The notes under the pieces were generated by a model, which did no database searches, was not told where the DNA came from, and was given only the letters and a program-made list of their open reading frames with translations. This document shows, in pieces, positions 1-64,000 of a stretch of DNA of 64,000 bases. Within the stretch, counting starts at the first letter, position 1; every line of letters begins with the position of its first letter. Origin of the DNA: Hyphomicrobiales bacterium (GTDB taxonomy: Bacteria; Pseudomonadota; Alphaproteobacteria; Rhizobiales; Xanthobacteraceae); NCBI GenBank assembly GCA_003169835.1, contig PNAI01000050.1:62001-126000 (forward strand), read 5' to 3'. Both the position numbers and the translations under genes were made by a program.

Positions 1-632
1 CATGCGGCGGCCGGCGCAAGTGGCGGGCCTTTTTTAGCATTGCTCGCAGCCGCACCTCGCACGCGTTGCGCAATATCGCGCCGTTTGGCGATCAGCTCGG
101 CGAGTGCGTTGTCGCTTTTAGCGCGCTCCGTCAAGGCAACCGCACTGGCATCGGAAATACGAGCGCCCTTATTGTTCGCGACGTAACGCACGGCCACTTC
201 ATCCCCGCGCGCGATAAGCAGATCGACAATCTCAATCGCGAGTTCCGATCGGCACGCGATCGCCAGAAGATGCGTTTGGCTTTTTGTACGCGCGATATCA
301 ACCAGAACTGCATCCTCGACGCAGGGCGAGCGCACCAGAACTGGCTCGGCGATGGTGATGTCGTCGCTGAGTGCCAGCCGGCCGATGATATTTCTTGGAC
401 TGTTGGCGACCGGCGCAAGACGCCGCGAAAGTCCTGCGAGTATTTCTGTATCCATCCCGACGATCAGCTCATTGAATAAGCTGTCGAACATCTTGATTTG
501 CGCCGGCTTGTAGCGGATGGCATCCTCGACGAACAATTCGGTGATGGACTTGAGCAAAGTCGCGCGCTTTGCAGCCGGCAATCGCCGCAGCAGGTCCTCG
601 ATCTCGGATAGCCGCGATGTAGTCTCAGCCAT
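1..632 (-). CDS. DUF2336-like protein, C-terminus beyond left window edge
   Basis: Minus-strand open frame from ATG at 632 (MAETTSRLSEIEDLLRRLPAAKRATLLKSITELFVEDAIRYKPAQIKMFDSLFNELI...) runs without stop to base 1; absent from the ORF track because it leaves the window. Confidence 0.7.
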   Translation of the reverse strand, partial: MAETTSRLSEIEDLLRRLPAAKRATLLKSITELFVEDAIRYKPAQIKMFDSLFNELIVGMDTEILAGLSRRLAPVANSPRNIIGRLALSDDITIAEPVLVRSPCVEDAVLVDIARTKSQTHLLAIACRSELAIEIVDLLIARGDEVAVRYVANNKGARISDASAVALTERAKSDNALAELIAKRRDIAQRVRGAAASNAKKGPPLAPAAA

Positions 633-810
633 TGGAAAGCCTAGCATTCGCGTCTGGCCACGCAGCCGACAACTTCCACGAAACCACTGAATAGCAAACA
701 AGTCTGAACGCACCGTTATTGCGCGCAATGGTCACGGCAAGGCAAATTCTCTTGCTCAATCCAATGCTTACACCTCGCGTGCAACGCTTCCGCGAGCTGC
801 AATTAGTCGA

Positions 811-1284
811 TCACTTGGCTTCTTCGACCAAGGTGTTCGTTGCCGGACCTTCGCCGACGATGATCAGCACCGCTTCTTCGTCCTTGGCGCCGTCATAATG
901 GACTTGCTTGCCCGTGTGCGTGACGAACCCTCCAGCCTTTACCGGGACAGTCGCGTCCTTGTCCCACTTGTTGCCGGTGCCAACCCACCACGTTCCGGAC
1001 ACGACTGTGATGAAGCGGTCGTTCGGATGGAAATGCGGCTTGCTGAAATTCCCCGGCTTGAATTTATTCATCACAATATAAAGGCCTGGCTTGGTCGGAT
1101 CTCCATGCAGGATGGCCTGGTTGACGCCCGACACGCCGAGCGGGTCGCGCCATTTGATGTCGCTCGGCATTTGGATCGAGATGGCAGCCTTGTTGAGCTC
1201 GACGGCGCCGGCCGGACCTAGCAGGCAGAGCGCAAGCAGCATGGCCGACGATAAACCGCGGTATGTGCACACCGAAACAGACAT
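811..1284 (-). CDS. secreted cupin-domain protein
   Basis: ORF with signal peptide (MSVSVCTYRGLSSAMLLALCLLGPAGA) and cupin-like HFHPNDRFITVVSGTWWVGTG; start moved inward from 1395 to 1284. Confidence 0.7.
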   Translation of the reverse strand: MSVSVCTYRGLSSAMLLALCLLGPAGAVELNKAAISIQMPSDIKWRDPLGVSGVNQAILHGDPTKPGLYIVMNKFKPGNFSKPHFHPNDRFITVVSGTWWVGTGNKWDKDATVPVKAGGFVTHTGKQVHYDGAKDEEAVLIIVGEGPATNTLVEEAK

Positions 1285-1428
1285 GACAACTTCCTCCATA
1301 AATGGGCATGACCAATGGCCACATTGACGAGTACAATTACTGTAGTCGAATTCAAGCGCCTCGGGAGGGCTAATTCCGCCACTCAGTTCCGCCAAACGGC
1401 CAAATGAAACGTCCAGCGCAAGGTTGCC

Positions 1429-2415
1429 ATGCAGTCACATAAGATGCTTTCGCGGTCCTTGAGTGTTGTTGCCGCTCTGTTGCTGAGTATTGCAACATTT
1501 CCGGCCGCCGCCGAGACCTGGCCCAGCCGCCCGATCAAATTGATTGTTCCATTCGCCCCCGGCGGCGCCAACGACCTCGTCGCGCGCCTGATCCAGCCGT
1601 CGCTGGAAAAGACCCTAGGGCAGCCGATCATCATCGAGAATCGCACCGGCGCGAGCGGTGTGGTGGGCACCGACGCCGTCGCGAAATCGCCGCCCGACGG
1701 CTACACCCTCGGCGTTGCGCTCGCGACCCACTCGGTCAATCCGGCCGTCAACCCGAAAATGCCCTACGACACCGAGAAGGATCTCAGCCCTGTCATTTTA
1801 ATCGGCAAGAATCCGTTGCTTTTTGTGGTCAACGCCAACGTAGCCGCAAAAACCATCGCGGAATTTGTGGCACTCGTGAATGCCAATCCTGAGAAATACA
1901 ACTACGCGACACCCGGCGCCGCGAGCCAGGCCCACCTGATCATCTCCATGTGGAGCAATCTCGCCGGCGTGCATATCCAGCAGGTGCCATATCGCGGCGG
2001 ATCGCCGGCAATTCTTTCGACAGTGGCCGGCGATACGCAGTTCTCGGTCATGTCGTCGCTTATCTCGGCGCCGCATATTCAATCCGGAAAATTGCGCGCG
2101 CTCGCCGCCGGCAGTCTTAAACGCGATCCGCACTTTCCGGATTTGCCGACCATGGCGGAGTCCGGGTATCCCGACGTTGAAGCCGTCACTTGGGTTGGCA
2201 TGTTTGCCGCCGCCGGCACGCCGCGCCCGATCATCGACCGGCTCAACGCGGAAATAAACCGCATCATTCGCGAGCCGGATATCGCGGCCAAGCTCGATGT
2301 GCAGGGCATCACGCCCGTCGGCGGCACACCGGAGGAGTTCGGCGCCTATGTTGCAGCCGAGATTAAGCGCTGGACGATTGTCGCGCGTGCGAACAAGATC
2401 ATGCTCGAACAGTAG
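1429..2415 (+). CDS. tripartite tricarboxylate transporter substrate-binding protein (Bug/TctC family)
   Basis: Signal peptide plus WPSRPIKLIVPFAPGGANDLVAR...GQPIIIENRTGASGVVGTDAVAKSPPDGYTL family signature. Confidence 0.9.
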   Translation: MQSHKMLSRSLSVVAALLLSIATFPAAAETWPSRPIKLIVPFAPGGANDLVARLIQPSLEKTLGQPIIIENRTGASGVVGTDAVAKSPPDGYTLGVALATHSVNPAVNPKMPYDTEKDLSPVILIGKNPLLFVVNANVAAKTIAEFVALVNANPEKYNYATPGAASQAHLIISMWSNLAGVHIQQVPYRGGSPAILSTVAGDTQFSVMSSLISAPHIQSGKLRALAAGSLKRDPHFPDLPTMAESGYPDVEAVTWVGMFAAAGTPRPIIDRLNAEINRIIREPDIAAKLDVQGITPVGGTPEEFGAYVAAEIKRWTIVARANKIMLEQ

Positions 2416-2475
2416 GACCGGTCGGTTATCGGCAACGGCCGACCTGGCGAGGTCTTGGATTCTACGGAGCCCGGC

Positions 2476-3441
2476 ATGTGCAGAAAGATCATGGTCGCGC
2501 TGGTGGGGCTGCTTGCGTTCGCGTTCTCGGCGCACGCCCAGGACTATCCGAACCGCTTGATCAAAATGATCCACGGCTTTCCGCCCGGCGGCAACGTGGA
2601 CATTATCGCGCGCCTGCTGGCGCAGGAAATGCAAAAGGGCCTTGGCCAGAATATCGTGATCGAAGCCAAGCCGGGGCTTGCCGGCAACATCGCGGCCGAA
2701 GCCGTCGCGCGTGCCGACCCCGATGGCTATACGCTGATGACTGTGGCGAGCGCCCACGCGGCCACGGGCGCACTTTCGAAGAACCTAAAATATAAGGTGG
2801 TCGAGGACTTCGATTGGATCTCGACCGTGAGTTTCTATCCGTTCCTGGTCTGCGTGCGCAAAGATTCAAGATTCCAAACTCTCGCAGATGTGTTGAAAGA
2901 GGCAAAAGCCAAGCCGGGCAGTTTGACCTACGGTTCCGCGGGTGTGGGATCGATCCTGCATACGACGGTGGAACTGCTCGCAAACGTAACTCAGACGAAA
3001 TTCGTGCATGTCCCTTATCGCGGCGAAGCTCCCGCCATCGTCGGATTGCTCGGCGGGGATTTCGATTTCATTGCCGCCACCACTGGCGCCACCACATCAC
3101 GCGTCAAATCAGGGGAACTACGTGCGCTCGCAACTACTGGCAAAGTGCGCTGGAAGGAACTGCCCGATGTCCCCACCGTGAACGAGGCGGCGGGCCGCAA
3201 TGACTTCGAGGTCATCTCCTGGACCGGGCTCGCCACTACTGCTGGCGTGCCCAAGCCCATTCTCGGCCGGCTGCACGCGGAAGTGACGCGCGCCATCGCC
3301 ATCCCCGAATTGCGCAACAAGCTCCAAAGTATGGGCGGCGAGGTGCGTGGCACCACCCCTACCGAGATGCGCGATCTTGTGGCCCGCCAATTGGCGCTAT
3401 GGGTAAAGGTCGCGCGCGAGCAGAATCTTCAGGCCGAATAA
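2476..3441 (+). CDS. tripartite tricarboxylate transporter substrate-binding protein (Bug/TctC family), second copy
   Basis: DYPNRLIKMIHGFPPGGNVDIIARLLAQEMQKGLGQNIVIEAKPGLAGNIAAEAVARADPDGYTL; start at internal ATG after signal peptide inspection. Confidence 0.9.
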   Translation: MCRKIMVALVGLLAFAFSAHAQDYPNRLIKMIHGFPPGGNVDIIARLLAQEMQKGLGQNIVIEAKPGLAGNIAAEAVARADPDGYTLMTVASAHAATGALSKNLKYKVVEDFDWISTVSFYPFLVCVRKDSRFQTLADVLKEAKAKPGSLTYGSAGVGSILHTTVELLANVTQTKFVHVPYRGEAPAIVGLLGGDFDFIAATTGATTSRVKSGELRALATTGKVRWKELPDVPTVNEAAGRNDFEVISWTGLATTAGVPKPILGRLHAEVTRAIAIPELRNKLQSMGGEVRGTTPTEMRDLVARQLALWVKVAREQNLQAE

Positions 3442-3573
3442 CCCATGCGCCCATCGTGCGTTGAACGCCATCCGGTATTGCAACGCTGGTCTGAGTTTTG
3501 GCCCCTCGTTGTGCTTTCATCGGCCCAAACGGTTGAATAATATGGTGCGCTATCGACCCGCGCCGAGGAGAGA

Positions 3574-3975
3574 TTGATGCCCGCTCTTGCCATGAACCAC
3601 TTCACTTTGCTCACCAGAGACGTCACGGCGACGGAAGAATTCTACGGCGACCTGCTCGGCCTCAAGTCTGGCTATCGTCCGCCCATCAGCCGGCCCGGTG
3701 TTTGGCTCTATTCCGGCTCAAATCCGATTCTCCACGTCATCGATCCGGCCAAGATGCCCACCGAGGCGCACGGAGTCCTCGATCACATGGCGTTCACTGC
3801 CACCGGATTGAAAGAAGTCGTCGGCAAACTCAGGCTGCGTGGCGTGCGTTACGAACTCCGCCAGCAAGGCGAGACCGGCGCGTGGCAGCTGTTCTTCCAC
3901 GACCCTAATGGCGCCAAGGTCGAACTCGATTTCGCTAAAGGTGAGCCGGAAGCCGAATCGCTACCAAAATCTTGA
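3574..3975 (+). CDS. VOC/glyoxalase-family protein
   Basis: MNHFTLLTRDVTATEEFYGDLLGLKSGYRP...HDPNGAKVELDF. Confidence 0.85.
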   Translation: MMPALAMNHFTLLTRDVTATEEFYGDLLGLKSGYRPPISRPGVWLYSGSNPILHVIDPAKMPTEAHGVLDHMAFTATGLKEVVGKLRLRGVRYELRQQGETGAWQLFFHDPNGAKVELDFAKGEPEAESLPKS

Positions 3976-4035
3976 TCACTCGGAGCGCGATCCGAAAAGT
4001 GGGAAAAGATTTCCGATCATGCTAAAACGATAAGC
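3976..4035. repeat. copy of a Rhizobiales-type dispersed intergenic repeat (gagcRYGATCCgaAAAgtggRa...GATCATGCTaaaac)
   Basis: ggagcgcgatccgaaaagtgggaaaagatttccgatcatgctaaaacga; similar layout to 15535-15640. Confidence 0.45.
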
Positions 4036-4048
4036 AGGGAGTCCGACC

Positions 4049-5248
4049 ATGACCGTCATTGCCAAGCAACCTCAGCACACTCAAAAAATTCCCTTCGATA
4101 ACGCTCTGCTCGACCGCCTGATGGACGAAGCGGGCATCGATGTGCTGCTCGCAACTTCCAAACACAACGTCCAATATCTGCTCGGCGGCCACCGCGCCTT
4201 CTTCTTCGACTACATGGACGCGATGGGATTGAGCCGCTACTTGCCGATCGTGCTCTATCCCAAAGGCGCGCCTGAAAAGGCCGGCTTCTTCGGCCACAGG
4301 CTCGAAGGTTTCCAGCGCGAGAACAAGCCATTTTGGACACCCGAGACGCAGACCAGCGCGTCCGGCTCGGTCGATGTCATGCAGAAGGCGACGGACTACC
4401 TGCGCAAATCGGGCGTCAACGCGCGCCGGATCGGTGTCGAAATGGCATTTCTTCCGTTGGACTCAGGCACGGCCTTGCGCAAGGCGTATCCTGACAGCGA
4501 ACTCAAGGACGCGTTGTTCGTGCTCGAGCGCCTGCGTGCGCGCAAGACTCCGGAGGAACTGGCCAAACTGAAGATCGCATCGGAGCGCGTCATTGAGTCG
4601 ATGCAGGCGACAATCGCCAGTCACGGCCCTGGAACCACAACGGCCGAGTTCACCGAGACGCTCCGCTGCGAGGAAACCAAACGCGGTCTGCATTTCGAAT
4701 ATTGTTTGATCACTGCGGGCACGAGCCTCAATCGCGCACCGTCCGATCAGCGCTGGGAAAAGGGCGAAATCCTCTCCGTCGACTCCGGCGGAAATTACGA
4801 AGGCTATATCGGCGATCTTTGCCGCATGGCCATCCAGGGCACACCCGATGCCGAGCTTGAAGACATGCTGGCGGAAATTGAGACCAACCAGCGCGCGGCA
4901 ATGAAAGTGATCAAAGCCGGAGCCATGGGCAGCGAAATCTATGCCATCGGCGAGAAGCTCGTCGGCCAATCCAAGCACCACAATTACATGCACTTCCTCG
5001 CGCACGGTATGGGATTGGTCAGCCACGAGGCGCCGCGCCTTACGACTTCCGGACCGGTACCTTACGACGACTACGATGCCAAACGCCCGCTCGAGTCGGG
5101 CATGGTCGTGTCAGTCGAGACCACGCTCGCACACCCGAAGCGCGGCTTCATCAAGCTCGAAGATACTGCCGTCGTGACCGACAAGGGCTGCGACATTTAC
5201 GGCGAAGGCGCCCGCGGCTGGAATCGCGGCGGCACTGCAGTGGCTTAA
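4049..5248 (+). CDS. M24-family metallopeptidase (Xaa-Pro peptidase-like)
   Basis: Creatinase/prolidase fold: DSGGNYEGYIGDLCRM, FLAHGMGLVSHEAPRL, LESGMVVSVETTL...GFIKLEDTAVVT. Confidence 0.9.
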   Translation: MTVIAKQPQHTQKIPFDNALLDRLMDEAGIDVLLATSKHNVQYLLGGHRAFFFDYMDAMGLSRYLPIVLYPKGAPEKAGFFGHRLEGFQRENKPFWTPETQTSASGSVDVMQKATDYLRKSGVNARRIGVEMAFLPLDSGTALRKAYPDSELKDALFVLERLRARKTPEELAKLKIASERVIESMQATIASHGPGTTTAEFTETLRCEETKRGLHFEYCLITAGTSLNRAPSDQRWEKGEILSVDSGGNYEGYIGDLCRMAIQGTPDAELEDMLAEIETNQRAAMKVIKAGAMGSEIYAIGEKLVGQSKHHNYMHFLAHGMGLVSHEAPRLTTSGPVPYDDYDAKRPLESGMVVSVETTLAHPKRGFIKLEDTAVVTDKGCDIYGEGARGWNRGGTAVA

Positions 5249-5412
5249 ATGTTAAGATTGGCTTCCTTCCTGGATACGTATCGGACTGTGCCTCGTTCCT
5301 GAGCAGCTCACCCCCGCGTTTGGAGCTGACCTTCCGCTTATCTTTGTTGACTTTTTGTCGACGTCTAGGGTCCATATACCTAAACGTGCAAAGAAATCAC
5401 CACGCGCGGCGG

Positions 5413-6031
5413 ATGACGATGCAGATTGCGGCGCGATTTGAAAAACGCATTCCGTTTGTTCAGACGCCAGAACTCCTCGCAATCGCCGTCTGTGCTGCTT
5501 TCATCTTGGGCACGGTTCTTCGTTTTGTAGTCGGTCGCGATCTCCCGCTATGGATCGACGAGGTATGGACTGGCGCGATAGCTGGCCAAGCAACTCTCGA
5601 CGCAACGGAGCGCCAAATTAACACAAGCCGAACGCAAGTTGTTCTGGAATTTTGAGCAAGCATCTCGCGAATGGGAGAAAAATGGAGTTGATCAGCTCGT
5701 TTTCTTCTCTGACAATCCCTTGGCTGAGATTTTCGAGCCCAGCCAACTTGAGGCGTTAGGCGGCTTCTTCTTCATGCGAGATGGGCTCACGATTCCTGTT
5801 ACGCCTGTCTTCCTGCGTCCCGGCGAGGATCCAAATGAGCGCTTGCTTGCGGAAGCAACGAGCCCCCGGTCAGCGATTCTGTGGCTCTATGATTTATCGA
5901 TACGAAAAACAGCGGCCGTATCTCACCCTGCTCGTATCGAACAGATCGATCGCGCCTGGGTCTGCAGCAATTTTGGAAAGGGCATGTTGGGTGTCGTCGC
6001 GTGCCATCGAGCAGACAGCGATCGAAGGTAG
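5413..6031 (+). pseudogene. remnant of a glycosyltransferase-like membrane protein (N- and C-terminal pieces fused out of frame)
   Basis: 5413-5655 encodes MTMQIAARFEKRIPF...LPLWIDEVWTGAIAGQATLDATE then loses frame; 5639-6031 carries KLFWNFEQASREWEKNGVDQLVFFSDNPLAEIFEP... in another frame. Confidence 0.55.
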
Positions 6032-6131
6032 GCGAAAGTCGGCGAAAACTGAGAATTGGTTCCCCGGGCCAGACTGACCGGAATCCGGCTCGTGCGATCA
6101 GCCCGTCTAAATGATTTTGACAATCGTCACG

Positions 6132-7976
6132 TCACTGGCGAATTTTCTTTTCGCCAAACCGACATAGATCGTTCCGATCGGCTCGAAATGCATATCCAGT
6201 TACAAACTCGCCAGCCCCCGGTTCCAGGTAACCGGAATAGTGGATTATCATTTGTGGATTTTTCAATTTCAAAGCAGTGCCGACATTTGGTCGGGTGAGC
6301 AACATTCGACCAATTCCCACTAAGCGGCCTTCCTCGTCAGCAAATAAAATCCCGTCCGCAGGGCGCTCAATTTCGCGATCCAATGCCCAGCCTGATATTT
6401 GGTACCACTTCACGCCGGCCGGTCCTGTATCCGTTACTTTATTTATGTCTTCAATCGCACCCGCGCACCATTTTCCATCGCGTAACATTCCGTCGGACAT
6501 CTGCTTGTGCATCGCGCCGTGAGCTTTTTGGTACAGGAAATAGTCAACATCGGAATGAAATACCGAAAGCCGGTTCGACGCGAGGTAAGGTACTGATGAA
6601 AGTATGTCTATGTCCGGAAACACATAAACATATTTCAGCGCAGTCAGGTCTGGCACACCTGCCACGATCGCAGTTGCCGCGCGTTCGTAACGCTCGTGAT
6701 GATTTTGAATCATCCAATCAGAGTTTGGGCCCAGGAGGAAAGCGCATCCGCACATTCCCATTGAAATGACCAATGCCACGGTATCTAAAACAACATACGT
6801 ATTTCCAGACGATTTTTCTGAATTCCGTTTAAGACGGATGAACCCGAGTAGCAGAATGGCCGCCCAAAGTGGTGAGATAAATGAATAATACCTCAAAGCT
6901 AAAGGACCTATTCCTCCGCTCACGTTTGTTAGTTGGAGGCCGACTTCGGCGCCGAATCCAAGGCGACCTAAGCTTGTTAGGCCAGCTGTTCCGATGACAA
7001 ATAAGCAAACACCGAACAGAAACCAAACAATTGGAGAGTCGCTATCAATGCGCCAATTCTCACGAAAAAAATGATAACCCACCAACAAAATTCCAAGTGC
7101 ACCGAATAGAGTCGACACTTGCAAATCCAGAGCCATCATGGGATTTCCAAGAAATGCGACAAGATATTCTAGGAGTGCGCCAGGCTGCTTGAGATTGTCG
7201 AGCAACTGCCCGGTTCTTTGAAAACCCGCGAGATAAGTCGTTACAACTACGGCGCCGACAAGTACGACGGTTACAGCCCATGGCCAGTTTCGGAATCTCG
7301 CACACAGAAGAAACATGATCGGCCAAACCAACAATCCGTTGGCCATGGAAAAAGTACCGAGAATACCGCTCAGAATCGCGCAAACGAAGAATGCAATTCC
7401 GCGATTGCCGCTCGCTGATTGTTCAATGGATTTGACCAGCAAATAAAGGGCGAAAATGGAAAACCAGACAGTGGTGAGAATGGCGTTGTTCCAACCGACA
7501 GCAAAATTGTAGATTTGCTGATTGGGCAGAAACACCAAGAGCAACAACCCGACGCCGGTCAGGCGGGCGCCCAACGGCAATCGTTCTTGCCGCATCAATA
7601 ACATTGCAAATAACGCCACCAAAAAACCGCACAGAAGCAGCGAGACAATTTTTGGGAGCACCTGGGTCCCGCCCAGGGCTTTGGTATCCAAAATAAACAG
7701 AAGGCGTGCGAGTACGGGGCGATGCCCGAAATGGTCCTCCCACAAGAACGATAGCAGGGTCAGTTTTCCCGTCGTCAATTCAACATATCGTGGCAATACG
7801 CGCCATTCATCAGACAAAAGCAGAGGAGTCTGAACCAGGACAGCCAAATGGATGGTTTGAAGCGCTACAAAAATTCCGCCAAGAAGTGCAGCGATGCCTG
7901 CTAATACTAAAACGCATGAACCGCCGCGATCTGCATAGATAGACGGGTTCGGGTTTTTATCGACCGCCCCCCGCAT
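6132..7976 (-). CDS. polytopic membrane protein of unknown function
   Basis: 614 aa ORF, many hydrophobic segments, soluble C-terminal region. Confidence 0.75.
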   Translation of the reverse strand: MRGAVDKNPNPSIYADRGGSCVLVLAGIAALLGGIFVALQTIHLAVLVQTPLLLSDEWRVLPRYVELTTGKLTLLSFLWEDHFGHRPVLARLLFILDTKALGGTQVLPKIVSLLLCGFLVALFAMLLMRQERLPLGARLTGVGLLLLVFLPNQQIYNFAVGWNNAILTTVWFSIFALYLLVKSIEQSASGNRGIAFFVCAILSGILGTFSMANGLLVWPIMFLLCARFRNWPWAVTVVLVGAVVVTTYLAGFQRTGQLLDNLKQPGALLEYLVAFLGNPMMALDLQVSTLFGALGILLVGYHFFRENWRIDSDSPIVWFLFGVCLFVIGTAGLTSLGRLGFGAEVGLQLTNVSGGIGPLALRYYSFISPLWAAILLLGFIRLKRNSEKSSGNTYVVLDTVALVISMGMCGCAFLLGPNSDWMIQNHHERYERAATAIVAGVPDLTALKYVYVFPDIDILSSVPYLASNRLSVFHSDVDYFLYQKAHGAMHKQMSDGMLRDGKWCAGAIEDINKVTDTGPAGVKWYQISGWALDREIERPADGILFADEEGRLVGIGRMLLTRPNVGTALKLKNPQMIIHYSGYLEPGAGEFVTGYAFRADRNDLCRFGEKKIRQ

Positions 7977-8092
7977 CAGACAATTCTCCTCATTTGAAAT
8001 AGACGGACGGGATGCCGGTCATTCCCAACCATACTGATCTGAGCAGGCTAAATCGGCGAAAAACAATGGAATATCAAACCGCAAAATTGAGA

Positions 8093-8167
8093 TGGCTCCC
8101 CGGGCCGGATTCGAACCAGCGACCAACCGGTTAACAGCCGGTTGCTCTACCGCTGAGCTACCGAGGA
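8093..8167 (-). tRNA. tRNA-Asn (GTT)
   Basis: Reverse complement TCCTCGGTAGCTCAGCGGTAGAGCAACCGGCTGTTAACCGGTTGGTCGCTGGTTCGAATCCGGCCCGGGGAGCCA; cloverleaf arms and encoded CCA. Confidence 0.93.
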
Positions 8168-8333
8168 ACATGCCACGTCATAGTGCGACGAAGAGTGACT
8201 CGTGTCGACCGTAGAATGCTAGGAAAGAATTAAGATAATCCAACCATTTTGTTGATTACCGCGGCTGGGCAGGGCTTAGTATTTCACTCCGAATACATAT
8301 TGTACGCTGGTTAGCTCACCGCGGGATCCTGAG

Positions 8334-9185
8334 ATGGAATTTCTTAAAGGCATCTTGCTGATAGCCGTTATTTTTCTGCCGCTCGAGCGGGTGCTTGCGA
8401 TGCATCCGGGGCAGAAGATATTCCGGCGCTCATGGTTCAATGACGCCGTTTATTGGATCGTTAACGGCCAAATAATTGGTCTTGCCCTGACCGTGCTTAT
8501 TAGCGGCGTTATTATGGCGTCCGGCTGGCTCCTCGGGCCAGCCGTGCATGATGTCGTGGCTGCGCAGCCCTATTGGCTTCAGTTCATCGAAGCTTTGATC
8601 CTCTCCGACATCGGGTTTTATTTCACGCATCGAGCATTTCACACTTTCCCGACGCTTTGGAGGTTTCACGTCGTTCACCACAGCATTGAGGAGTTGGACT
8701 GGCTGGCGGCCGCGCGTGTCCACCCCATCGACCAGATCATTACCAAGAGCGTTTCGCTGCTGCCGGTATTTGCACTCGGCTTTTCGGATGGCGTAATTGC
8801 GGCCATCTTGGCTTTGTACGCATGGCAGTCCGTGTTCATTCATTCCAATGTGAACATAAAGTTCGGGCCTCTGCGCTGGATATTGGCATCGCCCGAATTC
8901 CACCATTGGCACCACAGCAAAGATGTGGAAACGCGCGACCGCAATTTCGCCGGTCAGTTGCCCTTCCTTGATGTGTTGTTCGGAACGCTGCACATGCCGT
9001 CAGGGCAGTTGCCGAAGTCCTACGGCATCGACGCGCCGATGCCCCAAAACTATCTGCTGCAGCTTGCACACCCGTTTCGCGCCGAGGTCGATCCCGTTAA
9101 CCAAGATGAGGGTAAGACAATAGCACCGGCGCCGATCACCTTGCCCGATGCAACAACGCCATGCTCTTCCCGCCGGGGCGTCTAA
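8334..9185 (+). CDS. sterol desaturase / fatty acid hydroxylase family protein
   Basis: Histidine boxes HRAFH, HVVHHS, HHWHHS with hydrophobic segments. Confidence 0.88.
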   Translation: MEFLKGILLIAVIFLPLERVLAMHPGQKIFRRSWFNDAVYWIVNGQIIGLALTVLISGVIMASGWLLGPAVHDVVAAQPYWLQFIEALILSDIGFYFTHRAFHTFPTLWRFHVVHHSIEELDWLAAARVHPIDQIITKSVSLLPVFALGFSDGVIAAILALYAWQSVFIHSNVNIKFGPLRWILASPEFHHWHHSKDVETRDRNFAGQLPFLDVLFGTLHMPSGQLPKSYGIDAPMPQNYLLQLAHPFRAEVDPVNQDEGKTIAPAPITLPDATTPCSSRRGV

Positions 9186-9201
9186 CAAAGGAATATCCGG
9201 A

Positions 9202-9888
9202 ATGAATTCTGCGCGCGCAAGTTACATCGCCGATTTCGCCGGTCGGGCAACTCTCGTGGCATTTTTCGGTTTTTTGACGACCAACAAAATCATGGGCGTC
9301 ATGCGGATGCTTCAAACTCCGGAAGACATACGATTTCTCGATTTCGCAGCCAACCTTGCCGGCCTCGCTTTCGTTATGCTCGTCGTGGGCATGACGATCG
9401 TGCGGCTCAAACCGCTCCGGAGCGCCGAAGGGGTCGAGCCGCGACTTTCCGCGTTGGTGGGCACAGGTCTGTCGATGGGCATTATCGCGCTCCCACAGGC
9501 CGATATCGGCGTGGCGCTGCACATCACCGCGCTGGTCTTGATTCTGGTTGGCTGGATTCTCTCAGTTTACGTTCTTCTTTGGCTTGGCCGCGCCTTTAGC
9601 ATCATGGCGCAAGCCAGGCGCCTGGTCTCGGGGGGACCGTACGCGATCGTGCGGCATCCGCTTTATCTTTGTGAAGAATTTGCTGTGCTCGGAATCGTAA
9701 TTACGCATCTATCGATTGAAGCCGTACTGATTATGGTCGTGCAGTGGCTGTTTCAGTTGCGCCGAATGGCCAATGAGGAAAAGGTGCTGCGCGAGGCGTT
9801 TCCTGAATATGAAGCCTACGCCAAGGGTACACCGAAGGTTATTCCGCGGCTGTTTCCGAAACTCAGCCTGGGGCATGCTCAATCTTAA
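9202..9888 (+). CDS. isoprenylcysteine carboxyl methyltransferase-like membrane protein
   Basis: GPYAIVRHPLYLCEEFAVLG...ANEEKVLREAFPEYEAYAKGTPKVIPRLF. Confidence 0.82.
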   Translation: MNSARASYIADFAGRATLVAFFGFLTTNKIMGVMRMLQTPEDIRFLDFAANLAGLAFVMLVVGMTIVRLKPLRSAEGVEPRLSALVGTGLSMGIIALPQADIGVALHITALVLILVGWILSVYVLLWLGRAFSIMAQARRLVSGGPYAIVRHPLYLCEEFAVLGIVITHLSIEAVLIMVVQWLFQLRRMANEEKVLREAFPEYEAYAKGTPKVIPRLFPKLSLGHAQS

Positions 9889-10547
9889 GCCGTTTGATTC
9901 GTGCAAACCGGGCCCTTTTTAGCGCGCGCGTGTAAACCGAACGCTCGCTCCCACCAAATAACGGCGGCAAAGGGATAAGGGATATTGCATCTCGTGTCGT
10001 GGAATTCACTGCCGCGGTAAATAAAACCGCGAGCTAACGCGTCAAAATTAGAAGCGTTTGATCTGACCAAGCATTTTGTCAGTTTGAATTTCACCTTCCG
10101 CATCGCAATCGCGAAACGACGCCCATTGATCCGGGTGCGGCATTCGTTAACGGTGCCATTTCAGCTGGACTAGAAATTAACAGTTGCAGCGAGCGGGGGT
10201 GAGTTTGAGTATAGCGAAATAGCATTCGTTAATTCTGTCAAATGAAAAAGAATATGGACACAAAATATTCTTCGGTCATCATCGTTACTGATTGTATTCG
10301 TACACGGTCCGGGCGAGAGGTCCTGTATATTAACTGTCATATACGAAGTCTTACAAAAGAGTTTTCAATATCTGCGCATAAACTTGATTTGCGTTGACTA
10401 ACCTAATTTTGACTATAAAATTTAAGTATCAACGATTATAGCTCTTCGTCGTATCGAGGACCGTTGATGAAGGGGGACTCGCTTTGAGTGGTGCGGCGTA
10501 TATCGCAGTCGAACAGTGGAACTGTTAATTCGCCAACGGGGAACTCA

Positions 10548-10736
10548 ATGACAAAATCTTTGAATTTGATCAATCGATTTATCGCCGACGAGGATGGAGC
10601 AGCTTTGATTGAATACACCGTCCTTCTTGGGATCATGCTGATCGCCGTTATCACGACCATCATCGCGGTCGGCAATTGGGTCGGCCTTCAATGGACGTCC
10701 TTGAACAGCGGTCTCGCCACCGTTCCCGCCCCTTGA
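10548..10736 (+). CDS. flp: Flp/Fap-type type IVb pilin 1
   Basis: MTKSLNLINRFIADEDGAALIEYTVLLGIMLIAVITTIIAVGNWVGLQWTSLNSGLATVPAP; prepilin motif G-A-ALIEY. Confidence 0.92.
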   Translation: MTKSLNLINRFIADEDGAALIEYTVLLGIMLIAVITTIIAVGNWVGLQWTSLNSGLATVPAP

Positions 10737-11849
10737 CGGACTCTTGTCAAGTCGTCCAGGCGAGGTGTTGAGTAGCGCGCTCTGGGCGAATGTTGCGGTT
10801 GACCGCGAGCGGTATTTGAAGCGCGTGGCAAGAGTGTGCCGACCGTCGTTCCGATCCGCGGCATTTCTTGCGATTTGGCGCCGATGCTTCTTGCCGGATG
10901 CCGACACGGCACTGCAGGTATCGTCGGACGGTTCCGCGATTGACCGTTTCCAAATTTCCCATCTGCGCGTCCATTGCGGCCTTTTTTGCGGCGGCTGTCC
11001 GCATCAACATGGACGCAGTCTTGAAGCGGGCTCTGGCAGGAACCCAAAGGGGAGGCCGATCTGAGTATGACCGGTCGAACTCCTCAGGTGATCAGGGGAG
11101 GGCGAAATCATGCGAGCGGCACGATCCTGTACGATCGAAAACGCAGGTATCCACAGGGTTATCCACAATGCCGTGGATGCCAAATGGCACGACGTAAAAC
11201 GCATGCGCCCCCACAATCTCGAAAATGGGTAGATTTCTGCGGAGCTGTTGGATGCCCTTGCCCCGCGGGTCGTCGTTCGTGCCGCTGAAGCGTACCGCAA
11301 CTCAAAAAATGCATCGGCGTGTCAAAGATAACGGCGACGCCACGGTCTTTTCCAATCCAATCAAAGCACCAGGAAAGTCGAACGTTCAAAGCCTTTCAAC
11401 GGCCGCGGAACAAGATCGAAAATTCTGCTTCTGCGCCAGGAGATGCTGTCGTCACAGCACGCGCAACAGTTTAACACGCCGATCTACTGGTCATCGCTGA
11501 ATTCGCCAGCGTGCGAAGCGCGATTGACTAACAATTGCGCGCTTGATTGCGTTAATGATTGTGGCTCGCGCGAATAAATTAATTAATATGACGCGCTTTA
11601 TTGAATTAAACATTGAGTTGAATTCGAAATTAATCACTATTGAGTTCATCCTGTGCAAAACGCCATGTATATTAATGATTAAAGGAACTTAAACGAGTCG
11701 AATTATTGACGTAACTCAAGCTTTCAGATAATTTTACGTTATCGAAATGTGGCGCGCCGCTACCTCAATGGTGTTGCTCGCTTCTAGAGTTGCGGAATTC
11801 GCCGCAGCCGAAAAGAAACTAGTAACTAACTCGGTAACAGGAGAAGTCA

Positions 11850-12038
11850 ATGACAAAGGTTTTGAGTCTGGCCAAGCGTTTTGTCGCCGACGAGGAAGGC
11901 GCAGCTTTGATTGAATACACGGTGCTCCTCGGCATCATGCTGATCGCCGTTATCACGACCATCATCGCGGTCGGCAACTGGGTCGGTAACAAGTGGACGG
12001 CCTTGAACAGCGGTCTCGCCACCGTTCCGGCTCCTTGA
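11850..12038 (+). CDS. flp: Flp/Fap-type type IVb pilin 2
   Basis: MTKVLSLAKRFVADEEGAALIEYTVLLGIMLIAVITTIIAVGNWVGNKWTALNSGLATVPAP. Confidence 0.93.
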   Translation: MTKVLSLAKRFVADEEGAALIEYTVLLGIMLIAVITTIIAVGNWVGNKWTALNSGLATVPAP

Positions 12039-12062
12039 TCAAAAAATAAACACCTCGGTTAT

Positions 12063-12096
12063 GACTCTTTAACTGTATTGTGCAGTTGAAAGAGTC
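12063..12096 (+). other. RNA stem-loop between flp2 and its terminator
   Basis: GACTCTTTAACTG-tattgtg-CAGTTGAAAGAGTC inverted repeat. Confidence 0.5.
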
Positions 12097-12123
12097 GGAG
12101 GCGCCGAGTAAATGCTGAAAAAT

Positions 12124-12164
12124 ATGGCCCCGGCCTTTACTAAACGGCTCGGGGCCATTTTTTT
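12124..12164 (+). terminator. Rho-independent terminator after flp2
   Basis: TGGCCCCGgcctttactaaacggctCGGGGCCA followed by TTTTTTT. Confidence 0.85.
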
Positions 12165-12298
12165 ACGCTTTTTTTCACAAGTTTATTTACCCACGATGTT
12201 ATCCATACCTTAATTCAATTATATGATTCGCGACTCAGTATAAGATATAGTCTCGCCAAGTGTTCGAGTAGAGCGTTTGATTCTTTCACCGGCAAAGG

Positions 12299-13153
12299 TT
12301 GGTCAAAGTGCGCAACAAAAGCAATTTCCTCATCCTCATGGTCGCGATTGTGATGGGAGCGATCGCCGCGTTTTTGGCGCGCTCGTTCATTCAGGGGCAG
12401 TCGCAACAAGTGGCAGTTCCGACGACGCGAACGATCGTCGTCGCGTCGTCGCCGATTGATGTTGGCGTCGTGCTGCTCGAAGATCATCTCACCGAAATCG
12501 CATGGAACTCCAGCACGCTTCCTGAAGGTGCATTTGGCAGCAAGCAAGAATTCCTCAGTGGCGCCCGTCGCTTTACGCTCGTGCCGATCGCGCGCAATGA
12601 GCCGGTACTGGCCTCGAAAGTGGCCGAATCCGGCCACGGTGGATTGCTCTCCGCGCTGTTGGACAAGAACATGCGCGCGGTGACCGTGCGCGTCGACGAT
12701 GTGAGTGGCGTGGCCGGGTTCATTCTGCCGGGCAGCCGCGTGGATGTCGCGATGATTCGGACCGAGGCGGGTGGGAGCGGGGCACCGACGAGCACCTCGT
12801 CAAACATCATTCTTCAGAACGTGAAAGTTCTCGCCACCGACCAGGTGACCGGCATGAACGTCGAGAAGGCCGCATTGGTTGCCAGGGCTGTGACGCTCGA
12901 GGTCACCTCGGAAGACGCTCAAAAGGTGCTGATCGCTGAAAAGGTGGGAAAGCTGTCCTTGATCCTGCGTCAATCCGGCGGGACCAACTCCGAAGCCCGC
13001 CGCATCACTGAGCGGGATCTGTCCAATTTCCCGCTGGAGCCTGCAAAGGCCGAAGCCAAGGAGGTTATGGCTCCGGTTAAGTCCCAAAATACGACAGTTA
13101 TCATCGTGCGTGGTGCAAAGCCCGAGGAATACTCTGTGAAGAACGGGAATTGA
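12299..13153 (+). CDS. cpaB: Flp pilus assembly protein CpaB
   Basis: SAF-domain/RcpC architecture: VVASSPIDVGVVLLEDHLTEIAW...GFILPGSRVDVAMIRTEAG; tad synteny. Confidence 0.87.
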   Translation: MVKVRNKSNFLILMVAIVMGAIAAFLARSFIQGQSQQVAVPTTRTIVVASSPIDVGVVLLEDHLTEIAWNSSTLPEGAFGSKQEFLSGARRFTLVPIARNEPVLASKVAESGHGGLLSALLDKNMRAVTVRVDDVSGVAGFILPGSRVDVAMIRTEAGGSGAPTSTSSNIILQNVKVLATDQVTGMNVEKAALVARAVTLEVTSEDAQKVLIAEKVGKLSLILRQSGGTNSEARRITERDLSNFPLEPAKAEAKEVMAPVKSQNTTVIIVRGAKPEEYSVKNGN

Positions 13154-13312
13154 TCAGTAGCCATCGCCGTTTCTCGGGAGTATCTGGGGTAGAGTGACCA
13201 GTGAGCTGAAGGGGTAAGAGCTGGGAGCATCTGCAAGATAAATAACAGCTATCCGCTCGGACAAAACAAAAATCGCCTGAGCGGCGGAACAAAACCCGGC
13301 GGTTCATCGTCG

Positions 13313-14962
13313 GTGACAGTGGGGGTTGCAGTGACGACTATTTTATCAGGCGAGTTGGGTAGCGGTGCCGTGCTGTTTCAAGGGCGGCAGCAGCCGCGGT
13401 TGACGCGGCTTCTTGGCGGACTAGTAACCCTCGGTATTTCCATCGCAGCGGGTCTTGGCGCGACACTCATCGATTTGCAGCCTGGACAAGCGCAGACCTC
13501 CGCACGTGCACAGTCGTCAGCCAACGCGCAAGCGCTGGCGCAATCTCGTCGGGCGCAAGACCAGGCCGAAAACGATCTCGTCCGGCAGGTGACGGTTACG
13601 GTCCACAAATCGCGTACCATCAGGCTCGACCAGCCGTTTGAAAAGGCCGTGGTCGGGGCGCCGGAGATCATCGACGCTCTGCCGACAAACAATCAAACCT
13701 TGTACCTCCAGGGCAAAAAGGCCGGGACGACCAACGTCTCGATTTTCGACAACACCGGCCGGCTGATCGAAGTCTTCGACATTTCGGTGACGCTTGATAC
13801 TGGAAGCGTGCAGCAAAGGATCCGCGCGGGCGCTGGCAGCGGCGGTATCGTCGTCTCCTCTAGCAACGCTCAGGTGGTGTTAAGCGGTGTCGCCGCCGAC
13901 GCTGCCGCGGCCGACCGCGCAGTCTCCATCGCCAAGGCGCTAAATCCGGAAGTTCCCGTCATTAACACGTTGACAATCACGGCTTCGGCCTCGCAGCAGG
14001 TGATGCTGAAGGTGCAGTTTCTCGAGGTTTCCCGTACGGCCGGCCGCGAACTCGGTGTCAATCTGTATGGCGCGAGCCCGCCGGGCTCCAACAATGGCTT
14101 TAATACTGGAAATACTGGAACTGGCGTAACCGCCGCACCGACCACCGGCACAAGTACCAGTGGCCTGCCGTTGTTTGGAGCCGCCACCACAATGTTCGGC
14201 GCGACGTCCGCGCCCTTTGGTGTCGTACTTGCCAACATCGTCAACAAAGGAACTTCAATCGACGTTATGGTCAGCGCGCTGGAAACCCAAGGGTTGGTTC
14301 GCCGGTTGGCCGAGCCCACGCTGATCGCGCTGTCCGGCGATTCCGCGAGCTTTCTGGCCGGCGGTGAATTTCCTTTTCAGGTTGCCGCTGCGGTGGGCCA
14401 AGCGCCCTCGGTTGATTTCAAGCCGTTCGGCGTGCAACTGGCGTTCCAGCCGACTGTGCTCGCCAATGGAGTCATCAACCTGCGGCTTACGCCCTCGGTG
14501 AGCGAAATCGATACAACGATTGCTGTTAATGGCACCCCAGGCCTGAGAAAGCGTGAAGCGCGGACCACTGTCGAGCTTCGTGACGGCCAGAGCTTCGCCA
14601 TCGCCGGCCTGTTGCAGGAGAATAATCGGCGCAACGTCTCGCAGCTGCCCTGGGTTGGCTCCATCCCGGTGCTCGGCGCGCTGTTCAAGAGCTCGGCGTA
14701 CCAGCAGGAGGAAACCGATCTTGTGGTCATCGTCACGCCGCACGTGGTGGCGCCGGCAACGTCGGACCAGAAACTTGCCTCGCCGCTCGATCAGCATCTG
14801 CCGAGCAACGATATCGATTTCTTCCTGCTCGGCCAGATGGAACTCCGCAAACGCTATACCGATTACGTCTCGAGCGGTGGCGCGCTGACCGGTCCATACG
14901 GTCACATGATTCGCGGCGAGGTAAGCGGCGAGAGATCAGGCGTCGTAAGAGCGAGAGACTAG
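13313..14962 (+). CDS. cpaC: type II/III-family secretin CpaC
   Basis: Secretin signature: ARTTVELRDGQSFAIAGLLQENNRRNVSQLPWVGSIPVLGALFKSSAYQQEETDLVVIVTPHVVAP. Confidence 0.93.
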   Translation: MTVGVAVTTILSGELGSGAVLFQGRQQPRLTRLLGGLVTLGISIAAGLGATLIDLQPGQAQTSARAQSSANAQALAQSRRAQDQAENDLVRQVTVTVHKSRTIRLDQPFEKAVVGAPEIIDALPTNNQTLYLQGKKAGTTNVSIFDNTGRLIEVFDISVTLDTGSVQQRIRAGAGSGGIVVSSSNAQVVLSGVAADAAAADRAVSIAKALNPEVPVINTLTITASASQQVMLKVQFLEVSRTAGRELGVNLYGASPPGSNNGFNTGNTGTGVTAAPTTGTSTSGLPLFGAATTMFGATSAPFGVVLANIVNKGTSIDVMVSALETQGLVRRLAEPTLIALSGDSASFLAGGEFPFQVAAAVGQAPSVDFKPFGVQLAFQPTVLANGVINLRLTPSVSEIDTTIAVNGTPGLRKREARTTVELRDGQSFAIAGLLQENNRRNVSQLPWVGSIPVLGALFKSSAYQQEETDLVVIVTPHVVAPATSDQKLASPLDQHLPSNDIDFFLLGQMELRKRYTDYVSSGGALTGPYGHMIRGEVSGERSGVVRARD

Positions 14963-14993
14963 GCGTCGAAAGGCAGCAACAGGTATTTTCCAA

Positions 14994-15338
14994 ATGAATA
15001 CGATCATCCGCTTGACCAGTTTGACACTTCTGACGGCACTTGCGGCCGGCCTTGCCGGCTGCATGCATGCCGAGGATTCGATGACGCAATATATTCAGCG
15101 CACCGATAAGGTCGCGTTGGGCGCTGGCAACGCGAAGGAAGCAAACGCCGCCATTCATGTCATCGATCCCTGGCCGCGCGCGTCGGCCGATCGGCGCATT
15201 CCAGCGAACGGCGAGCGCATGGCTGGCGCGTATGAGCGCTATCGCAACGTCGATAAGCCGTCGCCGCGGCCGCTTCTGAATCCTCCGAACGTCACGCCAA
15301 GTACGAGCTCGGCGGCCGCCGCCGTCTCCTCAAAATAA
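14994..15338 (+). CDS. small lipoprotein of the tad locus
   Basis: Lipobox LAAGLAGC; located directly after cpaC. Confidence 0.65.
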   Translation: MNTIIRLTSLTLLTALAAGLAGCMHAEDSMTQYIQRTDKVALGAGNAKEANAAIHVIDPWPRASADRRIPANGERMAGAYERYRNVDKPSPRPLLNPPNVTPSTSSAAAAVSSK

Positions 15339-15534
15339 GCGGCCCGACGACTCAAGTGCTTTTGTGTGTGTGTCTGCAGCTGAAGGATGGGGAGCTGGGA
15401 GGCGGAACTACGTGTTCGCGCGCAGCCACATTAAACACACGATTGGACGACGCGCGATCGTTTGATCAGATATCTTGTTTGGCCATATACCCGCGTAGCT
15501 ATCCCAGTCCGTCGGGCAGTGGCGCGGCTTAGAG

Positions 15535-15640
15535 CATCATCCCGAAAAACTTGCCCTCGAACTTGGTTCGGGGGTGGGAGCCGGTTTTTGGAAAAGATCA
15601 CGCTGCAACTAAAGAACACGATTCCGAAAAACCTGCTCTC
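15535..15640. repeat. second copy of dispersed intergenic repeat
   Basis: agagcatcatcccgaaaaa...gggagccggtttttggaaaagatcacgctgcaac; same pattern as 3976-4035. Confidence 0.45.
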
Positions 15641-16453
15641 GGCCACATGACCCGCAGGTGCTAGCCAGTTTTCGGCGATGTTTCATGCTCGAGGAAAAAA
15701 GCGGCAGCCAGCTTTGATTGCATCAAACCGAAGAGCTCAAAGCAAGTCTCTTTGGAAAGAGCGCGTAGGACGCTCGCCCTTGCCGCACGCTCTCGACTTC
15801 CGCCGGCGCCGAAAGGGGAAGGGCACGTCCACGCGCGACGTGAGTTTAAAGTCGCTTGGCAGTGCAGGATGGCCAGTTGAGCGTACGTCGTCGCTACGAG
15901 CAATTACGAATGTTCTGAATTCTCGCGGCATTCACGCTGCTCGCGGTGAAAAATGGGCCTCCATTCAGGATCATTGATATTGTTTGGCGGCACTAAGAGG
16001 GTCCCCAGAATTGGGGAGAAGAGTTGCTCACGGGTTGTGGAGCTTATCAGGATGGCAGACGCGCCGACTGCAAAGCACTTATGAAAATGACTGAAGCTGC
16101 AATCTTAGCTGTCGATGTCTACAACTGGCACGTTTCACACCTGCTGCCACATCCGCTTTGTTGTCGCGATCGGGGGTAAACCGGACATAACGACCCCACT
16201 GCGACATTCATAGATGGTGTATAGCGTGGTTGTGCGAGTGACGTCATCGGGCCATGACGGACGAACGAAGGCATGTTGCGTCCTCGACCCTCACCTAAAG
16301 TTTGGCGAATCTATGCAGCGTAAAACACAGGAACTCGGCCTTGAGAGCGTCCCTCAGAATATCGCTACCAAATGTATTCCTCGCCAGTTGCAAAATAAAT
16401 TGAGATCATATCGCTACGAGGGTGATAGCTACCTGGCTGGACTCGAACCCAGC

Positions 16454-17680
16454 TCAAGACTTCGCTCCAAAGAGATAGCGCCGGGTCTCCGGGTTTTCCT
16501 TCCGCCACATGACATTGTCCAAGAAGTAGTGGTGGACGTTGATGAAGGTCCAAAAACAAAAATAGAAAAGCGTCGGACCAAAGATTTCCGAATCATAATT
16601 GATCGTGTGGCCAAGCCATTCGGGCAGACCCAAGAAACCGAGAAAGCCGAGCGCCACAGCGAGAAGAAGGAACAAGATGAAGCGCAGGTTGGCGATGCTG
16701 GGCAACAGATGGGCCAGGCGGTCGCCGGCCGGTCGCACGTCGGCGCCTGATTGCGCGCGCGATCGGTTGATCTGGTAACGCCAGACCACCACCAGGTATT
16801 GCAGGGAGTGAAAGGCCGGCACGATCAACAGATAGGTCGGATTGAGTTGCGCGAAGACCATCCACGCGTAAAGCGTGGTCGCATAGGCCAGCAGGCCGTT
16901 CCACGGCAAGCGCCAGCTCTCGGCTTGGCCTTTGCGGACCAGCATGCCGAGGAAGACGATGGTGCTGGCGCCGGCGGCGGTAATCGCTGCGGCCAGGAGC
17001 CAGCCGGGCACTTCGAATGCGTAGTAGGCGAGACCCCAGAGGTTCAGCTCCGAGACTTGGTTGTTGGCAAGCAGCCAGGAGAGAAACCAACAGGCATAGG
17101 AGTTTGCCAACAGCACCTTTTTCTCGGGCGCGGAGAAGAAGCGCCGCTTCAACACGGCGTCGAGCATCGCCATACCGTAGCCCTGCTTGGCGTAGTGCCA
17201 GCCGACGAGGAAAAGCATTGCATTGCCGGCGTAGCCCAGGACGTGCGGGTCGCGGGCGAGCACGCTACCGGCGAGGAAGCCAGCCAAGAGCGGTGGCACG
17301 ATCACACCGGCGAAGACGTAGCGCCGCCTGAGTTCCGGATCGAAAGTGTCGCCGAAGGCCTTGCCGCGAAATCCGCTGTAGAAGATTTGGTAGGAATGCG
17401 CGAAATGCGGATAGTTGATCACGGTTGCCACGACCAGCCACACGATTCCGGTGCCGGTTCCCATTGCCTCGCTCTGCACAAAAAAAAGCAGCACTACGAG
17501 TGCGATCAGCGAGCCGCCGCTCAGGCACATGAAATCGACGAGCGGGTGAAAGAGCCAACCTTCGAAGCGCTGCGTGGCCACTGCCAGGCGAGCGGTTCGG
17601 AGCCTCGACGTATCAATAGGCGATACGATTGCCGCTGAGGACGGCTGCAAACGTTCGCTTTTTTGTTGCTCTATAATCAT
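16454..17680 (-). CDS. polytopic membrane protein of unknown function
   Basis: 408 aa hydrophobic ORF inside the tad region. Confidence 0.75.
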   Translation of the reverse strand: MIIEQQKSERLQPSSAAIVSPIDTSRLRTARLAVATQRFEGWLFHPLVDFMCLSGGSLIALVVLLFFVQSEAMGTGTGIVWLVVATVINYPHFAHSYQIFYSGFRGKAFGDTFDPELRRRYVFAGVIVPPLLAGFLAGSVLARDPHVLGYAGNAMLFLVGWHYAKQGYGMAMLDAVLKRRFFSAPEKKVLLANSYACWFLSWLLANNQVSELNLWGLAYYAFEVPGWLLAAAITAAGASTIVFLGMLVRKGQAESWRLPWNGLLAYATTLYAWMVFAQLNPTYLLIVPAFHSLQYLVVVWRYQINRSRAQSGADVRPAGDRLAHLLPSIANLRFILFLLLAVALGFLGFLGLPEWLGHTINYDSEIFGPTLFYFCFWTFINVHHYFLDNVMWRKENPETRRYLFGAKS

Positions 17681-17939
17681 CGCACCCAGAGTATCGGGGA
17701 TGAGGTTGAATTTGCAATTAACCTCGCGTGAAATTGAAATTAAGGCACTGCTAACTTTAAATCATGACGCAGGTCTTAGAATTGAGACGGTGCGCGCCAT
17801 CTGCGTAATCTTATCCGCGCGAGTATTTACATCTTAGACCATGATCGAAAAGAATATGGCCGGGACGAGCCCGGCCATGACGCAGTTGGGAGAAATCTTC
17901 GAAGGCCGTACGACCAAAAGTTCGCTGGTTGAGCGGGTC

Positions 17940-19205
17940 TTATTGGACCAGTCGGATCGTGTTGTTGTTGGCCGATAAGCAAACCGACCGCATAAATTTT
18001 GCAAAGTCGGCACCGGGGTTTGTCGAATTAAAGAAATATTGTTTCGTGTCGTTCGGCTTCGGCTGCGTCGCTATTTGTGTGCTCAGCCACTGCCCAGCAA
18101 CATATTCAGAAGTTGGGTTGGCTGCGCTACCACAAGTGTTATTGCCGTCATTACAAAAATACACCACGTAGATGTCGATTCCATCAGCCTTCGCCGCGTT
18201 CGCCTGGGTCACAGCATTGGCCTGTGCGGTTGATGTGGAACACGATTGACCACCGCAAGTATTGGGCATGCCATCGGTTACAAGGACAATAGCCGGTTTA
18301 AAGGTGGTAGGAAGCGGCGTGCACGTTGTGCCAGGACAGATCTGTGAGATGCCGGTGTTAAGTCCGGCGGCGATATCGGTACCGTTGCCCGACACACCGT
18401 TGGCATCGATATTTACGGCCGTGAGCTTGTTGGTCAAAGCGCTACTGTTGGCGCTCGCGTTGGCCGAAGCGCTGCTGCTGGCGCTGATCACAAGCGGGGG
18501 CTGATAATTGCTAGCGGTTACTCCGAACAAGCCAACGCCGAGTTTCGAATTGGCGGGGGCGTTCTGATTGATGCAATTCGCGAGATCCTGGTCAGCAGAT
18601 TTCGCGCTGCCGATTTCCTGCGTGAAGGAGCCGGAAACATCTTGGATGACGGAGATATTCAAGGGTGTAGCCGAGGGGTCACCTAGGTATATTGCGACGG
18701 AGGTCGCCGTGACATTGAAAGTTGAAAAGCCATAGATCGTCGCAAGCGTGAGCGGCAGCGGGTTGTTATTAGCCACTGACATTCGCGTGGTCACCTGGAC
18801 CGCGTTGCAAGAAGTATTGCAGGCTGAAGAAGCGTCGGATGCAAACTTGGTCCCGTTCCAATAGCCCAAGAGTACGTCACTGCAGTCGCTGGAATTCTGC
18901 TTAAGGACATACTTGTAACTAGCTGGATCCATATTTTTGGTCGCGTAAGCCTTGGCGGCCGGGCACGCCAGGGTGTAGTCGATGTTCGTCGGATTTTGAA
19001 TCATTGTGCCAACCGCGGCAAGCGCCGCAGCGTCCGCCGTTACCTGAAGCAAATTGCGGGTACGGTATACGTAGGACATGTCGACGGCCATTGTGAAGAA
19101 GCCGACGATGACCGGAAGGTACACGGTCGTGATGATCAAGATTGCGCCGCCCTCGTCGCGCAGCAGCTTTTTGAGGGAGAGTCTGTGTTCGGAGTGCTGT
19201 TTCAT
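17940..19205 (-). CDS. tadG: TadG-like pilus protein (TadE/G N-terminus plus VWA-like region)
   Basis: RDEGGAILIITTVYLPVIVGFFTMAVDMSYVYRTRNLLQVTADAAALAAV; later VIQDVSGSF...AIVLVTDGMPN. Confidence 0.85.
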   Translation of the reverse strand: MKQHSEHRLSLKKLLRDEGGAILIITTVYLPVIVGFFTMAVDMSYVYRTRNLLQVTADAAALAAVGTMIQNPTNIDYTLACPAAKAYATKNMDPASYKYVLKQNSSDCSDVLLGYWNGTKFASDASSACNTSCNAVQVTTRMSVANNNPLPLTLATIYGFSTFNVTATSVAIYLGDPSATPLNISVIQDVSGSFTQEIGSAKSADQDLANCINQNAPANSKLGVGLFGVTASNYQPPLVISASSSASANASANSSALTNKLTAVNIDANGVSGNGTDIAAGLNTGISQICPGTTCTPLPTTFKPAIVLVTDGMPNTCGGQSCSTSTAQANAVTQANAAKADGIDIYVVYFCNDGNNTCGSAANPTSEYVAGQWLSTQIATQPKPNDTKQYFFNSTNPGADFAKFMRSVCLSANNNTIRLVQ

Positions 19206-19238
19206 GACGATCTCATTTCATTGGACGATGGACTGGTC

Positions 19239-19799
19239 CTAGCAACCAGTGGGTGGGTTCGCCGCTGTATTACAAAAGCAGGTGGCCGGCACGACGGCCG
19301 CCGGACAAGTAAATTCCTTGCGCATGGTCGCAGCGGCGCTGAAGTTACCGCTCCACGAACTGACGCCCAGCTGGCCATTGGTGAACGTGAGAAACGAATT
19401 GAAAATCGAGGCACTCGCGGCGCTGACGGTAATCTGGGACTTTACATCTCCGTAACCCGTCGATCCAGCGCAGGTATCCGTGCTCGTGATTGTGAACGTC
19501 TGTCCCGTGCCAACCAGCCATTTGCACGCGGCCGTATTAGCGGCCGCCAAGGTGCCGCCCGACACCGCCGCGGTTCGTGCGCCTTCTCGGGCCGCATTGG
19601 TCATGTTGTTTTCAGCAAATATGATCATCCCGAACTCGATGATCCCAAACAGGATAAGGAACAGCACCGGCATGAGAATCGTGAACTCGACCAGCGCGGC
19701 ACCGCTCTCGCTTTGATCCTCAGCCGACGACTCGCCCGCGCGGCAAAATACATTGCGAAGATGTCGCAGGCCGTTTGTAATGTAGTCTCTACTGGACAT
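19239..19799 (-). CDS. tadE: TadE-family pseudopilin
   Basis: SESGAALVEFTILMPVLFLILFGIIEFGMIIFAENNMTNAAREGAR. Confidence 0.9.
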   Translation of the reverse strand: MSSRDYITNGLRHLRNVFCRAGESSAEDQSESGAALVEFTILMPVLFLILFGIIEFGMIIFAENNMTNAAREGARTAAVSGGTLAAANTAACKWLVGTGQTFTITSTDTCAGSTGYGDVKSQITVSAASASIFNSFLTFTNGQLGVSSWSGNFSAAATMRKEFTCPAAVVPATCFCNTAANPPTGC

Positions 19800-20347
19800 G
19801 ACAAACCTTTTGAAATTCGGATTCTATTTCATTAACAGAGTCAAAAGTATTTCACGCCCCACTATTTTGTCAACGATTGGGCCTCTCCTAATCATACTGA
19901 ATTTGTAACTAGTAAATCAACAAAGTAATGATGAATTAACCTTGCAACCTGTTAACCAAAGTTAACGGCGCTGTTAATAACCTTGCATTTGGAGTAATCT
20001 TGGTTCCTGCTGCCAGAGGGTGAATCGGTATCGCAGCCTAGTCTGCTACGATGTCGCCGGCAGGCGCGAAACCAAACCCCGATGTCGTCATGACCCGATG
20101 TCAATGTGCGACATCTTCGACGAGTTAGTGCTCGCGAATTCGACAAACACCTGTCAGAATGGAGGCCTAGGCCGGCCGTCAGACGTTGTCCCCACAATCA
20201 CCTGCCGGTTGCAAAATATACCATTTAAGTATTTCCTTCTTGGCTCACGGCTGGGCTTGTCCAATAATACTCCGACCGTACAGGCGACCATCACGGGCAA
20301 AGACATTTGTTCGAACGCCATAAGTTTCCGACCATTAGGGTTATTGT

Positions 20348-21529
20348 ATGCCGAACTATTTCCTCAGCGCGAACACGAGCTCCGAACAGAGCTTAGCGAT
20401 CGAACGCAGTATCAGGACGGCAATCCCTGACCTCATCAAAATCGCCAACCTCGAAGAAATCGCCAAGGACATCGCCAACCACCCGAATGCGCCGACATAT
20501 ATCCTGGTGGCCGGGCCGGCGGACAATGCCGCCTACATCGACCGATTTGTCGATATCGCCACCCAACAGCTCGGCCGCTTCTTCTTCATTTTAATCAGTG
20601 CGGATATTTCCACAGGCAACTACAAGCGCTTGATACGCACCGGCAACGCCGACTGGGTCTCGGTCGCGGGCGCCCCGCAGGAGATCGCGGAGATTTTCGC
20701 CAAGCGCCGCAGCAATTCGGCACTCGCGGAGAAAGCGTCCGTCGAACCGGAAAAGCCGACGACCATTGCCTTTCTTCCGGCCGCGGGCGGTGTCGGCAAC
20801 ACCACGATGGTCACTGAAATCGGCACTTGGCTTAAAACCCAAAAGGCCAACAAGGATCGCAGGATTTGCGTGGTTGACCTCGATTTTCAGACCAGCCACA
20901 TCTGCGATTACCTCGATGTCGAACCGCGCCTGCAGATCCAGGAGGTCTCGGAAAATCCCGATCGTCTTGATGCGCAATTGTTCGACATCTTTGTCACCCA
21001 TCATTCCAGCGGCCTCGACGTTATTGCTGCCCCGCGCAGCAAATTCGACATCGCATCGCTGAACATGGGCGCGCTCGATAACCTGTTTGAGATCATCGCC
21101 AAACGTTACGACTTGATTCTCATCGATCTGCCGGTGACGTGGTTCGCCTGGACCGTCGACATCATCTCCAACTCGAATGCCGTCGTCGTAACCGGAATCA
21201 ACACAATCCCGTGCCTGCGCCAACTCGCTCAGACTTTGGCCGTGGTGCGCGATGCCCGGCCCGGCCTCCCTCAAGATAAGGTTGCCGTCGTCGTCAATCG
21301 TTGCGACCGCACCCTTTTAGGTGGCGTGGAGCGACGCCAGCATGTGCAAAGCGTGCTCGGTGATGAGCAGGTATTTTATGTCGGTAATGACTCAGCCGCC
21401 CTGGTGGAAAGTGCCAATACCGGAACCCCGTTGGCGCTAAGCGGCGGGTCGCGCAAGACCATCAAAGAGATTTCCACGATTGCCGAGTATTGCCTCGGCG
21501 CCAACGCGCCAAATGTTAAGGCGGCCTGA
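20348..21529 (+). CDS. cpaE: CpaE/TadZ-like MinD-family ATPase
   Basis: FLPAAGGVGNTTMVTEIG (deviant Walker A-like), VVDLDFQTSHICDYLDVEPRLQIQEV; tad synteny. Confidence 0.88.
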   Translation: MPNYFLSANTSSEQSLAIERSIRTAIPDLIKIANLEEIAKDIANHPNAPTYILVAGPADNAAYIDRFVDIATQQLGRFFFILISADISTGNYKRLIRTGNADWVSVAGAPQEIAEIFAKRRSNSALAEKASVEPEKPTTIAFLPAAGGVGNTTMVTEIGTWLKTQKANKDRRICVVDLDFQTSHICDYLDVEPRLQIQEVSENPDRLDAQLFDIFVTHHSSGLDVIAAPRSKFDIASLNMGALDNLFEIIAKRYDLILIDLPVTWFAWTVDIISNSNAVVVTGINTIPCLRQLAQTLAVVRDARPGLPQDKVAVVVNRCDRTLLGGVERRQHVQSVLGDEQVFYVGNDSAALVESANTGTPLALSGGSRKTIKEISTIAEYCLGANAPNVKAA

Positions 21530-21844
21530 TTCTTAAGGTCTACGCGACTCAGTTTAAGTAAATCTCGGCGTCTCAAATCGGCCATTGCCCATGAAATAGG
21601 CCTTGGCGCGCCTAGACATTAAGATTACCCACAAGAAATTAAGAATACCCACAGCCAATTAAGGCTGATTTTAGTTATTGCTCAACAACCCAGACAATTC
21701 ACGCTAGACTTTTACCGCATCTGTAGTGCGAGATTCTTTGCGAAGTGACGAAATACACTCCGCAATTTTGCGTCGCGGGCAGTGAGGCGGGCGTTAATAA
21801 GTCAGTGTTATTCAGTGTTATAGGGCACTACGGGGAATTTTTTC

Positions 21845-23245
21845 ATGAGCTTTCTATTCGGCAATACCCGATCGCCTCAGCGTGGCTCAGCCAATGGCGG
21901 TGTGCAATCCCCCGTCGCTGAAAGCGCCGGCGCCGATGTTGCGATGAAATTCTACCAGGAATTGATCGACCGGCGGCCCGTTCTGCTCGATGAAAAGCTC
22001 AAGTTACACGCGCAGATCATTGATGAATTCAACCTCACGATGCTCGAAAAGATGCCGCGCGAGGAACTGCTCAAGCATGTTCGGAGCTATGTCGCCGATT
22101 ACGTCAACGCCGAAAAGATTTCCCTCAACCAAAAAGAATTGACCGCTTTCACGGAAGAAATCATCAATGAGATGACGGGGTTTGGGCCGATCGAGCCGCT
22201 GCTCAAAGACCCGACCATCAACGACATCCTGATCAACACCCACAAGCAGTGTTTCGTCGAGCGGTTCGGCAAGCTCTATGAGACCGCGGTGCACTTCAAG
22301 GACGAGGCGCATCTGCTCCGGATCATCAATCGGATCGTGGCGGGGATTGGCCGCCGGGTCGATGAGTCCTCGCCGATGGTCGACGCCCGCTTGCCCGATG
22401 GCTCGCGCGTGAACATCGCGATCCGTCCGATCGCCGTCGATGGGCCGCTGGTCTCCATCCGCAAATTCTCCGACAAGCCGTTCTCGATGGATCGTCTGCT
22501 CGAAGTCGGAACGATCCGTCCGCAAATGAACGACGTGCTCAAGGCCGCCTCGCAAGGCCGGATTTCCATGATCATCAGCGGCGGCACTGGCAGCGGCAAG
22601 ACGACGATGCTCAACGCGCTCTCAAATTATATTCCGGTTGGCGAGCGCCTGATCACCATCGAAGACGCGGCCGAGCTTCAGTTGCAACAGCCCCACGTTG
22701 GACGCCTGGAAACCAGGCCGTCCAATACCGAGGGCAGGGGCGAGGTTCGCATGCGCGATCTCGTCAAGAACGCCCTGCGTATGCGCCCGGATCGCATCAT
22801 CATCGGTGAGTGCCGCGGCGACGAAGCCTTCGACATGTTGCAGGCTATGAACACTGGCCACGAAGGCTCAATGACGACCATTCACGCCAACAATCCGCGC
22901 GACGCCCTCAAGCGGCTTGAACAGATGGTGAGCATGGCGGGAATGACGATGCCGGCAGTGGCCATCCGTGCCCAGATCGCATCGGCCATCAAAGTCATAA
23001 TTCAGTTGCAGCGCCTGCCGGATGGCAAGCGGCGCGTGACGAGCATTGGTGAAATCACCGGTATGGAAGGTGAGGTCATCCAGATGCACGAGATTTTCAA
23101 GTTTGTGAAGGAAAGCACGGACGAAAAAGGCAACATCCAGGGGCATTACCGCGCCACCGGCATTCGGCCGAATTTTCTTGCTGACCTTAAGGCCTACGGC
23201 ATTGAACTGCCGACAACTCACTTCGACGCGTCGAAAGCGCTCTAA
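21845..23245 (+). CDS. cpaF: tad pilus secretion ATPase CpaF/TadA
   Basis: [38 protein letters not shown]...[27 protein letters not shown]. Confidence 0.96.
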
Positions 23246-23259
23246 AGGAGATCGCGGCC

Positions 23260-24210
23260 GTGAACGAATTATGGGTCGTCTACGCGCTGGTGTTCGGTGC
23301 CGCGATGCTCGGCATCCAGGCGGGATATTGGTTCTTCGTCCGCGGGCGCAAAACCCAGCAAGTGATCAATCGCAGGCTCGCGCTTAGCGCCCAAGGCGTA
23401 AGCGCGACCGCGGTTCTCGAAACGCTGCGCAGCGAGCGCAAATTCAGCAACAATCAAAATCCGATCCTGCGCGCCTTGAGCGGCTTCTGGACGCAAACTG
23501 GTTTGCGATTTGATGCCAACACGTTCGTCCTGTCGTGCTTGGCGCTGATCGTTGTCTACTTCATCGTCTTCGGTTCGATACTTGGTTTTGGCGCCTTCGC
23601 GGGTATGCTCGCACTTCTTGCGGCAGTGGGGACTTTGGCTCTTTACCTCAACATCACTCGTAACAGGCGCATCGCGCGTTTCTCAGCTCAGTTCCCGGAT
23701 GCGGTCGACGTCATCGTTCGTGGCGTAAAGGTCGGTTATCCGTTCTCCAGTGCGATCAGCCTTGTCGCGAAGGAGATGCAGGACCCGATCGGCACTGAAT
23801 TCGGCATGACGGCCGACGAGATCTCCTTTGGTTTGGACGTCAAGACTGCGCTCGAAAACCTTTATCGCCGGGTCGGACAAGAGGATTTGCTCTTTCTTGT
23901 CATTGCGATGACGATCCAGCTTCAGACCGGTGGAAAGCTCGCAGATCTTCTGTCGCGGCTTGCTCGTACGGTTCGACTGCGGGCCACGCTTCGCCTCAAG
24001 GTCAGGTCATTGACGGCCGAAGGCCGACTTTCGGCGGTTTTCTTGTCGCTCACGCCATTCGTTTTGATTGGAATTATCCGGCTGCTTTCGCCGGATTATT
24101 TCAGCGGCATTGTCGACAGTCCAATCATGGTGCCTGCGACAGTGTTAGGACTTGGAATGCTGTTTCTCGGCAATTTCACCATGTACCGCATGATCAACTT
24201 CAAATATTAG
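23260..24210 (+). CDS. tadB: tad pilus inner-membrane protein TadB
   Basis: T2SSF domain: RFSAQFPDAVDVIVRGVKVGYPFSSAISLVAKEM; tad synteny. Confidence 0.92.
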   Translation: MNELWVVYALVFGAAMLGIQAGYWFFVRGRKTQQVINRRLALSAQGVSATAVLETLRSERKFSNNQNPILRALSGFWTQTGLRFDANTFVLSCLALIVVYFIVFGSILGFGAFAGMLALLAAVGTLALYLNITRNRRIARFSAQFPDAVDVIVRGVKVGYPFSSAISLVAKEMQDPIGTEFGMTADEISFGLDVKTALENLYRRVGQEDLLFLVIAMTIQLQTGGKLADLLSRLARTVRLRATLRLKVRSLTAEGRLSAVFLSLTPFVLIGIIRLLSPDYFSGIVDSPIMVPATVLGLGMLFLGNFTMYRMINFKY

Positions 24211-24217
24211 GCCAGCG

Positions 24218-25141
24218 ATGTCAGAAATTGCCCCCATCTTTTTCCTCTTGCTCACGTTCGGTGCCGTTATGGGTGCCGTCTTCGGGATTGGCCGCTATGT
24301 GAACATCAAGGTGCAGATGCAGCGCCGTCTGCCGGTAGCCGCCCTCGGGGGCGATTCTCCGGCGTTCCAGTCGAGCGCGCGCCTGTATGCTTTCATCGCG
24401 AAAAATTTCGATGAACGGCGCTTCGGTGTTGACAATACACTGCGCGGAAAGCTGCGCCTCGACTTGCTGCGCGCCGGGTTTTTCCGCAACGACGCTCTGA
24501 ATATCTATATATTCTCGCGGCTGGCGCTGGTCATTGCTGTCCCGTTGCTCGCCTACCTCTTGATCCAGACCCTTTTCACTGGTGTTCCGTTGGTGGGCAA
24601 GTTCGCCATCCTCCTTGTATCGCTTTTGATCGCGATCTTGGGAGCTGATGCCTACCTGTCTCGCTGCAAAAATACGCTGCTGGAAAAATATCGACGCGTG
24701 TTTCCGGATTTGCTCGATCTGCTCACGGTCTGCGTCGACGCCGGCCTGAGCCTCGAGGCCGGGCTGGACCGAGTTACCGGCGAAATAGTCAAGCAAAACC
24801 GAGAGCTTGGACTCAACCTGATGATGGTGACCGCCGAGATGCGGGCCGGCCGCAGCACGGTCGAAGCGCTCGAATCCTTTTCGGAGCGGGTAACCCTGGA
24901 TGAGGCGCGTTCGCTGGTCCTGGTTTTACGTCAATCCGTCGAGCTGGGCAGCGATGTTGGTGAGGCATTGCACGTATTTAGCGATGAAATGCGGGAAAAA
25001 CGGCTGCTTCGGGCGGAGGAAGCGGCCAACAAACTTCCTGTGAAGATGACGCTTCCAATGGGATTATTCATTTTCCCAGTGATCCTTCTCGTTATAATGT
25101 TGCCAATCGGGATCAGACTGGCAACGAACGTATTCAAGTAG
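24218..25141 (+). CDS. tadC: tad pilus inner-membrane protein TadC
   Basis: T2SSF domain: FPDLLDLLTVCVDAGLSLEAGLDRVTGEI...KLPVKMTLPMGLFIFPVILLVI. Confidence 0.92.
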   Translation: MSEIAPIFFLLLTFGAVMGAVFGIGRYVNIKVQMQRRLPVAALGGDSPAFQSSARLYAFIAKNFDERRFGVDNTLRGKLRLDLLRAGFFRNDALNIYIFSRLALVIAVPLLAYLLIQTLFTGVPLVGKFAILLVSLLIAILGADAYLSRCKNTLLEKYRRVFPDLLDLLTVCVDAGLSLEAGLDRVTGEIVKQNRELGLNLMMVTAEMRAGRSTVEALESFSERVTLDEARSLVLVLRQSVELGSDVGEALHVFSDEMREKRLLRAEEAANKLPVKMTLPMGLFIFPVILLVIMLPIGIRLATNVFK

Positions 25142-25145
25142 GGGT

Positions 25146-25712
25146 GTGGCAATCATGATTTTGCATAAACAAGTTATTCGGGCGTTGCCCATTTTTGTAG
25201 GCGCCGTACTGACGCTTGGGTTGGGCGGTTGTGTCACCACTGAAGATTCATCGTCGGCCCCGATGGCGATGGCCGGTGCGACGGAACCGGTGACGACTCC
25301 GACCGTCGAGGAACCCGGCAGTGTCAAGTATTTCCCTTCGGACGAACCCCTGCGCCTAGGCCTTGAGCATTTTAACCGCGGCAACTATGGGCTCTCCGAG
25401 CGCTACTTCCGTGATGCCGTCGAGAGGACGCCGCGCGACGCGACCGCTTGGGTTGGTCTTGCGGCGAGCTATGATCGCCTTGCGCGCTTTGATCTTGCGG
25501 ATCGCGCCTACCGGTTTGCAATCAAGCTTGCGGGTGAGACCACGCAGATTTTGAACAATCAGGGCTACTCATACATGCTGCGTGGAAACTATGCGAAAGC
25601 CCACCAGAAGCTGATGAAGGCCAATGCTCGCGAGCCGAACAATCCGGTGATCGTCAACAATCTTCAGCTGCTGGATGGAAGCCGGAAGTACGCAAATCGT
25701 TCCGGGTATTGA
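25146..25712 (+). CDS. tadD: TadD-like TPR lipoprotein
   Basis: Lipobox LGLGGC and TPR repeats (GNYGLSERYFRDAVERTPRDATAWVGLAASYDRL). Confidence 0.82.
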   Translation: MAIMILHKQVIRALPIFVGAVLTLGLGGCVTTEDSSSAPMAMAGATEPVTTPTVEEPGSVKYFPSDEPLRLGLEHFNRGNYGLSERYFRDAVERTPRDATAWVGLAASYDRLARFDLADRAYRFAIKLAGETTQILNNQGYSYMLRGNYAKAHQKLMKANAREPNNPVIVNNLQLLDGSRKYANRSGY

Positions 25713-25749
25713 TTACGCACTTCACGAAATTGTGGCGGCGGGAGCGAGC

Positions 25750-26223
25750 CTAGAACCCGCTCCACTTGATTACGAACACTCCGATAAGGGAGGCCGCGAC
25801 GGCTGGCGCAAAAGGGATTCTTGCGCGCCCTTCCACGCGTCGCACTTTGAACCAAGTGAATCTTTGGGCCAGCAGCGCGTGGCCGCCGCCAAAAATCAAC
25901 AGCAGAACAGTGAACGGCAGGGCATAGCGCACGCCGGTCCATAAGAATGCGACCGTCAGGATCTTGACGTCTCCGCCGCCCAACATGTTCTGCGCAAAAA
26001 AATACATCATCACCGCAAACATGAACACTGCGAGCGCAATGTTCCAATACGCAGTCACCCACTGTCCCGTCACAAATGCGTAGACGCCATAGAGGCAGGC
26101 AAGCGCGATCACCAACTCATTTCGGATTTTGAATTCGCGCATGTCCGTCATCGCCGCATAAAACAAAACGGTAGCGGTGACGATCAGCACGACGTTGGGG
26201 AGGAATTCCCGCAATTCAACCAC
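25750..26223 (-). CDS. cpaA: A24-family prepilin peptidase CpaA
   Basis: TDMREFKIRNELV and GGGDVKILT motifs with hydrophobic segments. Confidence 0.92.
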   Translation of the reverse strand: MVELREFLPNVVLIVTATVLFYAAMTDMREFKIRNELVIALACLYGVYAFVTGQWVTAYWNIALAVFMFAVMMYFFAQNMLGGGDVKILTVAFLWTGVRYALPFTVLLLIFGGGHALLAQRFTWFKVRRVEGRARIPFAPAVAASLIGVFVIKWSGF

Positions 26224-26301
26224 ACCTAGAGAGAGGCGATCGAAGGGCCGACGGACTTTGCAGAGGCGTCAACGGCCGGCGGGGCATAAACGTACACATC
26301 C

Positions 26302-26817
26302 TCAACCCTCGCGGACGGAGCGAAGATACAGCGCATGCGAGGCTGCAAATGAAAGCAGTGATGTCATGAGAAGCGCCGCCAGGATGTAAACCTGCGGTCC
26401 AAACGTCAGAGCCAATCCCGACAAATTGAACGATGAGTCGGGCGCCGCGCCGCTAAGAGACGCAGCCTGTCCTTGGAGCGCTCCGTCTCGTTGCCATGTG
26501 TAGGCCAGGAAGCAAGCATAAACGCAACTCAGATTGCTTGCGACCGCAATCGGGAATCGCAGACGAAAAGCAAAACCACTGTAAGTCAGAAGCATGAGCG
26601 GCGCAGCGACGAACAGCAGTTGAAAATAGGGGACGGCGAAGTGGTCGCTTAGCATGTAGTGGCTACGCTGAAAGGCGCCGAAGACTTCAAGATTGAGATA
26701 CCACGCAAATTCCGAAGACGGCATCTGGGCAAGACAATAGCTCGCCAGCTCCGCGGCGATGATCGTGCAGCCGAGGACCAAAGGTCCGATGAGTTGAAGT
26801 TTTGTCAGCCGGCTCAT
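26302..26817 (-). CDS. hypothetical membrane protein
   Basis: 171 aa ORF with about four hydrophobic segments. Confidence 0.6.
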   Translation of the reverse strand: MSRLTKLQLIGPLVLGCTIIAAELASYCLAQMPSSEFAWYLNLEVFGAFQRSHYMLSDHFAVPYFQLLFVAAPLMLLTYSGFAFRLRFPIAVASNLSCVYACFLAYTWQRDGALQGQAASLSGAAPDSSFNLSGLALTFGPQVYILAALLMTSLLSFAASHALYLRSVREG

Positions 26818-27057
26818 GCGGCTATGATCTAGGCCAAATAGCTATCCGTTCCGTTAATTGCTTGCGTCTCGGACGGCAAACTTGGTTAAGCAAAACTATC
26901 ACTTTGCGATCGCGTACCCGCGGAACGCACAATTACAGGACGCAGGATAGATCGTCGGACACAGCGCATGACCAATCCAAATTTCAATTGGTGGATTCCG
27001 ATACCGCCGGTGGGCATCGGGCAGACCGGTTTTGAGCTGCCGAAAGAGATAAAAAGA

Positions 27058-27102
27058 GTGGAGGCCACGGCCGGAATTGAACCGGCGTACCCGGTTTTGC
27101 AG
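27058..27102. repeat. left attachment repeat: displaced 3' part of tRNA-Cys
   Basis: gtggaggccacggccggaattgaaccggcgtacccggttttgcag, identical to 43791-43835. Confidence 0.93.
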
Positions 27103-27276
27103 GCGCTCGGCCGGCAATTTTCTAACCCTTTGACACTAACTAATTTTCCCCAAGTCATTCAAAAAGTGCCGGTAAATCAGCGGAAACTCGTTGACGTAAA
27201 CGGTAATTGACGGCAACGTGCGGCAGTCGGTGCCACGTCAAAACACTGACGAAACACTGACTAGAGATTTTTGCCC

Positions 27277-28815
27277 ATGACCGCGAAACACGCCCGCATT
27301 GCCAAGCTGCAAGCGCTAGCGCGCCGGCCCGGGACGAAAGCGGAGGGCCGCGCGGCCAAGGCGGCGATCGCGCGCGTCGCACAAGACGACAAGGGCCAGC
27401 AACCCCTCACGAGCCAAGGCATCAACGACAGCCCGGCGCCGGCAACCCAATCGCGATCCATATGGGACGGCGGGCAGGGGAAGGTCACTGGCTTCGGTAT
27501 CCGCATCTTTGCGCCAACGCGGCGGCACCCGAAGGGCGCGCGAACCTTCTTTCTGAGCTACCGGGTGGACGGCTTCGAGCGGCGGGTGAAGATCGGCGGT
27601 TATCCGCAGTGGTCCGTCGCGGCGGCCCGCGCTGAGGCAAAGGCGCTACGCCAGCGCGTCGACAAGGGCGAGGACCCGGCAGCCGCGAAGGCTGAGCGGC
27701 GCGAGGCCGCGACCGTGGGGGACCTGATCGAGCGTTACATCGCGCAGCACCTACCCACCAAGAAAAACGACGCCGCCGACAAAAAGAGCTTGGGCCGTGC
27801 CCGCGACGAAAAAAGGATGCTGGAAGAAATTGGCGACGCGCTTGGGCGGCGAAAGCGGGTCGCGGAAGTCAATTACAACGACATCGTTGCGATGCACCGG
27901 CATATCACCGAGACGCCATCGACGAGCCATCACTCGAAGAAGCGCCGGCCGGTGCGCGCCAATAGGGTGCTGGCAATAGCGTCGAAGCTGTTTTCGATGG
28001 CGCTGATCCCGGCCGCCGGCGAGGACAAGCCATGGCGCGACGCTGTTCTGGGCAATCCATGCCAGCGGGTGCCGCGCAATCAAGAGGAAGCCCGCGAACG
28101 GTTTTTCAGCGCAGCCGAGCTGGCCGCCATCAGCGATGCACTCGCCAAGTATCCAGCGCAGACGGCGGCGAGCTGTGTGCGGCTGATCACGCTTAGCGGG
28201 TGCAGGCCCGCCGAGGCGATGAAAGCTGGCTGGTCCGAATTTGATGCCGAGCCGGGCCATTGGGTGAAACCGTCCGCGCACACCAAGCAACGCAAATTGC
28301 ACCGGGCGCCGTTGTCTCCGCCTGCGCTTGAACTGATCGACGCGCTACGCGCAAAGCGGAAGAAGGGCGAGGCTTGGGTTTTTCCCGGCCAACGTTCAGG
28401 GCAGCCGATCCAGCAGCTATGGTCCGTGTGGCACTGGGTGCGGGACCACGCCACCCTGAGCATGTGGGCGGCCTCGGCTGATCCGAAGGTCAAAAAGACC
28501 GCCGGCGAGATTTTGAAGCGGCCAACGCCAAGCGTTAAGGCGGCCCGCGCACTTGCTGCAAAGATCGGGGTCGAACTGCCGGGCGGCCTCGACGAATCGC
28601 GGTTGTACGACCTGCGGCACACGTTCGCATCCGTCGGCGCCGGTGGCGGTTTATCCCTGCCGATCATCGGCCGCCTGCTTGGCCATACGCAGTCGCGGAC
28701 GACGCAACGCTACGCACACATCGGCGACGACCCGCTGAAGGAAGCCACAGCCAAGATCGGTGCGATTATCACCGGCGCCGCCAAGCCCGGCGCAGACGTT
28801 GTGCCGACGCGATGA
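27277..28815 (+). CDS. int: tyrosine-type site-specific integrase
   Basis: SLYDLRHTFASVGAGGGLSLPIIGRLLGHTQSRTTQRYAHIGDD catalytic region; N-terminal GFGIRIFAPTRRHPKGARTFFLSYRVDG DUF4102-like arm-binding domain. Confidence 0.95.
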   Translation: MTAKHARIAKLQALARRPGTKAEGRAAKAAIARVAQDDKGQQPLTSQGINDSPAPATQSRSIWDGGQGKVTGFGIRIFAPTRRHPKGARTFFLSYRVDGFERRVKIGGYPQWSVAAARAEAKALRQRVDKGEDPAAAKAERREAATVGDLIERYIAQHLPTKKNDAADKKSLGRARDEKRMLEEIGDALGRRKRVAEVNYNDIVAMHRHITETPSTSHHSKKRRPVRANRVLAIASKLFSMALIPAAGEDKPWRDAVLGNPCQRVPRNQEEARERFFSAAELAAISDALAKYPAQTAASCVRLITLSGCRPAEAMKAGWSEFDAEPGHWVKPSAHTKQRKLHRAPLSPPALELIDALRAKRKKGEAWVFPGQRSGQPIQQLWSVWHWVRDHATLSMWAASADPKVKKTAGEILKRPTPSVKAARALAAKIGVELPGGLDESRLYDLRHTFASVGAGGGLSLPIIGRLLGHTQSRTTQRYAHIGDDPLKEATAKIGAIITGAAKPGADVVPTR

Positions 28816-29621
28816 GTGGGTCCGCTCGTGACGTGCAGGCGGCAATGGCCGCGGGGGACTGGCCGCGCGCAATTAAGATTGCCAGCAGTTTTCCCGAGCT
28901 AGGCATGCACAAGGCTGCGATCCAGAGGGCACACGCCTGCAACCAAAACCCGCGTTTGTATGACCAGTTGCCGACGTACGACCGGGCAACCGTGGAGGCG
29001 GAGGGTATAGCGGCGTTGCGCACACGGTTTGACAAGCCACATACAGCGCGCGAAGCCGCTGCGCGCGTCGAGGAAGTCCTCAGCAAGTTAGAAGTATTGC
29101 CCGAACGGCACTCGGACATCCCCCAGCACGCGTGGAACTTGTCCCTCGTCAGTTTCCTCTGGCGGCACAACGACAGCCCCCAGACGCGGGCGGTAGGGAC
29201 GACAACGACGCAACGTGAACTTAAAAAGTTTGCGGACCTGGCGGCCAAGTTGGGCTGCCACATCAAGTCGATGCACAACGACGCGCGCGATGCATACCAC
29301 GCTGCGTCGGCAGATCGGCCGAACTTAGACGACATGCCAGCCGAGCTTATGTACGTGATTCTCGCGGTCGATAAGGCACTCGGGCAGCTCGGCCCCGAGA
29401 AGCCCGCGCGCAGGCAGCAACCGAAAAAACAACAGGCAGACAACGTGTCGGTGCACGCGGCGCAGGTGTTCACTGCACTGACCGGCAAGCCGGCGACGCG
29501 CATTAACGACACTGTAACGGACAAGGTCGGCGGCCAGTTCTACAACTTCCTTGCCGAGCTGTTTGTCGCGCTTGGGATCGACGCAAGCGCCGCGTCGCAG
29601 GTGAGAGGGCGCGCCATTTAG
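28812..29621 (+). CDS. hypothetical protein, overlapping integrase stop by 4 nt (ATGA)
   Basis: 269 aa ORF, translationally coupled arrangement with int. Confidence 0.75.
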   Translation: MSGSARDVQAAMAAGDWPRAIKIASSFPELGMHKAAIQRAHACNQNPRLYDQLPTYDRATVEAEGIAALRTRFDKPHTAREAAARVEEVLSKLEVLPERHSDIPQHAWNLSLVSFLWRHNDSPQTRAVGTTTTQRELKKFADLAAKLGCHIKSMHNDARDAYHAASADRPNLDDMPAELMYVILAVDKALGQLGPEKPARRQQPKKQQADNVSVHAAQVFTALTGKPATRINDTVTDKVGGQFYNFLAELFVALGIDASAASQVRGRAI

Positions 29622-29722
29622 TCTGAAAAACTTTGGCACTACTTTCCCGTTTTATGGCCCCGCAAAGGCATTAGCCTGCAATCGACGCCAAATGCTTACG
29701 CGTCAAATGCAGGAAAACGGTA

Positions 29723-29941
29723 ATGCCAAATTTAAAAATATTTGATGAGTACGCGACCGAAGCCGAGTTAGCGCAACAGATCGGCCGGTCGATCCGCACA
29801 TTGCGCCTATGGCGTCAAAAGCGGATTGGCCCGCCCTGGACCGAAATGGGCCGGCGGGTCCTCTACCACCATGCTGCGATTCCGCTTTGGCTTAAAAGTC
29901 TGGAACATAATCCCGTCAGAGCGCGGCGACGCGCCGCGTGA
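29723..29941 (+). CDS. AlpA/excisionase-like helix-turn-helix protein
   Basis: YATEAELAQQIGRSIRTLRLWRQKRIGPPWTEMGRRVLYHHAAIPLWLKS. Confidence 0.75.
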   Translation: MPNLKIFDEYATEAELAQQIGRSIRTLRLWRQKRIGPPWTEMGRRVLYHHAAIPLWLKSLEHNPVRARRRAA

Positions 29942-30137
29942 AACGCCCGAAAGCGTTGACGGCCCCGGCTGCTGGTGCAGACCGTGACCGTCAAGCGCAT
30001 AATCCTTTGGCGGGGATTGCGTGTAAACCTACCAAAACCCACCCCAATTTTCAAGTCGCCCGGCTGGTGCGGCGGTTTCGCCTGTCGCCGCCGGTCGCGG
30101 TCGTCGTCGCGGAGCTGGCGTTCGATGTGGTGCAACG

Positions 30138-30551
30138 ATGAACGTGTACGCAATCGCCGCCGACGACATGCTCGAGCGGGCCATTGCGGCCGCCGTGGCT
30201 GCCTTCCCGGATCTCGGTGCGAATGGGTTGAACCATCCGCAGGATTGGCCGATTGAGCGGGCGCATGTCGAATGTGCGATCGGGTTCTTGCGAATGTGCA
30301 TGAAGACCCAGAAGCCGAACTTCTCAAGTTATGCCATCAAACATTTTGCCGAAAAATGGGGCCGCACGGTCGGACTGGCGCCATACGTGACCAATGGCGC
30401 GGCGATTGTTGCTGCCCATGCTCTCGGCTTTGTCGTCGCAAGATACCCGACCGTTACCAAGCGCTATCCGCACGGCGGACCGAACGCTGAAGTTGGCGTT
30501 GCCCGACGCGACATCGTCCGGCTGACGCGGCCGCTCGGTTACGTGTGGTGA
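30138..30551 (+). CDS. hypothetical protein upstream of primase/helicase
   Basis: 137 aa ORF overlapping the next start codon. Confidence 0.6.
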   Translation: MNVYAIAADDMLERAIAAAVAAFPDLGANGLNHPQDWPIERAHVECAIGFLRMCMKTQKPNFSSYAIKHFAEKWGRTVGLAPYVTNGAAIVAAHALGFVVARYPTVTKRYPHGGPNAEVGVARRDIVRLTRPLGYVW

Positions 30552-32506
30552 TGAGCATGAACATCGTCCCGATGAATGCAACCAGCGCGGCCGTCGAGAG
30601 CGACATCAACACTCGCCCGATGCATGTCACGTTCTTCCGCGACGAATACGCGAGCACACTTCGCACCCAAGACATGACGCTGCCCGCGTTGCGCGATCTG
30701 ATCCTCAAGACGACAGCGAGCACAAAAGCGGCGCTGCCTTGGCTCAAGCTCGCAAAGTTCGGCGACAAGCGGACTGAGAAGAACAGCTTACGGAACGACG
30801 CCAACGTGGACAAGATCACGGGCATTGAACTCGATGACGACAGCAAGACGACGCCACTCGATGAAGCTGTTGAAATCATGGAACGCGCAAAGCTGCGCGG
30901 TTTGCTTTACACGTCACCGAGTTCCACCGAAGCGGAGCCCAAGTCGCGCATCTTGCTTCCGACATCGTGCGACTTACCGCCCAATCAGCATGCGAAGCTG
31001 ATAGCTCGCGTCAATGGTTTGTTCGGCGGCATTTTTTCGACCGAGACATTCACGTTGAGCCAAAGCTACTACTTCGGCACCATCAATAATAACCCAGCGC
31101 ATTGCGCAGTAATCACCGACGGCGATTTCATTGATCTGCGTGGCGACCTCGACGCCGGGGCCATCGGCAAGCGAGAGCGGCCGAAGACCAACGGCACACA
31201 GTATCCCGAAGGCAATGGCGAGGGTGAGAGCTGGAGCGTGTTGCTAGGCCACATCCACGCAGGCACCGAGTTGCACACGTCATTACGAGACCTCGCATGG
31301 CGGTGTGGGCTCGCCGGCATGAATGGCGGGGCCACCGTCAATTTTCTCCGCGGCGCACTGGAGAACTCAATCGCGCCGCGCGTGGCGCGTTGGCAAAAGC
31401 GATACAATTCCATTCCTCAACTGGTCGCATCGGCCGAACAGAAAATTCCCACGCTGCCGGGCGGCACGCTGATCCAGTCCAGCGCCGAGTTCGCTAGCGG
31501 CTTCACGCCGCCCGATTACCAGATTGATGGACTCATCCAGCGGCGGTTTTTGTACGCGATGACAGGGCCGACCGGCGCCGGCAAGACGGCCGTGGTCATG
31601 CGCATCGGGGCGCACGTGGCGCTCGGGTTGCCGCTCGACGGGCGCGACGTTGAAAAAGCTCGCGTGTTGTTTTTCGCCGGCGAGAACCCCGACGACATAA
31701 GGATGCGGTGGATCAAGCTGTGCGAGGAAATGGGCCACGATCCGGCCGACATGGATGTTTTCTTTTTGCCCGGCACGCCGCCGATCTCCGATCCCGAGAT
31801 ACGCAAACGGATTGACGCCGAGGTGGCGAAGCACGGGGAGATTGGTTTGCTGATCGTGGATACTTCCGCCGCGTATTTTCGCGGTGACGACGAGAACAGC
31901 AATGCGCTACTCGGCGCGCATGCACGCATGCTGCGCTCATTCGTCAACCTGCCCGGCGGGCCGACCGTCATTGTGACGTGTCACCCGACCAAGAACCCAA
32001 GCATGGACAACTTGCTGCCGCGCGGGGGCGGCGCGTTCATTGCGGAGGTTGATGGAAATCTCGTGTGCATGAAAAACGATGCGGTCGCCACCTTACATTG
32101 GCACGGCAAGTTCCGCGGGCCGGATTTCGCGCCGATCCCGTTCCAGATTGTGCCGGGCACGACGGAAAAATTGAAGGACAGTAAGGGGCAAAAAATCTGG
32201 ACGGTGACGGCTAAGCCAATCACCGAATCCGAAGTGGCGGTGATGGAGAACACCGGCCGCGCGCAACAGGACGCGGTGCTGTTGGTGTTACAAGCCGAAC
32301 CAACGCTGTCCTTGGCGCTGATGGCTGAGAAGCTGCGCTGGTTTTACAAAACCGGCGAGCCGAACAAGTCACGGGTGCACAGCATGCTCAAGGGGCTGAT
32401 CGCTGAAAAACTAATCAAGAAAGTCAGAGGGCTATACGTTTTTACGGAAGCTGGGGAAAAGGCGGCGAAGGCGGCCAAGAAGGCGCAGGACGAGATTCCG
32501 TTTTGA
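30545..32506 (+). CDS. primase-like N-terminus fused to RepA/RecA-fold (AAA_25-like) helicase
   Basis: N-term TGIELDDD and YTSPSSTEAEPKSRILLP (archaeo-eukaryotic primase-like); C-term MTGPTGAGKTAVVMRIGAHVALG Walker A, IGLLIVDTSAAYF Walker B. Confidence 0.83.
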   Translation: MVMSMNIVPMNATSAAVESDINTRPMHVTFFRDEYASTLRTQDMTLPALRDLILKTTASTKAALPWLKLAKFGDKRTEKNSLRNDANVDKITGIELDDDSKTTPLDEAVEIMERAKLRGLLYTSPSSTEAEPKSRILLPTSCDLPPNQHAKLIARVNGLFGGIFSTETFTLSQSYYFGTINNNPAHCAVITDGDFIDLRGDLDAGAIGKRERPKTNGTQYPEGNGEGESWSVLLGHIHAGTELHTSLRDLAWRCGLAGMNGGATVNFLRGALENSIAPRVARWQKRYNSIPQLVASAEQKIPTLPGGTLIQSSAEFASGFTPPDYQIDGLIQRRFLYAMTGPTGAGKTAVVMRIGAHVALGLPLDGRDVEKARVLFFAGENPDDIRMRWIKLCEEMGHDPADMDVFFLPGTPPISDPEIRKRIDAEVAKHGEIGLLIVDTSAAYFRGDDENSNALLGAHARMLRSFVNLPGGPTVIVTCHPTKNPSMDNLLPRGGGAFIAEVDGNLVCMKNDAVATLHWHGKFRGPDFAPIPFQIVPGTTEKLKDSKGQKIWTVTAKPITESEVAVMENTGRAQQDAVLLVLQAEPTLSLALMAEKLRWFYKTGEPNKSRVHSMLKGLIAEKLIKKVRGLYVFTEAGEKAAKAAKKAQDEIPF

Positions 32507-32742
32507 TCGTGGAAGGGCCTTACCACGCCGCGTTTTTGGTAAAAACGGTTGCGGAGGCAAATGCTGCAACCGCGGTGACCGTTTTAGGAAAAACGATGCG
32601 CAAAACGATATTCGAAAAAGCCGCATGGAATAAGGGGAAGTTGCCCGTTTTGCGGAAAACGCGGTGCCGGTACGCAGAATGTTTAATTCTGCGATACCGG
32701 GCGTTTCGTTTTTATACGTTTGCTAGGGCGCACGAAAAAACG
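32437..32742. other. candidate replication origin: CGTTTT/AAAACG palindromes plus long inverted repeat
   Basis: CGTTTTTggtAAAAACG 32531-32547; CGTTTTaggAAAAACG 32580-32595; CGTTTTgcggAAAACG 32646-32661; CCGGTACGCAGAATgtttaATTCTGCGaTACCGG 32667-32700; CGTTTTT 32707 and AAAAAACG 32735-32742. Confidence 0.45.
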
Positions 32743-32949
32743 ATTGAGCCCTACCGCACGCCAACCCGGCCCGAGGCCGCCGCGCCTACCGCAGAAAAAG
32801 TTTGCGCCGGTTGCCGGGCTGGCCAGCGGTTTAGCAAACAGGGTACGCTGAGCCGTAAAAGGCCTATAATGCTAGACTATTATTGCGTTTGCGGGTATAC
32901 GTCAGTTGTTCGTCAGTGCGCACTAGAGGCAAAACATGCAGGCAGATAG
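32503..32949 (+). CDS. doubtful ORF overlapping the palindrome cluster
   Basis: 148 aa open frame; contains CAGC and CVCG but composition dominated by the palindromes. Confidence 0.3.
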   Translation: MIVEGPYHAAFLVKTVAEANAATAVTVLGKTMRKTIFEKAAWNKGKLPVLRKTRCRYAECLILRYRAFRFYTFARAHEKTIEPYRTPTRPEAAAPTAEKVCAGCRAGQRFSKQGTLSRKRPIMLDYYCVCGYTSVVRQCALEAKHAGR

Positions 32950-33373
32950 CCCCGCGATAGCGGCCCACAAGCCGGCCGCTCGCTCAAAGATCACGAACGG
33001 TAGCGCGATCTTGGACGGTGCCGACATGCGCGGCCGCACTGCCCGCCGGTTCCGCGACGTGCTAGGCGAAATCGTATCTGACCTTGGAGGCGACCCCGCA
33101 CAATTGAGCGAGGGGCAACGTCAACTTGCGCGGCGCTGCGCAATGCTCGCGGTCGAGTGCGAGAAGATCGAAGCGCACGGCGTTGCGGGCGAGGCCATCG
33201 ACTTGGACAGCTACGGTCAGTTGACCGACCGCATCGGCCGCGCGTTCCAGCGGCTGGGGCTTAAGCGCCAAGCCCGCGACGTGACGCCGCGCCTTTCCGA
33301 ATATTTGGCTTCGATAGCGCGCCCGCCACAAGCCGCGCCAACGGCCAACGAAGCCGAGGACGTGCCGGCATGA
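32936..33373 (+). CDS. phage terminase small subunit-like protein
   Basis: DGADMRGRTARRFRDVLGEIVSDLGG...SEGQRQLARRCAMLAVECEKIEA; 4-nt overlap with the terminase-like gene. Confidence 0.6.
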   Translation: MQADSPAIAAHKPAARSKITNGSAILDGADMRGRTARRFRDVLGEIVSDLGGDPAQLSEGQRQLARRCAMLAVECEKIEAHGVAGEAIDLDSYGQLTDRIGRAFQRLGLKRQARDVTPRLSEYLASIARPPQAAPTANEAEDVPA

Positions 33374-34899
33374 CGCAGGCCACCACCATTGATCAGGCGC
33401 TAACGGACGCGAAGCTGCTCGGCGCCGCGCTTGGCGACGTTGCGACGTGGCAGACGTGGTGCGCAGTGCTGATTGCTGCCTTCGGCGGCCAACTCAACCG
33501 CGAACAGCGGAGTGCCTTCGCGGCCGTATCCGGTGGACGCAAGCCGCCTGATGCAATGGTCCGCGAATTGATCGCCATTGCCGGGCGGCGTTCGGGCAAG
33601 TCGAGGATGGCGGCACTGATCGCGGCTTTCATTGCCACATGCATTGACCACAGCGCCAAGCTTGCGGCCGGCGAGACTGGTTACGTGCTTGTCCTCGCAG
33701 CCAGCCGTGCGCAGGCGCAAGTCGTGTTTGCTTATGTACGCGGTTTCCTTTTGGCGTCGCCTATTTTGTCGCGTGAAATTGAATCCGAGTCGTCCGAGGA
33801 GATCAGGCTGCGCAACGGCGTTTGCATTGCCGTTCATGCCAACAACTTCCGCACGGTACGCGGCCGGACCTTGCTGGCGTGCATCTTCGATGAGTGCAGT
33901 TTTTGGCGCGACGAAACGTCTGCCAATCCCGATGTTGAAACCTATCGCGCTGTGCTGCCGGCGATGGCATCCACAAGCGGATTGCTGATTGCCATAAGTT
34001 CGCCGTACCGCAAGGGCGGGCTGATCTTTACTAAATTCCGCGACGCCTTCGGCCAGGACAATCCTGACGTGCTAGTCGTCAAGGGTGCCACGGTTCAATT
34101 CAATTCAACCATCGACGCGAGTGTGATCGCCCGCGCCCGCGAAAGCGATCCGGCCGCCGCTATGTCTGAGTGGGACGCGGAGTTTCGCAACGACATTTCG
34201 CAGCTTCTCGACGACGCATCAATCGACGTAGCCATTGACCGCTCACGGCCGCTGGAACTTCCGCCGCGTGATTTCAAGTACGAGGTTTTCGTCGATGCCA
34301 GCGCCGGTCGGCACGATGCTTTCACCATCGGCATCGCCCATCGTGAGGGCGAGCGCATCGTCGCCGATGTGATCCGTGGCAGGCGGGCGCCCTTCGACCC
34401 CGCGACTGTGGCCGCGGAATACGCGGAACTTGTCAAGCAATATCACTGCAACTTTGTCACCGGCGATAACTACGCCGGCGAGTGGGTTGCTCAAAGTTTT
34501 CGCGATTGTGGTTGCGAGTATATGCGCAGCGAGCTTGTGAAATCGCAGCTCTATCTCGAAGGCTTGCCCCACTTTATGCGGGGCGCAATTTCAATTCCAG
34601 ATATGCCCTTATTGCTCCGCGAACTACGGCTGCTTGAGCGGCGCGTGCAACGGAGCGGTAAAGATTCCGTCGACCACGGCCTCAGCGGCTCGGATGATTT
34701 CGCGAACGCGTTGTTCGGCAGCATGTGGTTGTGCCGCGACATCGCACAAGACCCGATGAATTTGTCACCACCGGAGTGGTCGTCCCAACCGCGATATGTG
34801 CCCGGTGGAATAACCGAAATCTTCAACGGTGCGAACGCAGATTTAAATCCGGCTTGTGTGAGTGCAATGTTCGCACCGCGTTCGCGTTGGACAAACTAA
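33370..34899 (+). CDS. phage terminase large subunit-like protein
   Basis: IAGRRSGKSRMAAL (Walker A), LLACIFDECSFW (Walker B), ISSPYRKGGLIFTKF, EVFVDASAGRHDAFTIGIAH (RNase H-like nuclease). Confidence 0.88.
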   Translation: MTQATTIDQALTDAKLLGAALGDVATWQTWCAVLIAAFGGQLNREQRSAFAAVSGGRKPPDAMVRELIAIAGRRSGKSRMAALIAAFIATCIDHSAKLAAGETGYVLVLAASRAQAQVVFAYVRGFLLASPILSREIESESSEEIRLRNGVCIAVHANNFRTVRGRTLLACIFDECSFWRDETSANPDVETYRAVLPAMASTSGLLIAISSPYRKGGLIFTKFRDAFGQDNPDVLVVKGATVQFNSTIDASVIARARESDPAAAMSEWDAEFRNDISQLLDDASIDVAIDRSRPLELPPRDFKYEVFVDASAGRHDAFTIGIAHREGERIVADVIRGRRAPFDPATVAAEYAELVKQYHCNFVTGDNYAGEWVAQSFRDCGCEYMRSELVKSQLYLEGLPHFMRGAISIPDMPLLLRELRLLERRVQRSGKDSVDHGLSGSDDFANALFGSMWLCRDIAQDPMNLSPPEWSSQPRYVPGGITEIFNGANADLNPACVSAMFAPRSRWTN

Positions 34900-34919
34900 T
34901 CAACCGAGGAGAAAAAACC

Positions 34920-35522
34920 ATGACTGACAAAATTGACGACGCCAAACGCACCGCACAAGAAGTTGAGCAACAGCTTGCGGCCGCCGCTGCAAAGCTGGCC
35001 GACGTTATCCGTAACCGCGCCGAAATTGCATTCGATGCAATCGTCGCACACGACGAAGCGGCGACAAAAAAGCTGGCCGACATTAATGAAGTCGAGGTCG
35101 CATTGCGCCGTGAACAGGTTTTGCTGGCCGCTTGCCTCGACACGGCACGCCAAAAGGTAACCAACGCAGAGCGCGAAACAGTCGCAGCAGCTGAGGCTGA
35201 ACGTGCGGCACAGCGCCAAACCCGATTTTCTGCGCTCCGCGAGCGAGCGGTCGCACTCGACCGCATCGCGACCGATCTGACTGCGGCGTTTACCGATTTT
35301 CAGAAAGAGGCGGCTGCAATTGGTCGACTTGCGACCGGCTCCTCAGCACCAAGCGTCGAACTTGTAAGTGTCGGAACCCGACGTGCACTTGCGGCACATC
35401 TTCGAGCGACCGGGTTGCCGCTGCAAGCGATACCGCCCAGTCAGCGTCTGTCCTTTGCATCACTCGCGCAGAGCTGGAGCGGCACGACCTCCGCAGACGA
35501 AAATACGGCAACTGCAGCATAA
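34920..35522 (+). CDS. coiled-coil-rich hypothetical protein downstream of terminase
   Basis: MTDKIDDAKRTAQEVEQQLAAAAAKLADVIRNRAEIAFDAIVAHDEAATKKLADINEVE... Confidence 0.7.
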   Translation: MTDKIDDAKRTAQEVEQQLAAAAAKLADVIRNRAEIAFDAIVAHDEAATKKLADINEVEVALRREQVLLAACLDTARQKVTNAERETVAAAEAERAAQRQTRFSALRERAVALDRIATDLTAAFTDFQKEAAAIGRLATGSSAPSVELVSVGTRRALAAHLRATGLPLQAIPPSQRLSFASLAQSWSGTTSADENTATAA

Positions 35523-35535
35523 GAAGGGATCAACA

Positions 35536-35898
35536 ATGACCACGACAAAAGCAGAAGTGCTTAAACTTATCGAATCCAGTGCAGAGAAAATTCAACAACA
35601 CGGAGAGACGCGCGAGCAGGCGTATGTGAGATTCATTACGAAAACCGATGAAGGCCGCGCGCTGCACTCAGTTTACAAACGCGCACCCGGACCCGATCAC
35701 AGCCCGCCGGAAGCGCCAATCCAAAAGTGTGCCGCGCCGACGCCGGCCATGGCCAAGTTGTTGCAGAAGGCCGAGGCGATCAAAAAGGCCGAGGCGAACA
35801 TCACGATGGAGCAGGCGTTCGCCAAAACTTATCTCGATCCGAATAACCGTGATCTGGTTGAGCTGGAGAAACGCCAGCGGTTGACTGCGGCCGCTTAA
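35536..35898 (+). CDS. hypothetical phage-like protein
   Basis: MTTTKAEVLKLIESSAEKIQQHGETREQAYVRFITKTDEGRALHSVYKRAPGPDHSPP...; follows preceding ORF. Confidence 0.7.
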   Translation: MTTTKAEVLKLIESSAEKIQQHGETREQAYVRFITKTDEGRALHSVYKRAPGPDHSPPEAPIQKCAAPTPAMAKLLQKAEAIKKAEANITMEQAFAKTYLDPNNRDLVELEKRQRLTAAA

Positions 35899-35906
35899 CT
35901 TGTACA

Positions 35907-36017
35907 CCGCGCGGCTTCTCCCCGCGCGGTCCGACACGGCGGTGCCCCGTCGTGTCAAGGCGGGGCTTCATTCACCCCCGCGCAGGGTGCCCGCCGGTGT
36001 CGGCATTGCCGGCGGGC
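35907..36017 (+). other. cluster of three strong hairpins after the terminase gene run
   Basis: CCGCGCGG..CCGCGCGG 35907-35929; GACACGGCGG-tgcc-CCGTCGTGTC 35933-35956; GCCCGCCGG..CCGGCGGGC 35989-36017. Confidence 0.6.
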
Positions 36018-36251
36018 GCTTGCGTTCCGGCGATAGCGTAGCGTGCGCGTCTGGTGCCGGGGCGACATGTCCGGTCCTCGCCCAACAACGGACATTTGAG
36101 CGCGCTGCACAATCTGTCGAAAAGTGCCATTAGCCGACAATCTCGTCGATTCTGGCGAGCAGCGCGGATGGTACGATCCGACCGAGCACTTTGGCCGTCT
36201 CGGCGCCCGGACCGCTTGTGCGACGTGGGGCCGACCACCCCGGCAATAGAG

Positions 36252-36965
36252 CTAGAGAGGGGCGACCAGCTCGGCGAGCTTGGCCGCGACGTCTGCCATC
36301 GACTCTTCTGCAGTGCTCAGGCCGGTTCGAGAGGCCAGCAGGGGGCTGACTTCACGGAGAGCTTCATACGTCGTTTCGTGCACGACGGGGACGAGCCGCT
36401 CACGCGCGAGGAGTGCCGAAAGTTCTTTGTCGGCGATGCCCTCTGCTGGCAGACGGCGCAGCAGCGCAGGGGTCACCAACACGATCCCGACTCGCGAGTT
36501 CGCCAAGCCCTTGTCGATGGCGCGGAGCAACGGCACGCCGAGGCCAACATCCTTTTCGCTGAACCAGACCGAGACACCACGTGACTCAAGCAGATTGTGC
36601 AGCTCCTTGGCGGCCCCCTGCCGGTCGTCCCACGCGTGGCAGAGGAAGACGTCCCGAAGGTCAGGCAGCTTCGCTAGGTTCTCGACGCTATTGCGGACCG
36701 GTGTGAGTGCCCGCACTTCTTCAGGCGTGTACCACACGGACGAACCGGCTCGCGACCAGCGCGGCTTTGCGCTGCGGCCGGATCCGCCGCCGCTGCTCCG
36801 GCCGCCCCCGCTGCTCCCCGACGAGGAGTGGGACGGGGAGTACGACGGAGAGTACGAGGGGTACGAGTACGACCTGTAGCCGCCGTAGCGGCCGCCGCAT
36901 GCAGGGCAGTTCGCTCGACCGCTCGCTGTGCGATGGCCATATACTGGTGCTGTGCATCTAGCCAT
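36252..36965 (-). CDS. TIR-domain protein with N-terminal Cys motif and Ser/Gly/Tyr-rich linker
   Basis: MARCTAPVYGHRTASGRANCPACGG...DVFLCHAWDDRQGAAKELHNLLESRGVSVWFSEKDVGLGVPLLRAIDKGLANSRVGIVLVTPALL. Confidence 0.88.
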   Translation of the reverse strand: MARCTAPVYGHRTASGRANCPACGGRYGGYRSYSYPSYSPSYSPSHSSSGSSGGGRSSGGGSGRSAKPRWSRAGSSVWYTPEEVRALTPVRNSVENLAKLPDLRDVFLCHAWDDRQGAAKELHNLLESRGVSVWFSEKDVGLGVPLLRAIDKGLANSRVGIVLVTPALLRRLPAEGIADKELSALLARERLVPVVHETTYEALREVSPLLASRTGLSTAEESMADVAAKLAELVAPL

Positions 36966-37619
36966 GTGGCCGACGATACCGGGTACCATCGCCGCTCTCA
37001 AGCTCTAGTTGCAATGGGCCAATGTCGCCTACGGGTCATTCTCGACGGATTCGCGATGTCCGAGTTGAGTCCGCTTTACCCCCGAAAGCGGACATTACTT
37101 TGTTCCTTAGCGCCAACAACTGACATGACGCTGACGGCGCACTCGGAAATATAGAGGCCGCCAACTAAGGTGGCCTACTTGCCGGTGTTGAGGTCGCTAG
37201 CAATTTGCAGGTTAGCGATCCGCTGTTGGCGAGCTACCTTTGCTTCTCGATTAGCCACCGACGATCTGTGCCGCGTTTGTAGCGTGTGAGGGCGCGGCAA
37301 TACCGCGACCCCGAATTCGTGACTGCACAGAGAAGAAACGATGGCGCAGGCAAACAGCTTAGAGAGCCTCAGTGTTTTGTTTCTCGGAACTTGATTGTCG
37401 AGCGAATGGGTGCCGCTCTTGTAATGAAAAATCCGGCGAAGGTAAGTCCAACGATTGATGCAAATCCGATGAGCATAATCAGCGTAGCGAGGTCCATGGC
37501 ACACTCTAAAAGTACGCAGCCGCATAGAAACTATGCCGGGCTGTCAATCGAGTGTCGAGTCGAAATCAGCATTTTTACGAATTTGGAATCGAGAAGCTGA
37601 AAACGTTAATGATCGGACA

Positions 37620-38039
37620 CTACCGGCGCCGCCTGACAGGTTCTTCTTTTTGGCACGCGGGGTCGAGACCCATCTGTACTTGAACGTCCGTCTGGTATTC
37701 GTTCATCGCGCCGCTCGCCGCGTCTACGCCCAGACCAATTACTCCTCCGACAAGAATATTGCCGGCTGTCATTGGCTGAATATTCGATGCAATAACTCCC
37801 GCACCGTCCAAATAGCATTCCTTCGTACAGCGAACGGCGACGGCTTCTTTACTCTTTTCGAGCGACACAGACGCAGGCGTGATTACCACTCGAGTGCCGA
37901 TCGACGACGATGTCAGCGTACAAGTCGCCCCTGCCACGCCAGGTGTGTTCACGCCAATGGTTTGATTTTGACCTTTAGTGAGTGTGGCGCAGGCCGCGAG
38001 CAAAAGCAGGCAGCCGAACGCGATTACAGTCTTACACAT
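37620..38039 (-). CDS. small lipoprotein
   Basis: MCKTVIAFGCLLLLAACATLTKGQNQTIGVNTPGVAGATCTLTSS; lipobox LLAAC. Confidence 0.78.
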   Translation of the reverse strand: MCKTVIAFGCLLLLAACATLTKGQNQTIGVNTPGVAGATCTLTSSSIGTRVVITPASVSLEKSKEAVAVRCTKECYLDGAGVIASNIQPMTAGNILVGGVIGLGVDAASGAMNEYQTDVQVQMGLDPACQKEEPVRRRR

Positions 38040-38168
38040 TATCCTATCCCCCTCATCCGCCAGCACAATCCTAGCGGGAATTCTAATGGAACGCGAGACA
38101 TTGAAATAAGCCACTGCTGAGTGTGGCAGTGGCGTAAAAGTGAACCCCGGTGAGGCGGATTCAAACAG

Positions 38169-39167
38169 CTATCGGATAGGAATATCTGACACAAAAACGC
38201 GCTCGCCCGCGTTTGATACTCCGGCTTCATTAAGTGCTGCTACGAACGCGGTGTACATCGCCCACGGATAAGGCGATGGGCCGATAATCAAACGGTCGAA
38301 AATTACGGATGCATCGAGCTCGCTGAGCGCGGGTGAGATCTTTGCGTCAAGCGGAAGCTCATAAATAATTTGGGGGACGCCACCATAAGTCACGGTGGTC
38401 GGTTTCATAAGCGGTGATTTGGACCTGTTGGGCGAATATATCGCTCGCCACTCTCTTTCTTCGCGGAAACCGTGATGTTTCAAACAGATGACGCCGGCCA
38501 CGAACATAACAAACACGACGTTCGTCACGAACTGACGATCGATGGCTTTCAAATACTCTGAGTTCTCGAGAATATTGCGCACCACGGTTTCTAGCTCAGA
38601 ATGCACCTCAGGCTCGGTCATGTAGGCGACGGGACTGAACATGATGTTAAGGGCAAGACTGGCTGCCGAAAATTGAGGGACGCGCAATACAATCCCCACG
38701 CGACCGACGCTTCCACCAAATGCCCGCCACATGGACAATCGACCAATTTTATCTTCGTCGTCTTCATGCCTGGAAATTGATGTGACGTACGTATTCAGAT
38801 GGACGTCCTGTAGCCATCCATTGAAGAGGGTGAGCGCCTCTTGAGCACACCCCGGTGAGCAGCCGTCCAGGGCGTCGAAAAAGGTTTGTTTCTTGGTTTG
38901 ATCTTTGAAAAAGCTGTTGAGGATATCGAATCCGTGTTGCACCTCTCGATAGTCAGACATGCAAGTCGCGTTGCGCATCCAGATGCGCTTGGTGTTGATA
39001 ATCTTCAATGCCGCTTCGGCTGATGTGTAGTGTACAAATCGCTTGGGGTTTAACGCGTCCTTATAGATTTCCATGCGCTCGCGCCTTGCATTGGGCATGA
39101 AGATCGCCTCCAGGCGTGTCGCCATTTCGATTTGTTCCGGAGTGAGTCCGGGCGGAGTCGGGTTCAT
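38169..39167 (-). CDS. DUF2971-like protein
   Basis: FVHYTSAEAALKIINTKRIWMRNATCMSDYREVQHG...FREEREWRAIYSP. Confidence 0.78.
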   Translation of the reverse strand: MNPTPPGLTPEQIEMATRLEAIFMPNARRERMEIYKDALNPKRFVHYTSAEAALKIINTKRIWMRNATCMSDYREVQHGFDILNSFFKDQTKKQTFFDALDGCSPGCAQEALTLFNGWLQDVHLNTYVTSISRHEDDEDKIGRLSMWRAFGGSVGRVGIVLRVPQFSAASLALNIMFSPVAYMTEPEVHSELETVVRNILENSEYLKAIDRQFVTNVVFVMFVAGVICLKHHGFREEREWRAIYSPNRSKSPLMKPTTVTYGGVPQIIYELPLDAKISPALSELDASVIFDRLIIGPSPYPWAMYTAFVAALNEAGVSNAGERVFVSDIPIR

Positions 39168-39496
39168 GGTGTAGTTCTTTCGGATGTCGACTATGACCGC
39201 AACATTCTGTCGATGTCGCACGGTAAAAAATATGGAATGTGCTGCTTGCTACAAGCTGAGCGCGCGAAAACATTTCGCTTGACCGCGTCATCACGACCGA
39301 GACGATGATTCTTCCTTTAGATTCAACGGCCGCGAGGTAGTTTTAGAACTGATCGGTTCCGCCTATATAGGTCCGCATGCGCGGCCGCTTCACACGAATG
39401 TACACATTGCGCGAACTCTACGAGCTCTACCGGGCAGTACCTAACTGAGACTGCATAGAGAAGAAGATCGCACCGACAAAATTGGAGAACGACATC

Positions 39497-40639
39497 ATGT
39501 TTAAACGCGCACCGGCGCATGAATTGGGCAAACGCTCTTTGTCGGACGTTGTCGTGGGCAATTGGTACTACGGTTTTAAGTGTGGCCATTGCAAAACTCT
39601 AGTCCCCGTCTTTGACGATAGGAGCGGCGGCACGCAAAAGATAAGCGTATTCGGCGGCGCGCTGGAAGCAGTTTGCCCGTTCTGCAAAGGGGCTCAGGTG
39701 TATTTGCCACAGCAGCTCGAGCAATTTCAATTCGCAGGCCCACGGAATCGGACGCAGACCTCAGATCCGAAGCTGCGGAGCGAGGTGACGGACAGCAGTG
39801 AGGATGGCACGACGGCAAGAAAGCAACCTTTCAAACAGGGTCGCCGGTACTGCATTTTCTGCGAGCGAGAGCCTCCCAAAATCAAGATGTCAGGAGAACA
39901 TCAGTTCGGCGATTGGCTAGAAGAGTTATTTCCGCGAGATGATACAACGCGCCACACACTTATCGTTGCCGATCATCCAAACGGATCAGTGAATGATCGG
40001 CCGACGGTGACGCGATTTGACCGCCAAGGTCATTCGGGCTCTATAAAACTTTCTGTCGTCTGCACACAGTGCAACAACGAATGGATGAGCACCAAGGTTG
40101 AAGAACCGGCAAAACCGATTCTCAAGCCTTTAATATTAGGAGTAACATGCGGATTGGACGGGGATATGCAGAGCATCGTAGCCACCTGGGCTGCCAAAAC
40201 GGTAATGGTGTCCGAACAGAGTCGAGAAACGCGGTCGGTCATTTTTCAGTCGGAGCGTACGTGGCTCAAAGAACATCTGACGCCGCCGATGGGCTGGTCG
40301 ATTTGGATTGGGTCGTATGGCGGAACGGAGTGGCGCGATCTGACATGCTTTATGCACCCGGCAACTATGGATGTGCCGGCGATTGGCGATCAACGGCCAG
40401 CGAAACACAATTTTGAATTTACGATTCTCGGTCTGGGCAAATTGGCGATTGTCATCATCAATACGTCGGCGCCTCACCTACATGGAAAGTTTTCGATACC
40501 GCGCCTTCGGCAAATTTGGCCAATCGTCGATGATCGCGTGACTTGGCCAACGGATTATATTGCAACCGATGCTGACCTTTGGCAGCTCACGAGTTACCCC
40601 ATCGACTTCATGCGTAAGACCCAAGATCCATCGCCTTGA
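39497..40639 (+). CDS. HNH-like / zinc-finger hypothetical protein
   Basis: YCIFCEREPPKIKMSGEHQFGDWLEELFP...SVVCTQCNNEWMSTKVEEPAKPIL paired-Cys arrangement. Confidence 0.65.
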   Translation: MFKRAPAHELGKRSLSDVVVGNWYYGFKCGHCKTLVPVFDDRSGGTQKISVFGGALEAVCPFCKGAQVYLPQQLEQFQFAGPRNRTQTSDPKLRSEVTDSSEDGTTARKQPFKQGRRYCIFCEREPPKIKMSGEHQFGDWLEELFPRDDTTRHTLIVADHPNGSVNDRPTVTRFDRQGHSGSIKLSVVCTQCNNEWMSTKVEEPAKPILKPLILGVTCGLDGDMQSIVATWAAKTVMVSEQSRETRSVIFQSERTWLKEHLTPPMGWSIWIGSYGGTEWRDLTCFMHPATMDVPAIGDQRPAKHNFEFTILGLGKLAIVIINTSAPHLHGKFSIPRLRQIWPIVDDRVTWPTDYIATDADLWQLTSYPIDFMRKTQDPSP

Positions 40640-40707
40640 CTGTCCCGATTCAAATAGTGCGACATAACATTTCGACTTACCAAATGTAGCGATTGGTCGC
40701 AGTGCCC

Positions 40708-40734
40708 CGAATCGCATTCGAATTGCCGGATGCG
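40708..40734. repeat. 27-bp intergenic repeat copy 1
   Basis: cgaatcgcattcgaattgccggatgcg; one mismatch to 41157-41183. Confidence 0.75.
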
Positions 40735-41156
40735 GCACTTTTAATCCTCCCGATCCGGTTGGGATTTGCGACACACGTGTCGCATTTGCGAAACAAGTTT
40801 CACTTTTGCCGTGCGTCTCAGCGATATGTTGTGCCGGGACTGAGCGTTACCGTCGAACCTTGGGTGGCGGAAAGTGACCAGGCGAGGTTCGGCACGGGCG
40901 AGTGTGCCGGAAGATCGGGCATTGGCGGCAAGCCGATGACGCACACGCCCTGATACCGTGGCCCAGTTATGCAGCCATCAAGACCATTGTGAAGTGCCTC
41001 CACACAGCCGACGGCAACGAACGCGCCACAAGTCAGACATTGGGTTGTTCTGTTCATTTTATTTGGCCTCTTATCTTCGAAACGCTCGAACTATACACCA
41101 TCTCGCCGCTTTCCGCGATTCCGCTACGCAAGATGTGGTGGGATGGCCTCATTCCA

Positions 41157-41183
41157 CGAATCGCGTTCGAATTGCCGGATGCG
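41157..41183. repeat. 27-bp intergenic repeat copy 2
   Basis: cgaatcgcgttcgaattgccggatgcg. Confidence 0.75.
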
Positions 41184-41221
41184 CTACGGTTCCCAAATCC
41201 TCGCCGAGTGCGAGCAGGCTG

Positions 41222-41512
41222 ATGATCCGGTTCGTCTGCGACAAGTGCGGACGCAAGGGGCAGTACCGGAAGGTAACGCTTGTCGACAAATATGGGCCTG
41301 ACGTTGCGATGCCCGACCTGCTGCACAAGATTGCCGACTGCCCGCACTGGCAGCCGATGCGCGGCGGATGCTCGGTGAGGTACGACCTTACGCAGGCAGA
41401 GCTTGATAAGGCGATGCATCGTTGGAATGCTGCAACACCACAGGGCTGTCGACCGGCAAGTGGGATTCCATTCGTTTCCACGAGACCACGAGTTGTTATA
41501 GACTTAGGGTAG
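41222..41512 (+). CDS. small zinc-ribbon-like protein
   Basis: MIRFVCDKCGRKGQYRKVTLVDKYGPDVAMPDLLHKIADCPHWQPMRGGC. Confidence 0.6.
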   Translation: MIRFVCDKCGRKGQYRKVTLVDKYGPDVAMPDLLHKIADCPHWQPMRGGCSVRYDLTQAELDKAMHRWNAATPQGCRPASGIPFVSTRPRVVIDLG

Positions 41513-41607
41513 AATTGTGCACCCTGAGCCACTAGGCGTATTTGGAACTACCCGGTAGTTCGTGCAAGCAAAGTCTGGTTCAACGTTGTCGAGAGCACGA
41601 GGTCAGA

Positions 41608-41856
41608 ATGATAGATGTAAAGCAAGCTGTGAACGCAGCAATTGCATACGTAAATGATTTTCCAAGCCTCTTATCGACTGCGAATGTTCGCCTTGAAGAG
41701 ACCGAACTGAGTGATACTGAAACATATTGGAATATCACTCTCAGCTTTATCGAGAACGCGTTGATGGGGACTCGAACATATCGAATATTCAAAATTGATG
41801 CCGAGACTGGGGTCGTGAAGTCAATGAAAGCTCGCAACATATTTAAGCAGGCCTAG
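41608..41856 (+). CDS. small hypothetical protein paired with PIN-domain gene
   Basis: MIDVKQAVNAAIAYVNDFPSLLSTANVRLEETELSDTETYWNITLSFIENALMGTRTYRIFKIDAETGVVKSMKARNIFKQA; 3-nt gap to next ORF. Confidence 0.75.
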   Translation: MIDVKQAVNAAIAYVNDFPSLLSTANVRLEETELSDTETYWNITLSFIENALMGTRTYRIFKIDAETGVVKSMKARNIFKQA

Positions 41857-41859
41857 CGC

Positions 41860-42348
41860 GTGTATCCGCACGATTTATTGGAAAAATATAAGGACAAAGG
41901 TGTTCTAATAGACACTAACTTGCTTCTGCTGATTGCGGTTGGCACCTATAACACTGCTAGGATTCTATCGTTCAAAAGAACGCAGCGATATACGTTAGAA
42001 GACTTTTTACTAATGCGAAGAATCCTGGAGCATTTTCAGCGCCGCGTTACGACCCCGAACATTCTCACAGAGGTCGATAACATCGCGCGACAATTGCCGG
42101 AGGACGAGCACGAGTCGATAGCGGCAGTTTTGACCCAACTCATATCAAATTCTTTTGAAGTGTACGTAGAGTCTCGAACTGCGGTACAGACACATTTGTA
42201 TCCTGCGATTGGTTTGACAGATTGCGTAACGATGAGTTCGGCAGAGGAGGTGTTAGTTCTGACTGACGATTTTGAACTATCAAATAGATTGGCTAGCGTG
42301 GGTCGCGATGCACTCAACATAAATCACATTAGGCATTTTGATCTGTGA
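41860..42348 (+). CDS. PIN-domain-like protein
   Basis: GVLIDTNLLLLIAVG, TPNILTEVDNIA, GLTDCVTM, VLTDDFELSNRL spaced acidic residues. Confidence 0.7.
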   Translation: MYPHDLLEKYKDKGVLIDTNLLLLIAVGTYNTARILSFKRTQRYTLEDFLLMRRILEHFQRRVTTPNILTEVDNIARQLPEDEHESIAAVLTQLISNSFEVYVESRTAVQTHLYPAIGLTDCVTMSSAEEVLVLTDDFELSNRLASVGRDALNINHIRHFDL

Positions 42349-42487
42349 GCAGTTCTGCAATGGCGAGGCCGGCACGTGGCAACCATGAGATTAGGCCGCT
42401 GACTTGACGGTCTCCACATTGCCGCAACTCTTGACGAGGCGAAGGAGGAACTGGCGCCGCGAAGGAAAAGTGCCGGGGGAATAGTCA

Positions 42488-42958
42488 ATGGGTCAAAACC
42501 ACAGAACTGTTGATGCATTGGCGGTCGAGCTACGACAGGTTACGACAGGCATAGGGAACCAGCGCCGACTGCCAGACGCTTTCCGCAAGTTGTTCGGTGG
42601 TGCGCATGAAGACGCGGGCGTAATAGCTCGTCCAGGAACCCCGAGGTTCAAGCTTGCACGAGGAGTTTCGTACCTCTCAGCATTGCGAAGTTGGAGAAGG
42701 AAGCGAAAACGGGCGGCGGAAGCTCGTATCAGGCGCAAGGCGCAAAAAATAGAAAAACTCCTGCGAAAAATACCGAAGTACAAGAACAAGGAATTTATCT
42801 GCATCACTGATTACGACAGGTGTCTCAACCATCGCGGACCAAATTCGACGATCTGCGCGATGGCGTTCATCATCTGCATGGGTCGGCGAGCCATTCCGCT
42901 TCTTAAGCAACTTGGAAAAGCCGCTAAAACGGCTGCATCTGGAGAGGCACTTTCGTAA
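42488..42958 (+). CDS. hypothetical protein
   Basis: 156 aa ORF, basic C-terminal half; no recognised motif. Confidence 0.35.
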   Translation: MGQNHRTVDALAVELRQVTTGIGNQRRLPDAFRKLFGGAHEDAGVIARPGTPRFKLARGVSYLSALRSWRRKRKRAAEARIRRKAQKIEKLLRKIPKYKNKEFICITDYDRCLNHRGPNSTICAMAFIICMGRRAIPLLKQLGKAAKTAASGEALS

Positions 42959-43089
42959 GCTAAGGAAGGCCAACATGATGGCCCGCCGTTTTCAGCGCCG
43001 CGCTCTTCGGACCTCAGTTATGCCGCCGCTCCCGCCCTCGGCGTGGTCGCCGGTGCCGCGGCATCACGGCTGACGGGCGCGCTTTTTAT

Positions 43090-43713
43090 TTAGACGATGA
43101 GACTTGCAACCTTCCGCCATTCTGACGGGATGGCGTTCCATCTCTTAGGCCAGCGCGCTCTCACAAGCGGCGAAGGGTGGGCGGAAGTGAACAAGGTCAA
43201 CCCGGAAGCTACAAGGTGTGATCTAGCCTCGGCTGCTTTCTGCCCGACCAGCACGACCACGCGTAGCCTAGGAAGCAAATGGATCAATTCGTTCGCGTGG
43301 CTCGCACCGTCCAGCAATTCCGATCCCGTCACCGTGCGTGTGCCGTTCCACCCCGGGATAACATTCCACAGGATGGTCAGCTCGCGCGGCAACCCGGCTT
43401 GACGCATGAAATTGAAAGTGGCCTCGGCGGTCGGATCGTCATTGTTGCGGCTGATAAAACCTGAGCCCGATCGCTTGCCGCTGCCTTCCTCGGTCGTCAT
43501 CGGGCCGGGCTTCTCGAACAGGAACAGCGCCCGCGCCTCCACACCGCCGTCGAGCGGGTCAAAATCAGGAACTTGCAAGCCTGGCCGACGCAGCTTTTCG
43601 GCGAAGGTCTTCAATTGGACCATGTGCGGAAGGCCGAGCATGGCGCGCCGCCGTTGGCGCACACCCGCGTCGCGCATCGAACGCGGCCAGTCGTCGGCTT
43701 GGGGCAACGTCAT
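43090..43713 (-). CDS. uracil-DNA glycosylase-like protein
   Basis: MTLPQADDWPRSMRDAGVRQRRRAMLGLPHMVQL...RALFLFEKPGP...ILWNVIPGWNG...RVVVLVGQKAAEA...TSAHPSPL; start moved in because the longer ORF reads through tRNA-Cys. Confidence 0.75.
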   Translation of the reverse strand: MTLPQADDWPRSMRDAGVRQRRRAMLGLPHMVQLKTFAEKLRRPGLQVPDFDPLDGGVEARALFLFEKPGPMTTEEGSGKRSGSGFISRNNDDPTAEATFNFMRQAGLPRELTILWNVIPGWNGTRTVTGSELLDGASHANELIHLLPRLRVVVLVGQKAAEARSHLVASGLTLFTSAHPSPLVRARWPKRWNAIPSEWRKVASLIV

Positions 43714-43790
43714 TGGGCGGTTGAAGTGTACTGACGAAACGCTGACTAGATTTTTTTGTCTTTTGCGGTAGCTGCTAAGTCCTTGATATT

Positions 43791-43835
43791 GTGGAGGCCA
43801 CGGCCGGAATTGAACCGGCGTACCCGGTTTTGCAG
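43791..43835. repeat. right attachment repeat, inside intact tRNA-Cys
   Basis: Perfect 45-bp match to 27058-27102. Confidence 0.93.
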
Positions 43836-43866
43836 ACCGGTGCGTAACCACTCCGCCACGTGGCCT
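43792..43866 (-). tRNA. tRNA-Cys (GCA)
   Basis: Reverse complement AGGCCACGTGGCGGAGTGGTTACGCACCGGTCTGCAAAACCGGGTACGCCGGTTCAATTCCGGCCGTGGCCTCCA. Confidence 0.93.
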
Positions 43867-43959
43867 TAAACCCCGAAATATCGGTGAAATATAGCGGGCT
43901 ACCAAACTCCTAATAGGCGATTTGCCACTGGATTGCCACCGGTGGCGGCGCGATTTGTA

Positions 43960-44100
43960 CTATGGCCGTTCCTGATCGGTTAGTGCCTGGTCGAATGCCT
44001 TTTTGACTACTTGCGTCGCCCGCTCGTTCGTGTTGCTGAACAGATGTCCGTACACGCCGACGGTGATTGTCGGCGACCCTTTTTCACTGCGGCCCGAAAT
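43960..44100 (-). pseudogene. C-terminal remnant of a second tyrosine integrase
   Basis: RISGRSEKGSPTITVGVYGHLFSNTNERATQVVKKAFDQAL resembles the integrase C-terminal GHSSITVTxxxYGHLF region. Confidence 0.6.
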
Positions 44101-44515
44101 ACGCACGGGCAAAAAACCACGCACAAATTCGAATACATTCTGGCGTTGGGCTCGCCGCTTAAGTCCGAGGTCGCAAAAAAGAAAATTCTCGACAAGCTGC
44201 ACGTACCGGGTGGCGTGGCATACGTCAGCTACGGTACGTTCGAAGTCGCGACGTTTGCGCAGACAGCGGCTGATCCTGGCTGCGTCGGCAAACCATGCGA
44301 TGGCAACACTGTCGAGATCGATAACGGCCACGCCGCGCCAAAACGCCGACGTTGATTGCGGGCTATGCCGACAGGAAACACACCGACAAACATTTCATCG
44401 ATGGTTGGTTCAATCCTGACGACAAAGGCAGCTTCACCAAAGATGGATTGATCGTGCTTGAAGATCGCCTCTCGCGCACATGGAGAAAATACGATGTGGC
44501 AGGCAGCAGCTTTTA

Positions 44516-44692
44516 TCAGGGGCTCACAGCGTTGGCTAATGTCGTCCATTTTGCGTTGACCAAGTTGCCAACTGACGCAATGATCGCAATGGTGGCGACC
44601 AGCATCGTCCCGAGCAGAACCGTGTATTCAATCAACGCTGTCCCATCCTCATCGGCGACAAAACGCTTAGCTAAATTCAACACTTTTGTCAT
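44516..44692 (-). CDS. flp: Flp/Fap-type pilin 3, orphan
   Basis: MTKVLNLAKRFVADEDGTALIEYTVLLGTMLVATIAIIASVGNLVNAKWTTLANAVSP. Confidence 0.9.
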   Translation of the reverse strand: MTKVLNLAKRFVADEDGTALIEYTVLLGTMLVATIAIIASVGNLVNAKWTTLANAVSP

Positions 44693-45362
44693 AAAAATCC
44701 CCTTGGATCGAATTAACAATTTCTCATCGGCTGCGAAAGATTCCGCAACACGTAAGGCATCCCCATACGGCGCCGCGCAGAATGTTCGATCAAGATTGGG
44801 TGCAGCGTCAATCGCACTGCTATCAAATGTTGGTTTCATAAATTATTTTTATCATTAATCCGCGGCTGCTCGAAGGGCGCGGTAATGCCACAACCATGAA
44901 TTCGTGATGTCCGCCAACTGGCCGCAGCCACTACGGCGGGCAACCTCTGTATGGACATTTTCGCGATCTACCTTTTGTCAAGATGGCAACCAAGCCACCA
45001 GTGACTTCAACTGGCTGTCCGGTTTGGTGAAGCACAACGGCACGGCCTTAAAGACACCGACGGCCTCGCAATTGGCCACCTTGATGACCGAAATTTGCAC
45101 AGGATCACACACACACACACCGGCTAGTTTGGTGAGACACCGATCACAAGGAAAAATCGGGGGTAAATCGATAACCAAGATTACATGAAATCGGGCCTTG
45201 AGGTCCGCATTCTTGTGTCTTGGCATCCCGGCGTGCGCGGCTTGAAGAACACGCAACTCGGCTCCCACAATGCACGGCGTCAGCGCCTATATAAGGCATG
45301 ACTACGTGTGGCGGGAACCGGCTTACCGAAAAAATCGTTAGATTTCTGCGGCCCCGATGGCT

Positions 45363-46832
45363 TCAGCGCCGCACATGAACCACCGCGATTTTATCGTTGT
45401 AGAGCTGCCGCCAGCGTGGGGAATGATCGAAGTAGTTTGCCATTGGCGTTCCAGGCCGCAACAGGGTCCAGGTCACCTTATAGGTGTCAGCCATCTCGTC
45501 GAGCTTCGAAAGTTTTTCCGGGCTCATTGCCTCGAAATACTCGACCGCGAACTTCTTGCCGAATGGCAATGTCCGGCCATCGATGAACGTTTTGATGCCG
45601 CGAAATATCAAGTATCCGCCAAAATCAAAATCGTTGAGAACCGGGCCAGTCACGTTTTGCGCTAATACATAATCGACCGCCGCCTGCGGGCTGACATTTG
45701 GAGAAGGAGTTGGCTGCCGCACCTGGATGTAAACGGCACTCAACACGACCATTGCGATCGCCGTTGCCGCGGCACAAAGCAGAGCCGGGAGCGGCCCCGA
45801 TGTGCGCGCCCCGAACAATGGCCAGGGGTCGATTGAAGGCCGAAGAAATGCACATTGAGTCTGCAATGGTCGAGCCAGCAAAAACGGCCACGTCAAGCCA
45901 ATCATGGGCAAGGCGCGGACATGCTTCAGTCCGAGATGAAGAATGCCGACCAGCAACAACGTGCGGGGGAACCTTATCTTTACGCCGTACGATAACGCCA
46001 ATGTCAAAAGAAGGAGCAAGATGAGTTCGTGAGCAAATTCGTTGTCCGCATTCATCGGTCGCCATTCGCTGTTCTGTTGCAAGACCAGCCCGAGGTTCAG
46101 CACGTTATAGGTCTCCACGATATATTGATATCCATACGGCGTAATGCATCCCGCCAACAGCGCACAAATCCAAAAGACTGACCATTCAGTTGCAACCCGG
46201 CGGCGATCGGCGACGCTGGCAGTAACGGTAGACTCGAATGCAAACCCGGCCGTCAGCACCATGCCAAACGTGAATCCGCCGTGCAGGTTCGCCCATAACG
46301 TGACAAGCGGCAGCAGCCAATAGCTCGGCCGCCGATTTTCATCGCAGGCTCTGGCGAGAAGAGCTGCCCACAGGACGATGACCGGATATGACAATAAATG
46401 AGGGCGTGCCAGGAAATGATTGCTAGCGAATATGTAGGCGACGGTGGTTGCGCCCAATGCAACGGTCGCGCGCAGATTTTGCGCGAGCAGCACATACATC
46501 GTCACGAATGTTAACGTGAGCGTCAGGCTGGCGAGTAGGACGACGCCATGCCATCCCAGCGCTTCGTATGAAAAATACAAAATAACCTGGGCCAGCCACT
46601 CCATATCTGTCCAGGGCTGCCCGAAAGCCGTATGAGAAAAAATGTCAGATCGGGGGAATTTCTGTTGAAGCCAAATCCACTGTCCCGTTTCGATGTGCCA
46701 ATACGTATCGGGATCCTGCAAAAAATTCTCGCTGCGGATAAAAAGAGAGTGATAAAAGAGGCCAATCCCAAACACGAATGCGATCAAATTAGTCGGAAAC
46801 GTCAGATCGCTCTTGTCGCTTTCGTGTTGCAT
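45363..46832 (-). CDS. polytopic membrane protein (possible GT-C-like)
   Basis: About ten hydrophobic segments; QDPDTYWHIETGQWIWLQQKFPRSDIFSHTAFGQPWTDMEWLAQ. Confidence 0.75.
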   Translation of the reverse strand: MQHESDKSDLTFPTNLIAFVFGIGLFYHSLFIRSENFLQDPDTYWHIETGQWIWLQQKFPRSDIFSHTAFGQPWTDMEWLAQVILYFSYEALGWHGVVLLASLTLTLTFVTMYVLLAQNLRATVALGATTVAYIFASNHFLARPHLLSYPVIVLWAALLARACDENRRPSYWLLPLVTLWANLHGGFTFGMVLTAGFAFESTVTASVADRRRVATEWSVFWICALLAGCITPYGYQYIVETYNVLNLGLVLQQNSEWRPMNADNEFAHELILLLLLTLALSYGVKIRFPRTLLLVGILHLGLKHVRALPMIGLTWPFLLARPLQTQCAFLRPSIDPWPLFGARTSGPLPALLCAAATAIAMVVLSAVYIQVRQPTPSPNVSPQAAVDYVLAQNVTGPVLNDFDFGGYLIFRGIKTFIDGRTLPFGKKFAVEYFEAMSPEKLSKLDEMADTYKVTWTLLRPGTPMANYFDHSPRWRQLYNDKIAVVHVRR

Positions 46833-47014
46833 AATCGCTTTTGCGGGTGAGGGGGTTGGCCGGGGCGCTGCCAATCGATCTAACGCAACGAAAAACCAAA
46901 CGAATCAAACATTGCAGAAAATGTACCGGATGCCGGACACATCCGGTAGCTTGCCTTTTGTCCTTCCATGCCGCAAAAGTCCCAGCTGTCCCGCACCCTT
47001 TACAGGGAAAGTAC

Positions 47015-47680
47015 ATGGCTGATTTTTCTGTCGCGCGCCGTACTATGGTCGACACTCAGGTCCGCACGAGCGACGTGACCGATTTGCGCTTGGTCGCTGC
47101 TATGCTCGATCTGCCCCGCGAGCGTTTCGTTCCGCAAGACAAGATGGCAATCGCCTACCTTGATTTCGATGTTCCTGTCACTGCGCTAGTCCAGCCGGTA
47201 CGTCGGCTGCTCAAGCCGATGGTGATCGCCAAACTCATCCAGGCGGCCGATGTCGGGGTAACTGACTGCGTGCTCGATATCGGCTGTGCCACCGGCTACT
47301 CTTCGGCGCTGCTTGGGAGGCTGGCCGGATCGGTGATCGCGCTTGAGGAGGACGCTTCGCTTGCGCAAATCGCTGGTAAAACACTCACCGCGCTCGGCGC
47401 CGCAAATGTCACCGTCGCGACCGGGCCACTGACGGCCGGCTGGCCGGCGGGCGGTCCCTATGACGTCATTATTCTTGAAGGGGCAACTGAATTCGTGCCG
47501 GTAGGACTGCGCGGGCAGTTGAAGGATGGCGGACGGCTTGTCTGCGTGCTGGGTCGTGGGCCTGCGGGCAAGGCCATGCTGTTTCGTTCGCTTGAAGGTG
47601 AACTTAGCGGCCGGACGATCTTCGACGCCGCGGCTCCCGTGCTCCCGGGCTTCACGCAAACCCCGGAATTCGTGTTCTAG
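47015..47680 (+). CDS. protein-L-isoaspartate O-methyltransferase-like protein
   Basis: MVDTQVRTSDVTDLRLVAAMLDLPRERFVP...VLDIGCATGYSSALLGRLAG. Confidence 0.88.
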   Translation: MADFSVARRTMVDTQVRTSDVTDLRLVAAMLDLPRERFVPQDKMAIAYLDFDVPVTALVQPVRRLLKPMVIAKLIQAADVGVTDCVLDIGCATGYSSALLGRLAGSVIALEEDASLAQIAGKTLTALGAANVTVATGPLTAGWPAGGPYDVIILEGATEFVPVGLRGQLKDGGRLVCVLGRGPAGKAMLFRSLEGELSGRTIFDAAAPVLPGFTQTPEFVF

Positions 47681-47858
47681 CCTCTCGAATTGACCGTCTT
47701 GGATGCTCCAGCCCACGAACTGTGGCCCCATTGCCGCAGCAGCTCTGATCCCGCACAAATGCTCGTGCATGGGGGTTTCAAGCGGCTCTGGGGCCGCGTA
47801 TTATTTAACAAATGTGGTTTCATGCGTATTGCGTAGGGCGCCGATGAGCACTTGATAC

Positions 47859-49328
47859 GTGCACAGAGGGGGCGGCCGAGTGTGCGTTGGTGGGGTAGTT
47901 GGGATGCCAAGCGTAAGGTGGCAGGGGATACGCTTTGTCGCGGCGGGAATATTTCTGCTGCCCATTGCCATGGTGCCTGTCACGATGCCTGTCACGGCTG
48001 CGGCCGACACATTGGAATGGGCGCTCGTTCAAGCCTATCAAAATAATCCGCAAATTAATTCTCAGCGCGCCGCCGTTCGGGTCACCGACGAAAACGTCCC
48101 GCAGGCGCTGTCCGGCTACCGTCCGCGATTTTCTGTCAGCGGCAGCTTGGGCGAGCAGTATCTCGACGTCTATTCGAAAACGGGAAGCACCCCGCCTTAT
48201 TCGAGTTCATATGGCAACAACGCCGTCTCAAATTACGGATTGACCGGCACGCAGACGCTGCTCAACGGATTTCAAACTGCAAATCGAACGCGTCAGGCGG
48301 AGAGCCAAGTTTCAGCCGCGCGCGAAAACCTTCGGCTGACCGAGCATACGATCCTGTTGGCAGCCGTCACCGCCTACATGAACCTGATCCGCGACGCCGC
48401 GATCCTCGAGCTGCAGCGCCGCAATGTGGAAGTACTGGCTGAACAGCTGCGGCAAACGCGCGATCGTTTCAATGTCGGCGAGGTCACCAGGACCGACGTC
48501 GCCCAAGCGGAATCCCGGTTGGCTGGCGGCCGCGCCTCGATGCTTTCTGCCGAATCCAACTACGTCACGTCCCGCTCGACTTATCGGCAAACCATCGGCG
48601 TGGAAGCGGGAAAGCTTGCGCCGGCAGCTCCTGTCGACCGGTTCTCACCTCGCACGCTCGCGCCCGCGGTCTCGGCGGCGCGCGCGCAGCATCCTTCGGT
48701 CACGGTCGCGATGTACAACGTCGATGCCGCGTTGCTGCAGGTGAGGATCGCCGAGGGTTCGCTCTATCCGACATTGTCACTGCAGGCCAATGCCCAACAG
48801 AGCAACGGCTCATCGACCAATTTTGGCACGTTGCAATCCTCGATCGCGACGATAACCGGCCAGCTCACCATCCCGCTCTATCAGGGCGGCGGTGAATATT
48901 CGCTCATTCGACAGGCCAAGGAGACGCTCGGCCAGCGCCGACTTGACCTCGACACCGCACGCGAGGCCGCCCAACAGAGCGTGGTGCAATCCTGGGGCCA
49001 GCTTGAGGCGGCCAAGGCCCAGATCCAGGCGACGGAAGCACAAGTTGCGGCTGCCGAGATTGCGCTCAATGGCGTGCGCGAGGAGGCGCGCGTCGGCCAG
49101 CGCACCACGATCGACGTGCTCAATGCCCAACAGGAACTCGTGACGGCCCGCGTCGCGTTGGTGACCGCTCAGCGCGACCGCGTTGTCGCATCCTTCGCAC
49201 TGCTCGCCGCGGTGGGGCGCCTAGCGATCCCGGTGCTGGGGCTCAAAGTCCCGGCCTACGATCCGATGGTGCACTATCAGCAGGTCCGCGACAGCTGGAT
49301 CGGGGTTCGAACGCCTGACGGCAAGTGA
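47859..49328 (+). CDS. tolC: TolC-family outer-membrane efflux/secretion protein
   Basis: ALVQAYQNNPQINSQRAAVRVTDENVPQALSGYRPRFS...VGQRTTIDVLNAQQELVTARVALVTAQRDRVVASFALLAAVG; true start may be 47904. Confidence 0.92.
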   Translation: MHRGGGRVCVGGVVGMPSVRWQGIRFVAAGIFLLPIAMVPVTMPVTAAADTLEWALVQAYQNNPQINSQRAAVRVTDENVPQALSGYRPRFSVSGSLGEQYLDVYSKTGSTPPYSSSYGNNAVSNYGLTGTQTLLNGFQTANRTRQAESQVSAARENLRLTEHTILLAAVTAYMNLIRDAAILELQRRNVEVLAEQLRQTRDRFNVGEVTRTDVAQAESRLAGGRASMLSAESNYVTSRSTYRQTIGVEAGKLAPAAPVDRFSPRTLAPAVSAARAQHPSVTVAMYNVDAALLQVRIAEGSLYPTLSLQANAQQSNGSSTNFGTLQSSIATITGQLTIPLYQGGGEYSLIRQAKETLGQRRLDLDTAREAAQQSVVQSWGQLEAAKAQIQATEAQVAAAEIALNGVREEARVGQRTTIDVLNAQQELVTARVALVTAQRDRVVASFALLAAVGRLAIPVLGLKVPAYDPMVHYQQVRDSWIGVRTPDGK

Positions 49329-49606
49329 GTCGCGCCGTCACGGCACGTCATTGGCGGAAGACCGGACCCTGCGCCAATTCGCATTTTTCGCATATCCACA
49401 CATGATTTTGGCGTCCGCCCGCCGTCATGCCATACTGGAATGATAACTGGAATCGCTTCCGGCGTATCGCGTTCGCGTAGGGCGTCCAGTCGCTTAGTGC
49501 GTCTAAGTGTAAGCCGCAAACCCGTAACTGTATGAACGTCTGCGTTGGCGTGCCCCATGGTCATACCCATGGCGGTGCGCGGCGATAGATCTATGAGGAT
49601 TTGGTA

Positions 49607-50308
49607 ATGGCGCAAGCGGCGAAGGCACAAGAACCAACGATGGAGGAAATACTCGCCTCAATTCGTCGCATCATTTCCGACGATGATTCCAAACCGTCGG
49701 CCGCGGCCTCAGCCGCACCGACAGCTCCGACACCGCCTCTTGCTCCCACGCCGCCCCGTCAAGCCGCACCCCCGCCACCGCCCCCTGTTGCGCCGCCGCC
49801 GCCGCCGATTACGGAGCCGAAAGCGCTCAAGCAGGACGGCATCGACCAGATGCTTGCGGAGTTGGATGTTCGCACAGAGCCGACGATCGTTGGCCCCGAA
49901 CCGGCCGATGTTCTCGACCTCACCGAATCCATGGTCGCACCCTCGCCACCGCCGGCTGCTGAAGACACGAATTTCCGGACGATCGACGGCGAGCCCGATG
50001 TCATCTTCCGCGAAACCGAGCCCGAGCCGCCACCGCCTGCGGACAAGCCTATTCCAGAGACGCCTCGGCCCGCCCAACAATTCGCGCCCGAGCGGTCGTT
50101 GCTGTCGAATGCGACGACCGCTGCGGTGGACTCCGCCTTCAACACGCTCGCTCACACCGTCCTGGTGCAGAACGCCCGCACCCTGGAAGACCTCGTGCGT
50201 GAAATGCTCCGTCCGCTGCTCAAGAGCTGGCTTGACGACAACTTGCCGGGCATTGTCGAGCGCATGGTCAAGGCCGAGATCGAGCGTGTGTCGCGCGGCC
50301 GCGGTTAG
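49607..50308 (+). CDS. DUF2497 / PopZ-like protein
   Basis: N-term EPTMEEILASIRRIISDD, Pro-rich middle, C-term LEDLVREMLRPLLKSWLDDNLPGIVERMVKAEIERVSR. Confidence 0.9.
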   Translation: MAQAAKAQEPTMEEILASIRRIISDDDSKPSAAASAAPTAPTPPLAPTPPRQAAPPPPPPVAPPPPPITEPKALKQDGIDQMLAELDVRTEPTIVGPEPADVLDLTESMVAPSPPPAAEDTNFRTIDGEPDVIFRETEPEPPPPADKPIPETPRPAQQFAPERSLLSNATTAAVDSAFNTLAHTVLVQNARTLEDLVREMLRPLLKSWLDDNLPGIVERMVKAEIERVSRGRG

Positions 50309-51510
50309 TTCGGCTGCGCATTGTGCCGCTTCAAGCCGCGCGTGAACTGCCACGCCAGCACCGGTAGCAGCACCATACTGACCAAGAACAGCGGCGGTGC
50401 ACCAAAACGATCGACGATCGGAGCAGAAAGAGTCGTGCCGATTGTTTGGCCGAGGTAATACATCGAAGCGAAAATTGCGACCGCGGTGCCGCGCGCGTCT
50501 GGCGTCATCTGCGAGCCAACCGTCTGCAGCGTGTTGTGCAGCATGTAAAAGCCGAAGCCGATCGCCGTCACCGCGAATGGCGCCAGCGTCCACGTAGGCT
50601 CGACCGCGAGCGCGAAAAAAGCCCCTGCCATGATCAGCCCGCCGGCATTTGCGATGCCGATCTGCCCAAGCCGCTTCAACAGCGGCTTGACTGTGAGGGC
50701 ATAGGCAATGCCGCCGAGGCCGAATGAGCCTACGATCAGTCCGATCGCGGTGAAGCTAAGGCCGAAGCGAAGATGCAGATCGGCGCCCACGAACGTGAAG
50801 ATGCCGAACACCAGCACGCCCTCGAAAAACACCATCACCAGTACGAAGCGCGCCCACGGGTTGGAGAACAGCGTGACGTAATCGGAATACATGCTGCGCG
50901 GTTTGGCCGCCCGGCGATCGGCAGCGCGGGTAACGGGATTGACGATGAGTTCGAACAGCAGCGCCAGCGCCGCAACGGCAAATATCGCCGCCAACACGAA
51001 AAACACATTGCGCCAGCCGAAATAATCGCCGAGCACACCGGCCGCCGCCTGACCCAGCATTTGGCCGGTGATCTGGCCGGCCAGGAAACGGCCCAGCACT
51101 TGCTGGCGGCGCTCGTAAGGCACCACGTCGGCGACGAAGGCCATGCCGAGCGGAATGATCCAGGCCGCGGTCGCGCCCGAGGCCAGCCGCGCGATTGCGA
51201 GCCCGGTGAGCGACTGGGCAAGGCCGCACAGCACCACCATGACGGACGAAAGCGCGCAGGCAACCGCGACGACCCGGTATTTGCCCATCCGGTCGCCGAT
51301 CGGCCCGATGATGAGCTGCACCGTGCCATGGGTGCTGGCGTAGGCTGTGACCACGATCGAAGCCGTGCCGACGGTGGTGCCGATGTCGGCCGCGATCTGC
51401 GGCAGCAGCGTATCGAGCGCGCGCACCATGGCCTGGCTGGCTACGCTGGCGAGCGCCAGGAAGGCGATGGCACGCGTAGGCGTAGCCGGCGGGGCAGGGG
51501 CTTGGGACAC
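50305..51510 (-). CDS. MFS transporter
   Basis: 12-TM-like ORF; IGPIGDRMGKYRVVAVACALSS; likely GTG start at 51510 rather than 51894. Confidence 0.87.
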   Translation of the reverse strand: MSQAPAPPATPTRAIAFLALASVASQAMVRALDTLLPQIAADIGTTVGTASIVVTAYASTHGTVQLIIGPIGDRMGKYRVVAVACALSSVMVVLCGLAQSLTGLAIARLASGATAAWIIPLGMAFVADVVPYERRQQVLGRFLAGQITGQMLGQAAAGVLGDYFGWRNVFFVLAAIFAVAALALLFELIVNPVTRAADRRAAKPRSMYSDYVTLFSNPWARFVLVMVFFEGVLVFGIFTFVGADLHLRFGLSFTAIGLIVGSFGLGGIAYALTVKPLLKRLGQIGIANAGGLIMAGAFFALAVEPTWTLAPFAVTAIGFGFYMLHNTLQTVGSQMTPDARGTAVAIFASMYYLGQTIGTTLSAPIVDRFGAPPLFLVSMVLLPVLAWQFTRGLKRHNAQPN

Positions 51511-51606
51511 TCGGAAATCCGGGCTTGCGTCTGCACGTGCCCGAGGCGTTGACAGGCCCGAGCGTGCCGGGCTTTGTACCGCGCGATCCAAAGCAAACAA
51601 ACGGCA

Positions 51607-54492
<2,886 letters not shown>

Positions 54493-54496
54493 TTCA

Positions 54497-55246
54497 ATGC
54501 GCTGGCTCGCCAAGTGGTTTGGCTTGGGCGTTCTCGGTTTCCTCGTTGTTCTGTTGATCGCGGGCTGGCTGACCGCAAAGCCCAGCGATCCCGTGCTCTG
54601 GCCGCCCGGTGCTGGCGCTGCCGTGGCCGAAATCTACGTGGTCAGTCACGGCTATCATGCCGGCATTGTGGTCAGGCGCGCGTCCACCGAGGAGTTCGCG
54701 GGCCGGCAGGGCAACGCCGCGCTCCTCGCCGTGACAAAGCGTTTTCCGAGCTACCAGTGGATTGAGATCGGCTGGGGTGACGAAGGATTTTATCGATCGG
54801 TGCCCGATGTTGCATCGCTCACATTTACCCAGGCTGTACGAGCCCTCTTTCGGCCGGGCAATCATTCAGTCGTGCACGTCGTCGGCCTCAACGTTAACCC
54901 GCGCGAGGCGTTCCCCAAAAGCGACATGGTGCGGGTCAATCTCACCGCGGAAGGATTTTCGCGCATGCTTGAGCGGCTCGACGCAAGCATCGCCCGCACG
55001 GGGGAGGGCGGCGGTCCTGAAGATCTCGGCGTCGGCCTGTACGGTCCGAGCAAGTTCTTTCGCAGCGTGGATACTTTCAGCATCTTCAACGTCTGCAATC
55101 ATTGGGTGGCGCGATTGCTGGCGGCGGCCGGCCTGCCCACAGCGCCCGTCCTCTCGACGCTGCCGCAGGGCCTCTTGCTCGATCTCAAGTGGCGGGCCGG
55201 CCTGCATCCGCTGCCGCAATCGAAGTTTGATGAGAAACGCCCATGA
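54497..55246 (+). CDS. DUF2459 / TIGR02117-like protein
   Basis: EIYVVSHGYHAGIVVRR...WIEIGWGDEGFYRSVPD...GPSKFFRSVDTFSIFNVCNHWVARLLAAAGLP. Confidence 0.85.
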   Translation: MRWLAKWFGLGVLGFLVVLLIAGWLTAKPSDPVLWPPGAGAAVAEIYVVSHGYHAGIVVRRASTEEFAGRQGNAALLAVTKRFPSYQWIEIGWGDEGFYRSVPDVASLTFTQAVRALFRPGNHSVVHVVGLNVNPREAFPKSDMVRVNLTAEGFSRMLERLDASIARTGEGGGPEDLGVGLYGPSKFFRSVDTFSIFNVCNHWVARLLAAAGLPTAPVLSTLPQGLLLDLKWRAGLHPLPQSKFDEKRP

Positions 55247-55965
55247 ATATTTTTCTCGCCGGCGCTTCTGGAGTCATTGGTCGTCGTCTGGTGCCGCTTC
55301 TGCGCGACGCAGGCCACGTCGTCACCGGCACGACGCGCTCGTCCGAGAAGGCAGCGGCTCTTGAGACGCTTGGCGCAAAAGGCGTGGTGGTCGATGTGTA
55401 TGACGCGCGCGCACTGTTGAAGGCCATGTACGCCGCGCATCCGGATGTCGTCATTCACCAGCTGACCGACTTGCCCGATACCATCAACCCGCAAACCTAT
55501 CCGGCCGCGATCGGGCGCAACTCGCGCGTTCGCATCGAGGGCACGGCCAATCTTGTGGCCGCAGCTCTAATGTCCGGCGCGCGGCGCATGATCGCGCAAA
55601 GCGTCGCCTTTGCTTACGCGCCAGGCGGCGAGCCACATGCCGAGAGCGCACCGCTCGACCGCCGCGCAGAAGGTGCGCGCGGCAAATTGGTCGAAGGCAT
55701 ACTCGCGCTGGAAAAATCCGTCACCGAAGCGCGTGGCATCGACGGCATCGTGCTGCGCTACGGTTATTTCTATGGTCCGGGCACCTGGGATATGGCGCCG
55801 ACGCGCAAGCCGCCGATCCATGTCGATGCAGCAGCCCATGCAGCGCTCCTTGCCGTCACGCGCGGAACTCCAGGCATCTACAACGTCGCCGAGGACGACG
55901 GCGCGGTTTCCATCGATAAGGCGCGCACCGAATTTGGCTTCGATCCGTCATTTTGCATCAGGTGA
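55243..55965 (+). CDS. NAD(P)-dependent epimerase/oxidoreductase
   Basis: MNIFLAGASGVIGRRLVPLLRDAGHVVTGTTRS Rossmann motif. Confidence 0.87.
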   Translation: MNIFLAGASGVIGRRLVPLLRDAGHVVTGTTRSSEKAAALETLGAKGVVVDVYDARALLKAMYAAHPDVVIHQLTDLPDTINPQTYPAAIGRNSRVRIEGTANLVAAALMSGARRMIAQSVAFAYAPGGEPHAESAPLDRRAEGARGKLVEGILALEKSVTEARGIDGIVLRYGYFYGPGTWDMAPTRKPPIHVDAAAHAALLAVTRGTPGIYNVAEDDGAVSIDKARTEFGFDPSFCIR

Positions 55966-55998
55966 TGTGATAGGCTGCGCGCGCGGAGGAACCTGACT

Positions 55999-56949
55999 TT
56001 GCTCGACCTCAACAACCGGCCCGGCGGGCCCAATTTGATCGTGACGGCCAAGACCGCGCACAAGGTGCATTTTCTTGACGCCGCGACACTTACCACGTCG
56101 GTTACGCTCGACATGCCGGGTTCCACGCACGAGATCGCGCTCTCGGCGGACGAACGCACCGCCTATTGCTCGGTCTACGGCGACGGCATCTTCGCAAAAC
56201 GGATCAACCCGGACCGCCGCATCGTGGTAATCGATCTGCCGTCGAAATCGCTCATGCGCGTTATCGACCTGGGCGATGTCTACGCGCCGCATGGCGTGAT
56301 GATCGATACCGCAGGCATGCTGTGGTCGTCGGCTGAACTCGGCAATGCGGTGCTGGCGATCGATCCGAAGATCGACGCGGTGCAAAAGATCGATGTCGGC
56401 GCTACCGCGCATTGGGTCGCGGTGAGCCATGCCAATGGCAAGGTCTTCGTGTCGTGCAAGCAGGACTACGTCGTGGTGATCGACACCGCGCGCCGCACGG
56501 TGACCGGAAAGATCAAGGTGCCGCACGTCATCGAGGGCTTAGCGATATCGCCGGATGGCGGCACGCTCTATTGCTGCGCGCAGACCGCCGCCGAGTTCTA
56601 CATGATCGATGCCCGCGCCGACGCACTGATGCGAACCGTGCCGATTGAGGGCGCCGATGCATCGAAGAATCAAATGCGGCGCGTGCGCGTTTCACCTGAC
56701 AACAAATATGTTGTGGTCTCGTCGAACCAGGATCACCACGCCGCGATCTATGAGGCCGATGGTCTCAAGCAAATCGCCTCGTTCCCCACCCGAAAATCCC
56801 CCATGGGCTTTGGCTTCGCCGCCGATGGCAAGCACGCTTATATCTTCTGCCACGACGACGCGGTGGTGAGCGAATTTGAGCTCGCAAGCGGGCGCGTCAC
56901 GCGCAATTTCACCACCGCCGCCGGTTGCGAATTCATCGTGGCGTATTAA
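55999..56949 (+). CDS. YncE-like beta-propeller repeat protein
   Basis: Repeated (S)PDGGTLYC / VVVIDTARRTVTGKIKVP / SPDNKYVVVSS blades. Confidence 0.8.
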   Translation: MLDLNNRPGGPNLIVTAKTAHKVHFLDAATLTTSVTLDMPGSTHEIALSADERTAYCSVYGDGIFAKRINPDRRIVVIDLPSKSLMRVIDLGDVYAPHGVMIDTAGMLWSSAELGNAVLAIDPKIDAVQKIDVGATAHWVAVSHANGKVFVSCKQDYVVVIDTARRTVTGKIKVPHVIEGLAISPDGGTLYCCAQTAAEFYMIDARADALMRTVPIEGADASKNQMRRVRVSPDNKYVVVSSNQDHHAAIYEADGLKQIASFPTRKSPMGFGFAADGKHAYIFCHDDAVVSEFELASGRVTRNFTTAAGCEFIVAY

Positions 56950-57021
56950 TGAATCCGTCGCAGTTATCGTCTGTCACCTTGAGTCGGAGACCAACCATCG
57001 AGATATGCCCGTCTTCAAGTG

Positions 57022-57330
57022 TTAAGCAGCCGCTTGTTTGATCGGTTCGATCCGTTTTAATTCGACAGCAAGTTGATCTTGTGCACGCTCAAGATCGTAC
57101 TTCGCCTGCATTCCCATCCAGAACGCTGGCGTCGTACCAAAGTAGCGGGCCAGCCGAAGCGCTGTATCGGCAGTTACCGGTGTCTCCTCGCGTGCAAGGC
57201 GTTCAATCCGTGTGCGCGGGATGCCGCAGATCCGTGCAACTGAATAAGCCATTAGCTGCATTGGCTTAAGAAATTCTTCGCGATGTACCTCGCCAGGGTG
57301 AATAGGGGGAAGTCGTTTTTTGGTACTCAT
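57022..57330 (-). CDS. higA: HigA-family antitoxin (XRE HTH)
   Basis: PPIHPGEVHREEFLKPMQLMAYSVARICGIPRTRIERLAREETPVTADTALRLARYFGTTPAFWMGMQAKYDLE. Confidence 0.9.
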   Translation of the reverse strand: MSTKKRLPPIHPGEVHREEFLKPMQLMAYSVARICGIPRTRIERLAREETPVTADTALRLARYFGTTPAFWMGMQAKYDLERAQDQLAVELKRIEPIKQAAA

Positions 57331-57342
57331 CGATCATCCTTC

Positions 57343-57465
57343 TCAGTGGTAATCCCTGATTTCTACTTCCTCCGGGCCAGTCTTGGTCCAGCGAAAGAGG
57401 ATTCGCCATTGCTCATTAATGTGAATCGAATACTTGCCGGCGAGATTGCCTTTCAGGGCTTCTAA
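57343..57465 (-). pseudogene. C-terminal fragment of HigB-like toxin, cut by IS
   Basis: [40 protein letters not shown] in minus frame, open frame joins IS sequence upstream. Confidence 0.8.
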
Positions 57466-58368
57466 GAGGCCGTTTCGAAAGGAGTTGAGTGGTTGGAGTC
57501 GAACGTGATTCCAGGGGGGTTGCTAACACCAACCCCGGAGTTGCCATGTGGACCCCAACCACCCGAAAGCAGCATATTCGCGAGACAAATCGATACCAAA
57601 CCGATGTGATCGATGAGGAATGGCGCGTGATCGAAGCTCACCTGCCTCCGGCGAATAGCATGGGACGGCCGCGGGTCTGACCGATGCGCGAGATCATCAA
57701 CGGCATTTTCTATGTAATGCGCTCTGGCTGCCCTTGGCGTCTGCTACCGAGCGATCTGCCGCCGTGGAGCACCGTCTATCGCTGGTTTGCGAAGTTCCGC
57801 GACGAAGATCGCTTTGAGAGGATCAATCATGCGCTGGTTATGCTCGATCGCGAACGGATTGGACGCCAATCCAGTTCTACGGGTGCAATCATCGACTCCC
57901 AAAGCGTGAAGACGACCGAAGCTGGCGGACCACGCGGCTACGACGCGGGCAAGAAGATCAACGGACGCAAGCGCCATGCGCTGGTCGACACGGATGGGCG
58001 TGGCCTCGTACTCGAACCATATCCCGCGAGTATCCAGGATCGCGACGGCGGTGGACTACTTATCTCGCGCCGCATCTTCCCGTTCATCCAACGGGTCTTT
58101 GCTGACAGCGGATATGCCGGTGAGAAGGTCGCCAGGGCCACGTTGATTGCCGTCGAAATCGTGCGCAAGAATCCCAACCAGATCTGCTTCGCTGTCAATC
58201 CGCGGCGCTGGGTCGTCGAACGGTTCTTCGCCTGGATCGGGCGCAATCGACGACTCGCAAAGGACTTCGAAGCCACTATCGACTCCGCACGTGCCTTCCT
58301 CAACGCCGCCTCTGTCATGCTCCTCGTACGGCGTATCGCACGTGGTTCATGACTTTCGAAACCGACTC
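57466..58368 (+). mobile_element. IS5-family insertion sequence (IS1031-like transposase)
   Basis: Terminal imperfect inverted repeats GAGGCCGTTTCGAAAG / CTTTCGAAACCGACTC enclosing DDE transposase. Confidence 0.85.
57546..58352 (+). pseudogene. IS5-family transposase interrupted by an in-frame TGA
   Basis: 57546-57680 MWTPTTRKQHIRETNRYQTDVIDEEWRVIEAHLPPANSMGRPRV then TGA (57678-57680), same frame continues PMREIINGIFYVMRSGCPWRLLP...IIDSQSVKTTEAGGPRGYDAGKKINGRKRHALVDTDG. Confidence 0.82.
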
Positions 58369-58580
58369 TTAGTTTGCAAATAACTTGGGCAAAGCAACTT
58401 CTGTAAGCTAATTGTAAGCAAGGTCAGACCGTTGCCTCGGAACAACACTCTGCGACCATTTGAAAAACTACTGATGATTTTGATTGGAGTCTTGGCTGCA
58501 ACGTTAGGATCACTCTCGCCAATATATTGCGGTAGTGGCAAGAATGCAGGTCTAAGTCTCGTTTATTTTAGGTTGTCACA

Positions 58581-60140
58581 GTGTTGAGTGCGTTCAGAAA
58601 ATTTTCTCACGAGCATCGCGAGCGACTTTGTACCGGCAGGGGCGTGCAGCATGCTGGCGGCCCGTGTACAAGGTGCGTTTATGCTTTGGGAGTTTTGATA
58701 CTCATCGCGGAGCTCACAGGCTGCGCCGTAGGACCAAATTTCCAGACGCCGGAGGCACCCGACGTGACTGGGTATCTCGCGCGCGGCGGCACGGCCGGCA
58801 GTGCAATCTCTGGCCAGGCGCTGGTCCGCACCGCCGACATTCCTAAGCACTGGTGGAAACTCTTCCACTCGCGGCCATTGAATAACTTGATCGAACAAGG
58901 CATCGCCTACAATGCCGATTTGGAGGCGGCGGAGGCAGCGTTGCGGGTTGCGCAGGCCAATGCGCTGGCGCAACGCGGGCAGTTGTTCCCAGTCGTTGCA
59001 GGCAACTTCAACCCGACCCGGCAGAAAGTCGCGACCCAGGGACTTACGTCGAACGCAGTTGATAGTGCGAACATTTATGACCTGCACACCGCGCAGGTCA
59101 CCGTGTCCTTCGTCCCCGATGTCTGGGGCGGCCTTCGCCGGCAGCTCGAAAACGCGGAAGCTCTGGCTGAAGCCCAAGCCTACCAATACGAAAGCGTCTA
59201 CCTCACGCTCGCCTCCAATATCGCGCTCGCCGCAATCCAGGAGGCCTCGCTGCGCGGCCAGATCGCGGCAACGCGCAGGCTGATCGCGTTGCAAACTCAA
59301 TTGCTCGAAATCCTCCGCCGGCAGAATTCCGCCGGCCAAATCGCGCTCCCCGATGTGGTGGCGCAGGAGACCGCTGTCGCCCAGACGCGACTACTGCTGC
59401 CGCCTTTAGAAAAAGTGCTCGACCAACAGCGAAATCTGCTCGCGGTTCTCACCGGGCAGTTCCCAAGCGAAAGCACGGCCACAACATTCCAGCTCGTCTC
59501 GTTCCGGCTGCCGCGAAAGCTGCCGCTCAGCTTGCCCGCCGACCTCGTGCGCCAGCGGCCTGACGTTCGTGTGGCGGAAGCGAACTTCCACGCTGCCAAC
59601 GCGCTGATTGGCGTAGCGATCGCCAACCGTCTGCCGCAGATCACGTTGACCGGCGCGTACGGCAGCAGCGCCAACGCCATGTCGAAATTGTTCTCGCCCG
59701 ATACCGGGTTCTGGACCATCGCCGCAAATGCCGTACAGCCAATCCTCGACGGCGAGACGCTTGCGAACAAGCAGAAGGCGGCTGAAGCGGCGCGCGCTCA
59801 GTCCGCCGCGCAATACCGCGGCGCAGTGCTCCTCGCGTTCCAGAACGTCTCGGATACGCTGCGTGCTCTGCAGGCCGATGCCCACGCGCTCAACGCAGCG
59901 ATCGCCGCAGAGCAATCCGCGAATCAAAGTATCGACTTAGTGCGTCGTCAGGTCGAGCAGGGTCAAGTCAGCCTGCCTTCCCTGATCAACGCCCAGCAAG
60001 CCTATCTGCAGACCTCCCTCGCGCGTGTGCAGGCCGAAGCCGCACGGCTTGCCGATACCGTCGCGCTGTTCCAAGCTCTCGGTGGCGGCTGGTGGAATCG
60101 GCCGAAACTAGACGCACTGAAAGAGCAAACGCCACAGTGA
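58581..60140 (+). CDS. NodT-family outer-membrane efflux lipoprotein
   Basis: Lipobox LTGCAVGPNFQTPEAP; VRQRPDVRVAEANFHAANALIGVAIANRLPQITLTGAYG. Confidence 0.92.
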   Translation: MLSAFRKFSHEHRERLCTGRGVQHAGGPCTRCVYALGVLILIAELTGCAVGPNFQTPEAPDVTGYLARGGTAGSAISGQALVRTADIPKHWWKLFHSRPLNNLIEQGIAYNADLEAAEAALRVAQANALAQRGQLFPVVAGNFNPTRQKVATQGLTSNAVDSANIYDLHTAQVTVSFVPDVWGGLRRQLENAEALAEAQAYQYESVYLTLASNIALAAIQEASLRGQIAATRRLIALQTQLLEILRRQNSAGQIALPDVVAQETAVAQTRLLLPPLEKVLDQQRNLLAVLTGQFPSESTATTFQLVSFRLPRKLPLSLPADLVRQRPDVRVAEANFHAANALIGVAIANRLPQITLTGAYGSSANAMSKLFSPDTGFWTIAANAVQPILDGETLANKQKAAEAARAQSAAQYRGAVLLAFQNVSDTLRALQADAHALNAAIAAEQSANQSIDLVRRQVEQGQVSLPSLINAQQAYLQTSLARVQAEAARLADTVALFQALGGGWWNRPKLDALKEQTPQ

Positions 60141-60274
60141 CGTTGCTGCCGGATGACCCTGCGTACGGGCTCGGTGGCACTGCGCCGAGGTATTCGTGTG
60201 GCCGCGCTGTGATCTTGCTCGCAAAGTTAGGGGCCGGTTATGATCCACGACATGATCGGTCTGAAACGACTACG

Positions 60275-60979
60275 CTATTTATTCTCCGTCATGATATACC
60301 CAACACCTCGCATGGTGTGAATCTGCACCCTCGCGCCGCAGTCCGCCAGCTGTTTGCGAAGACGATGGATATAAACCTCGATAGCATTTGAAGCGATGTT
60401 TTCGGCAAATCCGAACAGCTGGTCTTCAACCTGCCGCTTTGAGACGACACGGCCTTGGCACCGCATCAGAATCTCGAGCACCGCTACCTCCCGCGCGGAA
60501 AAAATATGTGGCTTATCGTCGATGAAGGCTTGGCGGCTTTCGGTGTCGAAAACAAGATTGGCCACATGCAGCGAACTGCCTAGCAATTGGCCGGGACGGC
60601 GCAGGAGCGCTTGCAAACGCGCCACGAGTTCTTCGAATGCAAACGGCTTGACCAGGTAGTCATCCGCGCCGCTGCGAAGACCGCCGACGCGATCGTCGAC
60701 ACTGCCGCGGGCCGTCAGCACAAGAACCGGAATCGGATCATTGCGGTGCCGGATTTCACGCAAGATTGATAGACCGTCGCCGTCCGGCAAGCCAAGATCA
60801 AGAATGACGGCCGCATAGCGGGTCGCCGTCAAGGCGGCCCGGGCATCGCTGGCGGTAAACAAAACGTCGTTTTCGAAACCGGCGGTCTGAAGTCCCTTGG
60901 CCAGAAGCTCGGCAAGTTCGACGTTGTCTTCGACAATCAGCAATCGCATGCTCGCACAAATCCGATTAGTCCAAATCAA
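60275..60979 (-). CDS. OmpR-family response regulator
   Basis: MRLLIVEDNVELAELLAKGL...VILDLGLPDGDGLSILREIR...VLTARGSVDDRVGGLRSGADDYLVKPFAFEELVARLQALLRR; winged-helix C-terminus. Confidence 0.94.
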   Translation of the reverse strand: MIWTNRICASMRLLIVEDNVELAELLAKGLQTAGFENDVLFTASDARAALTATRYAAVILDLGLPDGDGLSILREIRHRNDPIPVLVLTARGSVDDRVGGLRSGADDYLVKPFAFEELVARLQALLRRPGQLLGSSLHVANLVFDTESRQAFIDDKPHIFSAREVAVLEILMRCQGRVVSKRQVEDQLFGFAENIASNAIEVYIHRLRKQLADCGARVQIHTMRGVGYIMTENK

Positions 60980-61363
60980 GATGATGCGATCCTAGCATTT
61001 TTTTAATCCTTCGAACGACGAGAACTGTGCGGATTGCTGCATACCGTGTTCATGTAAGGCTGGTGTAAGGAACATCCCATAAGAGTTTCTGAGTCAGATG
61101 CCATCCGTCTTGCCTTATAGTGTGCGGCATTGACACAGAGCTTGGCTGCGATTGCGCGGAATAGAAGGGAGGTACTTGGCATCGATCGCGGGCGCATTAC
61201 CTGCGATGATCGATTAGGACCCTTGGCGTTCAAGACTAAGCGTATACGCCAAACGGAAATCCAAGGTTGAAGAGGCGGGCTCTTTTCGAAAAACAACAAC
61301 CGGAATTCAATTTATTTGATAGACACGACCCCAATAACGTCCTCCGGGGGATGGTGACGCCGC

Positions 61364-62608
61364 GTGCTCAAAGTCATATCCCGTTTCCAAGTTTGGTGGC
61401 GCGTGCTGTCGCGGCGCGCGCAGGCGCTGATCATTGTGACCCTCCTCGTGCTGGCTGCAGGCGTGATAATTGTATCGATGCGCGCTAGGCCTGCAGCCAT
61501 CGAGCAATCGAGCCAATCGCAGCCCACAAATCGTTATTATCCCACAGAGGCGCAGTGGGCGACACTTACGATCGAGTCGGTCGCGCAAAGTGTATTCCGC
61601 TCCGAGCTTGTCACCGAAGGAAAGATTGCCGTCGATGAGGACCGCTCGACGCCGATCTTTTCACCCTATGCGGGTCGAGTGACCAAGCTCCTTGCCAAGC
61701 CCGGCGACCAAGTTCAGCGCGGCCAGCCGTTGTTCATCGTTGAGGCCACCGACACGGTCCAGGCACTAAACGATTTTATTATAGCCATGACTGCCATGAA
61801 CAAGGCGCGCTCACAGCTCGACGTGGCCAAGATCGTCGAGAAGCGGCATCGCGAGCTATACGAAAGCAAGGCCGTCGCGCTGAAGGAATTGGAGCAGGCG
61901 CAAGTTGCGCTCGTGTCGGCGCAGAACGACATGCGCTCTTCCGAAACCGCGCTCGAGGCGGCGCGCAACCGGCTGCGCATTCTGGGCCGGACCGACGAGG
62001 AGATCGCGGTCTTCCAGGACAAGGGAAAAATCAGCCCCGAGACTCCCATCTATGCACCAATTGGCGGAACGGTCGTGCAACGCAAGGTGGGCCCGGGCCA
62101 ATATGTTGGCAGTGGATCGAGCGATCCGGTTTTCGTCATCGGCGATTTGTCAACCGTCTGGCTCTTGGCCTATATCCGCGAGACCGAAGCACCAAACGTG
62201 AGCGATGGTCAGGCGCTCAGTTTTACCGTGCTTGCGTACCCAGATCAGATTTTCCCGGCGAATATCTCTTATGTCGCGACCGCTTTGGATTTGAACACCC
62301 GCCGACTGCTCGTGCGCGCGACTGTCAATAATTCGAAAGGCCTGCTCAAGCCGGAAATGTTCGCGAGCGTCAAAATCTTCACCGGAGAAGGAGATTCCGC
62401 ACCATCTATTCCGCGCGATGCAATCATCTACGAGGGCAATATAGCCCGCGTCTGGATTGCACACGACGACAAGGGGATTGAGCTGCGTCAGATCAAGCCG
62501 GGACTCGCTAGCGGCCGAATAATCCAAGTGTTGGATGGCCTGAAACCCGGCGAGAAAGTCATCACAAAGGGCAGCCTCTTTATCGACCGTGCCGCCGCCG
62601 GCAGTTAG
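61364..62608 (+). CDS. RND efflux periplasmic adaptor (CzcB/CusB-like)
   Basis: FSPYAGRVTKLLAKPGDQVQRGQPLFIVEATDTVQ...APIGGTVVQRKVGPGQYVGSG. Confidence 0.9.
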   Translation: MLKVISRFQVWWRVLSRRAQALIIVTLLVLAAGVIIVSMRARPAAIEQSSQSQPTNRYYPTEAQWATLTIESVAQSVFRSELVTEGKIAVDEDRSTPIFSPYAGRVTKLLAKPGDQVQRGQPLFIVEATDTVQALNDFIIAMTAMNKARSQLDVAKIVEKRHRELYESKAVALKELEQAQVALVSAQNDMRSSETALEAARNRLRILGRTDEEIAVFQDKGKISPETPIYAPIGGTVVQRKVGPGQYVGSGSSDPVFVIGDLSTVWLLAYIRETEAPNVSDGQALSFTVLAYPDQIFPANISYVATALDLNTRRLLVRATVNNSKGLLKPEMFASVKIFTGEGDSAPSIPRDAIIYEGNIARVWIAHDDKGIELRQIKPGLASGRIIQVLDGLKPGEKVITKGSLFIDRAAAGS

Positions 62609-62639
62609 TTGAGATCATGCGTAAGCCAAGTGCCATTTC

Positions 62640-64000
62640 ATGAATTCAATAATAGCATTTGCACTTAAGCAACGCGTCCTGATGCTGGTCGTATTTCTCA
62701 TGACCTTCGTCGGTGGCGTATTTGCATTTCAACAGCTCAATATCGAAGCCTATCCCGACCCTACGCCGCCTATGGTGGACATTATCACACAGAGTCCCGG
62801 GCTTTCGGCGGAGGAGATCGAACGCTATATCACCATCCCGATCGAGGCCCAGATTTCTGCATTACGCAATCTCCGGACGATCCGGACCATCTCGCTTTAC
62901 GGTCTGTCAGACGTGAAGCTGCAGTTCACTTTTGATTACACCTATGAGGAGGCGTTGCAGCAGGTCCTGAACAGGCTCTCCCAACTTCCGGCCTTGTTAA
63001 ACAATGCACAACCGCAAATCTCTCCGGTCAGCCCAATCGGGGAAATTTACCGCTATAAGCTTGTCGGCCCGCCCAACTACAGTGTGCTCGATCTCAAGAC
63101 TCTGCAGGATTGGGTGTTACAGCGACGCTTCCGCGCTGTGCCAGGTGTGATTGACGTCACCGGCTGGGGCGGGAAAACCAAGACCTTCGAATTGCAGGTC
63201 GACTTCAACAAACTCGTTGCCTACGGGCTCACGCTGCCACAACTGTTGCAGGCTCTCAACAACAGCAACAATAATGTCGGCGGCAATACCGTAAACATAG
63301 GCCCTCAGGTGGCGGTGGTGCGCGGTGTTGGGCTTATCCGCTCGATGGACGATCTTCGCAACACGATGCTCAGTCAGAGCAGCGGCACTCCGGTGTTCGT
63401 GAAGGACGTTGCAACGGTAATTATCGGCAACCAACCGCGACTTGGCATTGCCGGCAAAGATGATGACGACGACATCGTGCAGGGTATCGTGCTGATGCGG
63501 CGCGGTGAAAAGAGCATGGAGACGATCACTGGGGTGAAGCAGGAGGTCGAGAGAATCAATAACTCAAGCCTTCTGCCGCCCGGAGTACGAATCGAGCGCA
63601 TCTACGATCGCAAGGAGCTGATTGACACGACTACCAGAACAGTGCTGCACAACATGATTTTCGGGATTGGCCTTGTCTTTCTGTTGCAATGGGTATTTCT
63701 CGGCAATTTGCGCAGCGCAATCATCGTCGGCATGACGATTCCTTTCGCGCTGTTCTTTGCGGTCGGCATCCTGGTACTTCGTGGCGAGTCAGCAAATCTC
63801 TTGTCCGTTGGCGCAATCGACTTCGGCCTCATCGTCGACGCGACCGTCATAATGGTCGAAAGTATATTTCGCTGGTTGAGCGGGGCTGGCAAACAGACAG
63901 CAACTGACGAAGCGATCCGGACGCTGCCACCGGCGGGACTACATGGCAAGTTGCTCACAATCTTTCACGCAGCCGCAGACGTCAATCGCTCGATTTTCTT
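62640..64000 (+). CDS. HME-type RND efflux permease (CzcA-like), truncated by right window edge
   Basis: ATG 62640: MNSIIAFALKQRVLMLVVFLMTFVGGVFAFQQLNIEAYPDPTPPMVDIITQSPGLSAEEIERYITIPIE...VGAIDFGLIVDATVIMVES; missing from the ORF track because it leaves the window. Confidence 0.92.
   Translation, partial: MNSIIAFALKQRVLMLVVFLMTFVGGVFAFQQLNIEAYPDPTPPMVDIITQSPGLSAEEIERYITIPIEAQISALRNLRTIRTISLYGLSDVKLQFTFDYTYEEALQQVLNRLSQLPALLNNAQPQISPVSPIGEIYRYKLVGPPNYSVLDLKTLQDWVLQRRFRAVPGVIDVTGWGGKTKTFELQVDFNKLVAYGLTLPQLLQALNNSNNNVGGNTVNIGPQVAVVRGVGLIRSMDDLRNTMLSQSSGTPVFVKDVATVIIGNQPRLGIAGKDDDDDIVQGIVLMRRGEKSMETITGVKQEVERINNSSLLPPGVRIERIYDRKELIDTTTRTVLHNMIFGIGLVFLLQWVFLGNLRSAIIVGMTIPFALFFAVGILVLRGESANLLSVGAIDFGLIVDATVIMVESIFRWLSGAGKQTATDEAIRTLPPAGLHGKLLTIFHAAADVNRSIF

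Follow-up and report, generated by a model that had tools for sequence, protein, structure and literature searches.

To our knowledge, described phage satellites either borrow the large terminase of a helper (P4, PICIs) or bring a whole head of their own (cfPICIs). P4 relies for packaging on the P2 terminase, acting through cos, and carries neither terS nor terL. PICIs have an integrase, a regulator, and a replication module at an att site, lack structural and lytic genes, and measure about 12–15 kb; some encode a TerS (PMC6092414). cfPICIs are described as encoding MCP, protease, portal, and connectors, plus TerS and TerL (PMC10690885). The Mulch/Flayer satellites of Streptomyces hosts encode TerS, TerL, portal, MCP, scaffold, and adaptor, with key replication genes missing (PMC10690885). 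The Pseudomonas satellite AH14b (16,812 bp) is reported to be packaged in heads of the helper AH14a, and its authors report no terminase gene (PMC4936722). VEIMEs and tycheposons are satellites integrated in environmental bacteria (named in PMC11389934).

Within the window (the whole 64,000-nucleotide stretch of DNA that was analysed), a mobile element of 16,778 bp (27058–43835) is bounded by perfect direct repeats, which are identical at 45/45 positions and lie 16,733 bp apart:

27058–27102, no strand: attL, 45-bp direct repeat, a partial 3' copy of tRNA-Cys
43791–43835, no strand: attR, 45-bp repeat inside tRNA-Cys
43792–43865, minus strand: intact tRNA-Cys(gca)

From the position and strand of the tRNA gene, the right repeat comprises its 3' 44 nt, such that the gene is kept whole. 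The genes from the integrase to the ORFs following TerL are:

27271–28815, plus strand: tyrosine integrase (Arm-DNA-bind_3, 3e-15; Phage_integrase, 7e-14; phrog_1, 8e-47)
28812–29621, plus strand: 269-aa protein of unknown function, directly 3' of int (weak match to phrog_18237)
29723–29941, plus strand: AlpA/excisionase-like HTH protein, 72 aa (phrog_66, excisionase and transcriptional regulator, 5e-7; Pfam matches below cut-off)
30138–30551, plus strand: 137-aa protein of unknown function
30545–32506, plus strand: replication protein, primase-like N-terminus and RepA/DnaB-like AAA_25 helicase (AAA_25, 1e-22)
32503–32949, plus strand: small protein of unknown function
32936–33373, plus strand: TerS-like protein, 145 aa, 4-bp overlap with terL
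33370–34899, plus strand: TerL, terminase large subunit, complete (phrog_2, 3e-31)
34920–35522, plus strand: 200-aa coiled-coil protein, directly 3' of TerL
35533–35898, plus strand: 121-aa partner of the coiled-coil protein, conserved in the sister element

The right half (about 36.2–43.8 kb) has genes in mixed orientation, and a G+C content of 50–53% in most 1-kb bins, versus about 56–66% on the left:

36252–37001, minus strand: TIR-domain protein (near-full match to the PADLOC ThsB-like model)
37620–38114, minus strand: lipoprotein-like protein (phrog_6823)
38169–39221, minus strand: DUF2971 protein (phrog_1762)
39482–40639, plus strand: accessory protein, zinc-finger/HNH-like by eye (phrog_38451)
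41860–42348, plus strand: unknown protein, PIN-like by eye only (no Pfam match above cut-off)
43090–43713, minus strand: uracil-DNA-glycosylase-superfamily protein (UDG, 1e-5)

The TIR protein is cargo or defence; no ThsA was identified among the element proteins scanned. The original prediction of about 16.8 kb between perfect att repeats at tRNA-Cys, with integrase, AlpA, and primase/helicase-like genes, a TerS-like and TerL-like pair, and a right half of mixed orientation, is borne out by these features, with the qualification that TerL is identified by its profile match and the TerS-like protein is not.

TerL retains an intact Walker A motif (GRRSGKS), the DE residues, and the conserved Asp residues of the nuclease domain, and its catalytic residues are invariant. 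Among 50,697 deposited phages, this TerL lineage is all but missing (best matches ≤32% identity), and it is separate from the four phage TerLs compared. The identity of the TerS-like protein rests on position, size, and conservation beside TerL: about 75 of the 101 TerL-bearing loci have a homologue 5' of TerL, the two genes often overlapping by 4 bp. AlphaFold predicts a helical protein with good confidence (pLDDT 83.6); a comparison with the PDB matched no solved TerS, and the label therefore remains positional.

No convincing match to portal, capsid, protease, tail, or lysis proteins was obtained from Pfam or PHROGs for the ORFs of the left operon or those annotated in the right half, and PADLOC and NCBIfam gave nothing structural for selected element proteins. 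Judged by head, tail, and lysis genes (Pfam, PHROGs, NCBIfam), the element is not a functional temperate phage. The protein encoded directly 3' of TerL is modelled with long coiled-coil helices, has clear sequence homologues only in the sister element, and is a candidate capsid- or packaging-modifying factor, a function that is inferred. The lone match for this protein and its partner is to phrog_992 ("head protein", E = 0.009), and reflects coiled-coil similarity; a diverged capsid encoded at this position was rejected on ORF size and fold. The absence of virion genes that had been predicted thus withstands the HMM search, which yielded no convincing structural gene in 34920–35898 or among the annotated ORFs of the right half, where such a gene would have refuted it.

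The int–TerS–TerL core recurs in 37 att-bounded elements of 7.9–18.3 kb (median 11.8 kb), with the integrase in 37/37, and TerL recovered by clustering in 36 and by direct search in the 37th. These elements sit mostly at tRNA genes, representing many different tRNAs, in several phyla, and the family is present in 24 of 300 sampled genomes of the host's family (about 8%). Close relatives are carried by strains of Bradyrhizobium, Mesorhizobium, and Marinobacter (among loci L060, L062, L096, and L099). It emerged via a genome search and profile scan; a single-sequence TerL scan of genome contigs returned nothing, a single scan of environmental viral contigs gave no match (virion-borne relatives are not shown), and there was no match in plasmids by DNA-level search. 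A 16.7-kb phage record with integrase, replication, and terminase genes (Rctr16k) is not counted as a family member because its TerL is distant (26–32% identity) and one of its genes is predicted to encode a tail protein. Relatives of similar size with the same core were thus found at tRNA genes, where the original prediction had proposed to look for them, although its assignment of the lineage to Rhizobiales was too narrow.

Element lengths in the family spread continuously, which leaves quantised sizes (one-third or one-quarter of a helper) unsupported; the two elements of the host genome nonetheless measure 16.73 and 16.80 kb. The second of these, the sister element, has the same architecture, with an att spacing of 16,795 bp. 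In two sister-element pairs, each within a single genome, the TerLs are 94–95% identical, the integrases 29–33% identical (a partial alignment in one pair), and the tRNAs different; from near-identical TerLs accompanied by divergent integrases, we infer that the packaging module has been exchanged and is in use. A minority of relatives encode one or two head/tail proteins beside TerL (portal, HK97 MCP, protease, tape measure), in the slot occupied by the coiled-coil protein in the present element. In the smallest relatives (7.9–9 kb; L058, L099, L077), a coiled-coil protein and short ORFs are the most that would fit.

Taken as a whole, the locus is best explained as an integrated phage satellite that packages itself into helper proheads using its own TerS and TerL, which we regard as highly probable, with the helper, induction, and packaging being inferred; its relatives most likely constitute a family of elements that load themselves into the particles of other viruses. 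An alternative is a complete temperate phage, integrated in tRNA-Cys, from which the head, tail, and lysis genes have disappeared, with integrase, replication, and terminase genes left by chance. In favour of this, TerL belongs to phages, the right half (lower G+C, mixed orientation, unknown genes) could have replaced a late region, and the few structural genes in some family members could be retained ones; nevertheless, such decay is very unlikely in view of the shared size and core of the 37 elements across phyla, the preserved TerL catalytic residues, the near-absence of closely related TerLs from deposited phages, and a sister element of matching architecture and nearly equal length. Because Pfam, PHROGs, and NCBIfam revealed no convincing structural genes and same-core relatives of similar size occupy tRNA genes, we do not interpret the element as a prophage with recent deletions. 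Of the "satellite-type or heavily reduced prophage" originally proposed, the former therefore stands, and the latter is weakened by a TerL lineage that is broad in small integrated elements and hardly present in deposited phages.

Still less likely is a cfPICI-like, capsid-forming satellite with head genes too divergent to detect, in which 34920–35898 encodes a diverged scaffold or capsid. This would be consistent with the HK97 MCP, protease, or portal genes 3' of TerL in some relatives, and with the TerS and TerL of cfPICIs (PMC10690885), but the two ORFs are shorter than a portal or MCP would require and differ from them in kind, the profile searches (Pfam, PHROGs, NCBIfam) gave no convincing match, and the 7.9–9 kb relatives could accommodate nothing beyond a coiled-coil protein and short ORFs. 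Equally improbable is an integrative element whose TerS/TerL do not serve self-packaging, for example one that interferes dominantly with a helper by blocking or misdirecting its packaging (a defence island), with generalised transduction or natural uptake as the means of transfer. The TIR (ThsB-like) cargo and the frequency of defence genes in phage satellites can be cited for it, whereas the integrase/att/replication core, the TerL modules swapped between integrases, and the conserved TerL active site fit a self-mobilising element.

For the self-packaging satellite, a possible link between excision and packaging is provided by the motif ACTGAC-N5-ACTGAC:

27245–27261, plus strand: left end motif, within a 29-bp repeat (27245–27273); probable integrase arm-type site
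32901–32917, minus strand: third copy, inverted and exact, its end 18 bp upstream of the terS start codon
43730–43746, plus strand: right end motif, one mismatch, oriented as the left copy

Most of the 37 bounded elements have an element-specific tandem 7-mer close to each end, and about half have a third copy near terS/terL, usually inverted. The search tolerated mismatches; one restricted to exact units at each end did not recover the present element. There was no clear signal of covariation between the motif and Int, TerS, or TerL (rho 0.09 or less), and thus the protein that binds it is unresolved.

The integrase, att sites, replication protein, TerS-like/TerL pair, conserved family, and lack of detectable virion genes are read directly from sequence; the steps that follow are inferred. 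Upon helper infection or induction, Int and the AlpA-like protein would excise a 16.73-kb circle, which the AAA_25/primase protein would copy into a concatemer. The satellite TerS/TerL would then recognise satellite DNA, dock on helper portals, and fill helper-made proheads, with the filled particles exiting by means of helper tails and lysis. The coiled-coil protein may alter either the packaging complex or the size or shape of the helper particle. The motif at both ends and at the terS start might be recognised by a single DNA-binding protein of the satellite, with Int or the AlpA-like protein as the probable candidates, so that excision is tied to the regulation of the terminase genes. The TIR protein and the remaining genes of the right half would be cargo, probably in part anti-phage. 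No Phage_portal, Phage_capsid, or TerL beyond the two satellite copies was detected in the host genome (82.6% complete); the helper could be external or encoded in the missing part.

With moderate confidence, we propose an undescribed, multi-phylum satellite family whose own TerS/TerL lineage brings the motor to the proheads of other phages. Its members would have gained no more than one or two morphogenesis genes by exchange (for a coiled-coil factor, MCP, protease, portal, or tape measure), and one protein of the satellite would act at each end and at the start of terS, on a DNA site that coevolves. If so, the hijack would centre on packaging and not on the supply of capsids, the satellite motor must fit foreign portals, and the shared motif would be a concrete link between excision and packaging control. 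Given its presence in about 8% of sampled host-family genomes and in several phyla, the family could account for many genomic islands there that are as yet unassigned.

As in PICIs, the integrase, AlpA-like, and replication genes occur in order without structural or lytic genes (a regulatory role for the AlpA-like protein is not shown). The somewhat greater length (16.7 kb, in a family of 7.9–18.3 kb that brackets the PICI range) neither places the element with PICIs nor excludes it, but it has an intact TerL of its own and a tRNA site, whereas classical PICIs use the helper TerL. It shares with P4-like satellites an Arm-DNA-bind_3 integrase, an AlpA/Vis-like protein, and a primase/helicase, and the α-helical size-determining protein (Sid) would be an analogue of the coiled-coil protein; however, it has its own TerS-like/TerL pair, its replication protein is AAA_25 rather than P4 alpha, and Pfam and PHROGs gave no psu, delta, sid, or P4 alpha homologues. 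The PICI/P4 likeness first noted therefore holds for the common modules, but obscured a TerL that is foreign to textbook PICIs and P4; cfPICIs, which do have TerL, bring the whole head module (PMC10690885). TerS (by position and conservation), TerL, integrase, AlpA-like, and replication genes are shared with cfPICIs, unlike the head module, which was not found here and is represented in only a few relatives by one or two head/tail genes. AH14b is similar in its integrase, AlpA-like, and primase genes, lack of structural genes, and near-equal length, but not in its reported lack of a terminase gene. VEIMEs and tycheposons resemble the present element as satellites integrated in environmental bacteria; their terminase content was not compared, which is the main gap and limits any claim of novelty. 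Mulch/Flayer also carry TerS and TerL, but differ in their portal, MCP, scaffold, and adaptor genes, missing replication genes, and Streptomyces hosts. From the satellites compared, the present family is distinguished by a motor without a head module.

The candidate satellite is bounded by a perfect direct repeat and lies in a tRNA-Cys gene:

27058-27102, left copy of the 45-bp att direct repeat
43791-43835, right copy of the att repeat
43792-43865, minus strand, tRNA-Cys(gca), the 3' 44 nt of which form the right att copy

The left att copy is only a 3' fragment of tRNA-Cys and the whole tRNA gene is retained, the pattern expected with integration at a tRNA 3' end. The element with perfect att repeats in tRNA-Cys that had been proposed is real, and its borders are exact. 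The plus strand encodes, in order, an integrase, an unknown protein, an AlpA/excisionase-like helix-turn-helix (HTH) protein, small unknown proteins, a primase-like/AAA_25 protein, a TerS-like protein, and TerL. Two further genes come directly after terL, one for a coiled-coil protein of 200 aa and one for a protein of 121 aa. G+C is lower in most bins of the right half, where the products recognised amid unknowns are TIR, lipoprotein-like, DUF2971, and UDG-superfamily proteins. Pfam and PHROGs searches of the left operon and annotated right-half ORFs gave no convincing match to structural or lysis genes, in line with the original reading of an element without virion genes; NCBIfam, searched with selected proteins only, likewise gave no structural or lysis match. 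The TIR protein (36252-37001, minus strand) aligns almost end to end with a PADLOC ThsB-like model (3e-127), and no ThsA was identified among the element proteins scanned; we read its gene as a stand-alone TIR gene, for defence or as cargo. The right half also contains a near-identical (93%) 30-bp direct repeat (40705-40734 and 41154-41183).

TerL relatives were identified by TerL search in 24 of 300 genomes from the family of the host, in two of 385 other sampled genomes of the class and, by profile scan, at no fewer than 280 loci in GTDB genomes, with hosts in Alphaproteobacteria, Gammaproteobacteria, Nitrospira, Acidobacteria, Binatia, and others. Because many loci sit on MAG contigs, individual host assignments may be wrong. 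Relatives at tRNA genes were found: 37 elements are bounded by att repeats, whose spacing ranges from 7.9 to 18.3 kb with a median of 11.8 kb, and the majority overlap a tRNA gene (Lys, His, Asn, Cys, Phe, Ser, Leu, Thr, Met, Arg, Glu, Pro, or Ala). All 37 have an integrase from one homology cluster and 36 share TerL by clustering; in the remaining element (L089), TerL was missed by the gene caller and was placed by direct TerL search. TerS-like homologues occur at approximately 75 of 101 TerL-bearing loci, frequently with a 4-bp overlap with terL.

Judged by its sequence, TerL is intact and represents its own lineage. The Walker A motif (GRRxGK), the DE pair, and the nuclease-domain aspartates (309, 366, 442, and 443 of the window protein) are invariant in 21 family TerLs. 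Searches of 50,697 deposited phage records with the window TerL and with two distantly related family TerLs retrieved only a handful of matches, all at ≤32% identity. When 100 sequences were placed in a quick tree, the 96 chromosomal TerLs were split from the four phage TerLs by a branch with SH-aLRT 99; this is supporting evidence only, given the long phage branches and a chromosomal set collected by similarity. Two genomes each have two elements at different tRNAs with TerLs that are 94-95% identical and integrases that are only 33% (G019) or 29% (G222; short stretch only) identical. Such near-identical TerLs with divergent integrases are the mark of a packaging module that passes between active elements, which argues against decay.

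The host genome contains a second satellite, L036:

G000:C47:2935-19756, L036, with a 27-bp att repeat in a terminator-like site

Its att spacing is 16,795 bp, compared with 16,733 bp in the window element. The two share the coiled-coil protein (64% identity), its partner (in a stretch with 77% DNA identity), and part of the replication protein, whereas TerL is 40% and integrase 24% identical.

A DNA motif, ACTGAC-N5-ACTGAC, recurs in the window element:

27245, plus strand, left end
43730, plus strand, right end, one mismatch
32901, minus strand, exact, ending 18 bp upstream of the terS start
37119-37135, fourth copy, inside the cargo region, one mismatch

A systematic search with a cut-off identified, in 33 of 37 elements, a tandem 7-mer specific to the element near both of its ends, with the two copies 10-13 bp apart; in each of these elements it scored better than in 30 shuffled versions of that element. 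In the 32 elements scored for internal copies there are 18 internal pairs with ≤1 mismatch, 17 of them inverted relative to the end copies. Sixteen fall inside a pre-set window around terS or terL; because this 580-bp window is ~5% of an element, the placement is far from chance. The remaining two (G062 and L090) also precede terL, next to a terS call that is over-extended or missing. The end copies resemble integrase arm-type sites in being direct repeats that are paired at a distance of about one helical turn. Whether the copy at 32901 is bound by the integrase, the AlpA-like protein, or TerS remains open, and a covariation test did not single out a motif-binding protein. P4 Vis performs both jobs that would be asked of the AlpA-like protein, namely action at the ends and regulation.

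Recognised head or tail genes are absent from most bounded family members, and a minority have one or two beside TerL (a lower bound, counted among the 25 commonest families listed by batch scans):

G009, protease and major capsid protein (MCP)
G062, portal
L066 and L103, MCP and tape measure
L078 and L110, tape measure alone

A protein of L104 joins the homology cluster of the G009 and L066 capsid proteins. L058 terminates in a 91-aa piece that by eye resembles a tape-measure N-terminus. We read the tape-measure carriers (L066, L103, L078, L110, and L058, the first two with a capsid protein) as satellites that swap only size-determining virion proteins; SaPIbov5 Ccm is a precedent for a capsid-protein homologue as a size switch (PMC8569155). 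In many other relatives, as in the window element, a gene immediately or shortly after terL encodes a 200-290-aa protein, helical as judged by eye. AlphaFold predicts helices at residues 2-43 and 46-138 of the window protein, and a conserved C-terminal part with lower confidence. We take this protein as a candidate size- or packaging-modifying factor, a role inferred only from the analogy to P4 Sid or SaPI scaffolds.

We interpret the element as a satellite that packages itself: its own TerS/TerL would load satellite DNA into proheads made by a helper, with excision, replication, helper dependence, and regulation being inferred. What the sequence itself shows is the gene content, the att sites, intact active-site residues in TerL, conservation, and the exchange of modules. 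The host assembly (82.6% complete) contains no Phage_portal, no Phage_capsid, and no TerL beyond the two satellite copies; thus, no resident helper is visible.

Two further records are of note. The Komagataeibacter nataicola plasmid pKNA06 (25.8 kb; L144), seemingly two near-identical ~13 kb units, encodes TerL, DUF2213, ParA, a recombinase, and a protein of the VapE type, and may be a dimeric plasmid form of the family. Virus Rctr16k (KX853514; L010), known from a partial record of 16.7 kb that came from a methane-oxidising enrichment, has integrase, replication, and terminase genes with a distantly related TerL, and is possibly a satellite.

Satellite kinds in a 2024 review are P4, PICI, cfPICI, PLE, PICMI, VEIME, and tycheposons (PMC11389934). 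No terminase-only satellite family was found in the literature searched, which did not cover VEIME and tycheposon descriptions, and an earlier description is not excluded. The window element fits PICI criteria in its integrase, replication, and regulator layout and lack of virion genes, but brings its own TerL (PMC6092414). A complete head module, the defining feature of cfPICIs (PMC10690885), is absent from the window element. AH14b is of equal size and similar layout but, according to its authors, has no terminase (PMC4936722).
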